In this document: piece by piece, positions 1 to 64,000 of the stretch
Position numbering within the stretch: position 1 is the stretch's first letter
How the letters are laid out: each line of letters begins with the position of its first letter
Origin: an uncultured Bacteroidota bacterium
GTDB taxonomy: Bacteria > Bacteroidota > Bacteroidia > Bacteroidales > VadinHA17
Direction: 5' to 3'
NCBI GenBank assembly: GCA_903824785.1
Contig: CAIJYD010000040.1
Coordinates: 1 to 64,000, forward strand
DNA length: 64,000 bases
Translations under genes and position numbers: made by a program
The notes under the pieces: model-generated
What the model was told of the DNA's origin: nothing
What the model saw: the letters and a program-made list of their open reading frames with translations, nothing else
The model's database searches: none

Positions 1-3000
1 ACATGCTACCGCCGTGTAGCAACAAACAGTTGTGGAACAGTTTATTCCAATACGGTGACAGTTACTGTATATGCAAATATGAGCGGAGGCACAATAGGCA
101 GTGATCAGTCAATATGCTACAGTGGCAACCCGGGAATTTTTACCAATGGAGGGAGTCCTGCAGGCGGCAATGGAGCATGGACCTATGACTGGGAATACCA
201 GACAGGATGTGCGGGCGGATGGACCTCTCTTGGGATAAATGCTCTTACATACGATATTCCTGCGGGGCTTACAGCAACCAGATGTTACAGGAGAACAGCA
301 ACAAATAGTTGTGGAACAGTTTATTCCAATACTGTAACTGTAACAGTTTATGCAGACATGTCTGGAGGTACAATTGGCAGTGATCAGACTATCTGTTATA
401 GTGGAGATCCAACGGCATTTACCAATACCGGTGCTCCAGCAGGAGGTGACGGAATATGGACCTATAACTGGGAATATCAGACAGGATGCGCCGGAGGATG
501 GACCTCACTTGGGGAAAATGCACTTACATATGATATTCCGTCCGGGCTGACATCTACAAGGTGCTACCGCCGTGTTGCAACAAATGGATGTGGAACCGTT
601 TATTCAAATATAGTAACAGTTACTGTTTATGCAAACATGGTTGGAGGGACTATCAGCAGTGACCGGACTATCTGTTACAACACTGATGTACCGGCCTTTG
701 GATCGGTTACAGCGGCATCAGGAGGAGACGGTATTATTACTTATACCTGGCAGTACACCATAAATATGTCAGCTGTTCCCGGAGACGGAGCATGGACCGA
801 TATAGCTACTTCAAATTCAACCGGGTACGATTATGGTACTCTCACTTCTCAGACAAGGTTTGTAAGAAAAGCAGTTGATGGTACTTGTGGTGTAGTTGTT
901 TATTCAAATATGATTACAGTATCCATCAACCCTCTTCCTGTAACCTCAGCAATATCAGGTGATGCATTAATCTGTGCAACAGCAACGAGTAAACTTTATC
1001 AGGTTGATAGCCACAGTGGCACAAAATATACATGGAGCGTGCCTGCAGCTATTCTTAGCATGTCATTCAACCTTGACATGAATTTCATTCTTGTTGATGC
1101 AACAGGTACCATCGGATCAGGTGATATTCAGGTGTATGAAACCATTATTGCTACCGGATGCGTAAGTTCTCCTAAAACTTTAACCGTAAACGTTTCAGCA
1201 GTGGCTACCGGGGTTGTACCCACCGGATTATCTGATGTCTGTCTTGGAGCTTCAGGTGTTTCATATGAGGTTCCCGATAACCCTGGTTCAACATATTCAT
1301 GGAGTCTTCCGCCATTTGCCTATATCACCAGTGATCCCAGTTTACATCAGGTACTGGTCACTTTTCCTTCGGTAGTATCAGGGCAGGTAACCGCTATTGA
1401 AACAAATGGTGGTTGTACAACCTATCACCTGAATCGCCCTGTCACAGTTCATCCTCTGCCAACACCAACAATAACCGGTCCGGCTACCGCATGCGAAGCC
1501 TCCACAGGGAACACTTATATTACCGAAACAGGGATGACAGGTTATATCTGGTCTGTATCAACAGGAGGATCAATAACAAGCGGTGCCACAACAAATTCAA
1601 TAACAGTTACATGGAACACGCCTGGACCTCAAACAGTATTTGTTAATTATACTAATGCAAACGGATGTACTGCTGCTTCTCCTACAGCAAAATCTGTTAC
1701 TGTTTATTCGCTTCCTCTTCCTACTCTGACTGGTAATGCATCAGTTTGTAAGAATTCATCAGGAAATCTCTATTCAACAGAGGCAGGTATGACCAATTAT
1801 ATCTGGACCGTCTCGGCAGGGGGAACAATTACAGCCGGAGGTATTTCAACCAGTAATTCGGTTACTGTCACCTGGGGTTCAACAGGAGCGCAGAGTGTAA
1901 GTGTAAGTTATACCAACGGGAACGGATGTGTAGCAGCCTCACCCACAGTAAAGGCTGTTACGGTGAATGTATTGCCGGTGCCAACTATATCAGGACCGAC
2001 GCCTATATGCAAAAACTCTTCCGGGAATGTTTATACTACTGAGCCGGGAATGACTAATTATCTCTGGTCCGTATCGGCAGGAGGAGTAATAACGTCAGGA
2101 GGAACCAGCAGCAACACCATAACAGTAACATGGTCCACAGCCGGGGCGCAAACCGTTGGGGTTAATTATACCAATGCAAATGGTTGTACAGCCTTAACGC
2201 CAACAGCTTATCCGGTAACTGTAAATGCGTTGCCTGTCCCGACAATTGGCGGACCGGCTCCAGTATGTGTTAACTCATCAGGAAATATTTATTATACAGA
2301 ATCGGGGATGACCAGCTATCTCTGGACAATATCTTCAGGAGGCATTATAACTGCCGGTACAGGAACACATTCAATAACAGTAACCTGGAATACTACAGGT
2401 GCTCAGACGGTAGGACTTAATTATACTGATGGAAATGGCTGTACAGCAGCAACGCCGGTTTCATATAGTGTTACTGTCAATCCGTTACCGGTGCCGGTAA
2501 TAACAGGCGATGCCGCAGCCTGTGTAACTTCATCGGGGAAGGTCTATTCAACACAGTCCGGGATGAGCAGTTACGCATGGACTATTTCATCCGGAGGTAC
2601 TATTACAGCAGGAGCAGGGACAAATTCAATAACTGTAAACTGGACTGCCACCGGGGCTCAGACAATAACCGTAAATTATACCAACGGGAATGGTTGTCAG
2701 GCCGCCACACCCGCAACAAAAAACATTACTGTAAATCCTTTACCCGCTCCTTCAATAACCGGTAATAGCTCTGTATGTATTAACTCTGCAGGGAATGTAT
2801 ATACTACAGAAGGGGGGATGACGAATTACACGTGGGTAGTCTCTTCGGGCGGAACTATTACTGCCCTTGGAGGCACAAGTAATAACTCTGTTGTGGTAAC
2901 ATGGTCCACGGCGGGTGCCCAGTCTGTAAGTGTTAACTATACAAATTCGAATAACTGTACTGCAGCTGCACCGGCAGTAAAGACGGTTACTGTCAATCCG

Positions 3001-6000
3001 TTACCTGTTCCGGTAATAACAGGTCCTGCATCAGTTTGTGTAAGTTCCACAGGCAATATTTATTCCACAGAAGCAGGTATGACAAGCTATATATGGACTG
3101 TTTCCTCCGGAGGTACCATTACTGACGGAGCAGGAACAAGTTCAATTAAAGTTACCTGGAGCACTTCAGGGGAACGGACTGTTAGTGTGGCTTATACCAA
3201 CCTAAATGGTTGTACGGCTTCACCTCCTTCAGCATACAATGTAACAGTTCATCCGCTGCCTGTGCCTGCAATAACAGGCCCGGAAACTGCGTGTGTTACA
3301 TCAGCGGGGAATAGTTATTCCACTGAACCCGGAATGAGCGGTTATCTTTGGTCTGTATCGGCAGGGGGCACAATCACAAGCGGAACCGGAACAAATTCCA
3401 TAGCAGTTACCTGGAATGTTACCGGACTTCAGACAGTAAGTGTGAATTATACCAATTCAAGTGGCTGTACTGCTGCAAGTGCAACGGTTTATAATGTCAC
3501 AGTAAATGCACAACCTTCCATTCTGACATTCGTACCGTCAGCTCCTGTTTGCGAGTTCTCAATTGCTTTATACAAGGTAACAGCAGCCGGCTCCTCTCTT
3601 ACTTATCAATGGTATGTAAATGACAGGATAGCAGGGTTTGTTCCTACATCAGACCTTGGGGGAACTTACTATGGTTCAAAAGATCCTACTCTTCAGATTT
3701 ATAATCCCGACAGGAGCATGAACGGATATATTTACAGGGTTGTTGTTTCCGCTTGCGGAACCAATGTAACCTCAGTTTCTGATACTCTACGGATAAATAC
3801 AGCACCGGAGATAACCATTCATCCTGCCGATACAATTGTTTGTCTTGGAGCCAATGCCGTAATGAGCGCAGAAGCTTCCGGGATTGTTGTCGCATGGCAG
3901 TGGTATGTTAACAAAGGGGCGGGAGGATTTCTGCCCGTGGTAGCCGATGCAAATTTCACAGGTCAAACTACAAAAACTCTTACAATAACCAACGCCCAGT
4001 CATCATTTAATAACTGGATCTTCAGAGCAAAAGCAACAGGATTATGCGGAGCTCCTGTTAATACGAACTTTGGAAGATTATCAGTAACAAATCCTCCAAT
4101 AGTAACTCTCCATCCAAAGGCTGCAGCAATCTGCCAGGATGGGAGCACTTCATTTCTTGGGAATGGAACAAACTATACCGGAATGAAATGGCAGGTCAGC
4201 ACCGATAACGGAGCCGTTTATAACGATGTGGTTGATGATGACATTATTTATATGGGATCTCTCACTAACCAGCTTTCAATTATGGATGCCGGGGTTACAA
4301 TGAATGGGAACAGGTATCGTCTTGCTCTTATCGGGTCATGTACAACCAAATACAGCGATGCGGTTATTCTGACTGTTAACCCTAATCCGGTTGTTGATTT
4401 TTCCGCAGCTGACACAATAAATGCCTGCGGAGGAGTACCAATCGTTATTAATGGAAATCCTTCAGGAGGGACGTTACCTTATGTGCAACATCGCTGGACA
4501 GGCGATATAGGTGCCTTAAACAGTTATACAATTGCATCGCCGGTTTTCAACTCGCAGCTTTCCGGCACCTATAACCTTAATTATAAGGTAACTGATAGTA
4601 AAGGGTGTTTTTCAAATGATGACCTTGCGGTATTAGTAGACAGTCCATCTGCCACCTTTACCCACGATGTTAATACGGGGTGCACAGCTCTGACTGTAAA
4701 CTTCAGTAAGGATATGACCGGTATTGAGAAATTCTGGTGGGACTTCAGAGATGGATCCCCGATTGATTCGGTAACAGCAAATCCGGTACATGTGTTTACC
4801 AACACCGACCCATCATCCATCGAGTACCATAATGTTAAACTTACAGTCCGTTCTGCCGGTGGCTGCTTTGATACTTTCACCTCTCTGGTAACAGTTTATC
4901 CTGAAATTGATGCAACATTTACTGCCAGCAGGATTATTGTCTGCAGCGGAAATTCAATCACCTTTACATCATTGCCAGGGGCAAGCAAGTACTTCTGGGA
5001 ATATGGCGATGGAGCTGGTTATGCCACCAATACTTCAATGCATCTTTATACAAATCGTACAACTGAGCCAATAATCTATCAGGTTAAGCTAACAACAACA
5101 TCATTCTACAACTGTACTGATGTTAAGACAATCGACATAACAGTAATGCCGGTACCACTTCCTCAGTTCACTGCAGTACCTGCCTCTCAGATATACGATG
5201 CAGCAGGAAACCCGGTAACTTTTACAAATACCACTAATGCAGGAACATGGGACTGGTTATGGCGATTTGGGGACGGAGCAACATCAACCGACAAGAATCC
5301 TGTGCATACCTATACTGCATTAGGCAATTTCGACGTCTGGCTGGTTGTCAGGAACACAAACTGTTCAGATAGTCTCAAGCACCCGGTTAGTGTAGTCCCA
5401 AAACCCCCAATAGCGAATTTTGATTCGATACCATCCGGTTGTGAACCGTTATCTATTTCAATTCATAACACTTCGTTGAATACAGAAATTCCTGGAACTA
5501 CTTTCAGGTGGGATTTTGGCGATGGAAGTATTTCAACGGCAAAGAATCCGACCTATACATACTTCGATGCCGGGACCTATAGAGTTGAACTGACTATTTC
5601 TGGTCCGGGAGGAGTAGATTCCAAGTCGCAGGTAATCCATTCCTACCCTTCGCCAAAGGCCTACTTTGAGATCTCACCATTGTTTGTTTTTGCCAACGAT
5701 GAGAAGGTAAGAGCGTTCAATTTAAGTACTGAGGCAGATTCTTATCTGTGGGAGTTTGGAGATGGAGATACGTCAAAGGTTAAGGAGCCGTTCCACAGAT
5801 ACATGGAAACAGGGGTTTTTGATATCACGTTGTGGGCATACTCGAATAACGGTTGCAGTGATAAGTATATCCTTTCGCCGGGGGTAACCGTTGAGCCGGC
5901 CGGAGATGTAAGGTTCTCGACAGTCTTCACCCCTAACCTGGATGGACCGATAGACCGTACTGATCTGCCCACCGGAGGTACAGAGATAGACCAGTTCTTT

Positions 6001-6216
6001 TTCCCACCGATAAGGGAGAAGGTCACCAATTACAAACTGCAGGTTTTCAACAGACTGGGAGTGCTGATATTTGAAAGCAGGGATATTAATACCCCATGGA
6101 ATGGGTATTATAAAGGAACCCTTTGCCAGCAGGGAGTATATATATGGTATGTTGAAGGGAAATATGCTAATGGTCAACCATTTAAAAAGGTAGGAGATGT
6201 GACGCTACTCCATTAA
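1..6216 (+). CDS. Giant secreted repeat protein, PKD-rich, type IX secretion C-terminus (5' partial)
   Basis: The reading frame is open from base 1 and already encodes repeat sequence there, so the true start lies before the window; at least 2071 residues are present. Order of domains: 93-residue Cys-containing repeats (bases 1-936), a linker, eight 85-86-residue PKD-like repeats each opening with an LPxPxITG-type motif (1456-3510), three Ig-like units, then about five PKD domains with the WxFGDG signature (for example WDFGDGS near 5512 and WEFGDGD near 5752). The last ~95 residues contain FTPNLDGPIDRTD, LQVFNRLG and TPWNGYYKG, the pattern of the gliding-motility-associated (type B) C-terminal domain recognised by the type IX secretion system. 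Likely a cell-surface or released adhesin-like protein; the ligand is unknown. A terminator follows, so it ends its transcription unit. Confidence 0.9.
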   Translation, partial: TCYRRVATNSCGTVYSNTVTVTVYANMSGGTIGSDQSICYSGNPGIFTNGGSPAGGNGAWTYDWEYQTGCAGGWTSLGINALTYDIPAGLTATRCYRRTATNSCGTVYSNTVTVTVYADMSGGTIGSDQTICYSGDPTAFTNTGAPAGGDGIWTYNWEYQTGCAGGWTSLGENALTYDIPSGLTSTRCYRRVATNGCGTVYSNIVTVTVYANMVGGTISSDRTICYNTDVPAFGSVTAASGGDGIITYTWQYTINMSAVPGDGAWTDIATSNSTGYDYGTLTSQTRFVRKAVDGTCGVVVYSNMITVSINPLPVTSAISGDALICATATSKLYQVDSHSGTKYTWSVPAAILSMSFNLDMNFILVDATGTIGSGDIQVYETIIATGCVSSPKTLTVNVSAVATGVVPTGLSDVCLGASGVSYEVPDNPGSTYSWSLPPFAYITSDPSLHQVLVTFPSVVSGQVTAIETNGGCTTYHLNRPVTVHPLPTPTITGPATACEASTGNTYITETGMTGYIWSVSTGGSITSGATTNSITVTWNTPGPQTVFVNYTNANGCTAASPTAKSVTVYSLPLPTLTGNASVCKNSSGNLYSTEAGMTNYIWTVSAGGTITAGGISTSNSVTVTWGSTGAQSVSVSYTNGNGCVAASPTVKAVTVNVLPVPTISGPTPICKNSSGNVYTTEPGMTNYLWSVSAGGVITSGGTSSNTITVTWSTAGAQTVGVNYTNANGCTALTPTAYPVTVNALPVPTIGGPAPVCVNSSGNIYYTESGMTSYLWTISSGGIITAGTGTHSITVTWNTTGAQTVGLNYTDGNGCTAATPVSYSVTVNPLPVPVITGDAAACVTSSGKVYSTQSGMSSYAWTISSGGTITAGAGTNSITVNWTATGAQTITVNYTNGNGCQAATPATKNITVNPLPAPSITGNSSVCINSAGNVYTTEGGMTNYTWVVSSGGTITALGGTSNNSVVVTWSTAGAQSVSVNYTNSNNCTAAAPAVKTVTVNPLPVPVITGPASVCVSSTGNIYSTEAGMTSYIWTVSSGGTITDGAGTSSIKVTWSTSGERTVSVAYTNLNGCTASPPSAYNVTVHPLPVPAITGPETACVTSAGNSYSTEPGMSGYLWSVSAGGTITSGTGTNSIAVTWNVTGLQTVSVNYTNSSGCTAASATVYNVTVNAQPSILTFVPSAPVCEFSIALYKVTAAGSSLTYQWYVNDRIAGFVPTSDLGGTYYGSKDPTLQIYNPDRSMNGYIYRVVVSACGTNVTSVSDTLRINTAPEITIHPADTIVCLGANAVMSAEASGIVVAWQWYVNKGAGGFLPVVADANFTGQTTKTLTITNAQSSFNNWIFRAKATGLCGAPVNTNFGRLSVTNPPIVTLHPKAAAICQDGSTSFLGNGTNYTGMKWQVSTDNGAVYNDVVDDDIIYMGSLTNQLSIMDAGVTMNGNRYRLALIGSCTTKYSDAVILTVNPNPVVDFSAADTINACGGVPIVINGNPSGGTLPYVQHRWTGDIGALNSYTIASPVFNSQLSGTYNLNYKVTDSKGCFSNDDLAVLVDSPSATFTHDVNTGCTALTVNFSKDMTGIEKFWWDFRDGSPIDSVTANPVHVFTNTDPSSIEYHNVKLTVRSAGGCFDTFTSLVTVYPEIDATFTASRIIVCSGNSITFTSLPGASKYFWEYGDGAGYATNTSMHLYTNRTTEPIIYQVKLTTTSFYNCTDVKTIDITVMPVPLPQFTAVPASQIYDAAGNPVTFTNTTNAGTWDWLWRFGDGATSTDKNPVHTYTALGNFDVWLVVRNTNCSDSLKHPVSVVPKPPIANFDSIPSGCEPLSISIHNTSLNTEIPGTTFRWDFGDGSISTAKNPTYTYFDAGTYRVELTISGPGGVDSKSQVIHSYPSPKAYFEISPLFVFANDEKVRAFNLSTEADSYLWEFGDGDTSKVKEPFHRYMETGVFDITLWAYSNNGCSDKYILSPGVTVEPAGDVRFSTVFTPNLDGPIDRTDLPTGGTEIDQFFFPPIREKVTNYKLQVFNRLGVLIFESRDINTPWNGYYKGTLCQQGVYIWYVEGKYANGQPFKKVGDVTLLH
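73..936 (+). repeat. Three tandem 93-residue coding repeats
   Basis: Units start at 73, 352 and 631, exactly 279 bases apart. Each opens with A(N/D)MxGGTIxSDxxICY and ends with YSNxxTVTV. The first two are close copies; the third diverges after its first third. Sequence before base 73 matches the end of another unit, so the array continues upstream of the window. The conserved Cys pairs (ICY, TGC, RCY, SCG) suggest disulfides in a secreted protein. Confidence 0.85.
1456..3510 (+). repeat. Eight tandem PKD-like coding repeats of about 257 bp
   Basis: Eight units begin with LPTPTITGP, LPLPTLTGN, LPVPTISGP, LPVPTIGGP, LPVPVITGD, LPAPSITGN, LPVPVITGP and LPVPAITGP. Each continues with C..S.GN.Y.TE.GM..Y.W and NYTN.NGC motifs. 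The protein copies are much more alike than the DNA, so these are old repeats held by selection, not a fresh expansion. Confidence 0.85.
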
Positions 6217-6240
6217 AGGAATATTTTATTGAATGAGTGA

Positions 6241-6270
6241 GGCCCGTATGAACTGCGGGCCTTTTTTTTT
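6241..6270 (+). terminator. Rho-independent terminator after the giant repeat protein
   Basis: A perfect 6-bp stem GGCCCG (6241-6246) / CGGGCC (6256-6261) with a 9-base loop is followed at once by nine T (6262-6270), 25 bases after the stop codon. Confidence 0.9.
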
Positions 6271-6334
6271 GTGCAGCTTAAGCCTATCGGTAAGTATTGA
6301 CGATAATTTCAACAAAAAAACTGATTATTTGGAT

Positions 6335-6362
6335 TTTGTTTAAGAATTATTTTATAAATTTG
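6335..6362 (+). promoter_or_regulatory. Weak promoter candidate in the 6217-6525 gap
   Basis: The 309-base gap between the giant protein and the HlyD-like gene holds the terminator above and AT-rich sequence. TAAATTTG (6355-6362) fits the Bacteroidetes -7 box TAnnTTTG, but the nearest TTTG (6335-6338) is only 16 bases upstream instead of about 19. I see nothing else convincing in the gap. Confidence 0.3.
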
Positions 6363-6525
6363 ATCAGCTGTGTTTCTAAACGTGTCGTAATGTCATTTAT
6401 TAATTACATCGAAAGATTGCAACGCGTTTGTGCGTTGTTACCTGATTGTGTTAACCTTAGGGTAACTTCAGAATGCTTTAGGCTAACAGGCCATTTGTCA
6501 TTTCAAACTTCAGGCAATTGTTTAT

Positions 6526-7695
6526 ATGGATTTAATTCCCTTTTCCCATTCAGAAAATAGTCTGGAAAGCTATCTGAATAAAGTTTCAACCAGGAGCAGG
6601 ATTATTTATTGGATAATAATCTGGATAATAGTTCTTGTAATTGCTATGCTTCCATTTGTTTATGTGGATGTTTCAGTCCAGTCCCCCGGATATTTTCAAT
6701 CTGTAATTGAAAAGCAGACGATCTATACTCCACTTCAGGGGAAAATAATATTCTCATCAATTCATAACGGAGCTCGAGTGAAAAAAGGCGATACACTTCT
6801 GATTATGGATTCCGAAGCAGTAAAAGCTCAACGCACTGCCCTGATACAAAGAATTACAGATAATAATGCTTCAACACTCGATCTGGAGAAGCTGACCGAA
6901 ACAGATTCTTTTGATATTCAGCTTGATCCTGCTCAGCTTACAACAGCAAGGTATAAGGCTGAGTTTGCAAATCTCAGAAGCCAAAGGGCAATTCAGTTTC
7001 AAAAGTATTCGAAAAAGAAAACAGAACATGAAAGAAATGAACTTCTTTATAATCAGGCGATCATACCTGAAACTGAATTTGAAAACAGTCAGTTTTTACT
7101 CGCCTCTGAGAAAGACAATCTTACTCAGATAATGCTATACCAAAAGTCGGTATGGCAGAGCGATCTGTCAATTAGGAAAAACCAGGCTGTTAACATGCTT
7201 GCTGATCTTGAACAATGTGCTGAAGGTATGAACAACAGAGTAGTGCTTGTCCCTGCAAGCGGGGAAATCATCCAGAGTTCAGATGTTCAAACAGGAAGTA
7301 TAATCGGGCAGGGACAGAAAATTGCAGAGATATCACCTGATGGCGAGCTGGTGGCAACATGTTTTGTTAAACCTTCAGATATCGGACTTATTCACGAAAA
7401 TCAGAAGGTCAGAATACAGGTTGATGCTTTTAATTATAATGAATGGGGAATAATTGACGGGAGAATAATCGATATTTCAGACGACATGATTATTGAAAAT
7501 GGGACAACAGCCTTTTTCCGTATTAAATGCAAACCTGACAAGACCTTCCTCTCACTTAAGAATGGTCATAAAGCTTCCATAAAAAAAGGAATGAGTATTA
7601 ATGCCCGAATAATTGTTATACGCCGTAGTCTCTTTAACCTGCTATTCGATAAGGCGGATAAATGGTTTAATCCATATACAAACACAAAGGAATAG
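6526..7695 (+). CDS. HlyD-family membrane fusion protein of a peptide exporter
   Basis: Periplasmic adaptor (389 aa) that would link the inner-membrane ABC exporter encoded next to it with an outer-membrane channel. After a ~22-residue cytoplasmic tail there is one membrane segment (about residues 24-45, IIYWIIIWIIVLVIAML), then a lipoyl-like part (GKIIFSSIHNGARVKKGDTL), a long charged helical hairpin (about 110-225) and the return half with VLVPASGEIIQSSDVQTGS and a beta-barrel region. This is the NHLM/bacteriocin-secretion HlyD layout. The next gene starts 7 bases after its stop, so the two are cotranscribed. No outer-membrane TolC partner is in the window. Confidence in the family is high; the cargo (the nearby double-glycine peptides) is inferred from position. 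Confidence 0.88.
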   Translation: MDLIPFSHSENSLESYLNKVSTRSRIIYWIIIWIIVLVIAMLPFVYVDVSVQSPGYFQSVIEKQTIYTPLQGKIIFSSIHNGARVKKGDTLLIMDSEAVKAQRTALIQRITDNNASTLDLEKLTETDSFDIQLDPAQLTTARYKAEFANLRSQRAIQFQKYSKKKTEHERNELLYNQAIIPETEFENSQFLLASEKDNLTQIMLYQKSVWQSDLSIRKNQAVNMLADLEQCAEGMNNRVVLVPASGEIIQSSDVQTGSIIGQGQKIAEISPDGELVATCFVKPSDIGLIHENQKVRIQVDAFNYNEWGIIDGRIIDISDDMIIENGTTAFFRIKCKPDKTFLSLKNGHKASIKKGMSINARIIVIRRSLFNLLFDKADKWFNPYTNTKE

Positions 7696-7702
7696 AAAGG
7701 CC

Positions 7703-9871
7703 ATGTCAATAAAAGTCAAACAGAGAGATATAACAGATTGTGGTGCTGCCTGCCTGGCTTCTGTTGCGGCACATTACAATCTCAGTATGCCTGTTGCCCG
7801 GATCCGGCAGCTGGCAGGTACTGATAAAAAAGGGACTAATGTTCTGGGACTTATTGAAGCTTCGGCAAAAATGGGATTTCTGGCCAGAGGAGTAAGAGGC
7901 GAATGGGACAGTTTATTTAAGATTCCAAAACCTTCCATAGCCCATGTTATTGTAAAAGAGGTACTTCAGCATTATGTTGTGCTGATTAAAACGACTGATA
8001 AGTACATCGAAATCATGGACCCTGCTGATGGAGAACTTCATAAGATCTCACATGATGATTTTAAAAAACAATGGACAGGTGTTCTGATTCTTATTGCTCC
8101 CGGCGAGAAATTTACTATTGGTAATGAAAAAATTTCAATCCAGGTTCGCTTCTGGAGATTAATCAAACCACATCAGGGGATCCTCCTACAATCGCTCATC
8201 GGAGCGCTTGTATTTTCAGTACTGGGTCTTGCGACGTCGATTTATGTAGGAAAGCTGGTCGATAATGTATTGCCGGGGGGGAATATTAATCTTCTGAATC
8301 TGCTTGGAGCAACGATGGTTATAATAATTATTCTGAGATTGCTATTAAGCGTTTTTCAAACCATTTTTATTCTGAAAACTGGTCAGAAAATTGATGCCAC
8401 ACTTATTCTTGGATATTATCAGCATCTTCTGAAATTACCCCAAACCTTCTTTGATAATATGCGTACGGGAGAAATAATATCGAGAATTGGCGATGCGGTT
8501 AAGATCAGAGTATTTGTTAATGATGTGTCAATCAACCTTATCCTGAATATCTTCATTCTGATTGTTTCATTTATTCTGATGTTCACCTTTTTCTGGAAAC
8601 TTGCGCTTATAATGCTGTTTGTGGTTCCTCTATATGCCCTTATCTACTACATATCAAACAGGCTGAACAGGAAAGTGCAACGAACGGTTATGGAAAGGGC
8701 GGCCGATCTTGAAGCGCAACTGGTTGAATCTCTCAATTCAGCCGGAACAATTAAAAGGTTTGGATTGGAGGATTTTTCAAATCTGAAAACCGAGACAAAA
8801 TTTGTAACACTTCTGGAAATAATTTATAAGTCAGGCCTGAATGGCATTTTTTCATCCAGTTCAACAAGTCTTATCTCCCAATTAATTACGATTGCTGTTT
8901 TGTGGGCCGGTGCAGGCTTTGCAATTGACTCTCAGATTACCCCCGGTGAGCTGCTCTCTTTTTATTCAGTTGTTGGCTATTTCACCGGTCCGGTTACCAG
9001 CATAATAGGGTTTAACCGCACATTGCAGGATGCGAAAATAGCTGCCGACAGATTGATTGAAATATTTGATCTGGAGATTGAAGATGAAGCTAATAAGATT
9101 GAGTTGAAAAGGGAAATGGTAGATGATATTTATTTTGAGAATGTAAAATTCAGATATGGAACAAGAGTTGATGTCTTCAACTCACTTAATCTTACCATAA
9201 AAAAGGGAGATATAACGGCCATTACAGGTGAAAGCGGATCAGGAAAAACAACGATGATCTCCTTGCTTCAGAATCTTTATCCACTTCAGGCAGGACATAT
9301 TCAAATCGGACGTTATGATCTCCGCCATTTTACTAATCAATCTTTAAAGCAGATTGTTTCGGTGGTCCCACAAAAAATTGATCTCTTTTCCGGAAATGTT
9401 GTTGACAACATTGCTGTGGGTGAATTTTATCCTGATATGGGAAAAGTGATTGAAATTTGCGACAAACTGGGGATGATAAAGTTCATAGAGCAGTTACCTC
9501 ATGGGTTCAATACATATCTTGGAGAAAATGGAGCCTCTCTTTCCGGAGGGCAGCAGCAACGGATTGCTATAGCCCGGGCGTTATATAGAAACCCGGAAAT
9601 TCTCATACTTGATGAAGCCACATCCTCTCTTGATTCCCTGGCAGAGATATTTGTTCAGAACACAATGCGGTTATTGAGGAAGGAGAACAAAACGGTAATT
9701 GTTATTGCTCACCGGCTGTCCACAATTAGTTTAGCCCAAAGGATAATTGTGCTTGAGAAGGGAGAGGTTGTTCAGGACGGAACCTTCCCGGATCTTTCGG
9801 TTATTGACGGGCCTTTCAGAACAATGTGGCAACACCAGACAATTGGTAATATTGATATAAGAAACACATAA
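7703..9871 (+). CDS. Peptidase-containing (C39) ABC exporter for double-glycine peptides
   Basis: A 722-aa PCAT-type transporter: it should cut leader peptides after Gly-Gly and export the core using ATP. The ATG at 7703 was chosen over an earlier in-frame ATG at 7613 because it has GAAAGG just upstream, avoids overlapping the adaptor gene, and puts MSIKVKQRDITDCG at the N-terminus as in the family. Peptidase domain, residues 1-~140: Gln7, Cys13 (TDCGAACLA), His90 (QHYVVL) and Asp106 (DPADG) are all present. Membrane domain ~150-460. ATPase: Walker A GESGSGKT (~510), signature LSGGQQQR (~613), Walker B ILILDEATSSLD and H-loop IAHRLS. Complete and apparently functional. Three peptides with matching leaders lie downstream. 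Confidence 0.93.
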   Translation: MSIKVKQRDITDCGAACLASVAAHYNLSMPVARIRQLAGTDKKGTNVLGLIEASAKMGFLARGVRGEWDSLFKIPKPSIAHVIVKEVLQHYVVLIKTTDKYIEIMDPADGELHKISHDDFKKQWTGVLILIAPGEKFTIGNEKISIQVRFWRLIKPHQGILLQSLIGALVFSVLGLATSIYVGKLVDNVLPGGNINLLNLLGATMVIIIILRLLLSVFQTIFILKTGQKIDATLILGYYQHLLKLPQTFFDNMRTGEIISRIGDAVKIRVFVNDVSINLILNIFILIVSFILMFTFFWKLALIMLFVVPLYALIYYISNRLNRKVQRTVMERAADLEAQLVESLNSAGTIKRFGLEDFSNLKTETKFVTLLEIIYKSGLNGIFSSSSTSLISQLITIAVLWAGAGFAIDSQITPGELLSFYSVVGYFTGPVTSIIGFNRTLQDAKIAADRLIEIFDLEIEDEANKIELKREMVDDIYFENVKFRYGTRVDVFNSLNLTIKKGDITAITGESGSGKTTMISLLQNLYPLQAGHIQIGRYDLRHFTNQSLKQIVSVVPQKIDLFSGNVVDNIAVGEFYPDMGKVIEICDKLGMIKFIEQLPHGFNTYLGENGASLSGGQQQRIAIARALYRNPEILILDEATSSLDSLAEIFVQNTMRLLRKENKTVIVIAHRLSTISLAQRIIVLEKGEVVQDGTFPDLSVIDGPFRTMWQHQTIGNIDIRNT

Positions 9872-9884
9872 ACACATCTTTATT

Positions 9885-10214
9885 ATGAAAGTATTTGAAT
9901 ATCTCGATCGCATTAATATGATGCACAAGCATGTCTCACGGCAGAAGACAGGAACTCCTGAAGAGTTTGCGACCCGTTTGGGAGTTAGCCGGACCAGTCT
10001 ATATGAACTCATTGATGAGCTGAGGTCCCGCGGAGCTCCAATTTCCTATTCAAAATCGGCAAAGACATTCTTCTACAGCCAGCCATATGACATTGCAGTA
10101 ACATGTTTGCTCCGTCCGCTTACCATCACTGAAGAAAAAGAAAATGCCGGAGGAGTGAGTTTTTCTCCAAAATCCTTTTTTTCCGTACGCTGCTCTCCGA
10201 TATTAGTGTTGTAA
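9885..10214 (+). CDS. Small HTH protein of a double-glycine peptide cluster
   Basis: 109 aa, starting 13 bases after the exporter gene. Residues ~5-55 (TPEEFATRLGVSRTSLYELIDELRS) form a DeoR/HTH_11-like winged helix-turn-helix; FFYSQPYDIAV is the wing region. Small proteins of this shape are common beside bacteriocin-like peptide genes in Bacteroidetes, so a role in their regulation is likely but inferred. The last 17 codons (10161-10211) and the stop lie inside the 116-bp element that is repeated at 11785, where only this tail survives behind an in-frame stop. The NAGG motif before the tail resembles a double-glycine site, so the protein itself might be clipped by the C39 domain; that is speculative. 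Confidence 0.75.
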   Translation: MKVFEYLDRINMMHKHVSRQKTGTPEEFATRLGVSRTSLYELIDELRSRGAPISYSKSAKTFFYSQPYDIAVTCLLRPLTITEEKENAGGVSFSPKSFFSVRCSPILVL

Positions 10215-10276
10215 TATTACCATGCTAAAACCCCGGACATGTGAAATAAACGGGGAAAAATTAAGAATTAATTAAA
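10161..10276 (+). repeat. 116-bp direct repeat, copy 1 (tail of HTH gene plus peptide leader region)
   Basis: Matches 11785-11900 at 114 of 116 positions (differences at 10167 and 10256). It covers the last 17 codons and stop of the HTH gene and the whole 5' region of peptide gene 1, ending 10 bases before its ATG. Inside is a possible hairpin CCCCG (10231-10235) / CGGGG (10251-10255). No clear TAnnTTTG promoter box is visible in it. Confidence 0.93.
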
Positions 10277-10286
10277 ACTTATTGTT

Positions 10287-10478
10287 ATGGAAACAAAAGA
10301 TTTTTTTGTTAAAGAGCTTTCTTTTAATGAAGCAAAGGAGGTTAATGGAGGTTTCTTTGGGATAGATGATGTTCTTACATTTCTTGCAGTAATGGGAGCA
10401 GTTGTATATCTGTACGAGGAAGGTATCCCAAGCTTTGTGCAAGGGTTTAAAGAAGGCTACGCAATTACACAAAAGTGA
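10287..10478 (+). CDS. Double-glycine leader peptide 1 (bacteriocin-like)
   Basis: 63 aa. The 22-residue leader ends in ELSFNEAKEVNGG, the classic double-glycine site with the hydrophobic/acidic spacing read by C39 peptidases (L11, F13, A16/V19 face). The predicted 41-residue core starts FFGIDDVLTF, has one hydrophobic stretch (LAVMGAVVYLY) and ends charged; it has no Cys, so no lanthionine or disulfide is expected. The gene lies downstream of the C39 exporter and exactly 10 bases after repeat copy 1. Antibacterial activity or signalling is possible; the sequence alone does not decide. Gene 2 follows after 26 bases. Confidence 0.82.
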   Translation: METKDFFVKELSFNEAKEVNGGFFGIDDVLTFLAVMGAVVYLYEEGIPSFVQGFKEGYAITQK

Positions 10479-10504
10479 GGTTTAATCCGTAAAATTATAA
10501 AATT

Positions 10505-10720
10505 ATGATAAAGCTAAGCCAATATAATTTGACAGAATTAACTCTTGAAGATTCTTCAACAATTAATGGGGGAAGTCCATTTTTTAGAGATTTAGGTGCG
10601 TCAGTTGGAATGTTAGTCGGATGGGTTAAAAATGCCGGTGAAAATATTATTTATGAAATAAGAAACACTAAACCTGGGTATGATATGTCAGGCATGAATC
10701 AATTAATGCTGTTTCAATAA
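10505..10720 (+). CDS. Double-glycine leader peptide 2
   Basis: 71 aa. Leader of 23 residues ending LTELTLEDSSTINGG; predicted core of 48 residues beginning SPFFRDLGASVGMLVGW, a Gly-rich amphipathic segment of the kind seen in class II bacteriocins, followed by a polar tail ending MSGMNQLMLFQ. Only 26 bases separate it from peptide 1 and a strong terminator follows directly, so peptides 1 and 2 form a short two-gene unit, as in two-peptide bacteriocins. The pair function is inferred. Confidence 0.78.
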   Translation: MIKLSQYNLTELTLEDSSTINGGSPFFRDLGASVGMLVGWVKNAGENIIYEIRNTKPGYDMSGMNQLMLFQ

Positions 10721-10730
10721 GGAATCACTA

Positions 10731-10757
10731 GAAAGGAGGTTTTTATAACCTCCTTTC
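10731..10757 (+). terminator. Terminator hairpin after peptides 1 and 2
   Basis: Perfect 11-bp stem GAAAGGAGGTT (10731-10741) / AACCTCCTTTC (10747-10757) with a 5-base loop, followed by T-rich sequence (CTTCTTTCC...TTTCTTTTT). It begins 10 bases after the stop codon. Confidence 0.85.
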
Positions 10758-10806
10758 CTTCTTTCCGGTTTCTTTTTATGATCAGATACATAATTTCCCT
10801 GTTAAA

Positions 10807-10923
10807 ATGGATATATCAAACGAAAATAACAGATTACGAAAAACCAATAGATTGTTACTGGCTGTCGTTATATTATTAATTATAATTCTGCTATATGATT
10901 TCCTTAATAAAACATTTTTATGA
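10807..10923 (+). CDS. 38-residue single-span membrane peptide
   Basis: The frame reads MDISNENNRLRKTNRLLLAV and continues into VILLIIILLYDF, with NKTFL at the end. A basic, polar N-terminus is followed by one ~17-residue hydrophobic helix. Its TGA stop overlaps the ATG of the CPBP gene (ATGA, 10920-10923), which is typical of translational coupling and is the main reason to call it real. I do not recognise it. Being next to a presumed immunity/protease gene, it may be a partner subunit or a small immunity peptide. Confidence 0.6.
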   Translation: MDISNENNRLRKTNRLLLAVVILLIIILLYDFLNKTFL

Positions 10924-11720
10924 TAAAAGGATTGATTGAATGCTTGAGATTCTTCCTTTTTATTGAACTGATTTTTATTTTTATTGGAGGTTCAGTTGAA
11001 TTATTGTTTAGTGAGAGCAATGCCGGATACCATAATCCAAATATTTTAACGACCCTTGGGTTTCTTGTTGCTGGTATTGCAATTGGAATAGTAATCTTTT
11101 GGAGATTCCCTCTTATCTTTAAAAAATGTAAATACTGGGTTCAACTCGCAAAGAGAAATGTTTTGCAGTTTTTTGTCATATTTTTTTCTATATGTCTTTT
11201 ATTCTCCTTTATTATTTATCTTGGGGAAAGTACCGGTCTTGTAATTCCCATTGCTGAAACCAATAATGGGATTTCTATTAAGACACTTGGGTCATTATTT
11301 ATTATTACATTAGCTATAGGTTTCACGGAGGAATTCATCTATAGAGGAGTATTTTTTGCATATTTTTTTGAAAAAATTGGAATCAAACCGGCTATTATTT
11401 TAGTGTCTTTACTGTTTTCATTAGGACATTTTTATTACCTGGGATTACTCCCATTCATATCCGCATTCAATCTGGGGATTGTATCAACACTATTATTGCT
11501 CAAGACGGGATCTCTCTATGGGTCAATCGGTTTGCATACAGGATGGAACTTTATTTATTTTTTTTTCGAGAAACTGTACATTCTTAATGCTATTGTTGTT
11601 CCCATTTGGGGTAATCTTTTTGAACTTTTCCAAACAGGGGTTTTGCTTATTATTCTTATTTCTTTGTTATTTGTAAAGAAAGGGTTTATGCTTGGAGAAG
11701 ATAAATCCATCCTCTCTTAA
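10920..11720 (+). CDS. CPBP (CAAX/Abi) family intramembrane protease, possible immunity protein
   Basis: 266 aa with about eight hydrophobic segments. The three family motifs are present: EEFIYRG (residues ~137-143, motif 1 EExxxR), FSLGHF (~168, motif 2 FxxxH) and HTGWNF (~202, motif 3 HxxxN), which together would bind the metal. In Gram-positive bacteriocin operons members of this family (for example PlnI-type proteins) give self-immunity; in other settings they process prenylated or membrane proteins. Here it sits between two sets of double-glycine peptide genes, so immunity or peptide processing is the best guess. The stretch is visibly AT-rich with long T runs. Confidence 0.85.
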   Translation: MIKGLIECLRFFLFIELIFIFIGGSVELLFSESNAGYHNPNILTTLGFLVAGIAIGIVIFWRFPLIFKKCKYWVQLAKRNVLQFFVIFFSICLLFSFIIYLGESTGLVIPIAETNNGISIKTLGSLFIITLAIGFTEEFIYRGVFFAYFFEKIGIKPAIILVSLLFSLGHFYYLGLLPFISAFNLGIVSTLLLLKTGSLYGSIGLHTGWNFIYFFFEKLYILNAIVVPIWGNLFELFQTGVLLIILISLLFVKKGFMLGEDKSILS

Positions 11721-11784
11721 TGTGGAGGTATTGTGAGATGTGGCAAAGTTCTGAGTAATTACGGGAATCTCAGATTAATGAATA

Positions 11785-11900
11785 TTTTCTTCAAAATCCT
11801 TTTTTTCCGTACGCTGCTCTCCGATATTAGTGTTGTAATATTACCATGCTAAAACCCCGGACATGTGAAATAAACGGGGGAAAATTAAGAATTAATTAAA
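11785..11900 (+). repeat. 116-bp direct repeat, copy 2
   Basis: Second copy of 10161-10276 (differences at 11791 and 11880). It carries the last codons of the HTH gene (frame FSSKSFFSVRC..., stop at 11836-11838) with an in-frame TGA at 11779-11781 just before it, so no HTH protein can be made here. It ends exactly 10 bases before the ATG of peptide 3, as copy 1 does before peptide 1. Confidence 0.93.
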
Positions 11901-11910
11901 TATTTACGAC

Positions 11911-12162
11911 ATGAAAAATTTTGATTTGAATTTAATGGGTGTTCAGGAGATGAATGCTTTAGATATGAAAGAAACAGACGGAGGCCTTGTATTGTTTCTT
12001 ATTTGCCTTGCTACCGGACTGCTTTTAGCATCTTGCGTAAATGGTCCTGTAAATGTGCAGGTCGGAGGAACTAATAATAACATTACTCCAACTGGCGGTG
12101 GAACAATTAGAGCAGATAGCTGCAAACTTGAAATACCTATGAATTTACCAATAGGATATTAA
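11911..12162 (+). CDS. Double-glycine leader peptide 3
   Basis: 83 aa. The 25-residue leader MxNFDLNLMGVQEMNALDMKETDGG is of the common Bacteroidetes type (…VQEMNxxEMKExDGG). Predicted 58-residue core: a hydrophobic stretch LVLFLICLATGLLLASC, then a Gly/Asn/Thr-rich part (QVGGTNNN, TPTGGGT) with a further Cys in ADSCKLE; three Cys in all. The LLLASC sequence also looks like a lipobox, but the acidic N-terminus lacks the basic residues of a signal peptide, so the double-glycine reading is preferred. The stop overlaps the next start (TAATG). Confidence 0.75.
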   Translation: MKNFDLNLMGVQEMNALDMKETDGGLVLFLICLATGLLLASCVNGPVNVQVGGTNNNITPTGGGTIRADSCKLEIPMNLPIGY

Positions 12163-12725
12163 TGAAGCTGTTTATTAAGTTAAGAACAGGAGCAAAAGCT
12201 GCTCCTGTTCTTATAGTTTTTCTTTATAACTTGTTTTTTATTCTGGATCTTTTTACTACTTATCTTGCATCACCGGATATGAGATATGAGGGCAATTGGA
12301 TTGTTCGTCATTTTAATTTAAACTGGAGTCAGTTTATCTTTTTTTATTCATTTACTGTCCTGATTATAACATCAGGAATCTTTTTCGCATTTTATTTTTT
12401 ACATAAATATTATCAGGAGAATATCAGATGCCGAGGAAGTCTTTTTTCGGAAATGGTTCACAATAAAAAATTGCTTCTAAGTCTCATTATCCTGGGTTGT
12501 TTCTATTCTCATGTGATTAATCTGGCTCTTATTATCATAAATAATATAATGTGCTATATATATCTTTTTCAGGCGGAAACAATATTAAGCCGTTTTGCAA
12601 TTAGTTATGTTTCAAGCCAAAAACTATATCTTCTTTACATTCAAACCGTTCCTATATTATTAGGATACTGTATTGCGATAAATAAGGTAAGAAAAATCCG
12701 GAATAAATACCGAATTTATCAGTAG
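12162..12725 (+). CDS. Unrecognised multi-pass membrane protein, candidate immunity protein
   Basis: 187 aa with four to five hydrophobic segments (about residues 13-32, 58-80, 107-130, 155-172). The first segment contains LDLFTTYLASPDMRYEGNW, resembling the D-x3-T...E-x-N pattern of DUF5658-like small membrane proteins, but the match is loose. It ends in a basic tail (RKIRNKYR). It is translationally coupled to peptide 3 (one-base overlap), the usual place for an immunity gene, so that role is inferred purely from position. Confidence 0.6.
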   Translation: MKLFIKLRTGAKAAPVLIVFLYNLFFILDLFTTYLASPDMRYEGNWIVRHFNLNWSQFIFFYSFTVLIITSGIFFAFYFLHKYYQENIRCRGSLFSEMVHNKKLLLSLIILGCFYSHVINLALIIINNIMCYIYLFQAETILSRFAISYVSSQKLYLLYIQTVPILLGYCIAINKVRKIRNKYRIYQ

Positions 12726-13234
12726 TAAAAACGAGTAGTATTTAAAGTGAAATTGTTCTACAAACTTTATTCAAGATCGGTTTACTTTCACTCTTTTGAA
12801 AGGGGAAAGGGGAATGGTTGTTTTTCTGTTTTATTTTTTACCAGTCCGGTATTTTATGGTCATATAATTTTTTTCAGTAAATTATATTTTTGACAGCAAA
12901 CTAATTTAAAATATCAATTTACACCACCCGGGTCCGGGGTAAATAATTACCAGATAAATACGATATTACAGTTAGATTATTGACTCCCCAAAGTGTAGAA
13001 ATATAGCACTTTAACTGCTTTATTCATATATTTGAATGTAAATATACCTTTTCCTTTATTAATTTCTTATGATTAAACTATTTTATTTCCTGTTGTCTAC
13101 GTTTTGTCCACGATATTTAAAGGAATTAAGCTTTTTTAATAAAAATCCCCGGAAGAATTTCAACAATCTCCCGGGGATGGGTCTCAGTTTGTTTAACCAT
13201 CTCTCCATTTACCACGAATCTCCCTCACGGGTCC
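12726..13234 (+). other. 509-bp gap between two convergent peptide loci
   Basis: AT-rich sequence between the plus-strand peptide island and the minus-strand ABC operon. It holds the minus-strand terminator at 13141-13178 and a weak 7-bp inverted repeat (AGTGAAA 12746-12752 / TTTCACT 12786-12792) that could end the plus-strand unit. I found no convincing gene or peptide precursor on either strand. Confidence 0.5.
13141..13178 (-). terminator. Terminator of the PqqD/HPrK/S26/ABC operon
   Basis: On the minus strand an 8-bp perfect stem ATCCCCGG/CCGGGGAT (13145-13152 with 13171-13178) is followed by TTTTTATT. It lies 57 bases after the ABC gene. Confidence 0.8.
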
Positions 13235-15031
13235 TTAGTTTTTAAATCTTCCACTCTGCTTTGTAAACATTGTGAAATAGATGCCGCCTTTCTTTATCAG
13301 CTCATCATGAGTTCCCTCTTCTGCTATTGAACCTTTGTCAAGTACAATTATCCTGTCGGCCAGACCAACATTGGTAAACCGGTGGCTTATAAGAATGGTG
13401 GTCCGCCCCGTTACAATCTCCCTGAACCTGCTGAAAATATCATATTCTGTATCGGCATCCAGCGCGCCAGACGGTTCATCAAGGATGAGAACAGGAGCAT
13501 CTCTGAAAAGAGCTCTGGCAAGAGCAATCTTCTGCCATTCCCCCCAGCTGAGTTCGCGGCTTTCGTCAAAGAGGTTTCCAATGGGAGAATCATAACCTGC
13601 CGGAAGAGCTGTTATCATTTCATGCGAGCCTGTGATGACGGCAGCAGCCCTGATCTTCATCTCAGGGTTGCCTTCATCAATATTACCCATGCGGATATTC
13701 TCGCCTGCAGTTAAATTATATAGCATAAAATCCTGAAAAACAACTGAAAAGAGTTTTCTGTATTTGTCTGGCGCTATATTCTTTATATTTATGCCATCAT
13801 ATTTAATTGTTCCTGAATCCGGATCATACAGTCTGCATAATAGTCTTACCAGCGTGCTTTTCCCCGCTCCGTTGGCCCCAACAAGAGCAACAATCTCCCC
13901 TTTGTTTAACTCAAATGAGACATTGTTAATTGTTTTAGTGTTGTTGCCCGGATAGGTGAAGGAGAGATTTTCCGTTAGAATTTTATCTTTTAAAGGTGAC
14001 GGAAACTGAACGGGTTCAATCGCAATAACATTCTCTTTGAGATTCAGAAACTCGAAGGTATCTCCTATGAAGAGGCTGTCTTCGTAAAGCCCTGACAGTG
14101 AAACAAAAAGCTCTTTGATGTATACCATTCCCTGTCGGAAGGCCAGCAGAAACATTGCCATCTGACCAATAGAGAGGGCTCCGGTTATTGTTTTATGTGA
14201 AATAAACAACAGTGTTATCAGAAGAGAGGCTGCTTTAAACAGGTTTGAAATAAGTTCTATAATGGTCCTCTTTCGGATAATATTAATCTCCTCCTCCTTC
14301 TGTTTCAGGAAAGAATTTTTAAAGAGAGTGATAAAATAATTTCCCAGCCCGAACAGCCGTATTTCCCTGGAAGGTCTGTCTCCTGTAAGCAGCCAGTTGA
14401 AATAAGCCGATTTTCTTGCTTCGGGTGTCTGCCTGCGATGGAAATCGTACAGGATATCAGCATAATGTAGTCGTAACCAGATTCCCGGAATATTGGCAAC
14501 AATGAGAAGCAGTGCGATTGTCCAGTTCAGGGTTGTTATAAGTCCTGCTATCAGCACCAGGGACAGGACACCTTTGAACATAGCGACAACGTTATTCAGA
14601 ATGCTGTTCGGACGCCATGGTGCTTCCCTCGTAGCACGCGAAAGACAATCAAAGTATTCGGGACGTTCAAAATTGATCAGGTCGAGGGCTATAGATTTTG
14701 AATGAAGCAGCCCATACATGTAAACCTCAAGTTTAAGCGATTGTTTTTTACGGATATAATTACTGAAGTCCGATGAAGCTTCATCAAAAAACCAGATAAT
14801 TACAAGTGCCGACACAGGCCATATCACACTAATAAGAGGAGAGCCCTGCTTAGCTGCAGCGGCAATTGTTATTCCATCAATAACACCTTTCAACAACCAT
14901 ACCAGAAGAAGGGGAAGGAAGCTTCGGATGACAGAAAGGGCAATATTTGCAGAAGCCCATCCGGGTGCACTCCTCCAGACAAACCGTAATGACTCCCGGA
15001 ATAACTTAATTTTTTCTTTCATCTTATTCAT
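13235..15031 (-). CDS. ABC exporter (permease and ATPase in one chain)
   Basis: 598 aa, MsbA/lasso-exporter type half-transporter. Membrane domain ~1-320; ATPase ~345-598 with Walker A GANGAGKST, Q-loop VVFQDF, Walker B VLILDEPSGALD and H-loop ISHRFT. The signature is LSWGEWQK instead of LSGGQ, a substitution seen in some peptide exporters. There is no C39 domain, so leader removal must be done by another protein, perhaps the S26-type peptidase just upstream. Last gene of a four-gene unit (PqqD-like, HPrK-like, peptidase, exporter) and followed by a terminator. The substrate is unknown; a modified peptide is the most sensible guess from the neighbours. Confidence 0.88.
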   Translation of the reverse strand: MNKMKEKIKLFRESLRFVWRSAPGWASANIALSVIRSFLPLLLVWLLKGVIDGITIAAAAKQGSPLISVIWPVSALVIIWFFDEASSDFSNYIRKKQSLKLEVYMYGLLHSKSIALDLINFERPEYFDCLSRATREAPWRPNSILNNVVAMFKGVLSLVLIAGLITTLNWTIALLLIVANIPGIWLRLHYADILYDFHRRQTPEARKSAYFNWLLTGDRPSREIRLFGLGNYFITLFKNSFLKQKEEEINIIRKRTIIELISNLFKAASLLITLLFISHKTITGALSIGQMAMFLLAFRQGMVYIKELFVSLSGLYEDSLFIGDTFEFLNLKENVIAIEPVQFPSPLKDKILTENLSFTYPGNNTKTINNVSFELNKGEIVALVGANGAGKSTLVRLLCRLYDPDSGTIKYDGINIKNIAPDKYRKLFSVVFQDFMLYNLTAGENIRMGNIDEGNPEMKIRAAAVITGSHEMITALPAGYDSPIGNLFDESRELSWGEWQKIALARALFRDAPVLILDEPSGALDADTEYDIFSRFREIVTGRTTILISHRFTNVGLADRIIVLDKGSIAEEGTHDELIKKGGIYFTMFTKQSGRFKN

Positions 15032-15087
15032 TTCAAGCCAATATGCTTTTTTTTGTTTTTTCCGGTGTGTAAGGAAAGATAATGTAA

Positions 15088-15537
15088 TTACATGTACTTC
15101 TTCCAGATATGCAAAAAAATAACTCTTAACCTGTTTGTAAAATATGCAGGTTTCTTATTGATCCTGACATCAGCCAGAACCGGATTTTCGCCTGTCGTTT
15201 CAGCCCTTACGACCCTCCCGGCAATTTCATTTAATGTTACAGGATTATCAGCATAACCATTACTATCACCACGGGCAATATAATGTTTGATTCCAATTCT
15301 GATCTCAGTTCTCAACAAACGGTGAACAATCAGTCCGTTTTCTTTTCGTATTGCAATTATCTCGCCGGGGACAGGTGCTCCTTTCTGATTAATGGGTTCA
15401 ATGAGAATGAGGGAACCGGGTTTTATGCAGGGAAACATACTGTAACCATGGGCTTTAATCCTGATGGTTTTTCCTTCAGAAAGAAGATTGAACCCTACAT
15501 CTTTCAATTCTTCATGAATATTCGGGTTATAACTCAT
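15088..15537 (-). CDS. S24/S26-type peptidase (SipW-like signal peptidase fold)
   Basis: 149 aa from the ATG at 15537; a TTG two codons earlier is also open. Catalytic Ser33 in GYSMFPCIKPGS and His72 in GLIVHRLL mark the Ser-His (archaeal/SipW-like) class, not the Ser-Lys class; ARGDSNGYADN supplies the conserved GDxN...D box. There is no clear N-terminal membrane anchor; the only candidate is a weak hydrophobic stretch near the C-terminus (LRVIFLHIW). Its start overlaps the end of the HPrK-like gene by 11 bases. Stand-alone copies next to PqqD, HPr-kinase-like and ABC genes suggest maturation of an exported peptide; this is inferred from context. Confidence 0.78.
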   Translation of the reverse strand: MSYNPNIHEELKDVGFNLLSEGKTIRIKAHGYSMFPCIKPGSLILIEPINQKGAPVPGEIIAIRKENGLIVHRLLRTEIRIGIKHYIARGDSNGYADNPVTLNEIAGRVVRAETTGENPVLADVRINKKPAYFTNRLRVIFLHIWKKYM

Positions 15538-16417
15538 ATTCAACTATTTTATCAATAACTGTTTTATCGGGTTTGAAGGAGAGCCTTACAGTTGGAATCT
15601 TACTGCACATAATTGACACTGTCGTCAGGAGAGCTTCAATAATCTCCGGGTTCCAGTTATGCTGAATGCAGTTTGCCATTACCAGGCTTACCGCTTCTGC
15701 TCCTTTAACTTCAACAAGCTTATTTTCGGTACCATGTTCAATGATGAAGATCTTTTCCAGGGATGACCGGCAGGGAATATCATCGTTATACACCGGGGTG
15801 TTGAACATTGTGAACGTGCCGGCGCTGTTTCTCACTATAAGCCTGTCGTCGTGGAGAACTTTTGCCCCTGCATTTTCCCAGAGCATTGCAATTGTTGACT
15901 TCCCTCTTCCGGATATACCGCTGAAAAGAAAACCATGTCCTTTATAATTTACCCCGGAAGCATGTATCATAATATCTCTATTGACTACTGTAAGATAATA
16001 AAGTATCAGCCCGTCGAGAGGGTATTCAGAGGGGTCAACCTCTTTTTCGTTACTGTCAAACCACAGATCCCATTCCACTGATGAAAGGGAGAATTTCAAT
16101 GTTGCATTTTTCCCGGGGGAGGCGAGCGGCAGGATGGTCTTTATGAATAGGTTTGAGTGATGCTTCCAGACGCTCCAGAAATTCTCCTGTTTTTTTATCA
16201 AGGTGCCATTTACCTCTTCTACATACGGTGCATGGAAAACTCTTTCGGCATTTTCCGGGAGATCATACTTACCTGAATGAATATTAATCTGAAGATCTGC
16301 TTCTGAGTCATGAATGATACTTCTGAGAAACCTTATTGAAGGGATAAGTTCCGGTCCGTCACCGGAACTCTGAAACCGGAGTTTATAGCCGGCGATATTT
16401 AAGGTGTAACTTCTCAT
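15527..16417 (-). CDS. HPr(Ser)-kinase-like protein
   Basis: 296 aa. The core has a P-loop GISGRGKST (around residue 165) followed by KVLHDDRLIV, matching the HprK catalytic fold, but it lacks the classical N-terminal HprK domain and there is no HPr or PTS gene nearby. In some lasso-peptide clusters (paeninodin type) an HprK homologue phosphorylates the peptide, and related proteins sit with PqqD-like recognition elements in Bacteroidetes. The same is proposed here, without a visible substrate. Start ATG at 16417, 52 bases after the PqqD-like gene. Confidence 0.78.
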   Translation of the reverse strand: MRSYTLNIAGYKLRFQSSGDGPELIPSIRFLRSIIHDSEADLQINIHSGKYDLPENAERVFHAPYVEEVNGTLIKKQENFWSVWKHHSNLFIKTILPLASPGKNATLKFSLSSVEWDLWFDSNEKEVDPSEYPLDGLILYYLTVVNRDIMIHASGVNYKGHGFLFSGISGRGKSTIAMLWENAGAKVLHDDRLIVRNSAGTFTMFNTPVYNDDIPCRSSLEKIFIIEHGTENKLVEVKGAEAVSLVMANCIQHNWNPEIIEALLTTVSIMCSKIPTVRLSFKPDKTVIDKIVEYEL

Positions 16418-16469
16418 AATCAGCTGTTTCGATATTATTAATGATAACTGATACTCATAGTAATCATTA

Positions 16470-16754
16470 TTAACGGATAATAAGATATTGCCTCATGTTC
16501 TCAATAAATGTGAACATATCTGCTGAAGCAATCTCATTATCAACTTCATATTCCGAAGTTAAAGCAGAAATGATCTCTTCAATACTTTTTTCACCGTTAA
16601 TCTGATCCCAGATAAATGCCCCGGTTTCATTCAACGTATAAACGCTGTTCATGTCGGCGATATTATTTGAAACCGGAACAAGAACATATTCATTTCCTGT
16701 TTTTCTGGTAACTACTGATGGTGAATGGGAAAGGATAGATTTCAGACCAGTCAT
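16470..16754 (-). CDS. PqqD-family peptide-recognition protein
   Basis: 94 aa from the ATG at 16754 (a TTG at 16775 would add seven residues). The family pattern is clear: PSVVTRKTGNEYVLVPV, then YTLNETGAFIWDQINGEKS and EEIISALTSEYEV, a RiPP recognition element that binds leader peptides. First gene of the minus-strand unit, divergent from rnr. A pqqABCE set is absent, so it is not PQQ synthesis; it probably presents an unidentified precursor to the kinase-like protein. Confidence 0.85.
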   Translation of the reverse strand: MTGLKSILSHSPSVVTRKTGNEYVLVPVSNNIADMNSVYTLNETGAFIWDQINGEKSIEEIISALTSEYEVDNEIASADMFTFIENMRQYLIIR

Positions 16755-16803
16755 GTCATTCCAATTATAAATCAAATGTATTAATTTTTATTGTTCCTTT
16801 TCG

Positions 16804-16811
16804 TACCTTCG
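16804..16811 (+). promoter_or_regulatory. Probable -7 box of rnr
   Basis: TACCTTCG differs at one base from the Bacteroidetes -7 consensus TAnnTTTG and sits 13 bases before the ATG, a usual arrangement. No TTTG lies at the expected -33 position. Confidence 0.4.
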
Positions 16812-16824
16812 CAAAAACAGAATT

Positions 16825-18954
16825 ATGAGTAAAAAGGGAAAGGGCAATGAAGGTTCGGGATTATCAAGGGAAATCCTTAAAGAACAAATAGTTGCCGCAC
16901 TAACCAAAAGCCCTGAACAGGGTTTTAACTATAAGCAGATAGCTAAACGGCTTAATGTTACTGATACTCCCGGAAAGCAAATGGTGTTGGATATACTGAA
17001 GGAACTTACAAAAAAAGGTGAGTTGCAGGAGATCTTTCATGGGAAGTACAAAGCAAAAGTCTCAAGGGGCTATATCACCGGCACCGTTGATATGACACGA
17101 AGTGGCTATGGTTTTATTTCGACAGATGAGCTTGAAGACGATGTTTTCGTATCAGCCAAAAACCTGAAAACTGCACTTCACGGAGACAAGGTGAAGGTCT
17201 GGCTTTATGCCAAAAGGAAAGGAGCCCGTCCTGAAGGCGAGGTTGTGGAGATCATTGAAAGATGGAGGACATCGTTCGTTGGAACGGTAGAGATCATGCC
17301 AAATTTTGCATTTCTTATTCCCGATAATAAGAATATGCCCTTCGATCTTTTTATCCCTACTGCTAAACTGAACGGAGCAAAACAGGGTCAGAAAGCTGTA
17401 GCAAAGGTTGTCGACTGGGATCCGAAATCTAAAAATCCTGTTGGAGAAATCATTAATGTACTTGGTTATCCGGGTTTGCATGAGACAGAGATGCATGCAA
17501 TACTTGCAGAATTTGAGCTGCCATATCATTTTACCGAGGAGGTAGAGTCTGATGCTGATAGAATTCCGGCCGGGATAACAGAGGCTGAAATCAAATTACG
17601 TCGCGACTTCCGCCAGATACCTACTTTCACTATTGATCCGGCTGATGCAAAAGATTTTGATGATGCCCTTTCGCTGAAGAAGCTCGATAATGGAAACTGG
17701 GAAGTGGGGGTTCATATTGCCGATGTTACACACTATGTGAAGATTGGCTCTCTTGTTGAAGAGGAGGCAAAGCAGCGTGCTACATCTATATATCTGGTCG
17801 ACAGGGTAGTACCAATGTTGCCGGAGAGGCTTTCAAATCATATCTGCTCACTTAATCCATCTGAAGATAAGCTTACCTATTCGGCTGTTTTTGAATTAAA
17901 TGATAATTCGGAAGTGATAAATGAATGGTTTGGAAAAACTATCATCAACTCTGATAAAAGATTTTCTTATAATGACGCACAGCTGGTAATTGATACTGAA
18001 GAGGGAGAGATGAAAGAGCACGTCCTTCTGCTTCACAGGCTGGCACAGCAGCTAAGGACAAAACGTTTTGCTTCAGGTGCATTTGCATTTGAAAAGGTTG
18101 AAGTTAAGTTTGACCTTGATGAGGCAGGGAAACCCATTGGGATAAAATTCCGCGAAACAGGTACAGCCAATCAGCTCATAGAGGAATTTATGCTTCTGGC
18201 AAATAAACGTGTTGCGGAATATGTTGGTAAAAAGCTCAAAGGAAAAACTTTTGTTTACCGTATTCACGATAAACCCGATCCGGGAAAGATCAGCAACTTC
18301 AGCCATTTTATCACCCGTTTTGGTTATAAACTGATTGAAGATGATAAGACATCCCTTCCAAAGGCAATGAATAAATTATTGCGTTCGGTGGCCGGGAAAA
18401 AGGAGCAGAACATCATTGAAACACTTGCTCTCCGATCGATGGCCAAAGCAGTCTATTCAACAAATAATATTGGCCATTACGGTCTTTCATTTAAACATTA
18501 TACCCATTTTACCTCACCTATCCGCCGTTATCCCGATATGATGGTTCACAGGCTTCTTTCGGCTTATCTTGCTGAAGAAAATCCCGGAACACAGGAGAAA
18601 TACGAAAAGCTTTGCAACCACTCCTCAAAGATGGAAAGACTATCTGCTGAAGCTGAACGGGCTTCTGTAAAGTACAAGCAGGTTGAATACATGAGCGACA
18701 AGACAGGGAAACCTTTTGAGGGTGTTATCTCAGGTGTTACCGAATGGGGTATTTATGTGGAGATCATTGAAAATCAGTGTGAAGGAATGATTCATATCAG
18801 GGAACTTGCAGATGATTTCTATGAATATGATGAAGAGAACTATTGCATTAAAGGTCGGTCAACAGGGAAGATTTATACCCTTGGCGACCGTGTTACTATT
18901 GAGGTGGTAAAGGCTGATCTTCAGAAAAAACAGCTCGATTACAGGCTGATCTGA
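16825..18954 (+). CDS. rnr: Ribonuclease R
   Basis: 709 aa, full length for a Bacteroidetes RNase R. It degrades structured RNA 3' to 5'. N-terminal winged helix (~20-65), cold-shock OB fold (TVDMTRSGYGFISTDE, ~75-115), RNB catalytic domain with TIDPADAKDFDDALS (~265-280; the Asp cluster binds Mg2+), the conserved HYTHFTSPIRRYPD block (~560), and a C-terminal S1 domain (GVISGVTEWGIYVEI, ~630-700). It is transcribed alone and its last 16 bases overlap the end of convergent ispG. Confidence 0.95.
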   Translation: MSKKGKGNEGSGLSREILKEQIVAALTKSPEQGFNYKQIAKRLNVTDTPGKQMVLDILKELTKKGELQEIFHGKYKAKVSRGYITGTVDMTRSGYGFISTDELEDDVFVSAKNLKTALHGDKVKVWLYAKRKGARPEGEVVEIIERWRTSFVGTVEIMPNFAFLIPDNKNMPFDLFIPTAKLNGAKQGQKAVAKVVDWDPKSKNPVGEIINVLGYPGLHETEMHAILAEFELPYHFTEEVESDADRIPAGITEAEIKLRRDFRQIPTFTIDPADAKDFDDALSLKKLDNGNWEVGVHIADVTHYVKIGSLVEEEAKQRATSIYLVDRVVPMLPERLSNHICSLNPSEDKLTYSAVFELNDNSEVINEWFGKTIINSDKRFSYNDAQLVIDTEEGEMKEHVLLLHRLAQQLRTKRFASGAFAFEKVEVKFDLDEAGKPIGIKFRETGTANQLIEEFMLLANKRVAEYVGKKLKGKTFVYRIHDKPDPGKISNFSHFITRFGYKLIEDDKTSLPKAMNKLLRSVAGKKEQNIIETLALRSMAKAVYSTNNIGHYGLSFKHYTHFTSPIRRYPDMMVHRLLSAYLAEENPGTQEKYEKLCNHSSKMERLSAEAERASVKYKQVEYMSDKTGKPFEGVISGVTEWGIYVEIIENQCEGMIHIRELADDFYEYDEENYCIKGRSTGKIYTLGDRVTIEVVKADLQKKQLDYRLI

Positions 18955-20810
18955 TCTTTCTCAATCAGCTTAAGAAGCTCCTCTGCAGCTTCATTCTCAG
19001 GAATGTTTTTCAGAACAGGGATCGTTCCTCTGTAGATGTGTACCTTACCGTCTGCTGCTCCTACATATCCATAGTCGGCACCGGCCATCTCGCCTGGGCC
19101 ATTTACAATACACCCCATAACTGCTATCTTCAGCCCTTTGAGATGCCCTGTTGCCGCTTTTACTTTTTTTACCGATTCCTGAAGGTTGAATTTTGTACGC
19201 CCGCATGTTGGGCACGATAGAAATATTGTCCTTGTAATCCGTGTAGCTGTACATTGAAGTATTGAAAATGAAAGAGCTGTAACCTCTTTAAGATCTATAT
19301 CACCCGTGTTGGTTACAGAGATCCCCGAAACTCTTTTGTCAATAACATACTTTCCAATTACTGATGCGGCTTTTATCTGAAGGTCTTCAATTACGTTTTC
19401 GCGAAAAGCCGGGTTAAGAATAATATTAAGACTGAGGTTGTTTTCTTCAAGAGCATTCAGAAAAAGATCGGCCGCATACTTCTCTTTTTCAGGATAAAAG
19501 GTAAAAATGACCAGGGTTGTGGCCGGATCGGGTTTTTTCAGATATTCAATATTAAAATGCGATCCGGTAAGGAGAACATTCAGCTTATCTGACTGATATG
19601 TTCTTTCATGATAGGTCTCAGGAGAGAACAGCGGGTATATTTTTTCATGTTCCCTGTTCTCGAACCATATTTTATAGGGGAGTATAAGGGAGACATCTTT
19701 GGGGATAATCTCAGGAATACTTCTGGCTATTATCAGATCAGCCGAACTGTCGGTTTTTGTTATCTCCACCGATTTTTCATTTACATTAAACCCGGCAGTT
19801 TTGTATCCCTCTGCACCGATCTCGTGAATTGATGTCAGATTTGCAATTACCAGCGGGCCATTAATTCTCTTAAATATTTCCGGTTTCGAGGTGGGTGTTT
19901 TAAAGTTAACGGGTTTCTCCGGTTTTGAAACGGAGGTGCCTCTTGGATAGCAGGCTGCAATTTTTTTTGCCACAGGGATCTCTTTTTCAGGATCCTCGGA
20001 TAATGAGACCCTGATTGTATCTCCTATTCCTTCAGAAAGGAGGGCTCCTATTCCTGCGGCTGACCGGACTCTGCCATCTTCCCCCTCTCCGGCTTCCGTT
20101 ACACCAAGATGAAGCGGGTATGAAAACCCTTCGCTCTGCATCATAACGGCAAGCATCCGGGTCGATTCAATCATAACAGCAGTATCGGATGATTTCATTG
20201 AAAGCACCAGGTTATTGAAATTTTCTGCACGGAAGATCCTTATGAACTCCATTGCAGAATGAACCATTCCGGCGGGTGTGTTTCCGTAACGGGTCATAAT
20301 ACGATCGGAAAGAGAACCGTGGTTTATGCCAACCCGGATTACTGTTTTATTTGAACGTGAGATATCAATAAGAGGAAGCAGTTTAGAATGAATTCGTTCT
20401 AGTTCCTCATTATATTCAATTTCGGTAAACTCCTGTTTTGCGAATGAAGCTCTTTTATCGGCATAGTTGCCCGGATTGATCCTCACCTTTTCGACAAGCC
20501 GTGCAGCTGTCTCGGCTGCCAGGGGATTAAAATGGATATCGGCAATCAGTGGGGTGTTGAAACCGGCTTTTCTCAGTTCGTTTTTAATAATGCTGAGGTT
20601 TTCTGCCTCCTTCACACCCTGTGCAGTAAGCCTTACATAGTCGGCACCTGCCTCAATGATCCGGATGCATTGTGCAACAGAAGCCCCGGTATCGAGGGTA
20701 TCGCTGTTTGTCATCGACTGGATGCGCACAGGGTTTTCGCCCCCGATTGGAATGGAACCGATAAGCAGCTCTGAAGATTTGTATGGGACAATTTTTAGGT
20801 CAGGGTTCAT
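18939..20810 (-). CDS. ispG: 4-hydroxy-3-methylbut-2-enyl diphosphate synthase, long form
   Basis: 623 aa. Penultimate step of the MEP isoprenoid pathway, an Fe-S enzyme. The N-terminal TIM barrel begins VPIGGENPVRIQSMTNSDT-like (GSIPIGGENPVRIQS, ~18-32) and has VRINPGNYAD and HLGVTEAGEGEDG. The C-terminal Fe-S domain has CPTCGRTKF (~535) and MGCIVNGPGE (~565), providing the three Cys and the Glu ligand. Between them is a ~220-residue insertion (about 300-520) that defines the long form of Bacteroidetes, Chlamydiae and plants. Its 3' end overlaps rnr. Confidence 0.95.
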   Translation of the reverse strand: MNPDLKIVPYKSSELLIGSIPIGGENPVRIQSMTNSDTLDTGASVAQCIRIIEAGADYVRLTAQGVKEAENLSIIKNELRKAGFNTPLIADIHFNPLAAETAARLVEKVRINPGNYADKRASFAKQEFTEIEYNEELERIHSKLLPLIDISRSNKTVIRVGINHGSLSDRIMTRYGNTPAGMVHSAMEFIRIFRAENFNNLVLSMKSSDTAVMIESTRMLAVMMQSEGFSYPLHLGVTEAGEGEDGRVRSAAGIGALLSEGIGDTIRVSLSEDPEKEIPVAKKIAACYPRGTSVSKPEKPVNFKTPTSKPEIFKRINGPLVIANLTSIHEIGAEGYKTAGFNVNEKSVEITKTDSSADLIIARSIPEIIPKDVSLILPYKIWFENREHEKIYPLFSPETYHERTYQSDKLNVLLTGSHFNIEYLKKPDPATTLVIFTFYPEKEKYAADLFLNALEENNLSLNIILNPAFRENVIEDLQIKAASVIGKYVIDKRVSGISVTNTGDIDLKEVTALSFSILQCTATRITRTIFLSCPTCGRTKFNLQESVKKVKAATGHLKGLKIAVMGCIVNGPGEMAGADYGYVGAADGKVHIYRGTIPVLKNIPENEAAEELLKLIEKDQISL

Positions 20811-20855
20811 TTTTTAATTATTGTAGAGGTACAAAAAAATCAGGGAATAAGAATA

Positions 20856-22325
20856 TCACTCTTTTTCCCACTCAGCTCCATCCTTTAAATCCTTTATCAC
20901 AATACCTGCATTTTTCAGTTCATTTCTGATCTTATCCGATGCCGGCCAGTCTTTATTATTCTTTGCATCCTGTCTCAACCCGATAATAATTTTCATCAGC
21001 TCACCAGTCAGTTTCTCATCATTCTTCCCGGATGTTTCATCTTTCAACCCAAGGATTTCAAAGACAAAAGTGTTAAAGAGCTCCTTCAACGATTCAAGAC
21101 CGGGGCTGTCAATTTTCTCACTACCATCTGTTACCGAATTGATAAACTTCACACCTTCAAAGAGATGCGATAAAAGGATAGGGCTGTTAAGATCGTCATC
21201 AAGAGCTTCATAGCATTTCGCTTTCAGCTTTTCTATATCAAGTGTTGAAGAGTTTGACGGCTTGATTTTGTTCAGTGCTTCAACAGCTTTCATCAGCTTT
21301 TGCAATCCTTTTTCTGAGGCCTGAAGAGCTTCATTGGAGAAGTCAACAGTACTCCTGTAGTGTGCCTGAAGGACAAAAAACCTTATGGTCATAGGGCTGT
21401 AAGCCTGTTTCAGAACTGGATGGTCACCGCTGAAAAGCTGATCGAGTGTAATAAAATTGCCAAGGGAACGGGCCATCTTCTGACCATTAATGGTGATCAT
21501 GTTATTATGCAACCAGTAACGGACCGATTCCCGACCATGCGCCGCTGTCGATTGTGCAATTTCACATTCGTGATGAGGAAACTGAAGGTCCATTCCGCCG
21601 CCATGAATATCAAATACTTCGCCGAGATATTTTACGCTCATTGCCGAGCATTCGAGATGCCAGCCAGGGAAGCCAACACTCCACGGTGAAGGCCATTTCA
21701 TAATATGTTCCGGAGAAGCTTTCTTCCACAGGGCAAAATCGAATGAATTTCGTTTCTCATCCTGTCCTTCCAGACTCCGGGTATTGGACTGAAGATCCTC
21801 AAGAATACGGCCTGACAGTTTGCCATATTTATATTTTTCATTGTATTTAAGCACATCGAAATAGACTGATCCGTTCACTTCATAGGCATAACCATTCTGA
21901 ATGATCTCATTAATAAGTTCGAGCTGTTCAATGATATGACCGGATGCCCTTGGTTCAATTGAAGGATGGAGTGTATTGAGCTGTTCCATGTTTGCGGCAA
22001 ACGTGTTCATGTATTTCTGAACCACCTCCATTGGCTCGAGATGTTCGAAGCGCGCCTTTTTTTCAATTTTATCTTCACCTTCATCCGCATCATTTTCAAG
22101 ATGACCCACATCGGTAATATTGCGTACATACCTTACCTTATAACCGGTATGTGTCAGATAACGGTAAAGCAGATCGAAGGTTACAGCAGGCCGGGCATGG
22201 CCGAGGTGTGCATTGCTGTAAACAGTTGGTCCGCAAACATATAACCCGACAAATGGTTCGCGAAGCGGTGTGAAGAGTTCCTTTTTCTTCGACAGGCTGT
22301 TATATAAAACAAGTTTGTTCTGCAT
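20856..22325 (-). CDS. cysS: Cysteinyl-tRNA synthetase
   Basis: 489 aa from the ATG at 22325 ([16 protein letters not shown]). An upstream in-frame ATG would add 50 residues of non-family sequence and cross the promoter box, so it was rejected. Class I motifs: [16 protein letters not shown] (zinc Cys plus HxGH), [11 protein letters not shown] and HHECEIAQ (remaining zinc ligands), and KMARSLGN as the KMSKS loop. The C-terminal anticodon-binding part ends [17 protein letters not shown]. Followed 45 bases on by ispG. Confidence 0.95.
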
Positions 22326-22345
22326 TATTAAACTATTTGGTATGG

Positions 22346-22353
22346 CAAAAGTA
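22346..22353 (-). promoter_or_regulatory. -7 promoter box of cysS
   Basis: On the minus strand TACTTTTG fits TAnnTTTG exactly and ends 20 bases before the chosen ATG, supporting that start. No TTTG at -33. Confidence 0.5.
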
Positions 22354-22468
22354 AGGTAAAAATTACTTTTTTCTTTAAGAGAGGGGTGTTTATCCTTACA
22401 ATCTTTCATTTTTACCCTGACTGATCTTTTTTGATGTTGAGGCATTGAATCAGAGGCTTGCAGATTTT

Positions 22469-22499
22469 TTTGCATTTAAAGAAATCATTTCTACCTTTG
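22469..22499 (+). promoter_or_regulatory. Consensus promoter of the methionine operon
   Basis: TTTG (22469-22472), exactly 19 bases, then TACCTTTG (22492-22499): a full match to the Bacteroidetes sigma-A consensus. Transcription would start near 22506, about 37 bases before the riboswitch. Confidence 0.85.
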
Positions 22500-22542
22500 A
22501 CTCCACAAATCAAATATTCCTTCCAGTTAAAAGGTTGTTTGG

Positions 22543-22655
22543 TTTTTATTAAGAAGGGTGAAGAGATTAGGCTCTGCGAAACCCTGGCAACCAATCCTGC
22601 AGTTAAGGAGAACGGTGCCAAAACCTAATCCCGGAAAGGAGGGAGATAATAAAAA
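22543..22655 (+). ncRNA. SAM-I (S-box) riboswitch
   Basis: P1 pairs TTTTTATT (22543-22550) with AATAAAAA (22648-22655). The core has the GAAGAG kink-turn strand, GCGAAACCCTGGCAACC (P2 3' side and J2/3) and GGTGCCAAAACC, all S-box hallmarks. The P2-loop pseudoknot is supported by a 7-bp match, GATTAGG (22565-22571) with CCTAATC (22624-22630). It precedes metY-hom-metH-metF, so it should shut off methionine synthesis when SAM is high. Whether it acts on transcription or translation is not clear, because the nearest hairpin lies more than 120 bases downstream and a small ORF intervenes. Confidence 0.9.
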
Positions 22656-22670
22656 TTTAACACGGAAACC

Positions 22671-22739
22671 ATGAATTCAATTCATCTGACCAATAACAAT
22701 TTTATTATGCCGCTTATGCCTATGCGCATGTGGCGGTAG
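22671..22739 (+). CDS. Met-rich 22-residue leader peptide
   Basis: Short frame between riboswitch and metY. The N-terminal half reads MNSIHLTNNNF; the C-terminal ten residues are MPLMPMRMWR, with four Met codons at 22707, 22716, 22722 and 22728. GGAAACC just before the ATG could bind ribosomes. The Met codons lie in a stem (CCGC 22710-22713 with GCGG 22733-22736; ATGC 22716-22719 with GCAT 22726-22729). Stalling of ribosomes short of Met-tRNA would open this stem, as in amino-acid attenuators. Not a known family to me; the role is inferred from composition and place. Confidence 0.6.
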   Translation: MNSIHLTNNNFIMPLMPMRMWR

Positions 22740-22778
22740 TTGTATTAATCATCCATCATCCATTTTCAAAATTATTGA

Positions 22779-22814
22779 CCGGATTGCAATGGAGTGATAA
22801 GTGTTTCCCTCCGG
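22779..22814 (+). promoter_or_regulatory. Possible attenuator hairpin before metY
   Basis: CCGGA (22779-22783) can pair with TCCGG (22810-22814); a competing pairing GGAG (22791-22794) / CTCC (overlapping the same 3' arm) is also possible. CAGTTATTTTCT follows, a weak T-rich tail. It would suit a terminator or translation switch controlled by the leader peptide, but the stem is short. Confidence 0.35.
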
Positions 22815-22828
22815 CAGTTATTTTCTAA

Positions 22829-24151
<1,323 letters not shown>

Positions 24152-24198
24152 TGAAACGCTGACCTGCAGCAGGAAGTAAGAATTTTTATGAGATTAAA

Positions 24199-25440
24199 AT
24201 GACAAGAGAAAAATTAAGAATAGGATTATTCGGCTATGGATGTGTCGGACAGGGACTTCATGATGTACTGAACAGCAGCAATGGCTTTAAAGCAGATATT
24301 GTAAAGATCTGTGTAAAGGACCGGGCAAAAAAAAGAAGGATCCCGATGACGAATTTCACCTACGATAAGAATGATATTCTGAATGATCCGTCAATAAACC
24401 TGGTTGTGGAACTTATTGACGATGCTGCTGAAGCTTTCAGTATTGTAAGCACCGCCATGAAAAGCGGAAAAAATGTTGTGTCTGCCAACAAAATGATGGT
24501 GGCAAAACATTTTAAAGAGCTTGTTGAGCTTCAGAAGAAATATAATGTTTCTCTTCTGTATGAAGCATCGGCCGGAGCAAGTATTCCTATTATCAGAAAC
24601 CTTGAGGAATATTATGATAATGAGCTGCTCTACTCTTTGCGTGGAATACTTAACGGTACCACCAATTATATCCTTACAAAAATGCACAATGAAGGGATCC
24701 CTTATTCAGAGGCTTTAAAGGGAGCCCAGGAAAAGGGCTTTGCAGAATCAGACCCGACACTCGATGTTGAAGGATGGGATGCAAAATACAAACTCTGTAT
24801 TATCACCGGGCATGCTTACGGCCTTTTCCTCGATCCGGAGGAGGTGTTTCATTATGGTATAAATAAAGTATCGGAATTTGATGTAAAGTATGCCAGGGAG
24901 AAGGGATTTAAAATCAAACTGGTTCCTTATGTCGGCAAAACAAATGATAACACAATAACAAGTTTTGTCCTTCCGCGATTCATTTCGCCGGATAAATATC
25001 TCTATAATGTGGATAATGAATATAATGGAGTTATCGCAGAGGCTGCATTTGCCGACAAGCAGTTCTTCTGCGGAAAGGGAGCCGGAGGCCACGCAACAGG
25101 AAGTGCCGTTCTTTCCGATATCTCCGCAAACTCCTACGGATACCGATATGAATATAAAAAATACCAGCAGGGAACAGTCTCAAATTATACGCGGCAGCAT
25201 AAGATTGAGATCTACTTAAGGTATAATGATGAAAAGGAAAAAGATTTATTTGGATTTGAGGAAGTCTCGGAATACTTTTGCGGTAGATTTTATAAATATG
25301 TTATCGGAGTGGTGAATCTTGAAAAACTTTACTCTTTAAGGAAACAACTTCCGCTTCTGGATGTTTTTATAGTGAACACAGGACGAAAAATCAACTCACA
25401 GAAGGGAGCAGATAAGGAAATTCAAGAAGAACAGATTTGA
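24199..25440 (+). CDS. hom: Homoserine dehydrogenase
   Basis: 413 aa. Reduces aspartate semialdehyde to homoserine, the shared precursor of methionine and threonine. NAD(P) fold LGLFGYGCVGQGLHDV-like at the start (GLFGYGCVGQG), SANKMMVAKHF, then GILNGTTNYILTKM and ESDPTLDVEGWDAKYKL, the catalytic signature with the conserved Lys. No aspartokinase fusion and no clear ACT domain; the C-terminal ~90 residues are family-variable. Its position in a SAM-controlled operon suggests it is the copy dedicated to methionine. Confidence 0.9.
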   Translation: MTREKLRIGLFGYGCVGQGLHDVLNSSNGFKADIVKICVKDRAKKRRIPMTNFTYDKNDILNDPSINLVVELIDDAAEAFSIVSTAMKSGKNVVSANKMMVAKHFKELVELQKKYNVSLLYEASAGASIPIIRNLEEYYDNELLYSLRGILNGTTNYILTKMHNEGIPYSEALKGAQEKGFAESDPTLDVEGWDAKYKLCIITGHAYGLFLDPEEVFHYGINKVSEFDVKYAREKGFKIKLVPYVGKTNDNTITSFVLPRFISPDKYLYNVDNEYNGVIAEAAFADKQFFCGKGAGGHATGSAVLSDISANSYGYRYEYKKYQQGTVSNYTRQHKIEIYLRYNDEKEKDLFGFEEVSEYFCGRFYKYVIGVVNLEKLYSLRKQLPLLDVFIVNTGRKINSQKGADKEIQEEQI

Positions 25441-25474
25441 ATCAGAGATAGGGGCAAACTAATATTATACTAAA

Positions 25475-28400
25475 TTGAAACGCTTAGCAGAAGAGATAAT
25501 TCAAAAAAAGATCCTCATCCTCGATGGTGCAATGGGGACCATGATTCAGAAACATAAACTTCAGGAAAGCGACTACCGGGGAGATAAATTCAGTGACCAT
25601 CCGATGCTTCAGAAAGGCAATAATGATCTTTTGTCACTTACCCGGCCTGAGCTGATAAAAGGAATTCACAGAGAGTATCTTGAAGCCGGTGCAGATATAA
25701 TCACCACCAACACCTTCAATTCAAACAGGATATCCATGGCAGATTATGGCATGGAGAGCCAGGTTTATAATATGAACCTTCAGTCGGCTAAGCTGGCTGC
25801 AGAGGCAATAGCGGAGTATGAAAATTCAGGCAGCACTGAAGCACATTTCGTTGCCGGAACATTAGGGCCCACCAACCGTACAGCATCAATGTCGTCGGAT
25901 GTAAATGACCCCGGCGCTAGGGCAGTCTCCTTTGATGAACTTGTTGAAGCGTATACAGAGCAGACTAACGGGCTTATTGACGGCGGAGTACAACTCCTGC
26001 TTATCGAAACAATATTTGATGTACTTAACTGCAAGGCAGCTCTTTTTGCCATTGATACCGTCTTTGAGGAAAGAGGTTTAAGGCTGCCTGTTATGGTTTC
26101 TGGTACAATTACCGATGCCAGCGGCAGAACACTTACCGGTCAGACTCTCGAAGCCTTTATGGTTTCCGTGTCACATTTTCCGCTTTTCAGCATCGGATTG
26201 AACTGTGCACTGGGGGCTGAACAACTCCGTCCGTTTGTTGAGGAATTGTCATCAAAATCATCGTTCTACGTTTCAGTCCATCCAAATGCCGGTCTGCCAA
26301 ATCAGTTTGGAGAATATGATCAGTCTGCTTTGTTCATGGCTTCGATTGCAGAAGATTTCATGAAAGAAGGCTGGATTAACATAATCGGAGGTTGCTGCGG
26401 AACAACACCTCTTCATATCCGGAAAATCGCTGAAGCATCGAAACATTACAGCCCCAGGTTAAAGCCGGCAATTAAAAAGCATACCAGGCTCAGTGGTCTG
26501 GAGGTTCTTACAATAACACCCGAGACAAACTTCGTAAATATCGGGGAGCGCACAAATGTGTCGGGCTCAATAAAGTTTGCAAGGCTGATAAGGGATGAGA
26601 AATATGATGAGGCTCTTGCCATCGCCCGGGGACAGGTTGAGGGTGGTGCCCAGATTATTGATATCTGCATGGATGAAGCAATGCTCGATTCGGAAAGGGC
26701 AATGGTTAAGTTCGTTAATCTCATAATGGCCGAGCCCGACATCTCAAAGCTTCCACTGATGATTGATTCCTCGCGCTGGAACGTTATCGAATCTGCCCTG
26801 AAGTGCATCCAGGGAAAATCGGTTGTAAATTCAATAAGCCTGAAAGAGGGAGAAGAGGCATTTCTTGAGCATGCCCGCAAGATCAGAAAATATGGCGCTG
26901 CTGCTGTAGTTATGCTATTTGATGATTTAGGGCAGGCCGATACCTTCGAAAGAAAGATCAGCGTGGCTGAAAGATCTTATCGCCTGCTGGTTGATAAACT
27001 TGGATTTCCTCCTGAAGATATTATTTTCGATCCAAATGTTCTGGCAGTTGCAACAGGGATTGAAGAACACAATAACTACGCTGTCAATTACATAAGGGCA
27101 ACAGAGTGGATCAGGCAGAATCTTCCTTATGCCAGGGTGAGTGGCGGTATCAGCAACCTTTCCTTCTCATTCCGGGGTACAGACAAGGTTCGCGAGGCTA
27201 TGCACTCAGTATTCTTATATTATGCCATTAAATCCGGACTCGATATGGGGATTGTTAATCCCGGTATGCTGCAGGTTTATACTGAAATAGAGACCGATCT
27301 TCTTCTTATGGTTGAAGATGTGGTACTCAATCGCAGGAAAGATGCTACGGAGAGACTGGTGAAATTTGCTGAAGGAATAAAGAATGAGGGGAAGAAAGAG
27401 GAGAAGGAAGATGCCTGGCGGACACTTCCGGTTGTAGATCGGATAAAGCATTCCCTTATCAGAGGGCTGGATGAATTTATTGAGCAGGATGTTGAAGAAG
27501 CCCGCTCGCTTTTCAGACGCTCCATCGAATTGATTGAAGGGCCGCTTATGGGAGGGATGAACGAGGTTGGGGATCTTTTCGGAGCAGGGAAGATGTTTCT
27601 TCCGCAGGTTGTAAAAAGTGCAAGGGTGATGAAGAAAGCAGTATCAAAGCTGGCTCCCTATATTGAAAAAGAGAGTGAGGGAGAAGAGAAAAAAACCGCT
27701 GGGAAAGTGCTTCTTGCAACAGTAAAAGGCGATGTTCACGATATTGGCAAAAATATTGTAGGAGTTGTTTTATCTTGTAATAACTATGATATTATCGATC
27801 TCGGGGTTATGGTGCCGGCCGAAAAGATCATTGACACTGCAGTAAGAGAGAATGTGGATGTAATAGGGTTAAGCGGATTAATTACACCTTCACTCGAAGA
27901 GATGGTTCATGTTGCGGCTGAGCTGGAACGGAGAAAAATCTCAATACCATTGCTTATTGGAGGTGCAACCACATCGGAGATCCATGCAGCTGTAAAAGTA
28001 GCACCAGCTTATTCCCAAACGGTTATACATGTTAAGGATGCATCAAAGGCAGCCGGGGTATTATCCGCTCTGCTTCAGAAAGATAACACCGTGTATGTAT
28101 CGGGAGTAAAAGATAAATACAGGAGCATGAGGGAAGACCATGCCTCCCGGCAAACAGAAAAGCACCTTCTTTCAATAAACGAAGCCAGAAAAAACAAATA
28201 TGTAACAGACTGGAAAACTTTCAGGTTTGCTGAACCTGCAAAACCGGGGCTTCACGTTTTAAATGAGATAGACCTTAATGAACTTACCGGATATATCGAC
28301 TGGACCTTCTTCTTCTTTTCATGGAAATTATCAGGTAAATATCCGGCAATCTTCAACGATCCGTTAAAGGGAGTTGAGGCTAAAAAGCTATTCGATGATG

Positions 28401-29125
28401 GCCTGATGTATCTGAAGAAAGTTATTGACGAAAAACTTCTTGTTGCCAAAGCAGTATTTGGATTATTTCCTGCCGTTTCAGATGGCGACGATGTAAATGT
28501 TCTTTTTGATGGAGACAAAAAGGAGACTAGGGCCGTTTTAAGTTTTCTGCGAAATCAGGAACCAAAAGAGAAGGGTGTTCCAAATCTCTCCCTGTCTGAT
28601 TACATTGCCCCAAAAGAGACAGGTCTGATTGACAATATCGGAATTTTCGCTGTTACTGCGGATATTGATGACGCTGCCATGGATAAATATAGGGAAGATG
28701 ATTATGCTACAATAATGATCAGGATTCTGAGTGACCGTCTTGCTGAAGCTGCTGCGGAATGGCTTCACGAAACAGTAAGGAGAGAGTATTGGGGATATGA
28801 AGCCGGTGAAAAACTTCCAATTGAAGAGTTATTAAAGCTGAAGTATAAAGGGATACGGCCTGCTCCCGGTTACCCTGCCTGCCCCGATCATACTGAAAAA
28901 CGTGTTCTCTTCGACCTGCTGGGGGCAGAAAAACTGATAGGAGCTGAACTGACTGAAAATTTTGCCATGGTACCTCCTGCAACAGTAAGCGGATACTTCT
29001 TCTCTCATCCCGGATCAACATATTTCAATATCGGAAAGATAGGCTCCGATCAGTTGAAAGACTATGCAAAAAGAAAGAATTTTACAAACGAAGAGGCTGC
29101 AAAATGGCTCTCACCTAACTTATGA
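25475..29125 (+). CDS. metH: Cobalamin-dependent methionine synthase
   Basis: 1216 aa, all four modules. Homocysteine domain 1-~330 (DGAMGTMIQ; zinc Cys in [10 protein letters not shown], ~305), methylfolate domain ([19 protein letters not shown] from ~350), cap plus B12 domain ([12 protein letters not shown], ~752, with the cobalt-binding His), and the SAM-binding reactivation domain ([15 protein letters not shown], ~1127). Start: a TTG at 25475 is the only initiator that leaves a normal N-terminus, since the first ATG falls inside DGAMGTM. Lies 34 bases after hom and overlaps metF by four bases. Requires B12; no B12 genes in the window. Confidence 0.95.
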
Positions 29126-30090
29126 TATCAAACACAATGACCGTAACAGAAAAGATAAAAAGCGCAAAAGGGCCATTATTTACATTCGAACTGCTTCCTC
29201 CTCTGAAAGGACATAGTATCGAACGTACCTATGCAGCAATTGACAGGCTTATTGAGTATGAACCTGCATATATTAATTTCACCTCTCACAGAAATGAAAC
29301 CCTTTTCAGGGAGCGTCCCGATGGCCTCCTGGAGAAAAAGGTTGTGCGTCTCCGGCCGGGAACAATAGCCCTTGCGGCAGCAGTTAAATATAAGTACAAT
29401 ATCCCCGTTGTTCCTCATTTGCTTTGTGGTGGTTTCACAAAGGAGGAGACAGAAAATGTGCTTATTGAGATGAGGTTCCTTGGTATTGATGACGTTCTGG
29501 CTTTAAGGGGAGACCCGCCGAAAGGAAGCCGGGTATTTATTCCGGAAAAGAATGGCCATACCCATACATTTGAACTTGTGCAACAGATTGCTGACATGAA
29601 CAGAGGGAAATATCTTGAGGAAAACCTTGAGAATGCCGACCCCACACAATTTTGTATCGGAGTAGCCGGATACCCGGAAAAACATTTCGAAGCAGCTAAC
29701 AGACAGGTAGATATGAAAAACCTGAAACAAAAGGTTGATGCCGGAGCCGCCTATGTTGTTACACAGTTGTTCTTTGATAATAACAGATTCTGCAGGTTCA
29801 GGGAAGAGTGTATCAAGGCGGGTATAACTGTTCCGATAATTCCCGGAATAAAACCTATTTCGGCTTTGAATGATATTAAATTGCTTCCTCAGACATTCCA
29901 TATCGATTTGCCTAATGACCTGTTTGCGGCAGTACAGAAATGTAAAACCGACAGTGAAGCCAGAGAGGTCGGAATAGACTGGGCAATAATGCAATCGAAA
30001 GAACTAATGAAGCTGGGTGTTCCCGGCATTCATTACTACACTCTTGGACGATCAGATAATGTTGCCAGGATTGTAAAAGCTTCGTTCTAA
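29122..30090 (+). CDS. metF: 5,10-methylenetetrahydrofolate reductase
   Basis: 322 aa. Supplies 5-methyl-THF to MetH, using [13 protein letters not shown] near the N-terminus contains the catalytic Glu; [12 protein letters not shown] and [12 protein letters not shown] are standard MetF blocks. The ATG overlaps the metH stop (ATGA), so the two are coupled. It ends four bases inside the convergent homocysteine methyltransferase gene. Confidence 0.93.
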
Positions 30091-30965
30091 CGGATTAACT
30101 TTTTCCCTATTTCCCTTATATGATCGGGTGTTGTGCCACAACACCCGCCTATTATGTTTGCTCCGGCTTTTATAAGCTCCGGAACAAATGAAGCCATCAT
30201 TTCAGGTGATTCACGAAAAACGGTTTTCCCATCTATGAATTCAGGGATTCCTGCATTTGCCTGTATAATAACAGGGATCTTATTATCGACAGCCCTGATC
30301 GCTTTAACGATTCCGGTCATATCTTCAATGCCATTACCGCAGTTTGACCCGACGATATGAGCTCCTGCTTCTTTCATGGAAATTACCATTTCTTCAGGAG
30401 TAACACCCATCATGGTATGGAATTCTCCATTCTGATCTCCGGAGAATGTCATTGTTATGATAACAGTACATTTTGTGTTTTCCCTTGCAGCTCTTACTGC
30501 CAATGAGGCCTCATCGACAGCTGACATTGTCTCAATAATGATAATATCGGCACCTCCTTTTTCCAGGGCAACAGCCTGATCGCGGAATGCATCGTATAAC
30601 TCACTTTCCGTAACATCTCCCATCAGGAGCATTTTACCTGTGGGACCAACCGAGCCGGCAACATGTTTATCGCTGCCGGCAGCTTCACGGTATATTGCAG
30701 CAGCGGCAGCGTTAATCTCATGTACGCGGTTTTCAAGACCATATTGCGCAAGCTTAAAAACTGATCCTCCGAAGCTGTTGGTTGATATTATATCGGAGCC
30801 AGCCTGTATATATGATTCTGCAATATCCAGAATATCTCTCCTGCGGGTTATATTCCATAATTCCGGACATTCGCCTGCTATCAGTCCTTTAGCCTGAATA
30901 AAGGTACCCAGTGCTCCGTCGGAGAGGAGTAACCTGTTCTGGCTTAGTTTTTCGAGGATGGTCAT
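30087..30965 (-). CDS. Stand-alone homocysteine S-methyltransferase domain protein
   Basis: 292 aa, equal to the first module of MetH: LLSDGALGTFIQAKGL, ISTNSFGGS, GSNCGNGIEDM and [13 protein letters not shown] give the barrel and the three zinc Cys. It has no folate, B12 or reactivation module, so the methyl donor must come from elsewhere (S-methylmethionine, SAM, betaine or a corrinoid protein). MmuM/YitJ-like and Bhmt-like roles are all possible. It faces the met operon and shares its function area, but is outside the riboswitch's control. metK lies upstream on the same strand after 62 bases. Confidence 0.85.
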   Translation of the reverse strand: MTILEKLSQNRLLLSDGALGTFIQAKGLIAGECPELWNITRRRDILDIAESYIQAGSDIISTNSFGGSVFKLAQYGLENRVHEINAAAAAIYREAAGSDKHVAGSVGPTGKMLLMGDVTESELYDAFRDQAVALEKGGADIIIIETMSAVDEASLAVRAARENTKCTVIITMTFSGDQNGEFHTMMGVTPEEMVISMKEAGAHIVGSNCGNGIEDMTGIVKAIRAVDNKIPVIIQANAGIPEFIDGKTVFRESPEMMASFVPELIKAGANIIGGCCGTTPDHIREIGKKLIR

Positions 30966-31027
30966 ATACAGATAATTACAATTTATTATATTCGTCTGAC
31001 GTTGCCTTTATTCATCTTATTAGCTCG

Positions 31028-32371
31028 TTACAATTTAAAAGCTTTCTTTATCTGGTCAACATAATCAAGTTTCTCCCAGGCAAAGAATTCAACTTTTTTC
31101 TGATATACTTTTTTACCATTTCCGTTTTGAGCTGTTGGCTTGGTTCCGGTTACTTCATAGAATACATCAATGGTTTCGGAATAGCTTTCGCGACCGAAAT
31201 GGCCATAAGATGCTGTCGGAAGGAATACCGGGTTTTTAAGGCCAAAACGCTGAACGATTGAATATGGGCGCATATCAAAAATTTTGTTTATCTTTTCTGC
31301 TATCTCGCCGTCATGAAGAACCTTGCCGTTACTTCCTTTTACTTTTGCGGTTCCGTATGTATTAACGTATAAACCAACAGGTTGTGCAACGCCAATAGCG
31401 TATGCTACCTGAACAAGAGCCTGATCGCAAACACCGGCTGCCACCAGGTTTTTCGCTATGTGACGGGCAGCATAGGCAGCAGACCTGTCAACTTTAGAGG
31501 AGTCTTTCCCCGAGAATGCACCTCCTCCGTGAGCTCCGTGACCACCGTAAGTATCAACAATAATCTTGCGGCCGGTAAGACCGGTATCTCCGTGTGGACC
31601 TCCGATAACAAATTTGCCGGTTGGGTTTACAAGAAGTTTAAAGGAGTTGTCAAACAGCTTACGGACTTTGGCAGGAAGAGTTTTCTTCACCCGTGGGATG
31701 AGGATTTTCTGAAGATCCTCTGCAATTTTCGTCTGCATTGCTTTTTCTGCAGCAAGTTCAGCTGCATGTGTATTTTCTTTAGGCAGAACAAATTCATCAT
31801 GCTGCGTGCTGATAACAATTGTGTCGATGCGCAAAGGTTTATTGTTGTCGTCGTATTCAACGGTAACCTGCGATTTGCTGTCGGGGCGAAGGTATTTCAT
31901 CTGCTTCCCTTCGTGTCTGATTTTAGCAAGTTCCCTGAGAAGACGATGAGCCAATTCAATTGTAAGTGGCATGAAGTTATCCATTTCGCGGCAGGCATAA
32001 CCGAACATCATTCCCTGATCACCTGCTCCCTGTTCCTCAGGTTTTTCACGGACAACTCCCTGATTAATATCACCCGATTGTTCATGAATGGTTGAAATTA
32101 AACCACATGAATCGCAATCAAAACGGTATTCAGCTTTTGTATAGCCAATCTGACGTATAACCTTGCGGGCTGTCTCCTGTACATCAACCCAGCCGGCTGT
32201 CTTGACTTCCCCGCCACAAACAACGAGCCCTGTTGTTACAAATGTTTCGCAAGCGACCTTTGATTCTGAATCCCAGCGAAGGAATTCATCAAGTAATGCA
32301 TCTGAGATCTGATCGGCTACCTTATCGGGGTGGCCTTCGGAAACTGATTCTGAAGTAAATAGATATGCCAT
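31028..32371 (-). CDS. metK: S-adenosylmethionine synthetase
   Basis: 447 aa, somewhat longer than enterobacterial MetK. Joins methionine and ATP to [23 protein letters not shown] at the N-terminus is the first signature (stated here up to 20 residues), [10 protein letters not shown] the second, [18 protein letters not shown] the P-loop-like part with catalytic Lys and Asp. Product SAM is the ligand of the riboswitch upstream of metY, so the two loci form a feedback pair. A ~200-base leader precedes it. Confidence 0.96.
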
Positions 32372-32619
32372 AATATTAATGAATTAATTAATCAATTAGT
32401 TACCAGCGTTTTAAGTGTTGAAGAGCCTGAAGAAGCTCAAATCTTCAGCTCACTGCAAATACTTTACAGTAATAAACAACAGATGGTAAATTTGGTTGAT
32501 TGTAAAAGGGAATTATCCGCGGTTTAGCATTTTTTTCCTGTGGTTGCAATCAGCACAAATTTTTCCACCAAAATATTACGGCACAAAGTAAATAAGAAAA
32601 TTCAGAAAAAACAAAAAAA
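32372..32619 (-). other. Leader region between gldA and metK
   Basis: 248 bases upstream of metK. On the minus strand there is a 7-bp hairpin CTGAAGA/TCTTCAG with an 8-base loop (about 32435-32456), and further upstream GCTGATTGCAACC and ATGCTAAACC, short pieces reminiscent of SAM-binding RNAs. I could not fold a complete known riboswitch here. Confidence 0.3.
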
Positions 32620-33534
32620 TTATCCGGATGTCAGACGACGGAACACCTCTTCAAGGTTATTCTCCTGTTTCTGAAGCGCAAGGACCATGATTTTGTTACT
32701 TACCGCAAAAGAGAACAGAGCAGGGCGGATATCTTCTTCGCCTTCAGCTTCAATGAGCCAGCTCTTGTCATTAATTTGTTTTACAGTTTTCACATTATTA
32801 ATCTCTTCAAGGGCAGACTTTTCAATAGGATTATCAAACTCAATGGTGATAATTTGTTTTGGCTGGCTGATTACTGAATAGATGTTGCTTTTTTCTTCAT
32901 TTGCAACAATAACGCCTTTGTCAATGATAATTACACGGTCGCATATTGCTTCAACCTCCTGCATAATATGTGTGGAGAGGAGGATGGTCTTTTCTTTTCC
33001 CGCCTCCCTTATAAGGTTCCTGATTTCAACAATCTGATTAGGATCGAGCCCGGTGGTAGCTTCATCGAGTATAAGAACGGCAGGGTTATGGATAAGTGAC
33101 TGAGCAAGCCCCACCCTTTGTCTGTAACCTTTTGAAAGAGATCCGATCTTTTTGTTTTGTTCAGGTATGAGCCCCGTTACTTCAATAATATTATCGATCT
33201 GAGTTTTCTTCGGTCCCGGGTTATTATATATCGAAGCCACAAACCCCAGGTATTCCCTTACATACATTTCAGGATAGAGAGGGTTGTTTTCCGGGAGATA
33301 GCCTATCTGCCTTTTAACTTCAGAAATATTGGTTTCTACATCGAGATCATTAACAAAGACCTCTCCCGATGATGCCGGAATATATCCGGTAATGATCTTC
33401 ATCAGAGTTGATTTTCCTGCACCATTAGGTCCCAGAAACCCAACGATTTCACCAGTTTTTACTTCGAATGAAACATTATCGAGGGCTTTTTGCGGGCCGA
33501 AATGTTTTGTAACTTCCCGAACTAAAATTGACAT
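32620..33534 (-). CDS. gldA: GldA-like ABC transporter ATPase
   Basis: 304 aa from the ATG at 33534 (MSILVREVTKHFGPQKALDN); an upstream ATG would overlap the Usp gene by 32 bases. Walker A GPNGAGKST, Q-loop YLPENNPLYPEMYVREYL (the spelling typical of GldA), signature SLSKGYRQR, Walker B VLILDEATTGLD, H-loop ILLSTHI. GldA works with GldF and GldG, a transporter once linked to gliding, but neither partner is in the window, so it may serve another permease. It follows the Usp gene by 19 bases. Confidence 0.85.
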   Translation of the reverse strand: MSILVREVTKHFGPQKALDNVSFEVKTGEIVGFLGPNGAGKSTLMKIITGYIPASSGEVFVNDLDVETNISEVKRQIGYLPENNPLYPEMYVREYLGFVASIYNNPGPKKTQIDNIIEVTGLIPEQNKKIGSLSKGYRQRVGLAQSLIHNPAVLILDEATTGLDPNQIVEIRNLIREAGKEKTILLSTHIMQEVEAICDRVIIIDKGVIVANEEKSNIYSVISQPKQIITIEFDNPIEKSALEEINNVKTVKQINDKSWLIEAEGEEDIRPALFSFAVSNKIMVLALQKQENNLEEVFRRLTSG

Positions 33535-33553
33535 AAGCAGGTCCTTGTTTTCA

Positions 33554-34396
33554 TCATCCGTACATAAACTGCCCAACCTTTGCAAATGTTGATTTTGGAT
33601 TGATGCAACAAACGGGTATCCGGGAACTGTTGGCTATTATAAACTGTTCCTCTGCTCCCATAACATAATCGGCCACTGTTATGTTTTTGGTAGTCATTAT
33701 AAGAAGAAGATCGGCATTTATCTTTTGTGCAAAATCGATTGTCTGCTGAGCAAAGTTCCCCTTTGGAACCTCATGGACCTCATAGTCTATATTATTCTGT
33801 ATCAGATACTTAACAGCAAAGTTCAGGTTAATATTTGTCTTTTTCAAAATATTTTTATCACTGCTTACAGAAACAAACATGTGTATTTTTGAGTCAAAAT
33901 ATTTACCCATGAAAATTGCCATTTTCATCTTCTCCTTATTTTCTCCCCTGAAATCGACAGGAAAGACAATATTGTGATATTTTTCCTGATCAGAAGGAGG
34001 ATCCTGTACAACAATAAAAGGCATTTTAGATTTAACGATTACCTTCAAAGCCCAGCTGCCTGTGATCTTCTGCATTCCTTTCATTCCATGAGTACCCATA
34101 ACCACCAGGCTGGCATCTTTTTCATTGGCAAATTCAGCTATAGCCGAGAAAATACTTCCTTTTGAGATATGATATGATATCGGGACATTGTATTTAATAG
34201 TGTTTTCCTGAGCCAGTGCCTGTAGCTCATTCGTTTTTTCTGCTTCAATTTTTGGATTGATATTGGTATCGGCAATATGAAGAAGGCAGATATCATTTCC
34301 AACCATCCTGCTTATTTTCGCTGCATGTGCGAGTGCATGGCCGGCAACAACAGTAAAATCCCACGGTACAACTATTAGATTTTTATGTTCTTCCAT
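33554..34396 (-). CDS. Tandem universal stress protein
   Basis: 280 aa with two Usp domains. The first (1-~145) has LIVVPWDFT, VVMGTHGMKGMQKITGSWALK and FIVV, the ATP-binding glycine pattern. The second (~150-280) keeps the fold (NIVFPVDF) but lacks the G-x2-G motif, so probably only one domain binds nucleotide. Preceded by a perfect consensus promoter and followed by gldA. Cytoplasmic stress/energy role, as for the family. Confidence 0.88.
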   Translation of the reverse strand: MEEHKNLIVVPWDFTVVAGHALAHAAKISRMVGNDICLLHIADTNINPKIEAEKTNELQALAQENTIKYNVPISYHISKGSIFSAIAEFANEKDASLVVMGTHGMKGMQKITGSWALKVIVKSKMPFIVVQDPPSDQEKYHNIVFPVDFRGENKEKMKMAIFMGKYFDSKIHMFVSVSSDKNILKKTNINLNFAVKYLIQNNIDYEVHEVPKGNFAQQTIDFAQKINADLLLIMTTKNITVADYVMGAEEQFIIANSSRIPVCCINPKSTFAKVGQFMYG

Positions 34397-34425
34397 ATTT
34401 TTTTTGAGGTTTCGTATTTATAATA

Positions 34426-34456
34426 CAAAGTTATTCAGATTTTGTTAATTTTCAAA
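34426..34456 (-). promoter_or_regulatory. Consensus promoter of the usp-gldA unit
   Basis: Minus strand: TTTG (34453-34456), exactly 19 bases, TAACTTTG (34426-34433). Full match to the Bacteroidetes consensus, about 30 bases before the ATG. Confidence 0.85.
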
Positions 34457-34623
34457 TACCAGACAAGAGAGTGTTGCTCTGATAATAACTGTATTAACCT
34501 GAAATTATTATTAATAGCAGATTTTTTTATATGAACAGGAAGAGTCTGACAACAATTATTAATGCAGAATAAGCAAAAGGTAGCTATTTTGCCGGAACTA
34601 TAGTCCAATCGGTGGGCTAAAAT

Positions 34624-34657
34624 ACAAAAAAGCCGGGGATTTTTAATTTTCCCCGGC
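34624..34657 (-). terminator. Terminator at the end of the enolase-superfamily locus
   Basis: Minus strand: perfect 8-bp stem GCCGGGGA/TCCCCGGC (34650-34657 with 34632-34639), 10-base loop, then TTTTTTGT. It begins 28 bases after the NTF2-like gene. Confidence 0.9.
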
Positions 34658-34684
34658 AATAATCATGGTTTGTTTGATTTCAGG

Positions 34685-35116
34685 TTATAGTTTATATGCC
34701 TGTCTGGCTAATAACTTCCAGTTGCCCTTTTGATTCTGCCATACCTGCAGAATACCTATTCTCAGTTTCCCGGGAGTTCCGTTACTACTGGTTTCAGCAT
34801 TAAAGATATGACGGACAACAGCAGTTTTATCTGAAATTTTAATGGTTTGGCCTTCAAGATCAATTTTCAGATAAACGAGAGGTTTACCACTTACCACTTC
34901 ATCAATAAATTCAGTTTTATTCTGAACTTTCCCGCTTGAATGGCCATAGGAAAGCAGTTCTGCGGTCATATTATCAAGAATATTCTTATCAGCATTAATA
35001 AATCCTTTAATAAGGTTTTCAACAGCTGATGCGACCTCTTTCTCTTTGGTTGTCTGGCTCCTGGAGGATAACGATAAGCCAAACAGGAAAACGATTAATA
35101 TAAAGTATTTTTTCAT
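34685..35116 (-). CDS. Exported NTF2-like (SnoaL/DUF4440-type) small protein
   Basis: 143 aa from the ATG at 35116; ten extra upstream codons would spoil the signal peptide. A clear signal MKKYFILIVFLFGLSLSSRSQ is followed by a single cone-shaped domain: VENLIKGFINADKNILDN, LLSYGHSSGKVQNKTEF and ILQVWQNQKGNWKLLARQAY at the end, the DUF4440/SnoaL pattern. It lies 20 bases after enolase paralogue E1, as the last gene of the locus. Such domains bind or isomerise small molecules, so it may act on the dehydration product in the periplasm; no catalytic residue can be assigned. Confidence 0.8.
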   Translation of the reverse strand: MKKYFILIVFLFGLSLSSRSQTTKEKEVASAVENLIKGFINADKNILDNMTAELLSYGHSSGKVQNKTEFIDEVVSGKPLVYLKIDLEGQTIKISDKTAVVRHIFNAETSSNGTPGKLRIGILQVWQNQKGNWKLLARQAYKL

Positions 35117-35136
35117 CTGAATATTATTATTGATTA

Positions 35137-36624
35137 TTAACTCCAAAGTCTGTCATGTGAACTCTTCTGATCCCACTCAGGGGTAGGCAGGAAGTAACCA
35201 TTAGCTCTTGGACTGAGGTGTTGTTTAATTACCTCCTCGTTAAGGTCAATTCCGAGACCCGGAGAATCGAGTGGGACATTTGCGAACCCTTTGGTTATCA
35301 TCGGTTGGCTACCGGTCATTTTAACAAGACTTTCCCACCAGGTAAGATCAACAGAATGGTGTTCCAGTGCCAGGAAATTTTGTGTTGCAGCTGCACAATG
35401 AACATTAGCCATGAATGAGATCGGTGTTCCTGCCTGATGCATAGCCATTGCAATACCATGTTCCTCAGCATAATCACCAATTCTCTTGGTTTCCAGAAGA
35501 CCTCCGGAAGTAGCAAGGTCGGGGTGAACAATATCAACTGCTCTTGCATCTATCAGCGGTTTGAATCCACTGAGAAGGTAAATATCCTCCCCGGTCAGCA
35601 TTGGCGTCTCCAGACTGTCTGACAGAGTTTTCCACTGGTCAGTATATTCCCATGAAACAATATCCTCCATCCATGCAAGTCTGTATTTTTCAATGGCTTT
35701 ACCCAGACGGATTCCATTATTCAGATCAAAATGTCCATAATGGTCAGTACAAATTGGTATTTCATAACCAACGTGTCCGCGAACATCTTCTACAATTCGT
35801 GCCAGTTCTGCAAGCCCTTTATCGGTGATCTGAACCTGTGTGAAAGGATGTTTTGTATTTCCATAAGACATATAACTATTCAGATTATACTGGCCTGTTG
35901 CTCCGTCCCAGAATTTACTGTTTACAAGAGTACCCGGGATACTTTTAAGTTCGTTTATTGAGAGATCCATTTTGAGCCATGTATATCCCTGATCTTCAAC
36001 GCGATATTTGATTTTAGCTATCTGCTCCTCCTCTGATTTTCCTTCAGGAGTATCGGCATAGAGCCTTATCTTATCACGATACCTTCCTCCCAGGAGTTGC
36101 CAGGCTGGTACTCCGTAAGCCTTACCTGTCAGATCCCATAGTGCCATCTCAACACCACATACTCCACCACCCTGGCGACCATTGAACCCGAATTGCTTGA
36201 TTATTTTGAAGATCATCTCAACATTACAGGGATTCAATCCAAGCAGGCGGCTTTTCAGCATAAGCGCATACCTCGGGTCAGCACCATCCCTTACTTCTCC
36301 AAGACCATAAATACCCTGATTTGTGTCAATTCTGATCATAGCTGTACCACCCAGGACATTTGTTAATGCGACACGTAAATCAGTAATTTTCAAGTCAGAA
36401 GGAGCCGAGGACCTCTGTACCTTTGAAGTTGTCTGCGCAATAGTGTCCTCCATTGACAGATGCATTAACCCACCCAAAGCGATTCCTCCAAGAGCGGCTC
36501 TCTTCAAAAAGCTGCGGCGGTCATTTGAAGTTGATGGATTGTCAATTTCTTTCTTTATGGCTTCAGCTTCTGCCGATTCCATCTTCCGGTTCTGTTCAGT
36601 TATTTGCTGTATAATACTTTTCAT
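35137..36624 (-). CDS. Enolase-superfamily dehydratase-like protein E1 (MR/MLE type), Tat-exported
   Basis: 495 aa. Tat signal after a 37-residue polar tail: DRRSFLKRAALGG (~36-48). Capping domain from ~80; barrel with KMDLS (~218, second-strand Lys), metal ligands in CTDHYGHF (Asp), WMEDIVSW (Glu) and TGEDIYL (Glu), and the seventh-strand His in MAMHQAG. The end (FLPTPEWDQ) is typical of sugar-acid dehydratases of the mandelate-racemase group. Family reaction: Mg-dependent abstraction of a proton next to a carboxylate, often dehydrating aldonic or uronic acids. Substrate unknown. Last enolase gene of the block E4-E3-E2-E1. Confidence 0.87.
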   Translation of the reverse strand: MKSIIQQITEQNRKMESAEAEAIKKEIDNPSTSNDRRSFLKRAALGGIALGGLMHLSMEDTIAQTTSKVQRSSAPSDLKITDLRVALTNVLGGTAMIRIDTNQGIYGLGEVRDGADPRYALMLKSRLLGLNPCNVEMIFKIIKQFGFNGRQGGGVCGVEMALWDLTGKAYGVPAWQLLGGRYRDKIRLYADTPEGKSEEEQIAKIKYRVEDQGYTWLKMDLSINELKSIPGTLVNSKFWDGATGQYNLNSYMSYGNTKHPFTQVQITDKGLAELARIVEDVRGHVGYEIPICTDHYGHFDLNNGIRLGKAIEKYRLAWMEDIVSWEYTDQWKTLSDSLETPMLTGEDIYLLSGFKPLIDARAVDIVHPDLATSGGLLETKRIGDYAEEHGIAMAMHQAGTPISFMANVHCAAATQNFLALEHHSVDLTWWESLVKMTGSQPMITKGFANVPLDSPGLGIDLNEEVIKQHLSPRANGYFLPTPEWDQKSSHDRLWS

Positions 36625-36740
36625 TGGTGAAATATTAGTTATTTATTAGAATTGTTATTGACTCGTGAACAACATACTTTCTCTCAAAAGGGACGTACAC
36701 AATTTTGCTTTAATTTCAAGTCCCGGACTCTCTCAACCTA

Positions 36741-37979
36741 TTAAGGTCTTATAATTGTCCCATCTCTTTTACGGACCGTCCAGCCAGGGGCTTTGTTGTC
36801 AATCGGATATTTTGCTGCTTCTTTTTCATTTATATCCACACCATGTCCGGGAACTTCATTCACATACATATAGCCGTTTTTCATGGTGGGACATCCCGGG
36901 AATACTTCACGTGTTTTATCTGAAAAAATGACTGATTCCTGAATCCCGAAATTCCAGCATGCAAGATCCATATGGGCCTGGGCAGAATGCCCGACAGGAG
37001 ATGTATCTCCCGGTCCATGCCAGGCAGTTTTTACATTAAACCATTCACCCAATCGGGCAATTTTCATTGCAGGAGTTATTCCTCCGATCTGTGATACATG
37101 GACCCTGATATAATCAAAATAATGATTCATCATCGGCTCAACAAATTCATTGATATTATTAAATAGTTCGCCCATGGCAAAAGGGACAGTTGTACTCTCC
37201 CTGAGCTGTTTCCACCAGCTTCTGTTTTCTGGCGAAAGAGGGTCTTCAATGTTAAACGGCCTGTATTGTTCAAGGTGTCTGCACAGGTTTATCACATCCA
37301 TAGGCTGGCAACGCTCATGTATATCATGCATCAGTTCAATCTCTTCCCCGCATTTTTTCCTGACCAGATCAAACATTTCAGGTACGGCCTTCAAATAGGC
37401 CTTATCGTCCATGAAAGTATCGGAGGGCATACCAAAACCAGCCTCCTTAAAATCCGGATTACTACCGAGTGTACCTACGCCTCCATAACCTCCCTTTTGA
37501 AAATTCATAAGGGAAGAACCGCCTTGCTGAATCCTTACATGCCGATATCCCTGTTCCATGAATTTCTGTACACTTTCTGCAACAGCTTCCGGTGTCGGAC
37601 CACTTGCATGGCCGTAACAGTCAACTGCAAAACGGCATTTACCTCCTAACAGCTGATATAAAGGCATATTTGCTTTTTTTGCTTTAATATCCCATAAAGC
37701 TTCATCCAGACCACTTAATGCATTGTTTAAAACCGGGCCGTTTCTCCAGTAAGAACTGACATAGAACGCATGCCATAAATCTTCAATATTGTCAGCATCG
37801 CGGCCAATACAAAAATCGGGCATATACTTATTAATGGCAGTTACGACAACCTCCGCCCTCTGAGTGAAGGAGGCGCAGCCGATCCCATATAAACCAGGAA
37901 CATCAGTCTCTATTTTGACCACAACAAGATTTAAACCCTCCGGAGCAGTGCCAATAGCTTTTACATTTTTGATTTTCAA
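36741..37979 (-). CDS. Enolase-superfamily protein E2, mannonate dehydratase (ManD/RspA) type, cytosolic
   Basis: 412 aa, a usual ManD/RspA length. TTG start: KIKNVKAIGTAPEG is the normal family N-terminus and an in-frame TAA lies five codons upstream, so there is no signal peptide, unlike the other seven. ManD landmarks: VRIQQGG (Arg), HDIHERCQP (metal Asp and catalytic His), IEDPLSPEN (Glu), AMGELFNN (Glu), WHGPGDTSPVG (His), and the C-terminus WTVRKRDGTIIRP. ManD enzymes turn D-mannonate (some also D-gluconate) into 2-keto-3-deoxygluconate. Probably the cytoplasmic member of the pathway. Confidence 0.88.
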   Translation of the reverse strand: MKIKNVKAIGTAPEGLNLVVVKIETDVPGLYGIGCASFTQRAEVVVTAINKYMPDFCIGRDADNIEDLWHAFYVSSYWRNGPVLNNALSGLDEALWDIKAKKANMPLYQLLGGKCRFAVDCYGHASGPTPEAVAESVQKFMEQGYRHVRIQQGGSSLMNFQKGGYGGVGTLGSNPDFKEAGFGMPSDTFMDDKAYLKAVPEMFDLVRKKCGEEIELMHDIHERCQPMDVINLCRHLEQYRPFNIEDPLSPENRSWWKQLRESTTVPFAMGELFNNINEFVEPMMNHYFDYIRVHVSQIGGITPAMKIARLGEWFNVKTAWHGPGDTSPVGHSAQAHMDLACWNFGIQESVIFSDKTREVFPGCPTMKNGYMYVNEVPGHGVDINEKEAAKYPIDNKAPGWTVRKRDGTIIRP

Positions 37980-38190
37980 GTGTTCTGTTGTTTAAAATAT
38001 ATTCAGGATTTACGAAAGTGCATTAATATTTATGACATTTTTTCACTGAAGATTTATTGTTTTAAAGTTAATATGATTATTCGAATCCGGCCATATTTAG
38101 ATTAATATTTCACCTCAACAATTCTGCTCTCTAATTTTTAAACATGTTATTTAAAAGCGTTTAATTAACAGGATATCAAGCCTTTTGTTT

Positions 38191-39531
38191 TTAATCGAAG
38201 AATTTTTTGTCCTCTTCAGCTAAATACTGTTTTGCCGCCTTAACATTAAAAACTACACCCAGACCTGGTCTGTCAGAAACTTCATAGAATCCGTCTTTTA
38301 CCAAAGGATCGGGTATTCCTTCCACGATCTCATACCACCATTCCGGATTTGGAATACAACACTCAAAAGCTATATAGTTCTCGGGCATTGTTGCTCCCAC
38401 CTGAGCCTGTGCAGCATTCCCGATAACTCCGTCGAAAATGCCGTGAGGAGCAATCTGCAGTCCATGAATATCGGCATACTCACCTATCCATTTCAACTCG
38501 GCTATACCCCCAACGTCCTCAGGATCAGGACCCAGAATTCGCACTGCATGTTTGTCAATCAGTTCACGGAAATTCTGTCTCAGATATATTTGTTCTCCTG
38601 TATGAATAGGGGTTGTTGTGCTTCGTGTTAGTTCACAATAGTCGTCAGCCAATACATAGGGAGTGTAGTCGCCTGTAAGCATATCTTCCAGCCACATCAG
38701 GTTAAAAGGTTCCATGGCATTGGCCACACGAATTGCATCTGATAACATAAATCCCGGACCCATATCAAGAGCCAGACCAATACCATCTCCTAATCCTTCC
38801 TTCAGGGCTGCAACACAATCAATCATATATTTTAAGCCATTTTCGGTTAATGGTCCGCGAAAATTTGAAGTTGTTGTTCCGTATGTGAAATTAGGTACAA
38901 CTCTTGACATTCCGCCGTGAAAACCAACCGCTACTTTGAAGATACTGAATCCATATTTTGAGGCTTTCAGATTCGCACCGTATTCAATATACTCTTTCGG
39001 CTCGGTCCCGGGTTTGCGTGACGAATAGTTTGTATTATAACAGCGAACTTTGTCGCGGATTTTACCACCAAGAAGCTTATATACGGGAACACCGGCAGCT
39101 TTTCCTGCAATGTCCCAGAGAGCTATCTCAATAGCGCTGACTGCGGCCCCCCATGGTTTGAAACTTCCCATGCGGCGGATTTTCATCATGCACCGCTCTA
39201 CATTTGTCGGATCTTCTCCAATCAGGTAATCTTTATAAAATAATACAAAAGGCTTGAGATAAGGTTTTGCTGATTCTGCCTGGCCAAAGCCATCGATTCC
39301 TGCATCAGTTGTAATACGTACCACAGGGCTTTTGCCCATAATGGCACATCTAATATCTGTAATTTTGATACCGGGTTTTGTTGATGCAATCTGAAATCCG
39401 GGAGGCATAAATGCAGGAGCTGCGACAACTCCTGCAGAGGCCAATAAAGATTGTTTCATAAATGTACGGCGGTTGAGCGAATTCCCTTTCCCGTTAAAGG
39501 TAGAAATGATTGTTTCTTTTTTATTTTTCAT
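38191..39531 (-). CDS. Enolase-superfamily protein E3 (MR type), Tat-exported
   Basis: 446 aa. Tat signal NRRTFMKQSLLASAG (~21-35). Barrel: FKVAVGFHGG (second-strand Lys), ALDMGPGF (Asp), WLEDMLTGDYTPY (Glu), HTGEQIYLRQNF (Glu), GPDPEDVGGIAE (Asp of the His-Asp pair) and APHGIFDG (His). Very similar to E4 and E5, so the three arose by tandem duplication. E3 is shorter than E4 in the loop before LTENGLKYMID. The reaction is expected to be acid-sugar dehydration or epimerisation; the substrate is unknown. Confidence 0.87.
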   Translation of the reverse strand: MKNKKETIISTFNGKGNSLNRRTFMKQSLLASAGVVAAPAFMPPGFQIASTKPGIKITDIRCAIMGKSPVVRITTDAGIDGFGQAESAKPYLKPFVLFYKDYLIGEDPTNVERCMMKIRRMGSFKPWGAAVSAIEIALWDIAGKAAGVPVYKLLGGKIRDKVRCYNTNYSSRKPGTEPKEYIEYGANLKASKYGFSIFKVAVGFHGGMSRVVPNFTYGTTTSNFRGPLTENGLKYMIDCVAALKEGLGDGIGLALDMGPGFMLSDAIRVANAMEPFNLMWLEDMLTGDYTPYVLADDYCELTRSTTTPIHTGEQIYLRQNFRELIDKHAVRILGPDPEDVGGIAELKWIGEYADIHGLQIAPHGIFDGVIGNAAQAQVGATMPENYIAFECCIPNPEWWYEIVEGIPDPLVKDGFYEVSDRPGLGVVFNVKAAKQYLAEEDKKFFD

Positions 39532-39611
39532 AGGTTAATAAGTTAAATTTTGATTATTTATCTTCCTTGCTTATATATCGCTTTTGATATCATCTGAGAT
39601 AACAAACATCA

Positions 39612-41021
39612 TCAATCGAAGAACTTTTTATCTTCTTCAGCCAGATACTGTTTTGCTGCTTTTACATTAAACTCCACACCCAGACCCGGTCTGTCCCAAA
39701 CTTCTATAAGGCTGTCTTTTACAACAGGATCCGGCAGACCATCAATTATATCGTACCACCAGGAAGGATTACCGATTGTATATTCAAAAGCGATGAAATT
39801 CTCAGGCATAGTTGAGCATACCTGAACCTGGGCAGCCAGACCAATCAATCCATCAAATATTCCATGAGGAGCCATTTGAATGCTATGCATATCGGCATAT
39901 TCGGCTATCCATTTTAATTCAGCCATTCCTCCAACGTCAGCCACATCAGGGCCAATGATACGGACAGCTTGTTTCTCAATAAGTTCGCGGAAATTTTGTC
40001 TTAGATAAATTTGTTCGCCGGTGTGAATTGGAGTTGTGGTGCTTCTTGTCAGTTCAAGATAGTTGTCAGCCATCACATAAGGAGTATAATCGCCTGTGAG
40101 CATATCTTCCAGCCACATTAAATTATAAGGTTCCAGTGCTCTGGCAAGGCGAATGGCATCCGATAACATAAACCCCGGGCCGATATCTAAAGCCAGCCCT
40201 ACACTATCTCCCAGGACAGTCTTCATTGCTTCAACACATTCTATATGGTATTTTAATCCCTGTTCCGTTAAGGTGCCGCGATATGGATGACTAACGTCCT
40301 TTGGACTGCCTGGTTGAGAAACAGTACCATATGCACCGGGTCGTGCTGAAGCCGGGGTAATATTTCCATAGTAGAAATTCGGAGTACCTGAAATTCTCCC
40401 CCCATGAAAACCTAATGCTATCTTTATAATCGAAAAACCTTCAGCAGCAGCCTTCATTTGGGTAACTGATTCAGCATAATCCTTCGGTTGGAGACCGGGA
40501 ACAGCATAACGGAGAACAGCACCATTATATACACGAACCTGATCGCGGATCTTTCCCCCGAGCAGTTTATGCACAGGCAATCCAGCTACTTTCCCTGCAA
40601 TATCCCATAGCGCCATTTCAATAGAACTGACTGCACTTCCATAGGGCTTAAAACTACCCATACGACGGATTTTCATCATGCATCGCTCAACATGAGTTGG
40701 ATCCTCACCAATAAGGTAGTCTTTGTAAAACAGCACATAAGGTTTCAGAAAAGGCTTTGAAGTTTCTGCCTGTCCATAACCACTTATTCCGGCATCTGTG
40801 GTAATACGGATTACCGCGCTTCCCCCTATAATTGCACATTTAAGGTCAGTGATTTTTATCTTTGCTTGTGAGACTGCTTTAGATTGAAAGGCTTCTGCAG
40901 CAGATACGTTTTCTGCTGAAACATCTGTTCCTAAAAGACCAATTCCTAAACCGCCTATAGAGGCTTTTTTAATAAAATCCCTTCGGTCGGTTGGCACTTT
41001 ACTACCTTCATTTTTAATCAT
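39612..41021 (-). CDS. Enolase-superfamily protein E4 (MR type), Tat-exported
   Basis: 469 aa. Tat signal DRRDFIKKASIGGLGIG (~13-29). Same active-site set as E3 and E5: IIKIALGFHGG, ALDIGPGF, WLEDMLTGDY, HTGEQIYLRQ, IGPDVADVGG, APHGIFDGLIG. It has an extra ~25-residue loop (ASARPGAYGTVSQPGSPKDV) after the second strand that E3 lacks and E5 has only in part; this loop could alter substrate choice. First gene after the terminator at 41118-41153, so it probably has its own promoter in 41022-41117, though I see no consensus box there. Confidence 0.87.
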   Translation of the reverse strand: MIKNEGSKVPTDRRDFIKKASIGGLGIGLLGTDVSAENVSAAEAFQSKAVSQAKIKITDLKCAIIGGSAVIRITTDAGISGYGQAETSKPFLKPYVLFYKDYLIGEDPTHVERCMMKIRRMGSFKPYGSAVSSIEMALWDIAGKVAGLPVHKLLGGKIRDQVRVYNGAVLRYAVPGLQPKDYAESVTQMKAAAEGFSIIKIALGFHGGRISGTPNFYYGNITPASARPGAYGTVSQPGSPKDVSHPYRGTLTEQGLKYHIECVEAMKTVLGDSVGLALDIGPGFMLSDAIRLARALEPYNLMWLEDMLTGDYTPYVMADNYLELTRSTTTPIHTGEQIYLRQNFRELIEKQAVRIIGPDVADVGGMAELKWIAEYADMHSIQMAPHGIFDGLIGLAAQVQVCSTMPENFIAFEYTIGNPSWWYDIIDGLPDPVVKDSLIEVWDRPGLGVEFNVKAAKQYLAEEDKKFFD

Positions 41022-41117
41022 ATCAAAAGTTTTTATATAATCTTTAAGAACAAAACAATAATTTTACTCAGAAAGTATCTCCTCGAAATTACGGTCATCC
41101 GATTTAAAATTAGTTCC

Positions 41118-41153
41118 AAAAAAAGTGGAGGTAATTTGTCTGTTAACCTCCAC
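41118..41153 (-). terminator. Terminator between E5 and E4
   Basis: Minus strand: 8-bp stem GTGGAGGT/ACCTCCAC (41146-41153 with 41125-41132), 13-base loop, then TTTTTTT (41118-41124). Confidence 0.82.
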
Positions 41154-41276
41154 AATTCCGGAATATCCTCAAATTCAAATAAAAAATAACGACCTCTTAT
41201 TCCAGTAATGAAAACATATGAGGATAACCATCAATATTTCGATTGATGGGTATAAATTCATCATATGATTCATCTG

Positions 41277-42659
41277 TTATTCAAAGAACTTTTTGTCCTC
41301 TTCAGCAAGATATTGTTTTGCTGCCTTTGTATCTATTTCAATTCCAAGTCCGGGAGCATCCCAGACATCAATAAGCCCGTTTTTCACAATAGGATTAGGA
41401 AGCCCGGAAACAATATCATACCACCAGGCCGGATTTGCACTGCAATATTCAAAAGCAATATAATTTTCCGGCATAGCAGCTCCAGCCATAACCTGGGCAG
41501 CAACGCCTATCAATCCATCGAAAGTGCCATGAGGTGCAAACTGAATGCTATGAAGGTCAGCATATTCAGAGACCCACTTCATCTCAGCAATCCCTCCCAT
41601 ATCTTCGGGGTCAGGACCAAGTACCCTTACTGCATGTTTTTCAATAAGTTCCCGGAAATTCTGACGAAGGTAAATCTGTTCTCCTGTATGAATAGGAGTA
41701 ATGGTACTTCTTGTTAATTCACAATAATCATCGGCCATAACATAAGGAGTATAATCGCCGGTAAGCATATCTTCGCACCACATAAGGTTATATGGTTCGA
41801 GAGCATTTGCAAGTCTGATAGCATCCGACAATATCATTCCCGGACCACAATCAAGAGCAAGGCCAATTCCGTCACCCAGCCCTTCCTTCATGGCTGCAAC
41901 ACGTTCTATTATTACTTTTAAGCCCCTTTCAGTCAGCGGGCCGCGGCGGCCAACATCTTTTGGGCTGGCAGATTTGCTGGTATTCACATATGAGAAATCA
42001 GGAACGGTAGAGTTATAACCACCATGAAACCCTACTGCCTGTTTGACGATAGTAAAGCCCTGAGGTAAAGCCTTGATTTTTGCTCCCCATTCAATAAAAT
42101 CCTTATATTCAGTACCGGTTCTCTCTACCCGTACGCTTCCGTTGTAACAACGAACCTGATCGCGGATCTTTCCACCCAGAAGCTTATAAACCGGTATACC
42201 TGCTGCCTTTCCTGCAATGTCCCAGAGAGCGATTTCAATTGCGCTGACTGCTGCTCCCCATGGTTTGAAACTTCCCATCCGGCGGATTTTCATCATAACA
42301 CGTTCGACGTTAGTGGGATCTTCGCCAATGAGATAGTCTTTGTAAAAAAGAACAAAAGGTTTAAGATAGGGTTTTGACGTTTCAGCCTGACCATAGCCAC
42401 TTATTCCCTGATCGGTGGTAATACGAATAACAGGGCTTCCTCCCATTATGGCACATCTGAGGTCTGTAATTTTTATTGGGGGTTTTGGTGCAGGTTTGTT
42501 CTGAACAGGAGCTGGTTGTGAAACCGCCTCAGCTGAGGCATCGGTTCCTAATAGTCCAATCCCTAATCCTCCGATAGCCGCTTTTTTAATAAAATCCCTG
42601 CGGTCAGAAGGGCTATCACTCTTCTCTTTTTTAATTGAATCTAATGGTTTTTTCATCAT
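41277..42659 (-). CDS. Enolase-superfamily protein E5 (MR type), Tat-exported
   Basis: 460 aa. Tat signal DRRDFIKKAAIGGLGIG (~20-36), almost identical to that of E4. Active-site motifs IVKQAVGFHGG, ALDCGPGM, WCEDMLTGDY, HTGEQIYLRQ, LGPDPEDMGG and APHGTFDGLIG. Start MMKKPLDS: two adjacent ATGs, the second equally possible. Last of block E7-E6-E5, followed by a terminator. Substrate unknown; changes from E4 in strand-end residues (Asp-Cys versus Asp-Ile, Trp-Cys versus Trp-Leu) suggest related but not equal activity. Confidence 0.87.
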   Translation of the reverse strand: MMKKPLDSIKKEKSDSPSDRRDFIKKAAIGGLGIGLLGTDASAEAVSQPAPVQNKPAPKPPIKITDLRCAIMGGSPVIRITTDQGISGYGQAETSKPYLKPFVLFYKDYLIGEDPTNVERVMMKIRRMGSFKPWGAAVSAIEIALWDIAGKAAGIPVYKLLGGKIRDQVRCYNGSVRVERTGTEYKDFIEWGAKIKALPQGFTIVKQAVGFHGGYNSTVPDFSYVNTSKSASPKDVGRRGPLTERGLKVIIERVAAMKEGLGDGIGLALDCGPGMILSDAIRLANALEPYNLMWCEDMLTGDYTPYVMADDYCELTRSTITPIHTGEQIYLRQNFRELIEKHAVRVLGPDPEDMGGIAEMKWVSEYADLHSIQFAPHGTFDGLIGVAAQVMAGAAMPENYIAFEYCSANPAWWYDIVSGLPNPIVKNGLIDVWDAPGLGIEIDTKAAKQYLAEEDKKFFE

Positions 42660-42713
42660 CTAATATTTTTATGCTAATCAGTGTCAATAATTTATTAATG
42701 TTTTTTTCAAAGA

Positions 42714-43946
42714 TTATCCCCACCATGGTTCATCCTTTGGAAGATGGAGCTTAAGAAAAGATTCATCTATTGTGAGGCCTATTCCGGCCTGATCTGACAC
42801 CTTCAGAGTACCATTCCGTACAACAGGAGCTTCTCCTACTGCCATTTTCTCAATCATCCGGCCTTCGCGCCCCAGCCTGCTTTCAGATCTGTAAAAGTTC
42901 TGTATTGCCATTGAAAGATGAGCTGAAGCATATGTTCTTACAAGAGAGCCTACATTATGAAGTGCAACAGGGGTACGTGTAAGGGCGGCATAATCAGCAA
43001 TTTTCATAACTCCGGTGAATCCTCCGGCGTAAGAAATATCGGGATGCACAAAATCAATATCCTGAGCATCAAGAAAAGGTTTAAACTGCCTGAGCGTCTC
43101 GAGTTTTTCTCCGGTCATAACCGGAACCCTTGTCCCCCGTTTCAAAGCAGCCCATCCGTCTGAATAAGGTACACTTAAAATATCCTCGACAAAGACCATA
43201 TTGAAAGGCTGTACGGTATTTGCCATAGCAATTGCGCTGGGAGTATCGAATTCCCCATGACAATGCAGACCAATTTCAATAGTATCTCCAACGGCTTCCC
43301 TTATATTACCAAAGCCCTGAGAAAGCTTCTTTAGTTCTGCCGATGTGACTGTTGGATGGAAAGGCATTTTAATTGGGAAGGAGGGGCCTATTTTGAACGT
43401 TGTGAATCCCTCCGGCTGCTGGTTAATATACTCTGCCCATTTGCGGCAGGAAGCAGGATCAAGCATGTTCTGGAGCGCATCGCCATGGGAATACATAGGA
43501 CATCCGTCGCGGAACGGACCACCCAATAGTTTATATACCGGCTGATTAAGAATTTTACCGGCGAGGTCCCACAATGCCATATCTATTCCTGAAACAGTAC
43601 CCATAGGAGCCATCAGCGGATGTTGCATAGAAGTCATATTAAAGTAATGACGTTCTATGGAAAGTGGATCTCCTCCGATGATATTGGTAACCTTAATAAT
43701 GTGTTCGAGATGAGCACGGGCTATTTTTGCATTTACACCAGCTTCTCCATACCCTGTTACACCGGCATCCGTTTCAACCTTTATCAGACAGCCATCCGAC
43801 TGAAAATCGAGCTGCATTGCTTTTATTGCCGTGATTTTAACCTGATTTGCAGCCGACGCAGAAGATGCATAATAGTTTGTCATCCAAACTCCTGCAGGGA
43901 TAGCAATAAGCTTTCCTAGAAAATTCCTTCTTGAATAATTAGTCAT
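42714..43946 (-). CDS. Enolase-superfamily protein E6, Tat-exported, unusual first metal ligand
   Basis: 410 aa. Tat-type signal SRRNFLGKLIAIPAGVW (~5-21). More distant from E3-E5, nearer the galactonate-dehydratase group by shape. TFKIGPSF carries the second-strand Lys; FVEDILSVPY (Glu), TGEKLETL (Glu) and ALHNVGS (His) fit. At the first metal position, where the family has Asp (DFHG, or DHYG in E1), this protein reads LHCHGEF, so Asp is replaced by His. It may bind a different metal, have shifted ligands, or be inactive. Cotranscribed with E7 and E5 by spacing (53-54 bases). Confidence 0.83.
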   Translation of the reverse strand: MTNYSRRNFLGKLIAIPAGVWMTNYYASSASAANQVKITAIKAMQLDFQSDGCLIKVETDAGVTGYGEAGVNAKIARAHLEHIIKVTNIIGGDPLSIERHYFNMTSMQHPLMAPMGTVSGIDMALWDLAGKILNQPVYKLLGGPFRDGCPMYSHGDALQNMLDPASCRKWAEYINQQPEGFTTFKIGPSFPIKMPFHPTVTSAELKKLSQGFGNIREAVGDTIEIGLHCHGEFDTPSAIAMANTVQPFNMVFVEDILSVPYSDGWAALKRGTRVPVMTGEKLETLRQFKPFLDAQDIDFVHPDISYAGGFTGVMKIADYAALTRTPVALHNVGSLVRTYASAHLSMAIQNFYRSESRLGREGRMIEKMAVGEAPVVRNGTLKVSDQAGIGLTIDESFLKLHLPKDEPWWG

Positions 43947-43999
43947 AATGAATTATTTTTATTACAATAATTGCACAGATATACAATTTAAACTGCCGG

Positions 44000-45364
44000 T
44001 TATGGTCTGATAATAGTGCCATCCCTTTTTCGTACAGTCCATCCGGGGGCATTATTATTTATCGGATACTTGGCAGCCTCTTTTTCATTAATATCAACAC
44101 CAAGGCCGGGAGCTTCATTTACATAGAGATATCCATCTTTATAAGTCGGGCAACCGGGGAAAACAGTTTGTTCTTTTTCCGAGAAAAAGTAACCGCCCTC
44201 CTGAATCCCGAAGTTCCATACAGCCAGATCGATATGAAGATTAGCAGCATGTCCGACAGGGGATACATCTCCAGGTCCGTGCCATGCTGTCTTTACGTTG
44301 AACCACTCTCCTAATCTTGCCACTTTCATTGCAGGCGTAATCCCCCCGATCTGAGAAATATGGATCCGGATATAATCAAAGTAATGATTAACCATTGGCT
44401 CCACAAATTCATTGACGTTATTAAAGAGTTCTCCCATTGCAAACGGGACAGTGGTACTCTCGCGCAGCTGTTTCCACCAGTGAGTGTTTTCCGGAGAAAG
44501 AGGATCTTCAATAAAGAATGGACGGTATTCTTCCACCCTCTTACACATATTAATTACATCAATGGGTTGCGACCGTTCATGAATATCGTGACACAACTCA
44601 ACCTCTTCCCCACAGGCTTTGCGGACAGTTTCAAACAATTTGGGTACTCCGGTTATATAGTCATGTTCGTCCATAAAAAGATCTTTCTCTCCACCAAAAC
44701 CGGCAGTTTTAAAATCGGGTGTTGCCGGAACAGCTCCAATACCTCCATAGCCTCCCAGCTGAATCCTGACATACTTAAATCCCCTATCCATGAATTGCTT
44801 TACATTTGCAGCCACTTCATCATAGGTTTTGCCACCGGCATGAGCATATGCAGCAACAGCAAAACGCGATTTTCCGCCAAGAAGCTGATAAACCGGCATA
44901 TTGGCCCGTTTGCCTTTAATGTCCCATAAAGCCTGATCTAATCCACACAGGGCATTGTTTAATACAGGGCCGTTGCGCCAGTATGAGCTGACATAGAAAG
45001 ACTGCCACATATCTTCTATATTATCAACATCTCTTCCGACACAGAATTCGCTCATATATTTTTCAATAGCTGTTACAACGGTAAAAGCACGCTGGGTGAA
45101 TGTAGCACACCCTAATCCATATAATCCAGGCTCAGTTGTCTCTACTTTTACAACTATTAAGTTGGAACCTGAAGGTGCTGTTGCTATAGCTTTCACACTT
45201 TTAATCTTTATCGGAGCCATTGCTTTGGCATAGCCCGGGGTCTCATACGGAACAGGGTTGGCATGAATGCCATTCAATCCTAAAAATCCGGCAGCAGATC
45301 CCATAGCAGCTGTTTTCATGAAATTCCGCCTGTCACTGGTAAATTTTGTCTCTTCTTTTCTCAT
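44000..45364 (-). CDS. Enolase-superfamily protein E7, ManD/RspA type, Tat-exported
   Basis: 454 aa from the ATG at 45364 (a GTG directly before it is possible). Tat signal DRRNFMKTAAMGSAAGFLG (~11-29). The ManD body follows from IKIKSVKAIATAPSG: VRIQLGGYGG (Arg), HDIHERSQP, IEDPLSPEN, AMGELFNN, WHGPGDVSPVG and the C-terminus WTVRKRDGTIIRP. Close to E2 and E8 through the whole length; the first residues of the body align with the very start of E2, so the Tat tail was added to (or lost from) an otherwise equal enzyme. A small GGGGT/ACCCC inverted repeat (45386-45402) lies just before the start. Confidence 0.88.
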   Translation of the reverse strand: MRKEETKFTSDRRNFMKTAAMGSAAGFLGLNGIHANPVPYETPGYAKAMAPIKIKSVKAIATAPSGSNLIVVKVETTEPGLYGLGCATFTQRAFTVVTAIEKYMSEFCVGRDVDNIEDMWQSFYVSSYWRNGPVLNNALCGLDQALWDIKGKRANMPVYQLLGGKSRFAVAAYAHAGGKTYDEVAANVKQFMDRGFKYVRIQLGGYGGIGAVPATPDFKTAGFGGEKDLFMDEHDYITGVPKLFETVRKACGEEVELCHDIHERSQPIDVINMCKRVEEYRPFFIEDPLSPENTHWWKQLRESTTVPFAMGELFNNVNEFVEPMVNHYFDYIRIHISQIGGITPAMKVARLGEWFNVKTAWHGPGDVSPVGHAANLHIDLAVWNFGIQEGGYFFSEKEQTVFPGCPTYKDGYLYVNEAPGLGVDINEKEAAKYPINNNAPGWTVRKRDGTIIRP

Positions 45365-45526
45365 CACGATATAATTTTTATTTCAGGGGTAAAATGAACC
45401 CCGATTTGTTTGGTTGTAAAATAAATTTATTTGTCTCGGTTATTGTTATCAATCATTTTGGTTTCATAATTAAAAGGATCAATAGTTTTAGCTGACAGGA
45501 TGGTTGACAGATGAATAAATCAGCTG

Positions 45527-45570
45527 AAAAAAAATGTCTCTTCATGGTTAGTATTTCAGGAAGAGACATT
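45527..45570 (-). terminator. Terminator between E8 and E7
   Basis: Minus strand: perfect 10-bp stem AATGTCTCTT/AAGAGACATT (45561-45570 with 45533-45542), then TTTTTTTT running through the base of the stem (45527-45534). Confidence 0.88.
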
Positions 45571-45580
45571 AATTAAGGTG

Positions 45581-46966
45581 TTATGGCCTGATGATTGTGC
45601 CGTCCCTTTTACGGACTGTCCAGTTACCTGCATTATTGGAAATTGGATATTTTGCAGCCATCTTTTCGTCGATATCTATTCCCAGACCCGGTAAATCATT
45701 TACGATGATATATCCGTTTTTCTTGGTGCAGCACCCCGGGAACAACTCACGGAGAAAATCTGAAAATACACCTCCGCCTTCCTGCAGCCCGAAATTCCAG
45801 GTAGCTAAGTCCATATGTGCCTGTGCCGAATGGCCTACCGGGGAAACATCACCCGGACCGTGCCATACAGTTTTTACATTGAACCATTCACCTAATCTGG
45901 CAACTTTCATACACGGGGTTATTCCTCCCATCTGTGAAACATGTATACGTATGTAATCAAAATAATGGTTGACCATCGGTTGAAGGAATTCATTTACATT
46001 ATTGAAAAGTTCACCCATTGCAAATGGGACCGTTGTACTTTCGCGAAGCTGTTTCCACCAATGAGTATTTTCAGGAGAGAGAGGATCTTCAATTATAAAG
46101 GGACGATATTCTTCAAGCTTTCTGCACAAATTAATAACATCTATCGGCTGGCATCTTTCGTGTATATCATGCAGCAATTCGATCTCTTCACCGCATTTTT
46201 TTCTCACCCCTTCAAATATTTTTGGTACAGCTCTTAAGTAAGCCTGATCATCCATAAAGCTGTCATTGGGCATTCCAAATCCGGCCTCTTTGAAATCAGG
46301 TTTTGTACCAATAGTTCCAACCCCGCCATAACCACCCAGCTGGATCCTTACATGACGCTGGCCTGATTCCATCTCTTTCAGAACCTTATCAGCAACCTCT
46401 TCGGGCGTTGCAGCACCAACAGAAGTATAAGTATCAACTGCAAAGCGGCATTTGCCACCTAATAGCTGGTAAACAGGCATATTTGCCCGTTTCCCTTTGA
46501 TATCCCAGAGAGCCTGGTCAAGGCCGCTGAGTCCATTATTTAATACAGGTCCATTTCGCCAGTAAGAACTAACGTAAGCAGATTGCCACATATCCTCAAT
46601 ATTATCAGCATCTCTTCCTACACAAAAATCATTGAGGTAACGATCTATTCCGGTAACGACAGCTTCTGCCCGCTGGGTAAAAGTTGCACAACCCAACCCA
46701 TATAATCCGGGCTCTGTTGTTTCAACTTTAACAACAACAAGGTTTGAGCCTCTTCCTTCCGGATTTGATTTAACACCAATAGCTTTAACACTTTTGATCT
46801 TGATGGGAGGTAATCCTGCCGGAGGTTTTTGCAGAGTTCCCTGCGAGTTAGCCTGTGCGGAAGAATAATTTCCCAGACCTCCTGCGAGAAACGCTGCGGA
46901 GCTCAATCCAAAGGTTTTCAGGGCTTGGCGCCGTCCTACATTTAATTTTCCGTTTTTTGATTCCAT
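45581..46966 (-). CDS. Enolase-superfamily protein E8, ManD/RspA type, Tat-exported
   Basis: 461 aa from the ATG at 46966; a GTG six codons upstream is open too, but AAAGAAATT before the ATG is the better initiation region. Tat-like signal GRRQALKTFGLSSAAFLAGG (~11-30), then a Pro-rich linker and the ManD body (IKIKSVKAIGV). Motifs as in E2/E7: VRIQLGGYGG, HDIHERCQP, IEDPLSPEN, AMGELFNN, WHGPGDVSPVG, WTVRKRDGTIIRP. It has an 8-residue insertion (NPEGRGSN region) near the start. It is flanked by terminators on both sides, so it appears to be a one-gene unit directly behind SusD. Confidence 0.88.
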   Translation of the reverse strand: MESKNGKLNVGRRQALKTFGLSSAAFLAGGLGNYSSAQANSQGTLQKPPAGLPPIKIKSVKAIGVKSNPEGRGSNLVVVKVETTEPGLYGLGCATFTQRAEAVVTGIDRYLNDFCVGRDADNIEDMWQSAYVSSYWRNGPVLNNGLSGLDQALWDIKGKRANMPVYQLLGGKCRFAVDTYTSVGAATPEEVADKVLKEMESGQRHVRIQLGGYGGVGTIGTKPDFKEAGFGMPNDSFMDDQAYLRAVPKIFEGVRKKCGEEIELLHDIHERCQPIDVINLCRKLEEYRPFIIEDPLSPENTHWWKQLRESTTVPFAMGELFNNVNEFLQPMVNHYFDYIRIHVSQMGGITPCMKVARLGEWFNVKTVWHGPGDVSPVGHSAQAHMDLATWNFGLQEGGGVFSDFLRELFPGCCTKKNGYIIVNDLPGLGIDIDEKMAAKYPISNNAGNWTVRKRDGTIIRP

Positions 46967-47014
46967 AATTTCTTTATTAATCACATTACAAGTATTTTAT
47001 TACTTGATAAATCC

Positions 47015-47081
47015 AAAAAATGTTCGTTTACACCTCAGTTCAAAATTATTCAGATACATTCTTCGTGAAGTGTAAACGAAC
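47015..47081 (-). terminator. Terminator after the SusC-SusD pair
   Basis: Minus strand: perfect 12-bp stem GTTCGTTTACAC/GTGTAAACGAAC (47070-47081 with 47022-47033), 36-base loop, then one mismatched base and TTTTTT (47015-47020). It lies 15 bases after the SusD stop; the long loop makes it unusual, and it may also act to lower expression of E8 relative to SusCD. Confidence 0.75.
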
Positions 47082-47096
47082 TTATTTCAGGCAGGA

Positions 47097-48629
47097 TTAC
47101 AGTTTATCCCACCAGACTCTTCCGTTCATTTTAGCATTAGATGCTCCGCCCTGTCTTTCTATTGCAGCATCAAGATTTGATTTATTAGAGACAGACTCTC
47201 TGTCGGGATATACTTGCCGACGTATAAATTCTCCGGGAATTTCAGAAGCTGGGTATGGATTAGGTGAAAGCTGGGGAAAACCGGTACGGCGGAAATTCGA
47301 CCATCCCTCGAATCCATTTGGTATAGAAGTTATCCAGTACTGTTCACCAATCATTTTAAGCTCATTCCCTGCAACAAGCAGATTAGCTGCAACATAGGCA
47401 GTTACAGTACCTGCAGGAATTACGGCTGTGGCACCAAAATCAGCCATCCTCTCAAGATCAGCCTTAATGGCATTTGAATAATTGGTTGCTGCAGTTCCTG
47501 TTGTCCAGCCTTTAACAATAGCTTCAGCTAACAGCAACTGTGTTTGTGAGTAAGTGCAAAACCACTGGGGGGAGGTGTTTGTAAACACAACCTGCCAGTC
47601 GAACTGAGAATAATCGTACAAACTGGCAACACCCTCTGCCGCAAAAGTGGTAGCTATAGTGACATCATTATAACCAAGAGGCATACCCTTTGCTAATGCC
47701 GGATCTTTAGATCTTCTGGCAGCAACCTGCTGAGTGCCATTTAGTGCACCAACAAATCGATGCAGCCAGCTTCCCAAACGCGGGTCATTTGTGGTTTTCA
47801 GTAACCCTACAAAGAATTTATCGGCATAATAATTTGCCTTTTCATTTCCTGAGAACTCAGCTCCAATAGGATTTACATACTCTGGTGTCCGGAGCAGCTT
47901 TGCATTATCAGCATTCGACTGCATTAAACCGCCGGCAACAGCTTTTATTACGTAACTCTTTGCTGTCTCCGGTTCGATCTTTGAAAGTCGCATTGCAGCC
48001 CGCATGAGAAGTGAATAACCAAAACGTTTCCATTTGGTAACATCTCCGCCATAAAGTATTTCACCAGATATTTTAGGTTGAGTGGCATCCAGGGCTGCTG
48101 AAGCTTCATCTAATTCCTTAAGGATATCGGTATAGATGTCTTTCTGAGTATCGTAAACAGGTTTAGTTATCTGTTTAAGATATCCTGTTCCAGCTTCTGT
48201 ATAAGGGATATCACCATAAGTATCTGTCAGGATCATGAAGGTATAAGCTTTCCAGATCCTTGTTGCGTTATACAGATTAGTTCTGAGGGCATCACTTTTT
48301 GTCTGATTAATTATATCGACTGTGGTTACCACAGAAGATGGATAGAAGCTGATCCATGGAAATTCCTGCATGGCTGGTACAAACTGATTATAATTTGCCC
48401 CGGCAAGGCTGGATCCGAACGGACTTGTAAGCCACATTGCGATCTGGAGCTGCTGTACACGTGTTCCCATCTCCATTACATTAATTATAGCCCTGTTCAG
48501 TTTAAAAGCCGGATCAAGGGATATGAAGGAGGTGGTGCTGGTATTTATTTCATCAAAATTTTTATCACAGCTAACAAAGAGGAGTGTTGCAGTCAGTAAT
48601 CCTGTCAAATATTTTTTAATGCTTTTCAT
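47097..48629 (-). CDS. susD: SusD-like outer-membrane nutrient-binding lipoprotein
   Basis: 510 aa from the ATG at 48629; the longer frame would overlap the SusC gene. Lipoprotein signal MKSIKKYLTGLLTATLLFVSC with lipobox LFVSC, so Cys21 is lipidated. The body fits the SusD-like_2 family: LNRAIINVMEMGTR, YKAYTFMILTDTYGDIPYTEA-type TPR region (AYTFMILTDTYGDIPY), AEAIVKGW. It binds substrate at the cell surface and forms the lid of the SusC pore. 37 bases after susC. The substrate is presumably the acidic sugar or glycan treated by E1-E8, but SusD sequences do not tell. Confidence 0.9.
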   Translation of the reverse strand: MKSIKKYLTGLLTATLLFVSCDKNFDEINTSTTSFISLDPAFKLNRAIINVMEMGTRVQQLQIAMWLTSPFGSSLAGANYNQFVPAMQEFPWISFYPSSVVTTVDIINQTKSDALRTNLYNATRIWKAYTFMILTDTYGDIPYTEAGTGYLKQITKPVYDTQKDIYTDILKELDEASAALDATQPKISGEILYGGDVTKWKRFGYSLLMRAAMRLSKIEPETAKSYVIKAVAGGLMQSNADNAKLLRTPEYVNPIGAEFSGNEKANYYADKFFVGLLKTTNDPRLGSWLHRFVGALNGTQQVAARRSKDPALAKGMPLGYNDVTIATTFAAEGVASLYDYSQFDWQVVFTNTSPQWFCTYSQTQLLLAEAIVKGWTTGTAATNYSNAIKADLERMADFGATAVIPAGTVTAYVAANLLVAGNELKMIGEQYWITSIPNGFEGWSNFRRTGFPQLSPNPYPASEIPGEFIRRQVYPDRESVSNKSNLDAAIERQGGASNAKMNGRVWWDKL

Positions 48630-48666
48630 ATTATTTCTTTTTAAAATTATTAAATAATTCAGACAG

Positions 48667-51600
48667 CTAGAATTTAACATTAAGGTTAAATCCAAAGGTT
48701 CTAGTGGAAGGATATGCTGAAACATTCCCGGTGAGACTTGTATCATCGAAGGTAAAGATATTTTCAGGATCCATATTTGACACCCATTTTTTCAGGATGG
48801 CAACATTATTGGAGACAACGCTGAGTTTAAGTCCTTTAATAAATTGTACCTGTGGCAGGAACTTAACAAAATCATAACCCAGAGAGACCTGACGCAATTT
48901 CCAGAAGCCGGCATTTGAAACAAATGGGTCTTCAATACCCTGTCCGGTAAAGTTTTCATAATAAGGCTGAACCTGAGCTTGAGTGGTGTTAACTGATCCA
49001 TCGGCATTCACCCCGTCTCCAATAACATATCCAACATCGCGGCCCGGCAAAGTACCTTTATGCTTTCCATGTCTCCAGTAATCATGATTGGCTCCAAAAT
49101 TACTCACGTAATCTTTACCAAGCTTGAAGTCAACTAAAGCGGACATAATTATTCCTTTGAAATTAAAGGTATTGGTTATACCACCAAACCAAGTGGGAAG
49201 CATACTGCCAACGTTTACACGGGTGCTGCTGCGTACGGCATAGCCGCTGTTTTTATCAAATATTAAATCACCATTTGCATTTTTTGCCTGCATATAGTAG
49301 TAAAGTTGTCCTAACGGCCGGCCAACAATCTGATAAACACTTCCTACGGTTATCACTGTATCTTTATCGCTTAAGCCCAGTTTTAAAACTTCTGAAGTAT
49401 TATAAGAAATATTGGCATTTATGCTCCATGTAAAAGATTTCGTTTCAATAGGAGAAACCTGTATTGAAGTTTCAAACCCCTTGCTTACACTTTCCCCGAC
49501 ATTTATTAGCTGGGCAGAAAAACCGGAAGCTTGAGAGGTTGTTGCTGATACGATCTGATCAGTAGTTTTCTTGCTGTAGACTGAAAAATCGAATCCAATT
49601 TTATTATTGAATAATCTCAGGTCAATTCCTCCTTCAATTTCACCTACTCTTAGCGGGCGAAGATTTGGATTTGCGATTGTGGTGGATGAATAGCCTCCAA
49701 CAGGGACAGATCCGCTTGGTCCTGCGAAAAGATTGGAATTAATAGCATAAAATTGTATATTGGAATAAGCATCAACGTTATCGTCACCTACCTCTGCATA
49801 AGATAATCTCAATTTTCCGAAAGAAATCCAGTCAGGCAGGAAATCAAGTGCATCTGAGAAAATGTAGCTACCGGTAATAGAGGGGTAAAGGATGCTTCGG
49901 TTATCAGGTGAAAGGGTTGAGAACCAGTCATTACGCGCAGTAGCATTCAAAAACAGATAGTTTTTGTACGAGAACTCTGCTGCACCATAAATTGAATTTA
50001 CGGCTCTTTCAGTTAAACTATGTGAAGCAGTTTTCTGACGTCCGTTCATTACTGTATAAAGTCCGGGTTGAATAAAATCCTGTGCACTCTGATTTTCCGC
50101 CTCCATTGACCTGAACATCTGGTTGCCTCCGGCTGTCAGACTGAGGTCGATATCGCCAAAATTATGCTTGGCATTTATGAGAATATCATAATTTCTTTCA
50201 CGGAATTTATTACTGATCCTGTTATAACTGCCATCAACATAACCTGTTGGGGGGGTTGCTGCATCCAGTCTGCCGGTTGGACTATTGTAGTCATGCAGTC
50301 TGGAGTAGAAGTCCTGTGCTGCACGAGCCTGAATATAAATGTTTTTGGACACATTAAACTTTAAAGCTATATTCCCAAGCACCCTGTCCCTGGTATTATT
50401 ATCGAACCTGTTATTCAGCATAAAGTAGGGGTTTACGCGAGGAAGGAATCTGCTCCAGATCAGTTCTTTCCCTGTTATCGGATCCTGGTAATATTGTTGC
50501 ATAAGCGACAAAGGCATCGTATTCGCCATAGTTGCCAAAGTATTGACCTCGGCGCTCTGGTTACCCAGACCAAAGGGGGCATTTTTGTAATATTCGTTTG
50601 AATAATTGACATTACCCGATACATTGATCCATTTGGAGATATTCTGTGTAAATCCCAGAGTGATATTCCTTCTTGTAAAATCGGAATTTTTAAGAATAGC
50701 GGTATTCTTGGTATTTGCTATTGAGAGATCGAAGCCTCCATTTTCACCGCTGTTCGAAAAGCTGATTGTATTTGTAAGGTTTTGTGCCGTCCTGTAGAAT
50801 TGGTTGTAACGTTCTTTGGTTGTTATTGCGACATAAGGGGCTTCTACGTTATCAAACAGTGTCTGTGTCATTCCAGGTTGAATTTTTTCACCGAAGCTCC
50901 ATACTCCTGATGTTGGCCAGGCGAGGGTAGGTCTTATTCCTCTTTCTCCCTGTCCATATTCGTACTGGAAGTCTGTATAATCAACTGCTTTTTCAGAAGT
51001 GTAATTCATATTATAAGTAACACCAAATCCTTTGGTTTCCATTCCTGTTCTTGTGGTAATCATTATTACCCCGTCTTTAGCTCTCGATCCGTAAAGCGCA
51101 GCAGCAGCAGCTCCTTTCAGAACGGTCATAGACTGAACGTCGTCGGGATTAATACTGTTCAAACCATCTCCAAGGTCAGCATTTCCCTCCTGAAACCGTG
51201 TGTTGTCGATGGGAACACCGTTGACTACAAGAAGAGGAAGGTTTGCTCCCTGGAATGCAGAGTTGCCACGGATTCTGATCCTTGTTGATCCTGCCGGACC
51301 GGTACCGAATTGTGTTATGTTTACTCCACTTACTTTTCCCTGTAGAGTCCCCAGGGTGTTTGAAGAACGATTCTCAGTTAATTGAATCTGGTTGACAACG
51401 GCAGTTGCATATCCAAGAGTTTTTGATTCTCTCTTAATACCAAGAGCTGTAACAACAACCTCATCCATCAATAAAGAATTTTCTACCATAGTTACATTAA
51501 CAGTAACCTGAGAGCCAACAGCAACATCCTGTGTTGTGTAGCCTACATAGGAAAGCTGTAATGTTGATTGATTATCAGGAACCTGAATGGAAAATTTACC

Positions 51601-51768
51601 ATCACCATCAGTCGCTGTCCCGATGGTTGTTCCTTTAATAAGCACTGTAACTCCAATCAATGGCTGTTCATGGTTATCGGTAACCCTACCAGTGATTGCT
51701 CTTTGTGCAAGCACAACCTGTAATCCCGCAAACAGCAGGAATACAAGCATCATTGCGATTTTTCTCAT
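48667..51768 (-). CDS. susC: SusC/RagA-type TonB-dependent transporter
   Basis: 1033 aa. Signal peptide ending VVLAQ (residue ~22), then a carboxypeptidase-regulatory-like domain (ITGRVTDNHEQPLIGVTVLI, ~24-100), the DEVVVTALG segment (TonB-box region of the family), plug domain with LQGKVSGVNI, RIRIRGNSAF and VLKGAAAAALYGSRAKDGVI, and a long beta-barrel ending FNLNVKF with the expected terminal Phe. Imports large ligands across the outer membrane with TonB energy. First gene of the minus-strand enolase locus. No sigma/anti-sigma or hybrid two-component gene adjoins it. Confidence 0.95.
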   Translation of the reverse strand: MRKIAMMLVFLLFAGLQVVLAQRAITGRVTDNHEQPLIGVTVLIKGTTIGTATDGDGKFSIQVPDNQSTLQLSYVGYTTQDVAVGSQVTVNVTMVENSLLMDEVVVTALGIKRESKTLGYATAVVNQIQLTENRSSNTLGTLQGKVSGVNITQFGTGPAGSTRIRIRGNSAFQGANLPLLVVNGVPIDNTRFQEGNADLGDGLNSINPDDVQSMTVLKGAAAAALYGSRAKDGVIMITTRTGMETKGFGVTYNMNYTSEKAVDYTDFQYEYGQGERGIRPTLAWPTSGVWSFGEKIQPGMTQTLFDNVEAPYVAITTKERYNQFYRTAQNLTNTISFSNSGENGGFDLSIANTKNTAILKNSDFTRRNITLGFTQNISKWINVSGNVNYSNEYYKNAPFGLGNQSAEVNTLATMANTMPLSLMQQYYQDPITGKELIWSRFLPRVNPYFMLNNRFDNNTRDRVLGNIALKFNVSKNIYIQARAAQDFYSRLHDYNSPTGRLDAATPPTGYVDGSYNRISNKFRERNYDILINAKHNFGDIDLSLTAGGNQMFRSMEAENQSAQDFIQPGLYTVMNGRQKTASHSLTERAVNSIYGAAEFSYKNYLFLNATARNDWFSTLSPDNRSILYPSITGSYIFSDALDFLPDWISFGKLRLSYAEVGDDNVDAYSNIQFYAINSNLFAGPSGSVPVGGYSSTTIANPNLRPLRVGEIEGGIDLRLFNNKIGFDFSVYSKKTTDQIVSATTSQASGFSAQLINVGESVSKGFETSIQVSPIETKSFTWSINANISYNTSEVLKLGLSDKDTVITVGSVYQIVGRPLGQLYYYMQAKNANGDLIFDKNSGYAVRSSTRVNVGSMLPTWFGGITNTFNFKGIIMSALVDFKLGKDYVSNFGANHDYWRHGKHKGTLPGRDVGYVIGDGVNADGSVNTTQAQVQPYYENFTGQGIEDPFVSNAGFWKLRQVSLGYDFVKFLPQVQFIKGLKLSVVSNNVAILKKWVSNMDPENIFTFDDTSLTGNVSAYPSTRTFGFNLNVKF

Positions 51769-52331
51769 AATTTTGGCATTTTAGGTTAAATTTAAGGGTT
51801 AAAAAAAATAGCTGGGTTTTTGTTCAGGTTATAAAAAAATAGAAGGTTATTGTTTCAAATCGCGAGAAATTTATTTAATAATATTAACAATTGCAATAAA
51901 ATATCGCTTTATTTTAAACGTATTAGTTCCGGACTATTATAAATGTTTGATATTCAATTAAAAAGCAGAATCCTGCCCTAACTACCCCACCAGCAGTATT
52001 TTAGAGTATTAACTTCTGCTCGTTAGCCCGTTACGGCAAGCATGGAGCAAATGGGAACCAGCACTTTGAAGATTATTTTGATTTATAAGTTAAAATAGTA
52101 CTATAACCACATCAAAACTTATAAGAAAATTGTATTGGCAGCAGACAAAATATTATGGACAGGAAGAGTCGGGCGGCAAAAATAGTGCCATAATAAAATA
52201 AATAGGGTAGATTTGAGCCATTAAAAAAGAGGCTGGCTTTTTAATAAATCAAAAATTTGGCGGCTTCTTCTAACTGAGCGGCCAACATTTTATTATTTTT
52301 GCGCTGCTATTTTTGTTGAAAATAACTGACT
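51769..52331 (+). other. 563-bp divergent intergenic region (susC / asnS)
   Basis: AT-rich, no convincing gene. It contains a 9-bp inverted repeat TTATAAGTT (52083-52091) / AACTTATAA (52116-52124) with a 24-base spacer, and an A/T hairpin ATTAAAAA (52220-52227) / TTTTTAAT (52238-52245). Two -7-like boxes TATTTTTG (52294-52301 and 52308-52315) precede asnS. No consensus box for susC was found; a regulator site for the locus would be expected here. Confidence 0.45.
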
Positions 52332-53723
52332 ATGATGAAAAGAACCAAAGTAAAAGCATTATTATCCGCTCCGCAATTAGGATCGGATGTAATTGTAAAG
52401 GGCTGGGTAAGAACAAAAAGAGGTAACAAAAATATTCTCTTTATAGCTTTGAATGACGGATCGACAATCAATAATATCCAGGTTGTTGTCGACGCTGCAT
52501 CTTTTGATGAAAACCTTCTGAAAGATATTACTACAGGGGCCTGTATTTCCGTTACCGGGAAGCTTGTTGAGTCGCAGGGGCAGGGGCAGAGCACTGAAAT
52601 AAATGCTGCATCAATTGAACTTTATGGAAAAAGCGATGCCGAGACATACCCTTTGCAGAAAAAGGGACATTCAATGGAATTCCTGAGGGAGAATGCTCAT
52701 CTTCGTTTCAGGACAAATACCTTTGGTGCCGTCTTCAGAATAAGGCATTCTATGGCTTTCGCCATTCATAACTACTTTAATGATAAAGGTTTCGTCTATC
52801 TTCATACCCCTATCGTTACCGGAAGCGACTGTGAAGGGGCCGGTGAGATGTTTCATGTAACAACAATGGATCTTAAGAATATTCCTCATGATGAAGCCGG
52901 GTCGGTAGACTATAAAAGCGACTTCTTCGGAAAGGAGACAAACCTCACTGTTTCTGGCCAGCTGGAAGGAGAACTCGGAGCTCTTGCATTGGGTGATATA
53001 TACACTTTTGGCCCAACTTTCAGAGCGGAAAACTCCAACACACCACGTCATCTTGCCGAATTCTGGATGATTGAACCGGAAATGTCATTTTATGACCTTA
53101 CCGATAATATGGATCTGGCAGAAGATTTCCTGAAATATCTGATCAGGTATGCACTTGAAAACTGCAAGGAAGATCTGGATTTTCTTAATAATATGATTGA
53201 CAAGGCCCTCCTTGAAAGGCTGAAATTTGTGGTTGAAAATGAGTTTATCAGGGTAACTTATACCGAAGCGGTTTCAATACTTACTGCATCGGGCAAAAAA
53301 TGGGATTATCCGGTTGGCTGGGGCCGCGACCTGCAGTCTGAACATGAAAGATATCTGGTTGAGGAACATTTTAAACGCCCGGTTATTCTTACCGATTATC
53401 CAAAAGAGATTAAAGCTTTTTATATGAAACAGAACGCCGATGGTAAAACTGTCAGAGCAATGGATGTCCTGTTTCCGGGGATAGGTGAGATAATCGGTGG
53501 ATCACAAAGAGAAGATCAGTATGATCTGTTGCTTGCACGGATTAAAGAGATGAAATTACCGGAGAAGGAGCTCTGGTGGTATCTTGATACAAGAAAATAC
53601 GGAACAGCACCTCACAGCGGATTTGGTCTTGGCTTTGAGAGACTGATACTGTTTGTCACGGGGATGTCAAATATCAGAGATGTGATACCATTTCCGAGAA
53701 CTCCCAAAAATGCTGAATTTTAA
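52332..53723 (+). CDS. asnS: Asparaginyl-tRNA synthetase
   Basis: 463 aa, class II. N-terminal OB fold ([20 protein letters not shown]), motif 2 [21 protein letters not shown]-type ([14 protein letters not shown]) and motif 3 [21 protein letters not shown]. The first-residue ambiguity is ATGATG. The AsnRS reading is supported by the AENSNTPRH loop, which differs from AspRS. rpoN follows after 39 bases. Confidence 0.95.
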
Positions 53724-53762
53724 TAATAACTATCGCGGAATGCTTTTGATGAAAAGGTAAAG

Positions 53763-55220
53763 ATGTTAAATCAAAGGTTACAGCAGAAACTGCTTCAGAA
53801 GCTTTCTCCACAGCAGATCCAGATGATCAAACTGCTGGAGGTTCCTACTTTGCAGATTGAGGAGAGAATAAAAAAAGAACTTGAAGAAAATCCTGCTCTT
53901 GAAGAGGGACAGGATGACGATGAAGTTCATACTGAGACTGCTGAAGAGGATCAGTTCGATGAGAAAGACAAAGATCAGGATGAATTCACAATCGAGGATT
54001 ATATTGAAGATGACGATATTCCGGATTACCGCCTTCAGGAAAAAAACTATAGTAAAGACGAAGATAAAAGAACCGAGATCCCCTTTTCGGTAGGAGCTTC
54101 ATTTCATGAGCATCTGGAATCTCAGCTTGGATTGAGAGACCTTACCGAAAAACAGAAAATTCTGGGAGAATATATTCTTGGTAATATTGATGAAGATGGA
54201 TATCTGAGGAGGGAACTTATAAACATTGTCGATGATCTTGCTTTTCTTCAGAATATTGAAACAACTGAATCTGAACTTGAGGAGGTCCTTAAAATTATTC
54301 AGGATCTTGAACCTTCAGGTGTCGGAGCCCGTACTCTCAGAGAATGCCTTTTACTGCAGGTTGAAAAGAGAGATAAATCACAACCATCTGTAAAACAAGC
54401 ATATACTATACTTGATCTGTTTTTCGATGAATTTTCCAAAAGGCACTATGATAAAATAACAGGAAGGCTTGGGATCTCAGATAATGAACTGAAATCGGCA
54501 ATAGATGAAGTGCTTAAACTTAATCCTAAGCCGGGTGGAGTGTTCAGCGATCCGTTTAATAAAACATCCCAGCCAATAATTCCTGATTTTATTCTTGAAC
54601 TGTCGGAAGATGGTTTCGATCTGCATCTTAACTCCCGCAATCTCCCTGAGCTGAGATTAAGTTCAGCTTACAGCGAAATGCTTCACACATACAGCCGCGA
54701 CCGGAGCCAGAAAAAAGAGATGAAAGAAGCTGTTTTGTTCGTTAAACAGAAAATTGATTCGGCAAGATGGTTCATTGATGCAATAAAGCAGAGACAGAAT
54801 ACTCTTCTGCTTACAATGAATGCTATTCTCCAGTATCAGCATGAATATTTTATCGACGGGGATGAAACAAAACTGAAGCCGATGATCCTTAAAGATGTTG
54901 CAGAAATGACAGGACTCGACATTTCAACCGTTTCCAGAGTAGCAAACAGTAAGTTTATTCAGACACATTTTGGAATATTCCCTCTCAAATTTTTCTTTTC
55001 AGAAGGGCTTCAGACCGATAGCGGTGAAGAGGTATCTACAAGAGAGATAAAAAGGATTTTACAGGATTGCATAGAAAATGAGGAAAAACGCAAACCATTA
55101 ACAGATGAGAGGCTTACTGAGATCCTTCAAGAAAAGGGCTACCTGATTGCCCGCCGCACTGTAGCAAAATACCGTGAACAACTAAATATCCCTGTAGCAA
55201 GAATGAGGAGAGAAATATAA
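53763..55220 (+). CDS. rpoN: RNA polymerase sigma-54 factor
   Basis: 485 aa. Region I LQQKLLQKLSPQQIQMIKLL (Gln/Leu-rich activator-interaction part, residues ~6-25), an acidic stretch ~45-100, core-binding domain, HTH (DVAEMTGLDISTVSRVANSK, ~380-400) and the RpoN box ARRTVAKYRE (~466-475) recognising -24 promoters. Complete. No enhancer-binding activator gene in the window. Its stop overlaps the next start by one base. Confidence 0.95.
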   Translation: MLNQRLQQKLLQKLSPQQIQMIKLLEVPTLQIEERIKKELEENPALEEGQDDDEVHTETAEEDQFDEKDKDQDEFTIEDYIEDDDIPDYRLQEKNYSKDEDKRTEIPFSVGASFHEHLESQLGLRDLTEKQKILGEYILGNIDEDGYLRRELINIVDDLAFLQNIETTESELEEVLKIIQDLEPSGVGARTLRECLLLQVEKRDKSQPSVKQAYTILDLFFDEFSKRHYDKITGRLGISDNELKSAIDEVLKLNPKPGGVFSDPFNKTSQPIIPDFILELSEDGFDLHLNSRNLPELRLSSAYSEMLHTYSRDRSQKKEMKEAVLFVKQKIDSARWFIDAIKQRQNTLLLTMNAILQYQHEYFIDGDETKLKPMILKDVAEMTGLDISTVSRVANSKFIQTHFGIFPLKFFFSEGLQTDSGEEVSTREIKRILQDCIENEEKRKPLTDERLTEILQEKGYLIARRTVAKYREQLNIPVARMRREI

Positions 55221-55852
55221 TGAACGACAACGAAAATATTAATATTCTGAACAGGATAGCAAAAATAGTATCGGCGGTATTTCATCCATTGTTTATACCC
55301 GTTTATGGTTTGGCTGTGATTTTATTTTCACCCGACATTATGGGCTATTATCCGAACGAGGTGAAAAAATTACTTTTCCTGCTTGTTCTTATTAATAATG
55401 TCCTTGTGCCTCTTTCGTTACTGCCGTTCTTCAGGTACAGAAACATTATAAGCTCATGGTCAATAGAGGAAAGGAGTGAAAGGATCATTCCTCTTTCCAT
55501 CACTACTATTCTCTATGCAGTCACTTCATTTATTATCTTCAGATACCCGATACCTGCTTTTCTTAAGGCATTCTTTTTATCTGCCTTTCTTCTCTCCCTT
55601 TCAGCAACGGTAATAAGCTTATGGTGGAAGATTTCAATTCATTCAATAGGAACAGGAGCACTTATAGCACTTATATTATTACTTTCCCTGAAATTCGAAT
55701 CTTCTCTTGACGGGGTTTTGATCTTAGCTGTTTTTGTTGCAGGAGTTGTATTAACATCACGATTGAAACTGAATTCACATAACCCCCGTCAGGTATGGTA
55801 CGGATTGCTTGCCGGATATATGGGCTTATGGCTGATTATGAGCATCTTCTAA
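55220..55852 (+). CDS. PAP2-like membrane protein
   Basis: 210 aa with about six membrane segments. The second half has SIHSIGTGA and SRLKLNSHNPRQVWYGLLAG, echoing PAP2 phosphatase motifs 2 (S-x-H) and 3 (SR-x5-H-x3-Q-x2-G), but motif 1 (K-x6-RP) is not clear; ERSERIIPL stands in that place. Lipid phosphatase activity, for example on undecaprenyl or phosphatidyl phosphates, is possible. Coupled to rpoN (TAATG). Its last 27 bases overlap the end of the convergent glycosyltransferase gene. Confidence 0.7.
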   Translation: MNDNENINILNRIAKIVSAVFHPLFIPVYGLAVILFSPDIMGYYPNEVKKLLFLLVLINNVLVPLSLLPFFRYRNIISSWSIEERSERIIPLSITTILYAVTSFIIFRYPIPAFLKAFFLSAFLLSLSATVISLWWKISIHSIGTGALIALILLLSLKFESSLDGVLILAVFVAGVVLTSRLKLNSHNPRQVWYGLLAGYMGLWLIMSIF

Positions 55853-56935
55853 AAGCTCTTTTAACGCCTCTTTAAGAAGCTTATTGCTTTCCCCGATAAT
55901 CTCAGAGGCATTAAAGGCCATTCCTTCCGGAAGTGCCAATCCAGCTTCAATATTATTCTGTCTGATAGTTGAAAACCAACCTTTCTCTGAAAGATATTCA
56001 GCCAGGTATTCCTGTTCTGTCTGACCGGGAGTAGGTATCAGGAGTGCACTGCAGTTCAGGCTTATAAGCTCCATTATTGTTGTATACCCCGACCGGGTTA
56101 TAACTCTTTCGCTACCGGTTATCATATCTGCCATTTCCCATGCAGGAAGATGGTTATAGTAAAAAATATTCTCAAATCTGATTATCTCTTTCGTCTCCCC
56201 CGGTTTTCCTTCCAGTATAACGGTGGGAGGTTCCTGATTTTTAAGAAGCAGGGTAAGTTTCTTCTTAAGAAGCCCGCGCTGTGGTTCCGGACCGGATAGG
56301 ATTACCGTATTATGCCGGAATCTTACACGACCTTCAGGCTGCTCTTTTACAGGCAGGATAAATCGCGACAAGATGCCTGTAAAGCGCACATTATCAGGAA
56401 GTATCAAGCCATGTGATAATCTGCCGGAAACATTTATTTCCCCGGGAAGATCAGGAATAAAGCAATAGGAATATTTTTTAATGATAGCCCGGTGAATAAT
56501 AATGCCGGCAAATTCCAGAAATCTTAAGGCTTTTGGCACCGGTATAAGAGGCATGTGTGTTACATATACCGTTTTTACTTTTTTGTTCCAGAGCCCGAAT
56601 CGGTTATCACTTATGACAATATCAATTCCATAATCCCGGATGATCTTCTTAAGTCTGAGATGTTCGCGGATTATGTGATAAAGAAGGAGTGGAGCCTGTA
56701 GCAACAGGAAATAGAACTGAGGGAGGAAACGGGAGTAACCTGGTTTAAATCCCGGAAATTCAATATGCGAAAGTCCGGGTAATTCGTTCCTGAACAATGC
56801 CAGGTGCTTTTCTCCGGAGCCAATAAAAACATTGTGATTCATCTCCTTAAGCTTCCCGGCAAGGGGGATCATCCGGGCGGCATGACCTAATCCCCACTCG
56901 AGGGGACAAATAAGTATATTATAGCTTTTTTTCAA
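55826..56935 (-). CDS. Glycosyltransferase of MurG/GT28-like fold
   Basis: 369 aa. N-terminus ILICPLEWGLGHAARMIPLA is the nucleotide-sugar GT-B start with a Gly-rich loop; the C-terminal half has VILSGPEPQR, PTVILEGKPGE, ITRSGYTTIMELI and LLIPTPGQTEQEYLAEYL, matching the donor-binding site of GT28/GT1 enzymes. TTG start two bases after the radical SAM stop (TAAGATTG); no ATG fits. The acceptor is unknown; it is too distant from MurG proper for peptidoglycan synthesis to be assumed. Confidence 0.8.
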   Translation of the reverse strand: MKKSYNILICPLEWGLGHAARMIPLAGKLKEMNHNVFIGSGEKHLALFRNELPGLSHIEFPGFKPGYSRFLPQFYFLLLQAPLLLYHIIREHLRLKKIIRDYGIDIVISDNRFGLWNKKVKTVYVTHMPLIPVPKALRFLEFAGIIIHRAIIKKYSYCFIPDLPGEINVSGRLSHGLILPDNVRFTGILSRFILPVKEQPEGRVRFRHNTVILSGPEPQRGLLKKKLTLLLKNQEPPTVILEGKPGETKEIIRFENIFYYNHLPAWEMADMITGSERVITRSGYTTIMELISLNCSALLIPTPGQTEQEYLAEYLSEKGWFSTIRQNNIEAGLALPEGMAFNASEIIGESNKLLKEALKELLEDAHNQP

Positions 56936-56937
56936 TC

Positions 56938-57720
56938 TTAACCCGAGACCTGCGTTTTAAAGCCAATCTTTTCAACTCTTTCAGCGATTTCATTCAACTC
57001 ACCAACAGGGACTTTCTCCAGAAGGCTGCCTTCGGGAGTGTCTCTCGATATAGTATAGATCATTACCTCCGACGGTTTAATTCTCTCAAGTGCTTTAAGC
57101 CATGCGGTAAGTTCGCCGGGAGTTGTATTGTCTATAACTGTACCATTATATATACCGCGCAGAAAAAGGGTCTGTATAATAAGCTTCCCGTTAAATCCGG
57201 CAAGGTTATTAATAAGATCTTCTGCATTTATCTTACTCCTCGACTGGTTATGAATCTCCACCGTTGAATCAATTGCGGAGTCGAGTTTAAGTATATTCAT
57301 ATCAACTTTCAGCAGGGCTGCTTTTATTGCTGGAATATGAATTGTGGCAGAGTTTGACAGAACCGCAATTTTAGCATTTGGGAAGTACTTGTTTCTCAGG
57401 ATTATACTATCATCAATTATTCCGGAAAAAGCAGGATGGAGAGTCGGCTCTCCATTGCCGGCATAGGTAATTACATCGGGTGCCAGGTCAGAGGTTTTCA
57501 TTGCAGAGAGCTTGAGGTCGAGTGCCATAAAAACCTCAGAACGGGATGGGAGATGGCTTACTGCCTTTTCAGGATCCTCAGTCCATCCGCATTCGCAATA
57601 GATACAATTGAAATTGCATATTTTTCTTTTGGTGGGCAACAGGTTTATTCCGAGTGAAACACCAAGTCTTCTGCTTTTCACCGGACCGAAAATAATTTCA
57701 TCGAAAAGAAATGTAGCCAT
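56938..57720 (-). CDS. Radical SAM protein
   Basis: 260 aa. CNFNCIYC (Cys35, Cys39, Cys42) is the CxxxCxxC 4Fe-4S site; TYAGNGEPTLHP is the SAM-binding GGE-like motif; ISRDTPEGSLLEKVP lies near the end. The start SRRLGVSLGINLLPTKRK is typical of a widespread small radical SAM family (MoaA/NrdG-like) whose reaction is not known. No SPASM-like extra Cys cluster. It is directly followed by the glycosyltransferase gene. Confidence 0.83.
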   Translation of the reverse strand: MATFLFDEIIFGPVKSRRLGVSLGINLLPTKRKICNFNCIYCECGWTEDPEKAVSHLPSRSEVFMALDLKLSAMKTSDLAPDVITYAGNGEPTLHPAFSGIIDDSIILRNKYFPNAKIAVLSNSATIHIPAIKAALLKVDMNILKLDSAIDSTVEIHNQSRSKINAEDLINNLAGFNGKLIIQTLFLRGIYNGTVIDNTTPGELTAWLKALERIKPSEVMIYTISRDTPEGSLLEKVPVGELNEIAERVEKIGFKTQVSG

Positions 57721-57836
57721 CTTAATACCCTTTTACCTGCTCCAAAATTAGTATAAATTGCATAATACAATTGTGAACTGTTTTATTCCTTTTTGTGACC
57801 CAATTGTTCCCGTGGTTCAAAAAGTGAATGCTTTTA

Positions 57837-59012
57837 TTAAATCAATCTTGTTACAAAACTGTCAGGAAGGAGCTTCATGTTCTGAAGATCAACGTTCTGA
57901 AGGAGCAGCAGACCCGGTTTTATTCCATTTTCAATCTTTCCGAAACTCTTTTCCTCTCCCAGAGCTCTGGCTCCGTTGCTTGTAGCCCAGATTACCATCT
58001 CTTCAATCGACAAGTCAGGGTAATGCAGCTGAAGTGTTTTAAGTTCATCGAGGATGCTTAGTTTGTTATTAGAAGCAAGGCTGTCTGTTCCGATAACTAT
58101 TTCACAACCCCTCTCAATAAGCAGGTTAAGGGGAGGAATTCTGTTCTCGATAAACAGGTTTGAGTTGGGGCAGAGGCACCAGAATAAATTATCTCTCTCC
58201 TTTATCGTTTCTATTGTATCGTTTCCGGCAAATGTGTTATGTACAAGTATCAGGTTCCCATTCCGGGTAATCTCATTAAGGACTGCATCGGCGTGGCTTC
58301 TGGCTGTTTCGAGACTGACAGGGACAATCCCCGATTTTTTGAATGAATCCATAATTGAACCTGAATGGTCTTCAAGGAATTCTTTTTCACCTTCTGTCTC
58401 CATAAAATGAATTGAGGTAACCCTGTTTTTATTATTAGTTTTCTTCAGGAGCCTGAAAAGTGCCAGCGACATTGAATAGACAGCATGGGGCACAATTGAG
58501 AAAGGAAGATTCATCTCTTTAGCTGTTTCTGCAACTTTTTCTATTTCAGAGAGACGTCTTTCTGCTTTCTCCGGGTCAATTCCGAAGAGCTCGATAAGAT
58601 TAATGTAACTGATCAGGCTTTCCTTCTTGATCTTGAATGTGAGAGAGGTATTACAGACATCTGCGCATAGCACGATTCCATCTTTATACATGGTGCTATC
58701 GGCCTCTGATGCTGCGGCTGCTATAATATTGCTATCGTTGTACCTTGTTGTTCTGATCTGTTCAATGAATCCTCCCAATCCATTTCCGGAAGCGATGGAG
58801 CCTCTCATATGCGACAATTCAAGATGGCAATGGCAGTTCACAAACCCCGGTATTATAATGCCATTATGAAATTCAACGGAATGTTTCTCTTCTGGTTTAC
58901 CTCCCGTATCTTCAATATTTAAAATTGTGCCATCATCTTCTGTGGTAATTATAGCTCTTTTCAGAGGAGGGCCGCAGTTGGTAATAACGTATTGGGATGA
59001 AAAGCGTTTCAT
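57837..59012 (-). CDS. Amidohydrolase / nucleoside deaminase-type enzyme
   Basis: 391 aa from the ATG at 59012, which overlaps the upstream stop (ATGA); the longer frame would run back into that gene. Metal site: GFVNCHCHLELSH (HxH), VPHAVYS (His), VIGTDSLASN (Asp), as in the TrzN/SAH-deaminase branch of the amidohydrolases. In Bacteroidetes a member of this branch works as aminodeoxyfutalosine deaminase for menaquinone; that is a plausible but unproven role here because no other mqn gene is present. Confidence 0.8.
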   Translation of the reverse strand: MKRFSSQYVITNCGPPLKRAIITTEDDGTILNIEDTGGKPEEKHSVEFHNGIIIPGFVNCHCHLELSHMRGSIASGNGLGGFIEQIRTTRYNDSNIIAAAASEADSTMYKDGIVLCADVCNTSLTFKIKKESLISYINLIELFGIDPEKAERRLSEIEKVAETAKEMNLPFSIVPHAVYSMSLALFRLLKKTNNKNRVTSIHFMETEGEKEFLEDHSGSIMDSFKKSGIVPVSLETARSHADAVLNEITRNGNLILVHNTFAGNDTIETIKERDNLFWCLCPNSNLFIENRIPPLNLLIERGCEIVIGTDSLASNNKLSILDELKTLQLHYPDLSIEEMVIWATSNGARALGEEKSFGKIENGIKPGLLLLQNVDLQNMKLLPDSFVTRLI

Positions 59013-59782
59013 AACGGAGCCAGGCCGGCAGTTAATGAAATATTTTCTATTATGATATGGCTCCCCCATTCAACAGGACGGCTTTCAAAATCATTCAGCA
59101 ATCCGCGTATAAAAAGGGGTTTGTTTGGGAATACATATATATTAATGGTATAGTCGTGAGAATGACCATCTTTAATATAACTGATTGGTTTAAGATATTC
59201 GCGTTTCCCGGTATTACTGCTGTCGGCGTGCGATGAATAACCTGCAAACCGTGGGTTATGCGACTGGTCATCAGGAAAGGCAGTAACAGAAAATGTAAGG
59301 GAATAGTTATTTGGTTTGCTGAGAGTAATGTCAAAAAAGGACGAATCAGTTGCTGAAGGGTCGGGAAACGAATAAAACTCTATCCCGCTCCACTGGTTCA
59401 ATCTTCTTCTCTCTTCAAGTACTGCTTTTAGATCAATAAGTGATTCCATCTCGCTCAGAGTTGCCAGAACCTGATCATATATAGTAACAAGTTTTTTTGG
59501 TTTTTTTATGAAATAGTACTTTAATGTCCGGTCCATTATTTCTTTTGAATAACCATAATTTTTAATAATCTGGTTATATGATGGCAGCGTGTCGAGTGAA
59601 GAAAACAGGGCACTGATTTTAGGGATTTCAAGAAGACCGTCTGTGAGATAGACATCTGTTAATATTGAAACCAGTTTTTTTTCAGGAATAAGGTTTCTGC
59701 TGTCCAGCTTATTGTTTCTTCTGGAGCAGGAAACTGATATCAGCGAAACCAGGATCAATAATTGAAGAACAGACCTGATCAT
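59009..59782 (-). CDS. DUF4296 lipoprotein
   Basis: 257 aa. Lipoprotein signal ending LISVSC (Cys19). LIPEKKLVSILTDVYLTDGLL is the DUF4296 start, a domain found almost only in Bacteroidetes; its role is unknown. The C-terminal half (about 140-257) is beta-rich and less conserved. Translationally coupled to the amidohydrolase that follows. Confidence 0.85.
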   Translation of the reverse strand: MIRSVLQLLILVSLISVSCSRRNNKLDSRNLIPEKKLVSILTDVYLTDGLLEIPKISALFSSLDTLPSYNQIIKNYGYSKEIMDRTLKYYFIKKPKKLVTIYDQVLATLSEMESLIDLKAVLEERRRLNQWSGIEFYSFPDPSATDSSFFDITLSKPNNYSLTFSVTAFPDDQSHNPRFAGYSSHADSSNTGKREYLKPISYIKDGHSHDYTINIYVFPNKPLFIRGLLNDFESRPVEWGSHIIIENISLTAGLAPL

Positions 59783-59844
59783 TGTACTTTATTTTTAAGA
59801 TATTTCATCCTCATTCTATTTACAGTAAAAACAGTAACTTTCTT

Positions 59845-61068
59845 TCATCCGTTCTTATTAAGAAATTTTTTTGTAAGAAACCGCACAGGGTACCATGCTG
59901 CAAAATATCCGATAAGCAGAACCGTTCCGGGTACAATAACAAAATCCTTAAGCTTCATAACAACCGGATATGAGTCCATAATAAGTGATTGGCTCTGAAG
60001 TTTCACAAGTCCGAAGGTCTGTTGTAACCAGCAGATAAGAAACCCCAGTATTATTCCGGCAAATGCTCCGATTATTGAGATCAGCCATCCTTCAAATATA
60101 AATATCTTTCTGATAAGGTTGTTATCAGCTCCCAGACTCTTAAGTATTATTATATCACGTTCTTTTTCAATAATAAGCATTGTAAGGGAACCCATAATAT
60201 TGAACGATGCTATTATCAGTATCAGCGTAAGGATAAAGAAGATAGCCAGCCTTTCAGATCGCATCACCTTGTAGAAGAGCTCCTGCTGCTCATATCTGTT
60301 TTGAACGATAAAGCCTTTTCCGAAAATTGCGGTTACATTTTTCTGTACTATCCGGGGATCGGTACTGCCGGTGAATTTAATTTCGACCGATGTTACCCCT
60401 TCCTCTACTTCAATGAGCTCTCTTGCAAAAGCAATAGGGATATAGACATATTTTGAGTCGTATTCCTTTTCAACTTCAAAGATCCCTGAAGGGTAAATAA
60501 ATTTTTTATTAAACGGATCTTCAGAATTAATGGCGGAACTTCCTGTTCTCCGCGGAAGCCAGATAAATAATGGGTTTACAAAATTAACCCTGAGCCCCAG
60601 ATATTGAGCAACTCCTATTCCCGGAACAGCATATTGCCTGCCTTTTTCGTTTCGCAGAATAAAATCCCCTTCCCACATTGAACTGTCTATGCCTGAAACC
60701 TTTACATAATTGTCATCGACACCTTTAATTGTTGCAATAAACTGTCTGTCACCATATTTAAGAAGGGCATTTTCTTCAAGAGAAAGAGAAAAGCAGGATA
60801 CTCCATCAACCTTTGCAAGGAGTTTCAGGCGAGATGAGTCAGCAATAAAGGTTTTTCCTTCAGCTGCGATAATCTTAAGATCGGGATCAAAGGTGTTGAA
60901 TATGGCGCTGACCATTGTTTCAAGACCGTTAAAAACAGAAAGGATTATTATCAGAGCCATTGTACCAACCGCTACTCCGGCAACTGATACGGCAGAGATA
61001 ATGTTTATTGCATTCCGCGACTTTTTTGCGAAAAGGTACCTTTTTGCTATATACAATGAAAGCTTCAC
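59845..61068 (-). CDS. LolC/LolE-type ABC transporter permease
   Basis: 407 aa. Four membrane segments in the FtsX/MacB arrangement: one at the start (VSVAGVAVGTMALIIILSVF, ~27-46), a large periplasmic domain (~60-260) and three at the end. The motif RYLFAKKSRNAINIIS at the N-terminus and LKSLGADNNLIRKIFIFEG in the cytoplasmic loop mark the lipoprotein-release permease family. No ATPase (LolD) gene is adjacent. GTG start overlapping the methyltransferase stop by one base. Confidence 0.88.
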   Translation of the reverse strand: MKLSLYIAKRYLFAKKSRNAINIISAVSVAGVAVGTMALIIILSVFNGLETMVSAIFNTFDPDLKIIAAEGKTFIADSSRLKLLAKVDGVSCFSLSLEENALLKYGDRQFIATIKGVDDNYVKVSGIDSSMWEGDFILRNEKGRQYAVPGIGVAQYLGLRVNFVNPLFIWLPRRTGSSAINSEDPFNKKFIYPSGIFEVEKEYDSKYVYIPIAFARELIEVEEGVTSVEIKFTGSTDPRIVQKNVTAIFGKGFIVQNRYEQQELFYKVMRSERLAIFFILTLILIIASFNIMGSLTMLIIEKERDIIILKSLGADNNLIRKIFIFEGWLISIIGAFAGIILGFLICWLQQTFGLVKLQSQSLIMDSYPVVMKLKDFVIVPGTVLLIGYFAAWYPVRFLTKKFLNKNG

Positions 61069-61883
61069 TATTCCTGTTTTCTGGCTGATATGAGTAACCC
61101 GGTTCCTGTTTTATGTGTTAAACGTAGATCGAAAGTATTAAGTATTAAACAGAAAGGGAAAGAGATCAGGTAATAGAAAGGAAGAAGGATAAAAAAGAGG
61201 TATGAAACATTCAGCATCTTAACCGGATACTTCATCGACAAACGCCAGGAAATGCTCCCCGGTTTTCCATAGGTATAAAGTGCCTCAATGCTTTTGAAAC
61301 CTGCAAGTGAAAGCTTTTCCGTAATATCCTCAATGCTGTAACCATCTCTTACATGTTCATCAATAAATGATTCCTCCGTATCGTCGTGTACATCAGAACC
61401 TCCTTTATCTGAAGGGGTGGATATCAATAGTATTCCATTGTTTTTCAGCGACTTGTAAAAATTCTGAAATACCAGAACATCTTCTGTAATATGTTCCATA
61501 ACATCAACTGACAGAATGATATTATGGCAGTCGGTGTCAGTCATGGTTGTCAGGTCTCCTATGGCAAAAGCCACTCTGCCGGAAGCTCCTGTTTTATTGA
61601 AAAACCTGTTGCAGTCTTCTATCTGTTCGCTGTTTATATCAACAGCCTTTATATTCCATCCGGGGTTCATTTTGCTCATGCGCCACGAATATTGCCCGAA
61701 TCCGGAACCGGCATCCAGAACAGAGGCATTGCCCGGAAATTCCGGAGCAAATTTCCGTAAAGCTTTTTTTACATGCCAGGTGCGTAGCAGGAGCAGGTCG
61801 AGAAGAAAATAGAGGGTTTTCCTCATAAAAAGGTTCCCTGCGAAATATTTGCCCAATGATTGTTTAATAGGTTCGTATTGCAT
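61068..61883 (-). CDS. Class I SAM-dependent methyltransferase
   Basis: 271 aa. Motif I VLDAGSGFGQYSW (~55-67), motif II AVDINSEQIE, and MEHITEDVLVFQNFYKSLKNNG further on. A hydrophobic segment near the C-terminus (LFFILLPFYYLISFPF) suggests membrane association, unusual for the class and compatible with lipid or glycan modification. Substrate unknown. It lies between rbfA and the LolC/E-type gene with almost no spacers. Confidence 0.82.
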   Translation of the reverse strand: MQYEPIKQSLGKYFAGNLFMRKTLYFLLDLLLLRTWHVKKALRKFAPEFPGNASVLDAGSGFGQYSWRMSKMNPGWNIKAVDINSEQIEDCNRFFNKTGASGRVAFAIGDLTTMTDTDCHNIILSVDVMEHITEDVLVFQNFYKSLKNNGILLISTPSDKGGSDVHDDTEESFIDEHVRDGYSIEDITEKLSLAGFKSIEALYTYGKPGSISWRLSMKYPVKMLNVSYLFFILLPFYYLISFPFCLILNTFDLRLTHKTGTGLLISARKQE

Positions 61884-61890
61884 AAATATG

Positions 61891-62229
61891 TCAGGTTTTC
61901 AGAAGCTTGTCTATTTTATCAATATAATCCAGGCTGTCATCAATATGAAAAGCAATATCAGGAACAATGCGGAGCTGCGTTCTGACTTTCTGGCCTAGGT
62001 CAAACCTTATCTTTGAACTGTGCTCCTCAATTGCATTAAGAATTTCCTCCTGATTTGTTGCCGGGAAGATACTTATATAGACTTTTGCAAATGAGAGGTC
62101 GGGGCTGACTCGTACCCTTGTTATTGAAACCAATTTCCCGTGGGCGAATTCGTTTCCTCTTCTAAGAAAAATATCTGCCAGTTCTTTCTGAATTAAGCGT
62201 GATACTTTTTTCTGTCTTGTCGATTCCAT
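61891..62229 (-). CDS. rbfA: Ribosome-binding factor A
   Basis: 112 aa, usual length. KVSRLIQKELADIFLRRG at the start and ITRVRVSPDLSFAKVYISIF, LRIVPDIAFHIDDSLDY are family blocks. Late 30S maturation factor. First gene of the minus-strand run rbfA - methyltransferase - LolC/E - DUF4296 - amidohydrolase. Confidence 0.93.
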   Translation of the reverse strand: MESTRQKKVSRLIQKELADIFLRRGNEFAHGKLVSITRVRVSPDLSFAKVYISIFPATNQEEILNAIEEHSSKIRFDLGQKVRTQLRIVPDIAFHIDDSLDYIDKIDKLLKT

Positions 62230-62251
62230 AGCGGGGTTTGTTTTAATGCCG

Positions 62252-62259
62252 CAAAGGTA
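62252..62259 (-). promoter_or_regulatory. -7 promoter box of rbfA
   Basis: Minus strand TACCTTTG, an exact TAnnTTTG match about 22 bases before the ATG; no TTTG at -33. Confidence 0.5.
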
Positions 62260-62352
62260 CGATTTTCAGCCTAATTTCTACTCTCCCTCTTTTTGTCATA
62301 TTTATTCGGGATGCTATTGGGGTATTGATTATGCTTTTAAAAAAAAAGTGAT

Positions 62353-62360
62353 TAGGTTTG
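62353..62360 (+). promoter_or_regulatory. -7 promoter box of trpS
   Basis: TAGGTTTG fits TAnnTTTG and lies 25 bases before the ATG; the -33 element is not clear. Confidence 0.45.
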
Positions 62361-62385
62361 CGTTGAATTTTTATTCAGGAGTACA

Positions 62386-63375
62386 ATGGACACAGTTGTG
62401 AGTGGCATCAGATCAACAGGAAACCTGCATCTGGGAAATTATTTCGGAGCAATAAAGAATTTTCTCAAAATGCAGAGAGAGAATAATTGCTACTTCTTTA
62501 TTGCTGATTACCATGCTCTTACAACTCACCCCAAGCCTGAGGACCTTCATGGAAATATAAAACAGGTTCTGGCTGAATATCTTGCTTGCGGAATTGATCC
62601 TGAAATTGCAACTGTTTTTATCCAGAGTGATGTTCCTGAAGTATCGGAGTTATATCTCCTTATGAATATGAATGCTTATGTTGGTGAGCTAGAAAGAACG
62701 GCATCTTTCAAGGAAAAAATCAGGAAACAGCCCGATAATATCAATGCAGGTCTGCTGACTTATCCTGTACTGATGGCTGCAGATATAATAATTCATAAAG
62801 CAAATAAGGTCCCTGTTGGAAAAGATCAGGAGCAGCACCTCGAAATGACGAGGAGGTTTGCAAGAAGATTTAATATGATGTATGACGTTTCCTATTTCCC
62901 GGAACCCGATGCGTATAACTTTGGAGAACAACTGGTTAAGATACCCGGCCTTGATGGTTCGGGTAAAATGGGAAAGAGTGAGGGCAATGGTGTATTCCTT
63001 GCCGATACACCTCAGGAGATACGGAAAAAAGTTATGAGAGCAGTTACAGATACCGGTCCCGCTGCCCCGGTACAGGAGCCAACGGAACCTGTAAAGAACC
63101 TTTTTACCATAATGAATGTTGTTTCGGATCAGGATACTGTTAAGTTTTTCACAGAAAAACATGCTGCATGCGAAATACGGTACGGTGATATGAAAAAGCA
63201 GCTTGCTGAAGATATTATTAAATTCACAGATCCTATCCGCACTAAAATAAATGAGATCCTGGCCGACAATAAATATCTTGCAAAAGTTGCAGCCAATGGG
63301 GCTGAGAAAGCAAGGGAGAGCGCTTCAAAAACTGTGCGGGAAGTTAGGAAAATTATTGGTTACAGATCATTTTAA
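62386..63375 (+). CDS. trpS: Tryptophanyl-tRNA synthetase
   Basis: 329 aa, class I. GIRSTGNLHLGNYFGAI contains the HIGH variant (HLGN), MNMNAYVGELERTASFKEK and LMAADIIIHKANKVPVGKDQ surround the Trp pocket, and GSGKMGKSEGN is the KMSKS loop. Compact bacterial type. Single-gene unit, divergent from rbfA. Confidence 0.95.
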   Translation: MDTVVSGIRSTGNLHLGNYFGAIKNFLKMQRENNCYFFIADYHALTTHPKPEDLHGNIKQVLAEYLACGIDPEIATVFIQSDVPEVSELYLLMNMNAYVGELERTASFKEKIRKQPDNINAGLLTYPVLMAADIIIHKANKVPVGKDQEQHLEMTRRFARRFNMMYDVSYFPEPDAYNFGEQLVKIPGLDGSGKMGKSEGNGVFLADTPQEIRKKVMRAVTDTGPAAPVQEPTEPVKNLFTIMNVVSDQDTVKFFTEKHAACEIRYGDMKKQLAEDIIKFTDPIRTKINEILADNKYLAKVAANGAEKARESASKTVREVRKIIGYRSF

Positions 63376-63383
63376 CAAAAAAA

Positions 63384-63421
63384 AGCCAGGGTTTTGGCCT
63401 GGCTGCCCTGAATGGTCAGGG
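63384..63421. other. Two adjacent hairpins after trpS
   Basis: AGCCAGG (63384-63390) / CCTGGCT (63398-63404), then CCCTGA (63406-63411) / TCAGGG (63416-63421). On the plus strand neither is followed by a T run; on the minus strand the first is followed by eight T. They may still end trpS or protect its mRNA. The rest of the 63376-63609 gap is AT-rich. Confidence 0.5.
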
Positions 63422-63555
63422 ATATAATTGAGTTTGTATTTGATATTAATACATTTACAAATTGCGTGCCAAAACAGGACTTATAAACCCTGACATTTTT
63501 ATTCCTGCCTAAAATAAATCTATTAAAAATCTTCCTGTTATTCTGCTATTATTTG

Positions 63556-63563
63556 TACATTTG
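63556..63563 (+). promoter_or_regulatory. -7 promoter box of the last gene
   Basis: TACATTTG, exact TAnnTTTG match, 46 bases before the ATG at 63610; no TTTG 19 bases upstream. Confidence 0.45.
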
Positions 63564-63609
63564 TTAACTTATATCCGGTTTAAAGTTAATTCCACAAATA
63601 ACCAAGATT

Positions 63610-64000
63610 ATGAAAAAGGCCTACCCAAATTACCCGAACAGTTATCAAAAGCAAAATGTAAAAAATGTTACCCGGAGAAATTTTATTTCATCATGTTCTG
63701 CCTGTGCAGCTTGTATGGCTTTAGCCCCTTTGGCCATGGCAAATACCTCCTGCTCTTCAACGACAAGCGGTAAAAAGATGAAGATTCGCATTCTCTATTC
63801 CCTGCACGAACCAATCCAGACAAAACCCGACTGGCCCAATATTGGCTTTGATTTCAATCCCCATATGGAAATGTTTAACACAACCCTTTCCAAAAAATTC
63901 CCCGAGTTTGAATTTATTCCGGCACTTGCAACCGGCCCCGACGATGCAGAGAAGATTGCTGCAAAGGATATCCCTGATGCAATTGATGGATATATTGTTT
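63610..64000 (+). CDS. Tat-exported protein of unknown function (3' partial)
   Basis: The frame from ATG 63610 stays open to the window end (130 codons). The N-terminus has VTRRNFISSCSACAACMAL, a twin-arginine signal with an unusual cluster of Cys, ending near AMANTSC. The mature part starts MKIRILYSLHEPIQTKPDWP and continues with NIGFDFNPHMEMFN and ATGPDDAEKIAAKD, an alpha/beta start somewhat like the N-terminal domain of fucose/arabinose isomerases, but that is weak. The product cannot be named from this fragment. Confidence 0.7.
   Translation, partial: MKKAYPNYPNSYQKQNVKNVTRRNFISSCSACAACMALAPLAMANTSCSSTTSGKKMKIRILYSLHEPIQTKPDWPNIGFDFNPHMEMFNTTLSKKFPEFEFIPALATGPDDAEKIAAKDIPDAIDGYIV

Follow-up and report, generated by a model that had tools for sequence, protein, structure and literature searches.

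The run of genes described here occupies positions 34685-51768 of the window, that is, of the whole 64,000-nucleotide stretch of contig CAIJYD010000040.1 that we analyzed through its list of open reading frames and through Pfam and NCBIfam profile searches. Eleven genes, all on the minus strand, follow one another in the order SusC, SusD, E8, E7, E6, E5, E4, E3, E2, E1 and DUF4440 (Table 1). The original prediction of eight enolase-superfamily genes behind a SusCD pair on a single strand holds, and each of the E proteins scores above the Pfam cut-offs of both PF02746 and PF13378. The gaps from SusD to E1 measure 53-255 bases, and two overlaps occur as called, of 80 bases between SusC and SusD and of 10 bases between E1 and DUF4440. 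From its sequence, SusD probably starts at an inner ATG at about 48629, because a lipoprotein-like signal then results and the overlap with SusC disappears. The five best relatives of SusD outside the source genome sit on contigs that were also matched by the E4 search. In two other loci, L126 and L135, a DUF4440-like gene and an E1-type gene are likewise separated by no more than a few kb.

Table 1. Genes of the locus, with coordinates in the window and supporting features.
Feature	Coordinates	Strand	Supporting features
SusC/RagA-type TonB-linked outer-membrane transporter, 1033 aa	48667..51768	-	TIGR04056 637.9 bits vs cut-off 368.25; Plug + CarbopepD_reg_2
SusD-like lipoprotein	47097..48746	-	PF12771
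E8, ManD-type, RR signal	45581..46984	-	PF02746/PF13378; ManD model 359.7 bits; RR at residue 18
E7, ManD-type, RR signal	44000..45367	-	PF02746/PF13378; ManD model 384.6 bits; TAT_signal_seq 20.7
E6, isolated MR-type, RR signal	42714..43946	-	PF02746/PF13378; His at strand-3 metal-ligand position
E5, E3-5-type, RR signal	41277..42659	-	PF02746/PF13378; 87% identity with G014 gene
E4, E3-5-type, RR signal	39612..41021	-	PF02746/PF13378; outside E3/E5 group in tree
E3, E3-5-type, RR signal	38191..39531	-	PF02746/PF13378; long branch in E5 group
E2, ManD-type, no signal, TTG start	36741..37979	-	PF02746/PF13378; ManD model 395.2 bits
E1, RR signal	35137..36624	-	PF02746/PF13378; TAT_signal_seq 19.6 bits
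DUF4440 (NTF2-like) small protein, signal-like N-terminus	34685..35146	-	PF14534 43.7 bits

By the usual description of a polysaccharide utilization locus, the SusC/SusD pair is present and an adjacent glycoside hydrolase or lyase is absent. Neither these enzymes nor a regulator appeared among the 11 genes in the ORF and profile searches, and between SusC and DUF4440 the minus strand has no ORF of at least 120 aa besides the array genes; the run therefore contains no regulator, hydrolase or lyase, as had been claimed. Some relatives' loci have GH9, GH3 or GH28 genes close by. Scans of the run gave no excess over shuffled sequence of either promoter sites (56 versus 46.0, sd 7.9) or terminator sites (13 versus 14.9, sd 3.2), and a Bacteroidetes-type promoter pattern matched 5 times versus 2.7 expected, with no match ahead of SusC.

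The division of the enzymes that was first proposed (E2, E7 and E8 as ManD type, E3-E5 as close paralogues, E1 and E6 as distant members) agrees with both profile scores and identities. E4 is 69% identical to E3 and 72% to E5, while E1 shares 23-36% with the other seven and E6 is similarly distant. E2, E7 and E8 are ManD-type by their NCBIfam profile scores, at a level below the ManD equivalog, whose cut-off of 550 (NF043051) none of the three reaches. The galactonate dehydratase cut-off (NF010624, 311) is not reached either, by E7 with the best score of 235.9 or by E1 and E3-E6 with 153.9-183.5; a 423-aa partner in another locus, L048, passes it at 432.9 bits. Across the NCBIfam equivalogs for named sugar-acid dehydratases, no cut-off is passed by any of the eight enzymes, and we therefore assign none of them a substrate. 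Among solved structures, E2 comes closest to 3tw9, an entry that bears the title gluconate dehydratase, and to 3t6c, with D-gluconate bound.

Members of the superfamily are expected to have an acidic metal ligand on each of strands 3, 4 and 5 and a histidine on strand 7, and the alignments show these sites in E1, E2, E3, E4, E5, E7 and E8. In E6 a histidine replaces the usual aspartate on strand 3, as it does in two relatives in L136. In an alignment of 27 proteins that includes three from the stretch, seven residues of E4 (K200, D279, E305, E336, D359, H386 and E413) are invariant throughout. Predicted structures of E4 and E6 have pLDDT values of 80.6 and 85.7.

To our knowledge, the characterized sugar-acid dehydratases of the enolase superfamily are cytosolic. 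Seven of the eight enzymes here begin with a twin-arginine N-terminus by our own pattern (RR followed by a hydrophobic stretch), and E2 does not. The earlier reading of this DNA had passed over these export signals and their absence in E2. Judged from its sequence, E2 is probably cytosolic; a loss of its signal by frameshift was considered and rejected, the three frames just upstream having no RR stretch. The source genome encodes TatC (225.9 bits). The NCBIfam TAT_signal_seq cut-off of 16.7 is passed by two of the seven RR proteins, E1 and E7, and the Pfam TAT model lists E7 only, below its cut-off.

Among the homologues, counted over rows above identity and length thresholds, and leaving aside the short loci L001-L046, identical copies and the ten further E1 loci described below, RR signals occur in Bacteroidota (the array included) in 20 of 21 E1-type, 12 of 13 ManD-type and 18 of 23 E3-5-type proteins; the corresponding counts for other phyla and unranked loci are 0/21, 0/6 and 4/54, and three of those four RR-bearing proteins are from Acidobacteriota. 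In the Bacteroidota loci an RR start is also seen in most of the UxuA-like proteins, and the RraA-like proteins begin with stretches that look Sec-like by eye. In one Bacteroidota locus, L193, a second UxuA-like protein and a PQQ protein are without obvious signal as called.

The array is the largest set of putative dehydratases found in this analysis. It holds eight of the 16 MR_MLE_C matches in the source genome (one of the 16 is below cut-off and two are probably pieces of one broken gene), and the clustering is therefore not a matter of chance. Among 247 Bacteroidota genomes, for each of which up to 11 candidates were scored, 228 have 1-5 such matches, 6 have none and 13 have more than 5; the source genome (G000), which is included, shows at least 11.

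A scan for E3-5-type genes kept the best 80 of 238 places and yielded 78 loci, and phylum counts therefore describe those 78 loci only. Partners were counted by tblastn, an ORF-based count missing genes in GC-rich loci: 37 loci have an E1-type gene, 34 an RraA-like, 17 a UxuA-like and 14 a ManD-type gene, with two or more of these four in 34 loci and none in 29, several of which are short contigs. When 35 other genes of the stretch were run against the same 78 loci as a control, 29 matched none, three matched one, and three matched 39-40, one of the last being plainly an ABC ATPase by sequence.

A lack of conservation in relatives had been named as grounds for refuting the idea, and the outcome of that check is mixed. 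Of 12 Bacteroidota loci, 5 keep a core of the module together with SusCD (in three of the other seven the contig begins inside the array), and this smaller core recurs with a gene number that differs between species. The full eight-gene form, a SusCD array with export signals, is seen only in the source genome, with related sets elsewhere. At 69% identity or above, E3-5-type genes are present in just 2 of 35 genomes from the same genus; across 395 genomes of the phylum there is 1 such genome, the source itself. E7 has matches 62-89% identical, some partial, in 13 of the 35. Matches to E6 (E up to 1e-30) were found in three other genomes among 295 of the order, at 26-32% identity, and two genes of G023, a genome outside that draw, are 31-34% identical to it. 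E1 is the type most often found next to RraA-like genes. In Bacteroidota E1-type loci from 10 of 14 other genomes (G446, G546, G607 and G661 were left out), an RraA-like gene adjoins in 9, a BASS gene in 5 and a KdgK-KdgA pair in 1.

Candidate pathway partners are linked in L193, from one other Bacteroidota genome, where a single locus reads SusC-SusD-UxuA-UxuA-RraA-E1-BASS-E1-PQQ dehydrogenase-SMP30 lactonase-KDG-kinase-like-KDPG aldolase, with RR-signal enzymes linked to the PQQ dehydrogenase, lactonase, BASS, kinase-like and aldolase genes. Among the neighbors of the homologues are sugar ABC importers, lactonase, KDPG aldolase and KDG-kinase-like genes, and members of the mannonate and galactonate dehydratase families. 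In the source genome, three consecutive genes on contig C97 encode a BASS protein, a KDG-kinase-like protein and a KDPG aldolase. At C97:1943-3736, the aldolase passes NF005499 (347.9 versus a cut-off of 275) and the kinase is of the PfkB family, its best KDG-kinase equivalog score being 205.8 versus 440; the BASS protein is below its equivalog cut-off. E1, RraA-like and UxuA-like genes lie on contig C93, and the source's UxuA-like protein scores 114.2 versus the mannonate dehydratase cut-off of 191. The source genome has two clear SMP30-type genes. A PQQ dehydrogenase was also sought there and the candidates rejected: two frames pass PF01011 through summed short repeats (28.2 and 46.2 bits), each single stretch scoring below 20 bits, so that periplasmic sugar oxidation is not supported in this genome. 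For an epimerase-family gene of the Chloroflexota locus L071, a reading as uronate dehydrogenase is not supported; among solved structures a UDP-glucose 4-epimerase entry matches it best, and a mutated uronate dehydrogenase ranks third (E 4.8e-11).

With moderate confidence, we propose that the locus serves nutrient uptake. SusCD would admit sugar acids, their lactones or small acidic saccharides to the periplasm, where Tat-exported enolase-superfamily enzymes would dehydrate aldonic acids to 2-keto-3-deoxy acids. A BASS-family symporter might then carry these products inward, or acids that are dehydrated by cytosolic E2, and the putative KDG kinase and the KDPG aldolase encoded on another contig could finish the breakdown. 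Export, dehydration, the acids used and the BASS cargo are all things that we infer, as are any roles of the RraA-like, UxuA-like and DUF4440 proteins. The uptake and dehydratase reading first given to this DNA is partly supported, acidic sugars and dehydratases being backed by context (the closeness of E2 to 3tw9 and 3t6c, and the sugar-acid neighbors of the homologues). Counting against the proposal are the missing signal of E2, the separate contig of KdgK-KdgA and its presence in 1 of 10 E1 loci, and the 29 of 78 loci without module partners. The sub-cut-off scores of the window enzymes and of the source's kinase, BASS and UxuA-like proteins also weigh against it, as do the two-of-seven result of the NCBIfam Tat model, the rejected PQQ candidates of the source genome, the two signal-free proteins of L193 and the weak induction of the rhizobial racemase-family genes described below.

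It is possible, if unlikely, that the pathway runs instead through hexaric or uronic acids, the enolase-type enzymes making 2-keto-3-deoxy-hexarates on which the RraA-like partner acts. No other partner accompanies E1 as constantly as the RraA-like genes do, and FlDet, an RraA-like protein of an alginate user, is reported to be a 2-keto-3-deoxy-hexarate dehydratase/decarboxylase (PMC8563752). The KDG-kinase-like, KDPG aldolase and mannonate/galactonate-dehydratase-family partners nevertheless point to aldonic acids.

A distinctly unlikely alternative is that the array consists of tandem copies, largely redundant and of small functional importance apart from dosage, as the roughly 70% identity of E3 and E5 to E4, the closeness of E2 to E8 and the varying gene number between species might suggest. 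The tree argues otherwise. E3 and E5 fall with genes of other Bacteroidota families in a well-supported 12-row group that leaves E4 outside, and therefore the copies split before the genus arose or were acquired separately. E2 and E8 group closely, E8 with genes of G030 and G008, and E7 falls with G014 (from their equal length and gene content, L051 and G014:C281 seem to be one contig); the E7 and E8/E2 groups are separate, and each also contains genes of other species. The catalytic residues are also kept, except for the one in E6.

The enolase superfamily includes epimerases, racemases and cycloisomerases, and the enzymes might act in these ways on non-sugar carboxylates such as plant aromatic acids. 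The rhizobial genes RL3858 and RL3864-66 are read as lignin-type enzymes in PMC3333776. We consider this very improbable for the array, given that the genes next to the relatives encode sugar importers and kinases, KDPG aldolase, lactonase and proteins of the mannonate dehydratase family, and that the solved structure closest to E2 bears the title gluconate dehydratase. It is just as improbable that the RR stretches do not function as Tat signals, leaving an ordinary cytosolic sugar-acid pathway behind SusCD: E2, the two-of-seven result of the NCBIfam model and the signal-free homologues of most other phyla speak for it, but the combination of RR and a hydrophobic stretch persists in all three types of enzyme and in several families of Bacteroidota and is nearly absent elsewhere, partners also bear RR or Sec-like stretches, and TatC is present.

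Returning to the proposed route of periplasmic dehydration, we advance more tentatively, at a little under even confidence, the broader idea that in Bacteroidota the dehydration steps of an Entner-Doudoroff-type sugar-acid pathway, and in some cases also oxidation and lactone-opening, have been relocated to the periplasm behind SusCD, where exported enolase-superfamily, UxuA-like and RraA-like enzymes would act, with BASS importing 2-keto-3-deoxy acids. If true, a central-type carbon pathway would have shifted compartment, some Bacteroidota would start to degrade oxidized sugars outside the cytosol, and the inner-membrane transport step would take a keto acid rather than a sugar. The proposal also offers candidate functions for a widespread, uncharacterized module, including its probable rhizobial counterpart.

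None of the matches listed for open-access PubMed Central describes a SusCD locus with an array of exported enolase-superfamily enzymes. The original prediction of a wholly undescribed composition is not supported in that form. Related sets occur in Rhizobium as well as in Chloroflexota and Myxococcota, and a rhizobial cluster with a matching layout has been published (PMC3333776). In Rhizobium leguminosarum 3841, a carbohydrate ABC importer (RL3860-62) is flanked by four mandelate-racemase-family genes (RL3858 and RL3864-66); the importer genes are reported to be induced and the racemase-family genes barely so (1.4- to 1.5-fold), and the importer affects rhizosphere fitness (PMC3333776). Our Rhizobium plasmid loci L150 and L151 combine E1-type and E4-type genes with carbohydrate ABC genes, GntR and RraA, and we liken the RL3858-RL3866 cluster to them by layout only; in L150 and L151, two of the mandelate-racemase-family genes are of the E1 and E3-5 types. 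The rhizobial cluster has an ABC importer where the source array has SusCD, and the Pseudomonadota proteins tested mostly lack RR signals (present in 0 of 15 E1-type and 1 of 28 E3-5-type proteins), unlike E1 and E3-E5 of the array.

SAR202 resembles the array in its many enolase-superfamily paralogues, for which a role in parallel routes for sugars and sugar acids has been proposed; that system differs in having 80 paralogues in a Chloroflexota genome and a proposed non-phosphorylative route, and the excerpted text of PMC10444878 describes no SusCD-linked array. Loci L057, L071, L088, L090, L091 and L099 of Chloroflexota and Myxococcota or unranked Deltaproteobacteria have the E1 and E3-5 types in common with the array and add RraA-like and UxuA-like partners, those of Chloroflexota holding the ManD type as well. 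These operons differ from the array in that their tested members are without RR and SusCD is absent, an MFS importer gene being present in L057 and L071. E2 aligns end to end with the ManD-subgroup structures 3tw9, 3t6c and 4ihc (443.9-449.4 bits); set beside these, E2, E7 and E8 score below the ManD equivalog cut-off, and E7 and E8 bear RR signals. Finally, the array resembles SusCD polysaccharide utilization loci in the SusC/SusD pair that heads a one-strand run, and departs from them in carrying, in place of a glycoside hydrolase, lyase or regulator, eight enolase-superfamily enzymes.

Gene context supports the original proposal of a SusCD importer serving acid-sugar dehydratases. Our best explanation, which we hold with moderate confidence, is that SusCD would admit sugar acids, that exported dehydratases would act on them in the periplasm, and that a symporter would pass the resulting 2-keto-3-deoxy acids inward. 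Confidence is reduced because models of the Tat signal list only two of the seven enzymes with a twin-arginine (RR) N-terminus, and because 29 of the 78 loci compared lack other members of the module.

On the minus strand the array reads SusC, SusD, E8, E7, E6, E5, E4, E3, E2, E1 and a DUF4440 protein. All eight E proteins carry both MR/MLE domains in Pfam, as predicted, and neither a regulator nor a carbohydrate-cleaving enzyme lies among the array genes. Pfam also upheld the SusD assignment, and SusC scores over the TIGR04056 cut-off. Gaps from SusD through E1 are 53-255 bases and the DUF4440 gene overlaps E1, which is compatible with a single transcription unit. In the window genome (4.69 Mb in 135 contigs, the array on C40), eight of the 16 MR_MLE_C matches fall inside the array; among the 16, one scores under the cut-off and two resemble fragments of a single broken gene. 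Across 247 Bacteroidota genomes, with at most 11 candidates scored in each, 228 have 1-5 such matches, six have none and 13, including the window genome, have more than five.

The enzymes fall into the predicted types: E2, E7 and E8 are of the ManD type, E3 and E5 share 69-72% identity with E4, and E1 and E6 are distant from the other window paralogues. Residues K200, D279, E305, E336, D359, H386 and E413 (E4 numbering), which from general knowledge of the superfamily we take to be metal ligands and bases, are invariant in all 27 aligned proteins of the E3-5 type, drawn from several phyla. Alignment places a His in E6, and in two genes of locus L136, at the position of the expected strand-3 Asp. 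An HCH motif occupies this metal-ligand position in E6 and these two distant relatives, which may make up a small subfamily whose metal site is altered. AlphaFold models of E4 (pLDDT 80.6) and E6 (pLDDT 85.7) both match enolase-superfamily structures, with identities in the 50 best rows of 21-31% and 21-29%, respectively. Among solved structures, E2 comes closest to 3tw9, whose title is gluconate dehydratase, and to 3t6c, which has D-gluconate bound; no window protein passed an equivalog cut-off for named sugar-acid dehydratases. Elsewhere, in a genome from another family of the order (L156), an MR_MLE gene with an RR signal and 31% identity to E6 lies opposite a gene that resembles a sulfatase by sequence only.

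Coordinates of features discussed in the text
Feature	Sequence	Coordinates
E2	window	36741-37979
E6	window	42714-43946
SusD start (probable)	window	~48629, not 48746
Two HCH-bearing relatives of E6	L136	14012-16579
RR-signal MR_MLE gene	L156	1480-2742
Sulfatase-looking gene	L156	22-1455
KDG-kinase-like operon	L147 (G000:C97)	545-9065
Membrane-anchored protein near E1-type gene	L129	10823-12553
Further such proteins	L130, L133, L135, L142	

Most of the array enzymes have the appearance of exported proteins. An RR motif with a hydrophobic stretch begins every window enzyme except E2, whose TTG start codon falls where alignment to solved ManD relatives begins. The NCBIfam Tat signal model scores E1 and E7 above cut-off and leaves the other five RR enzymes unlisted; the window genome has a TatC gene. 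Among family members kept from the fetched loci, RR signals occur in Bacteroidota (window included) in 20/21 E1-type, 12/13 ManD-type and 18/23 E3-5-type proteins, and in other phyla and unranked loci in 0/21, 0/6 and 4/54; individual calls may be wrong, since starts were set mechanically and some rows are truncated at contig ends. The signal is not confined to Bacteroidota, because all three Acidobacteriota E3-5-type proteins (L082, L083, L110) have it; the fourth case is one of 28 from Pseudomonadota. Judged by eye, UxuA-like partners in Bacteroidota mostly have RR N-termini and RraA-like partners Sec-like stretches.

The conservation check gave a divided answer: a smaller core recurs, but close E3-5-type genes are rare. 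A scan of the genome_contigs collection with the E3-E5 alignment found a relative in 238 places, the best 80 of which gave 78 loci. In a tblastn comparison of these loci, 37 hold E1-type genes, 34 RraA-like, 17 UxuA-like and 14 ManD-type; at least two of the four occur in 34 loci and none in 29, several of the latter being short contigs. SusC and SusD accompany 5/12 Bacteroidota loci versus 0/66 of the remainder, and three of the seven Bacteroidota loci without them start within the enzyme array. As controls, 35 other window genes were compared with the 78 loci: 29 match none, three match one and three match 39-40. The closest arrays among these loci, L049 and L052, hold SusC-SusD, three E3-5-type genes, one ManD-type and one further MR_MLE gene, followed by UxuA, RraA and E1, whose order varies. 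E3-5-type genes of at least 69% identity were found in at least two of 35 same-genus genomes, and G008 adds a fragment; across 395 Bacteroidota genomes, an E limit of 1e-100 retrieved them from one, the window genome itself. E1-type genes occur in 15 of the 395 (window genome counted) and E7-like genes in 13 of the 35. Of 11 SusD matches beyond the window genome, at least seven, the five best among them, lie on contigs with an E4-search match.

In the E3-5 tree a supported group joins E3 and E5 with genes of G014, G030, Cyclobacteriaceae and Saprospiraceae and excludes E4, so the E3/E5 and E4 copies would have split before the genus or arrived separately. E3 is a long branch of unsure placement; the genes nearest E4 come from MAGs L047 and L048, with no supported grouping. 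A quick tree places E7 with G014, and E8 and E2 with G030 and G008. On these groupings the window brings together copies that other fetched genus members keep singly.

A candidate downstream route is encoded elsewhere in the window genome. Contig C97 carries a row of a BASS symporter, a KDG-kinase-type PfkB kinase, a KDPG aldolase (above the NF005499 cut-off) and a gene that is YhcH-like by sequence; its operon continues into genes that, judged from sequence alone, are ribokinase-, nucleoside-hydrolase- and ADP-ribosylglycohydrolase-like. On C93 a second E1 lies alongside RraA-like and UxuA-like genes. G008 has RraA-E1-MFS-UxuA, with GH9, GH3 and lactonase genes upstream and, within the next 4 kb, KDG-kinase-like and KDPG aldolase genes; its MFS protein scores highest against the D-galactonate transporter model but stays below the cut-off. 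Ten more Bacteroidota genomes supplied one E1 locus each (the position of E1 in L188 taken from the 395-genome E1 search); an RraA-like gene adjoins E1 in nine of these loci and BASS is present in five. In the genus and order, the surroundings of E1-type genes also repeatedly encode membrane-anchored proteins with a common N-terminal pattern; the single one scanned is DUF362. One of the ten E1 loci, L193, holds SusC (cut by the stretch end), SusD, two UxuA-like genes, RraA-like, E1, BASS and E1, and then a PQQ dehydrogenase with a cytochrome domain, an SMP30-type lactonase, a KDG-kinase-like gene and a KDPG aldolase. This content suggests that oxidation, lactone opening, dehydration, import, phosphorylation and aldol cleavage may follow in that order. 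In the window organism the imported compound is likelier the acid or lactone itself, because its genome yielded no convincing PQQ dehydrogenase, yet two clear SMP30-type genes.

We found no published description of an exported, SusCD-linked array in the open-access literature. The nearest published counterparts are the SAR202 enolase-superfamily paralogue expansions (PMC10444878) and a rhizobial cluster (PMC3333776). Chloroflexota loci L057 and L071 combine E1, E3-5-type and ManD-type genes with UxuA, RraA, aldo/keto reductase, SDR and MFS genes, and L088 packs six of these families into 6.9 kb. The Ti plasmid pTiAF3.44 of Agrobacterium larrymoorei (L154) sets an E3-5-type gene among mannonate dehydratase, sugar ABC, Gfo/Idh, idonate dehydrogenase and gluconokinase genes; this may be an island for using sugar acids. 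On two Rhizobium plasmids (L150/L151), E1 and E3-5-type genes adjoin a carbohydrate ABC importer, GntR, more MR_MLE genes and RraA. According to PMC3333776, the ABC genes RL3860-62, flanked by mandelate-racemase-family RL3858 and RL3864-66, were induced in the three rhizospheres studied, an RL3860 mutant was less competitive (index 0.58), and the racemase-family genes showed small changes (1.4- to 1.5-fold in two of them). In its described layout, this RL3858-RL3866 cluster agrees with L150/L151.
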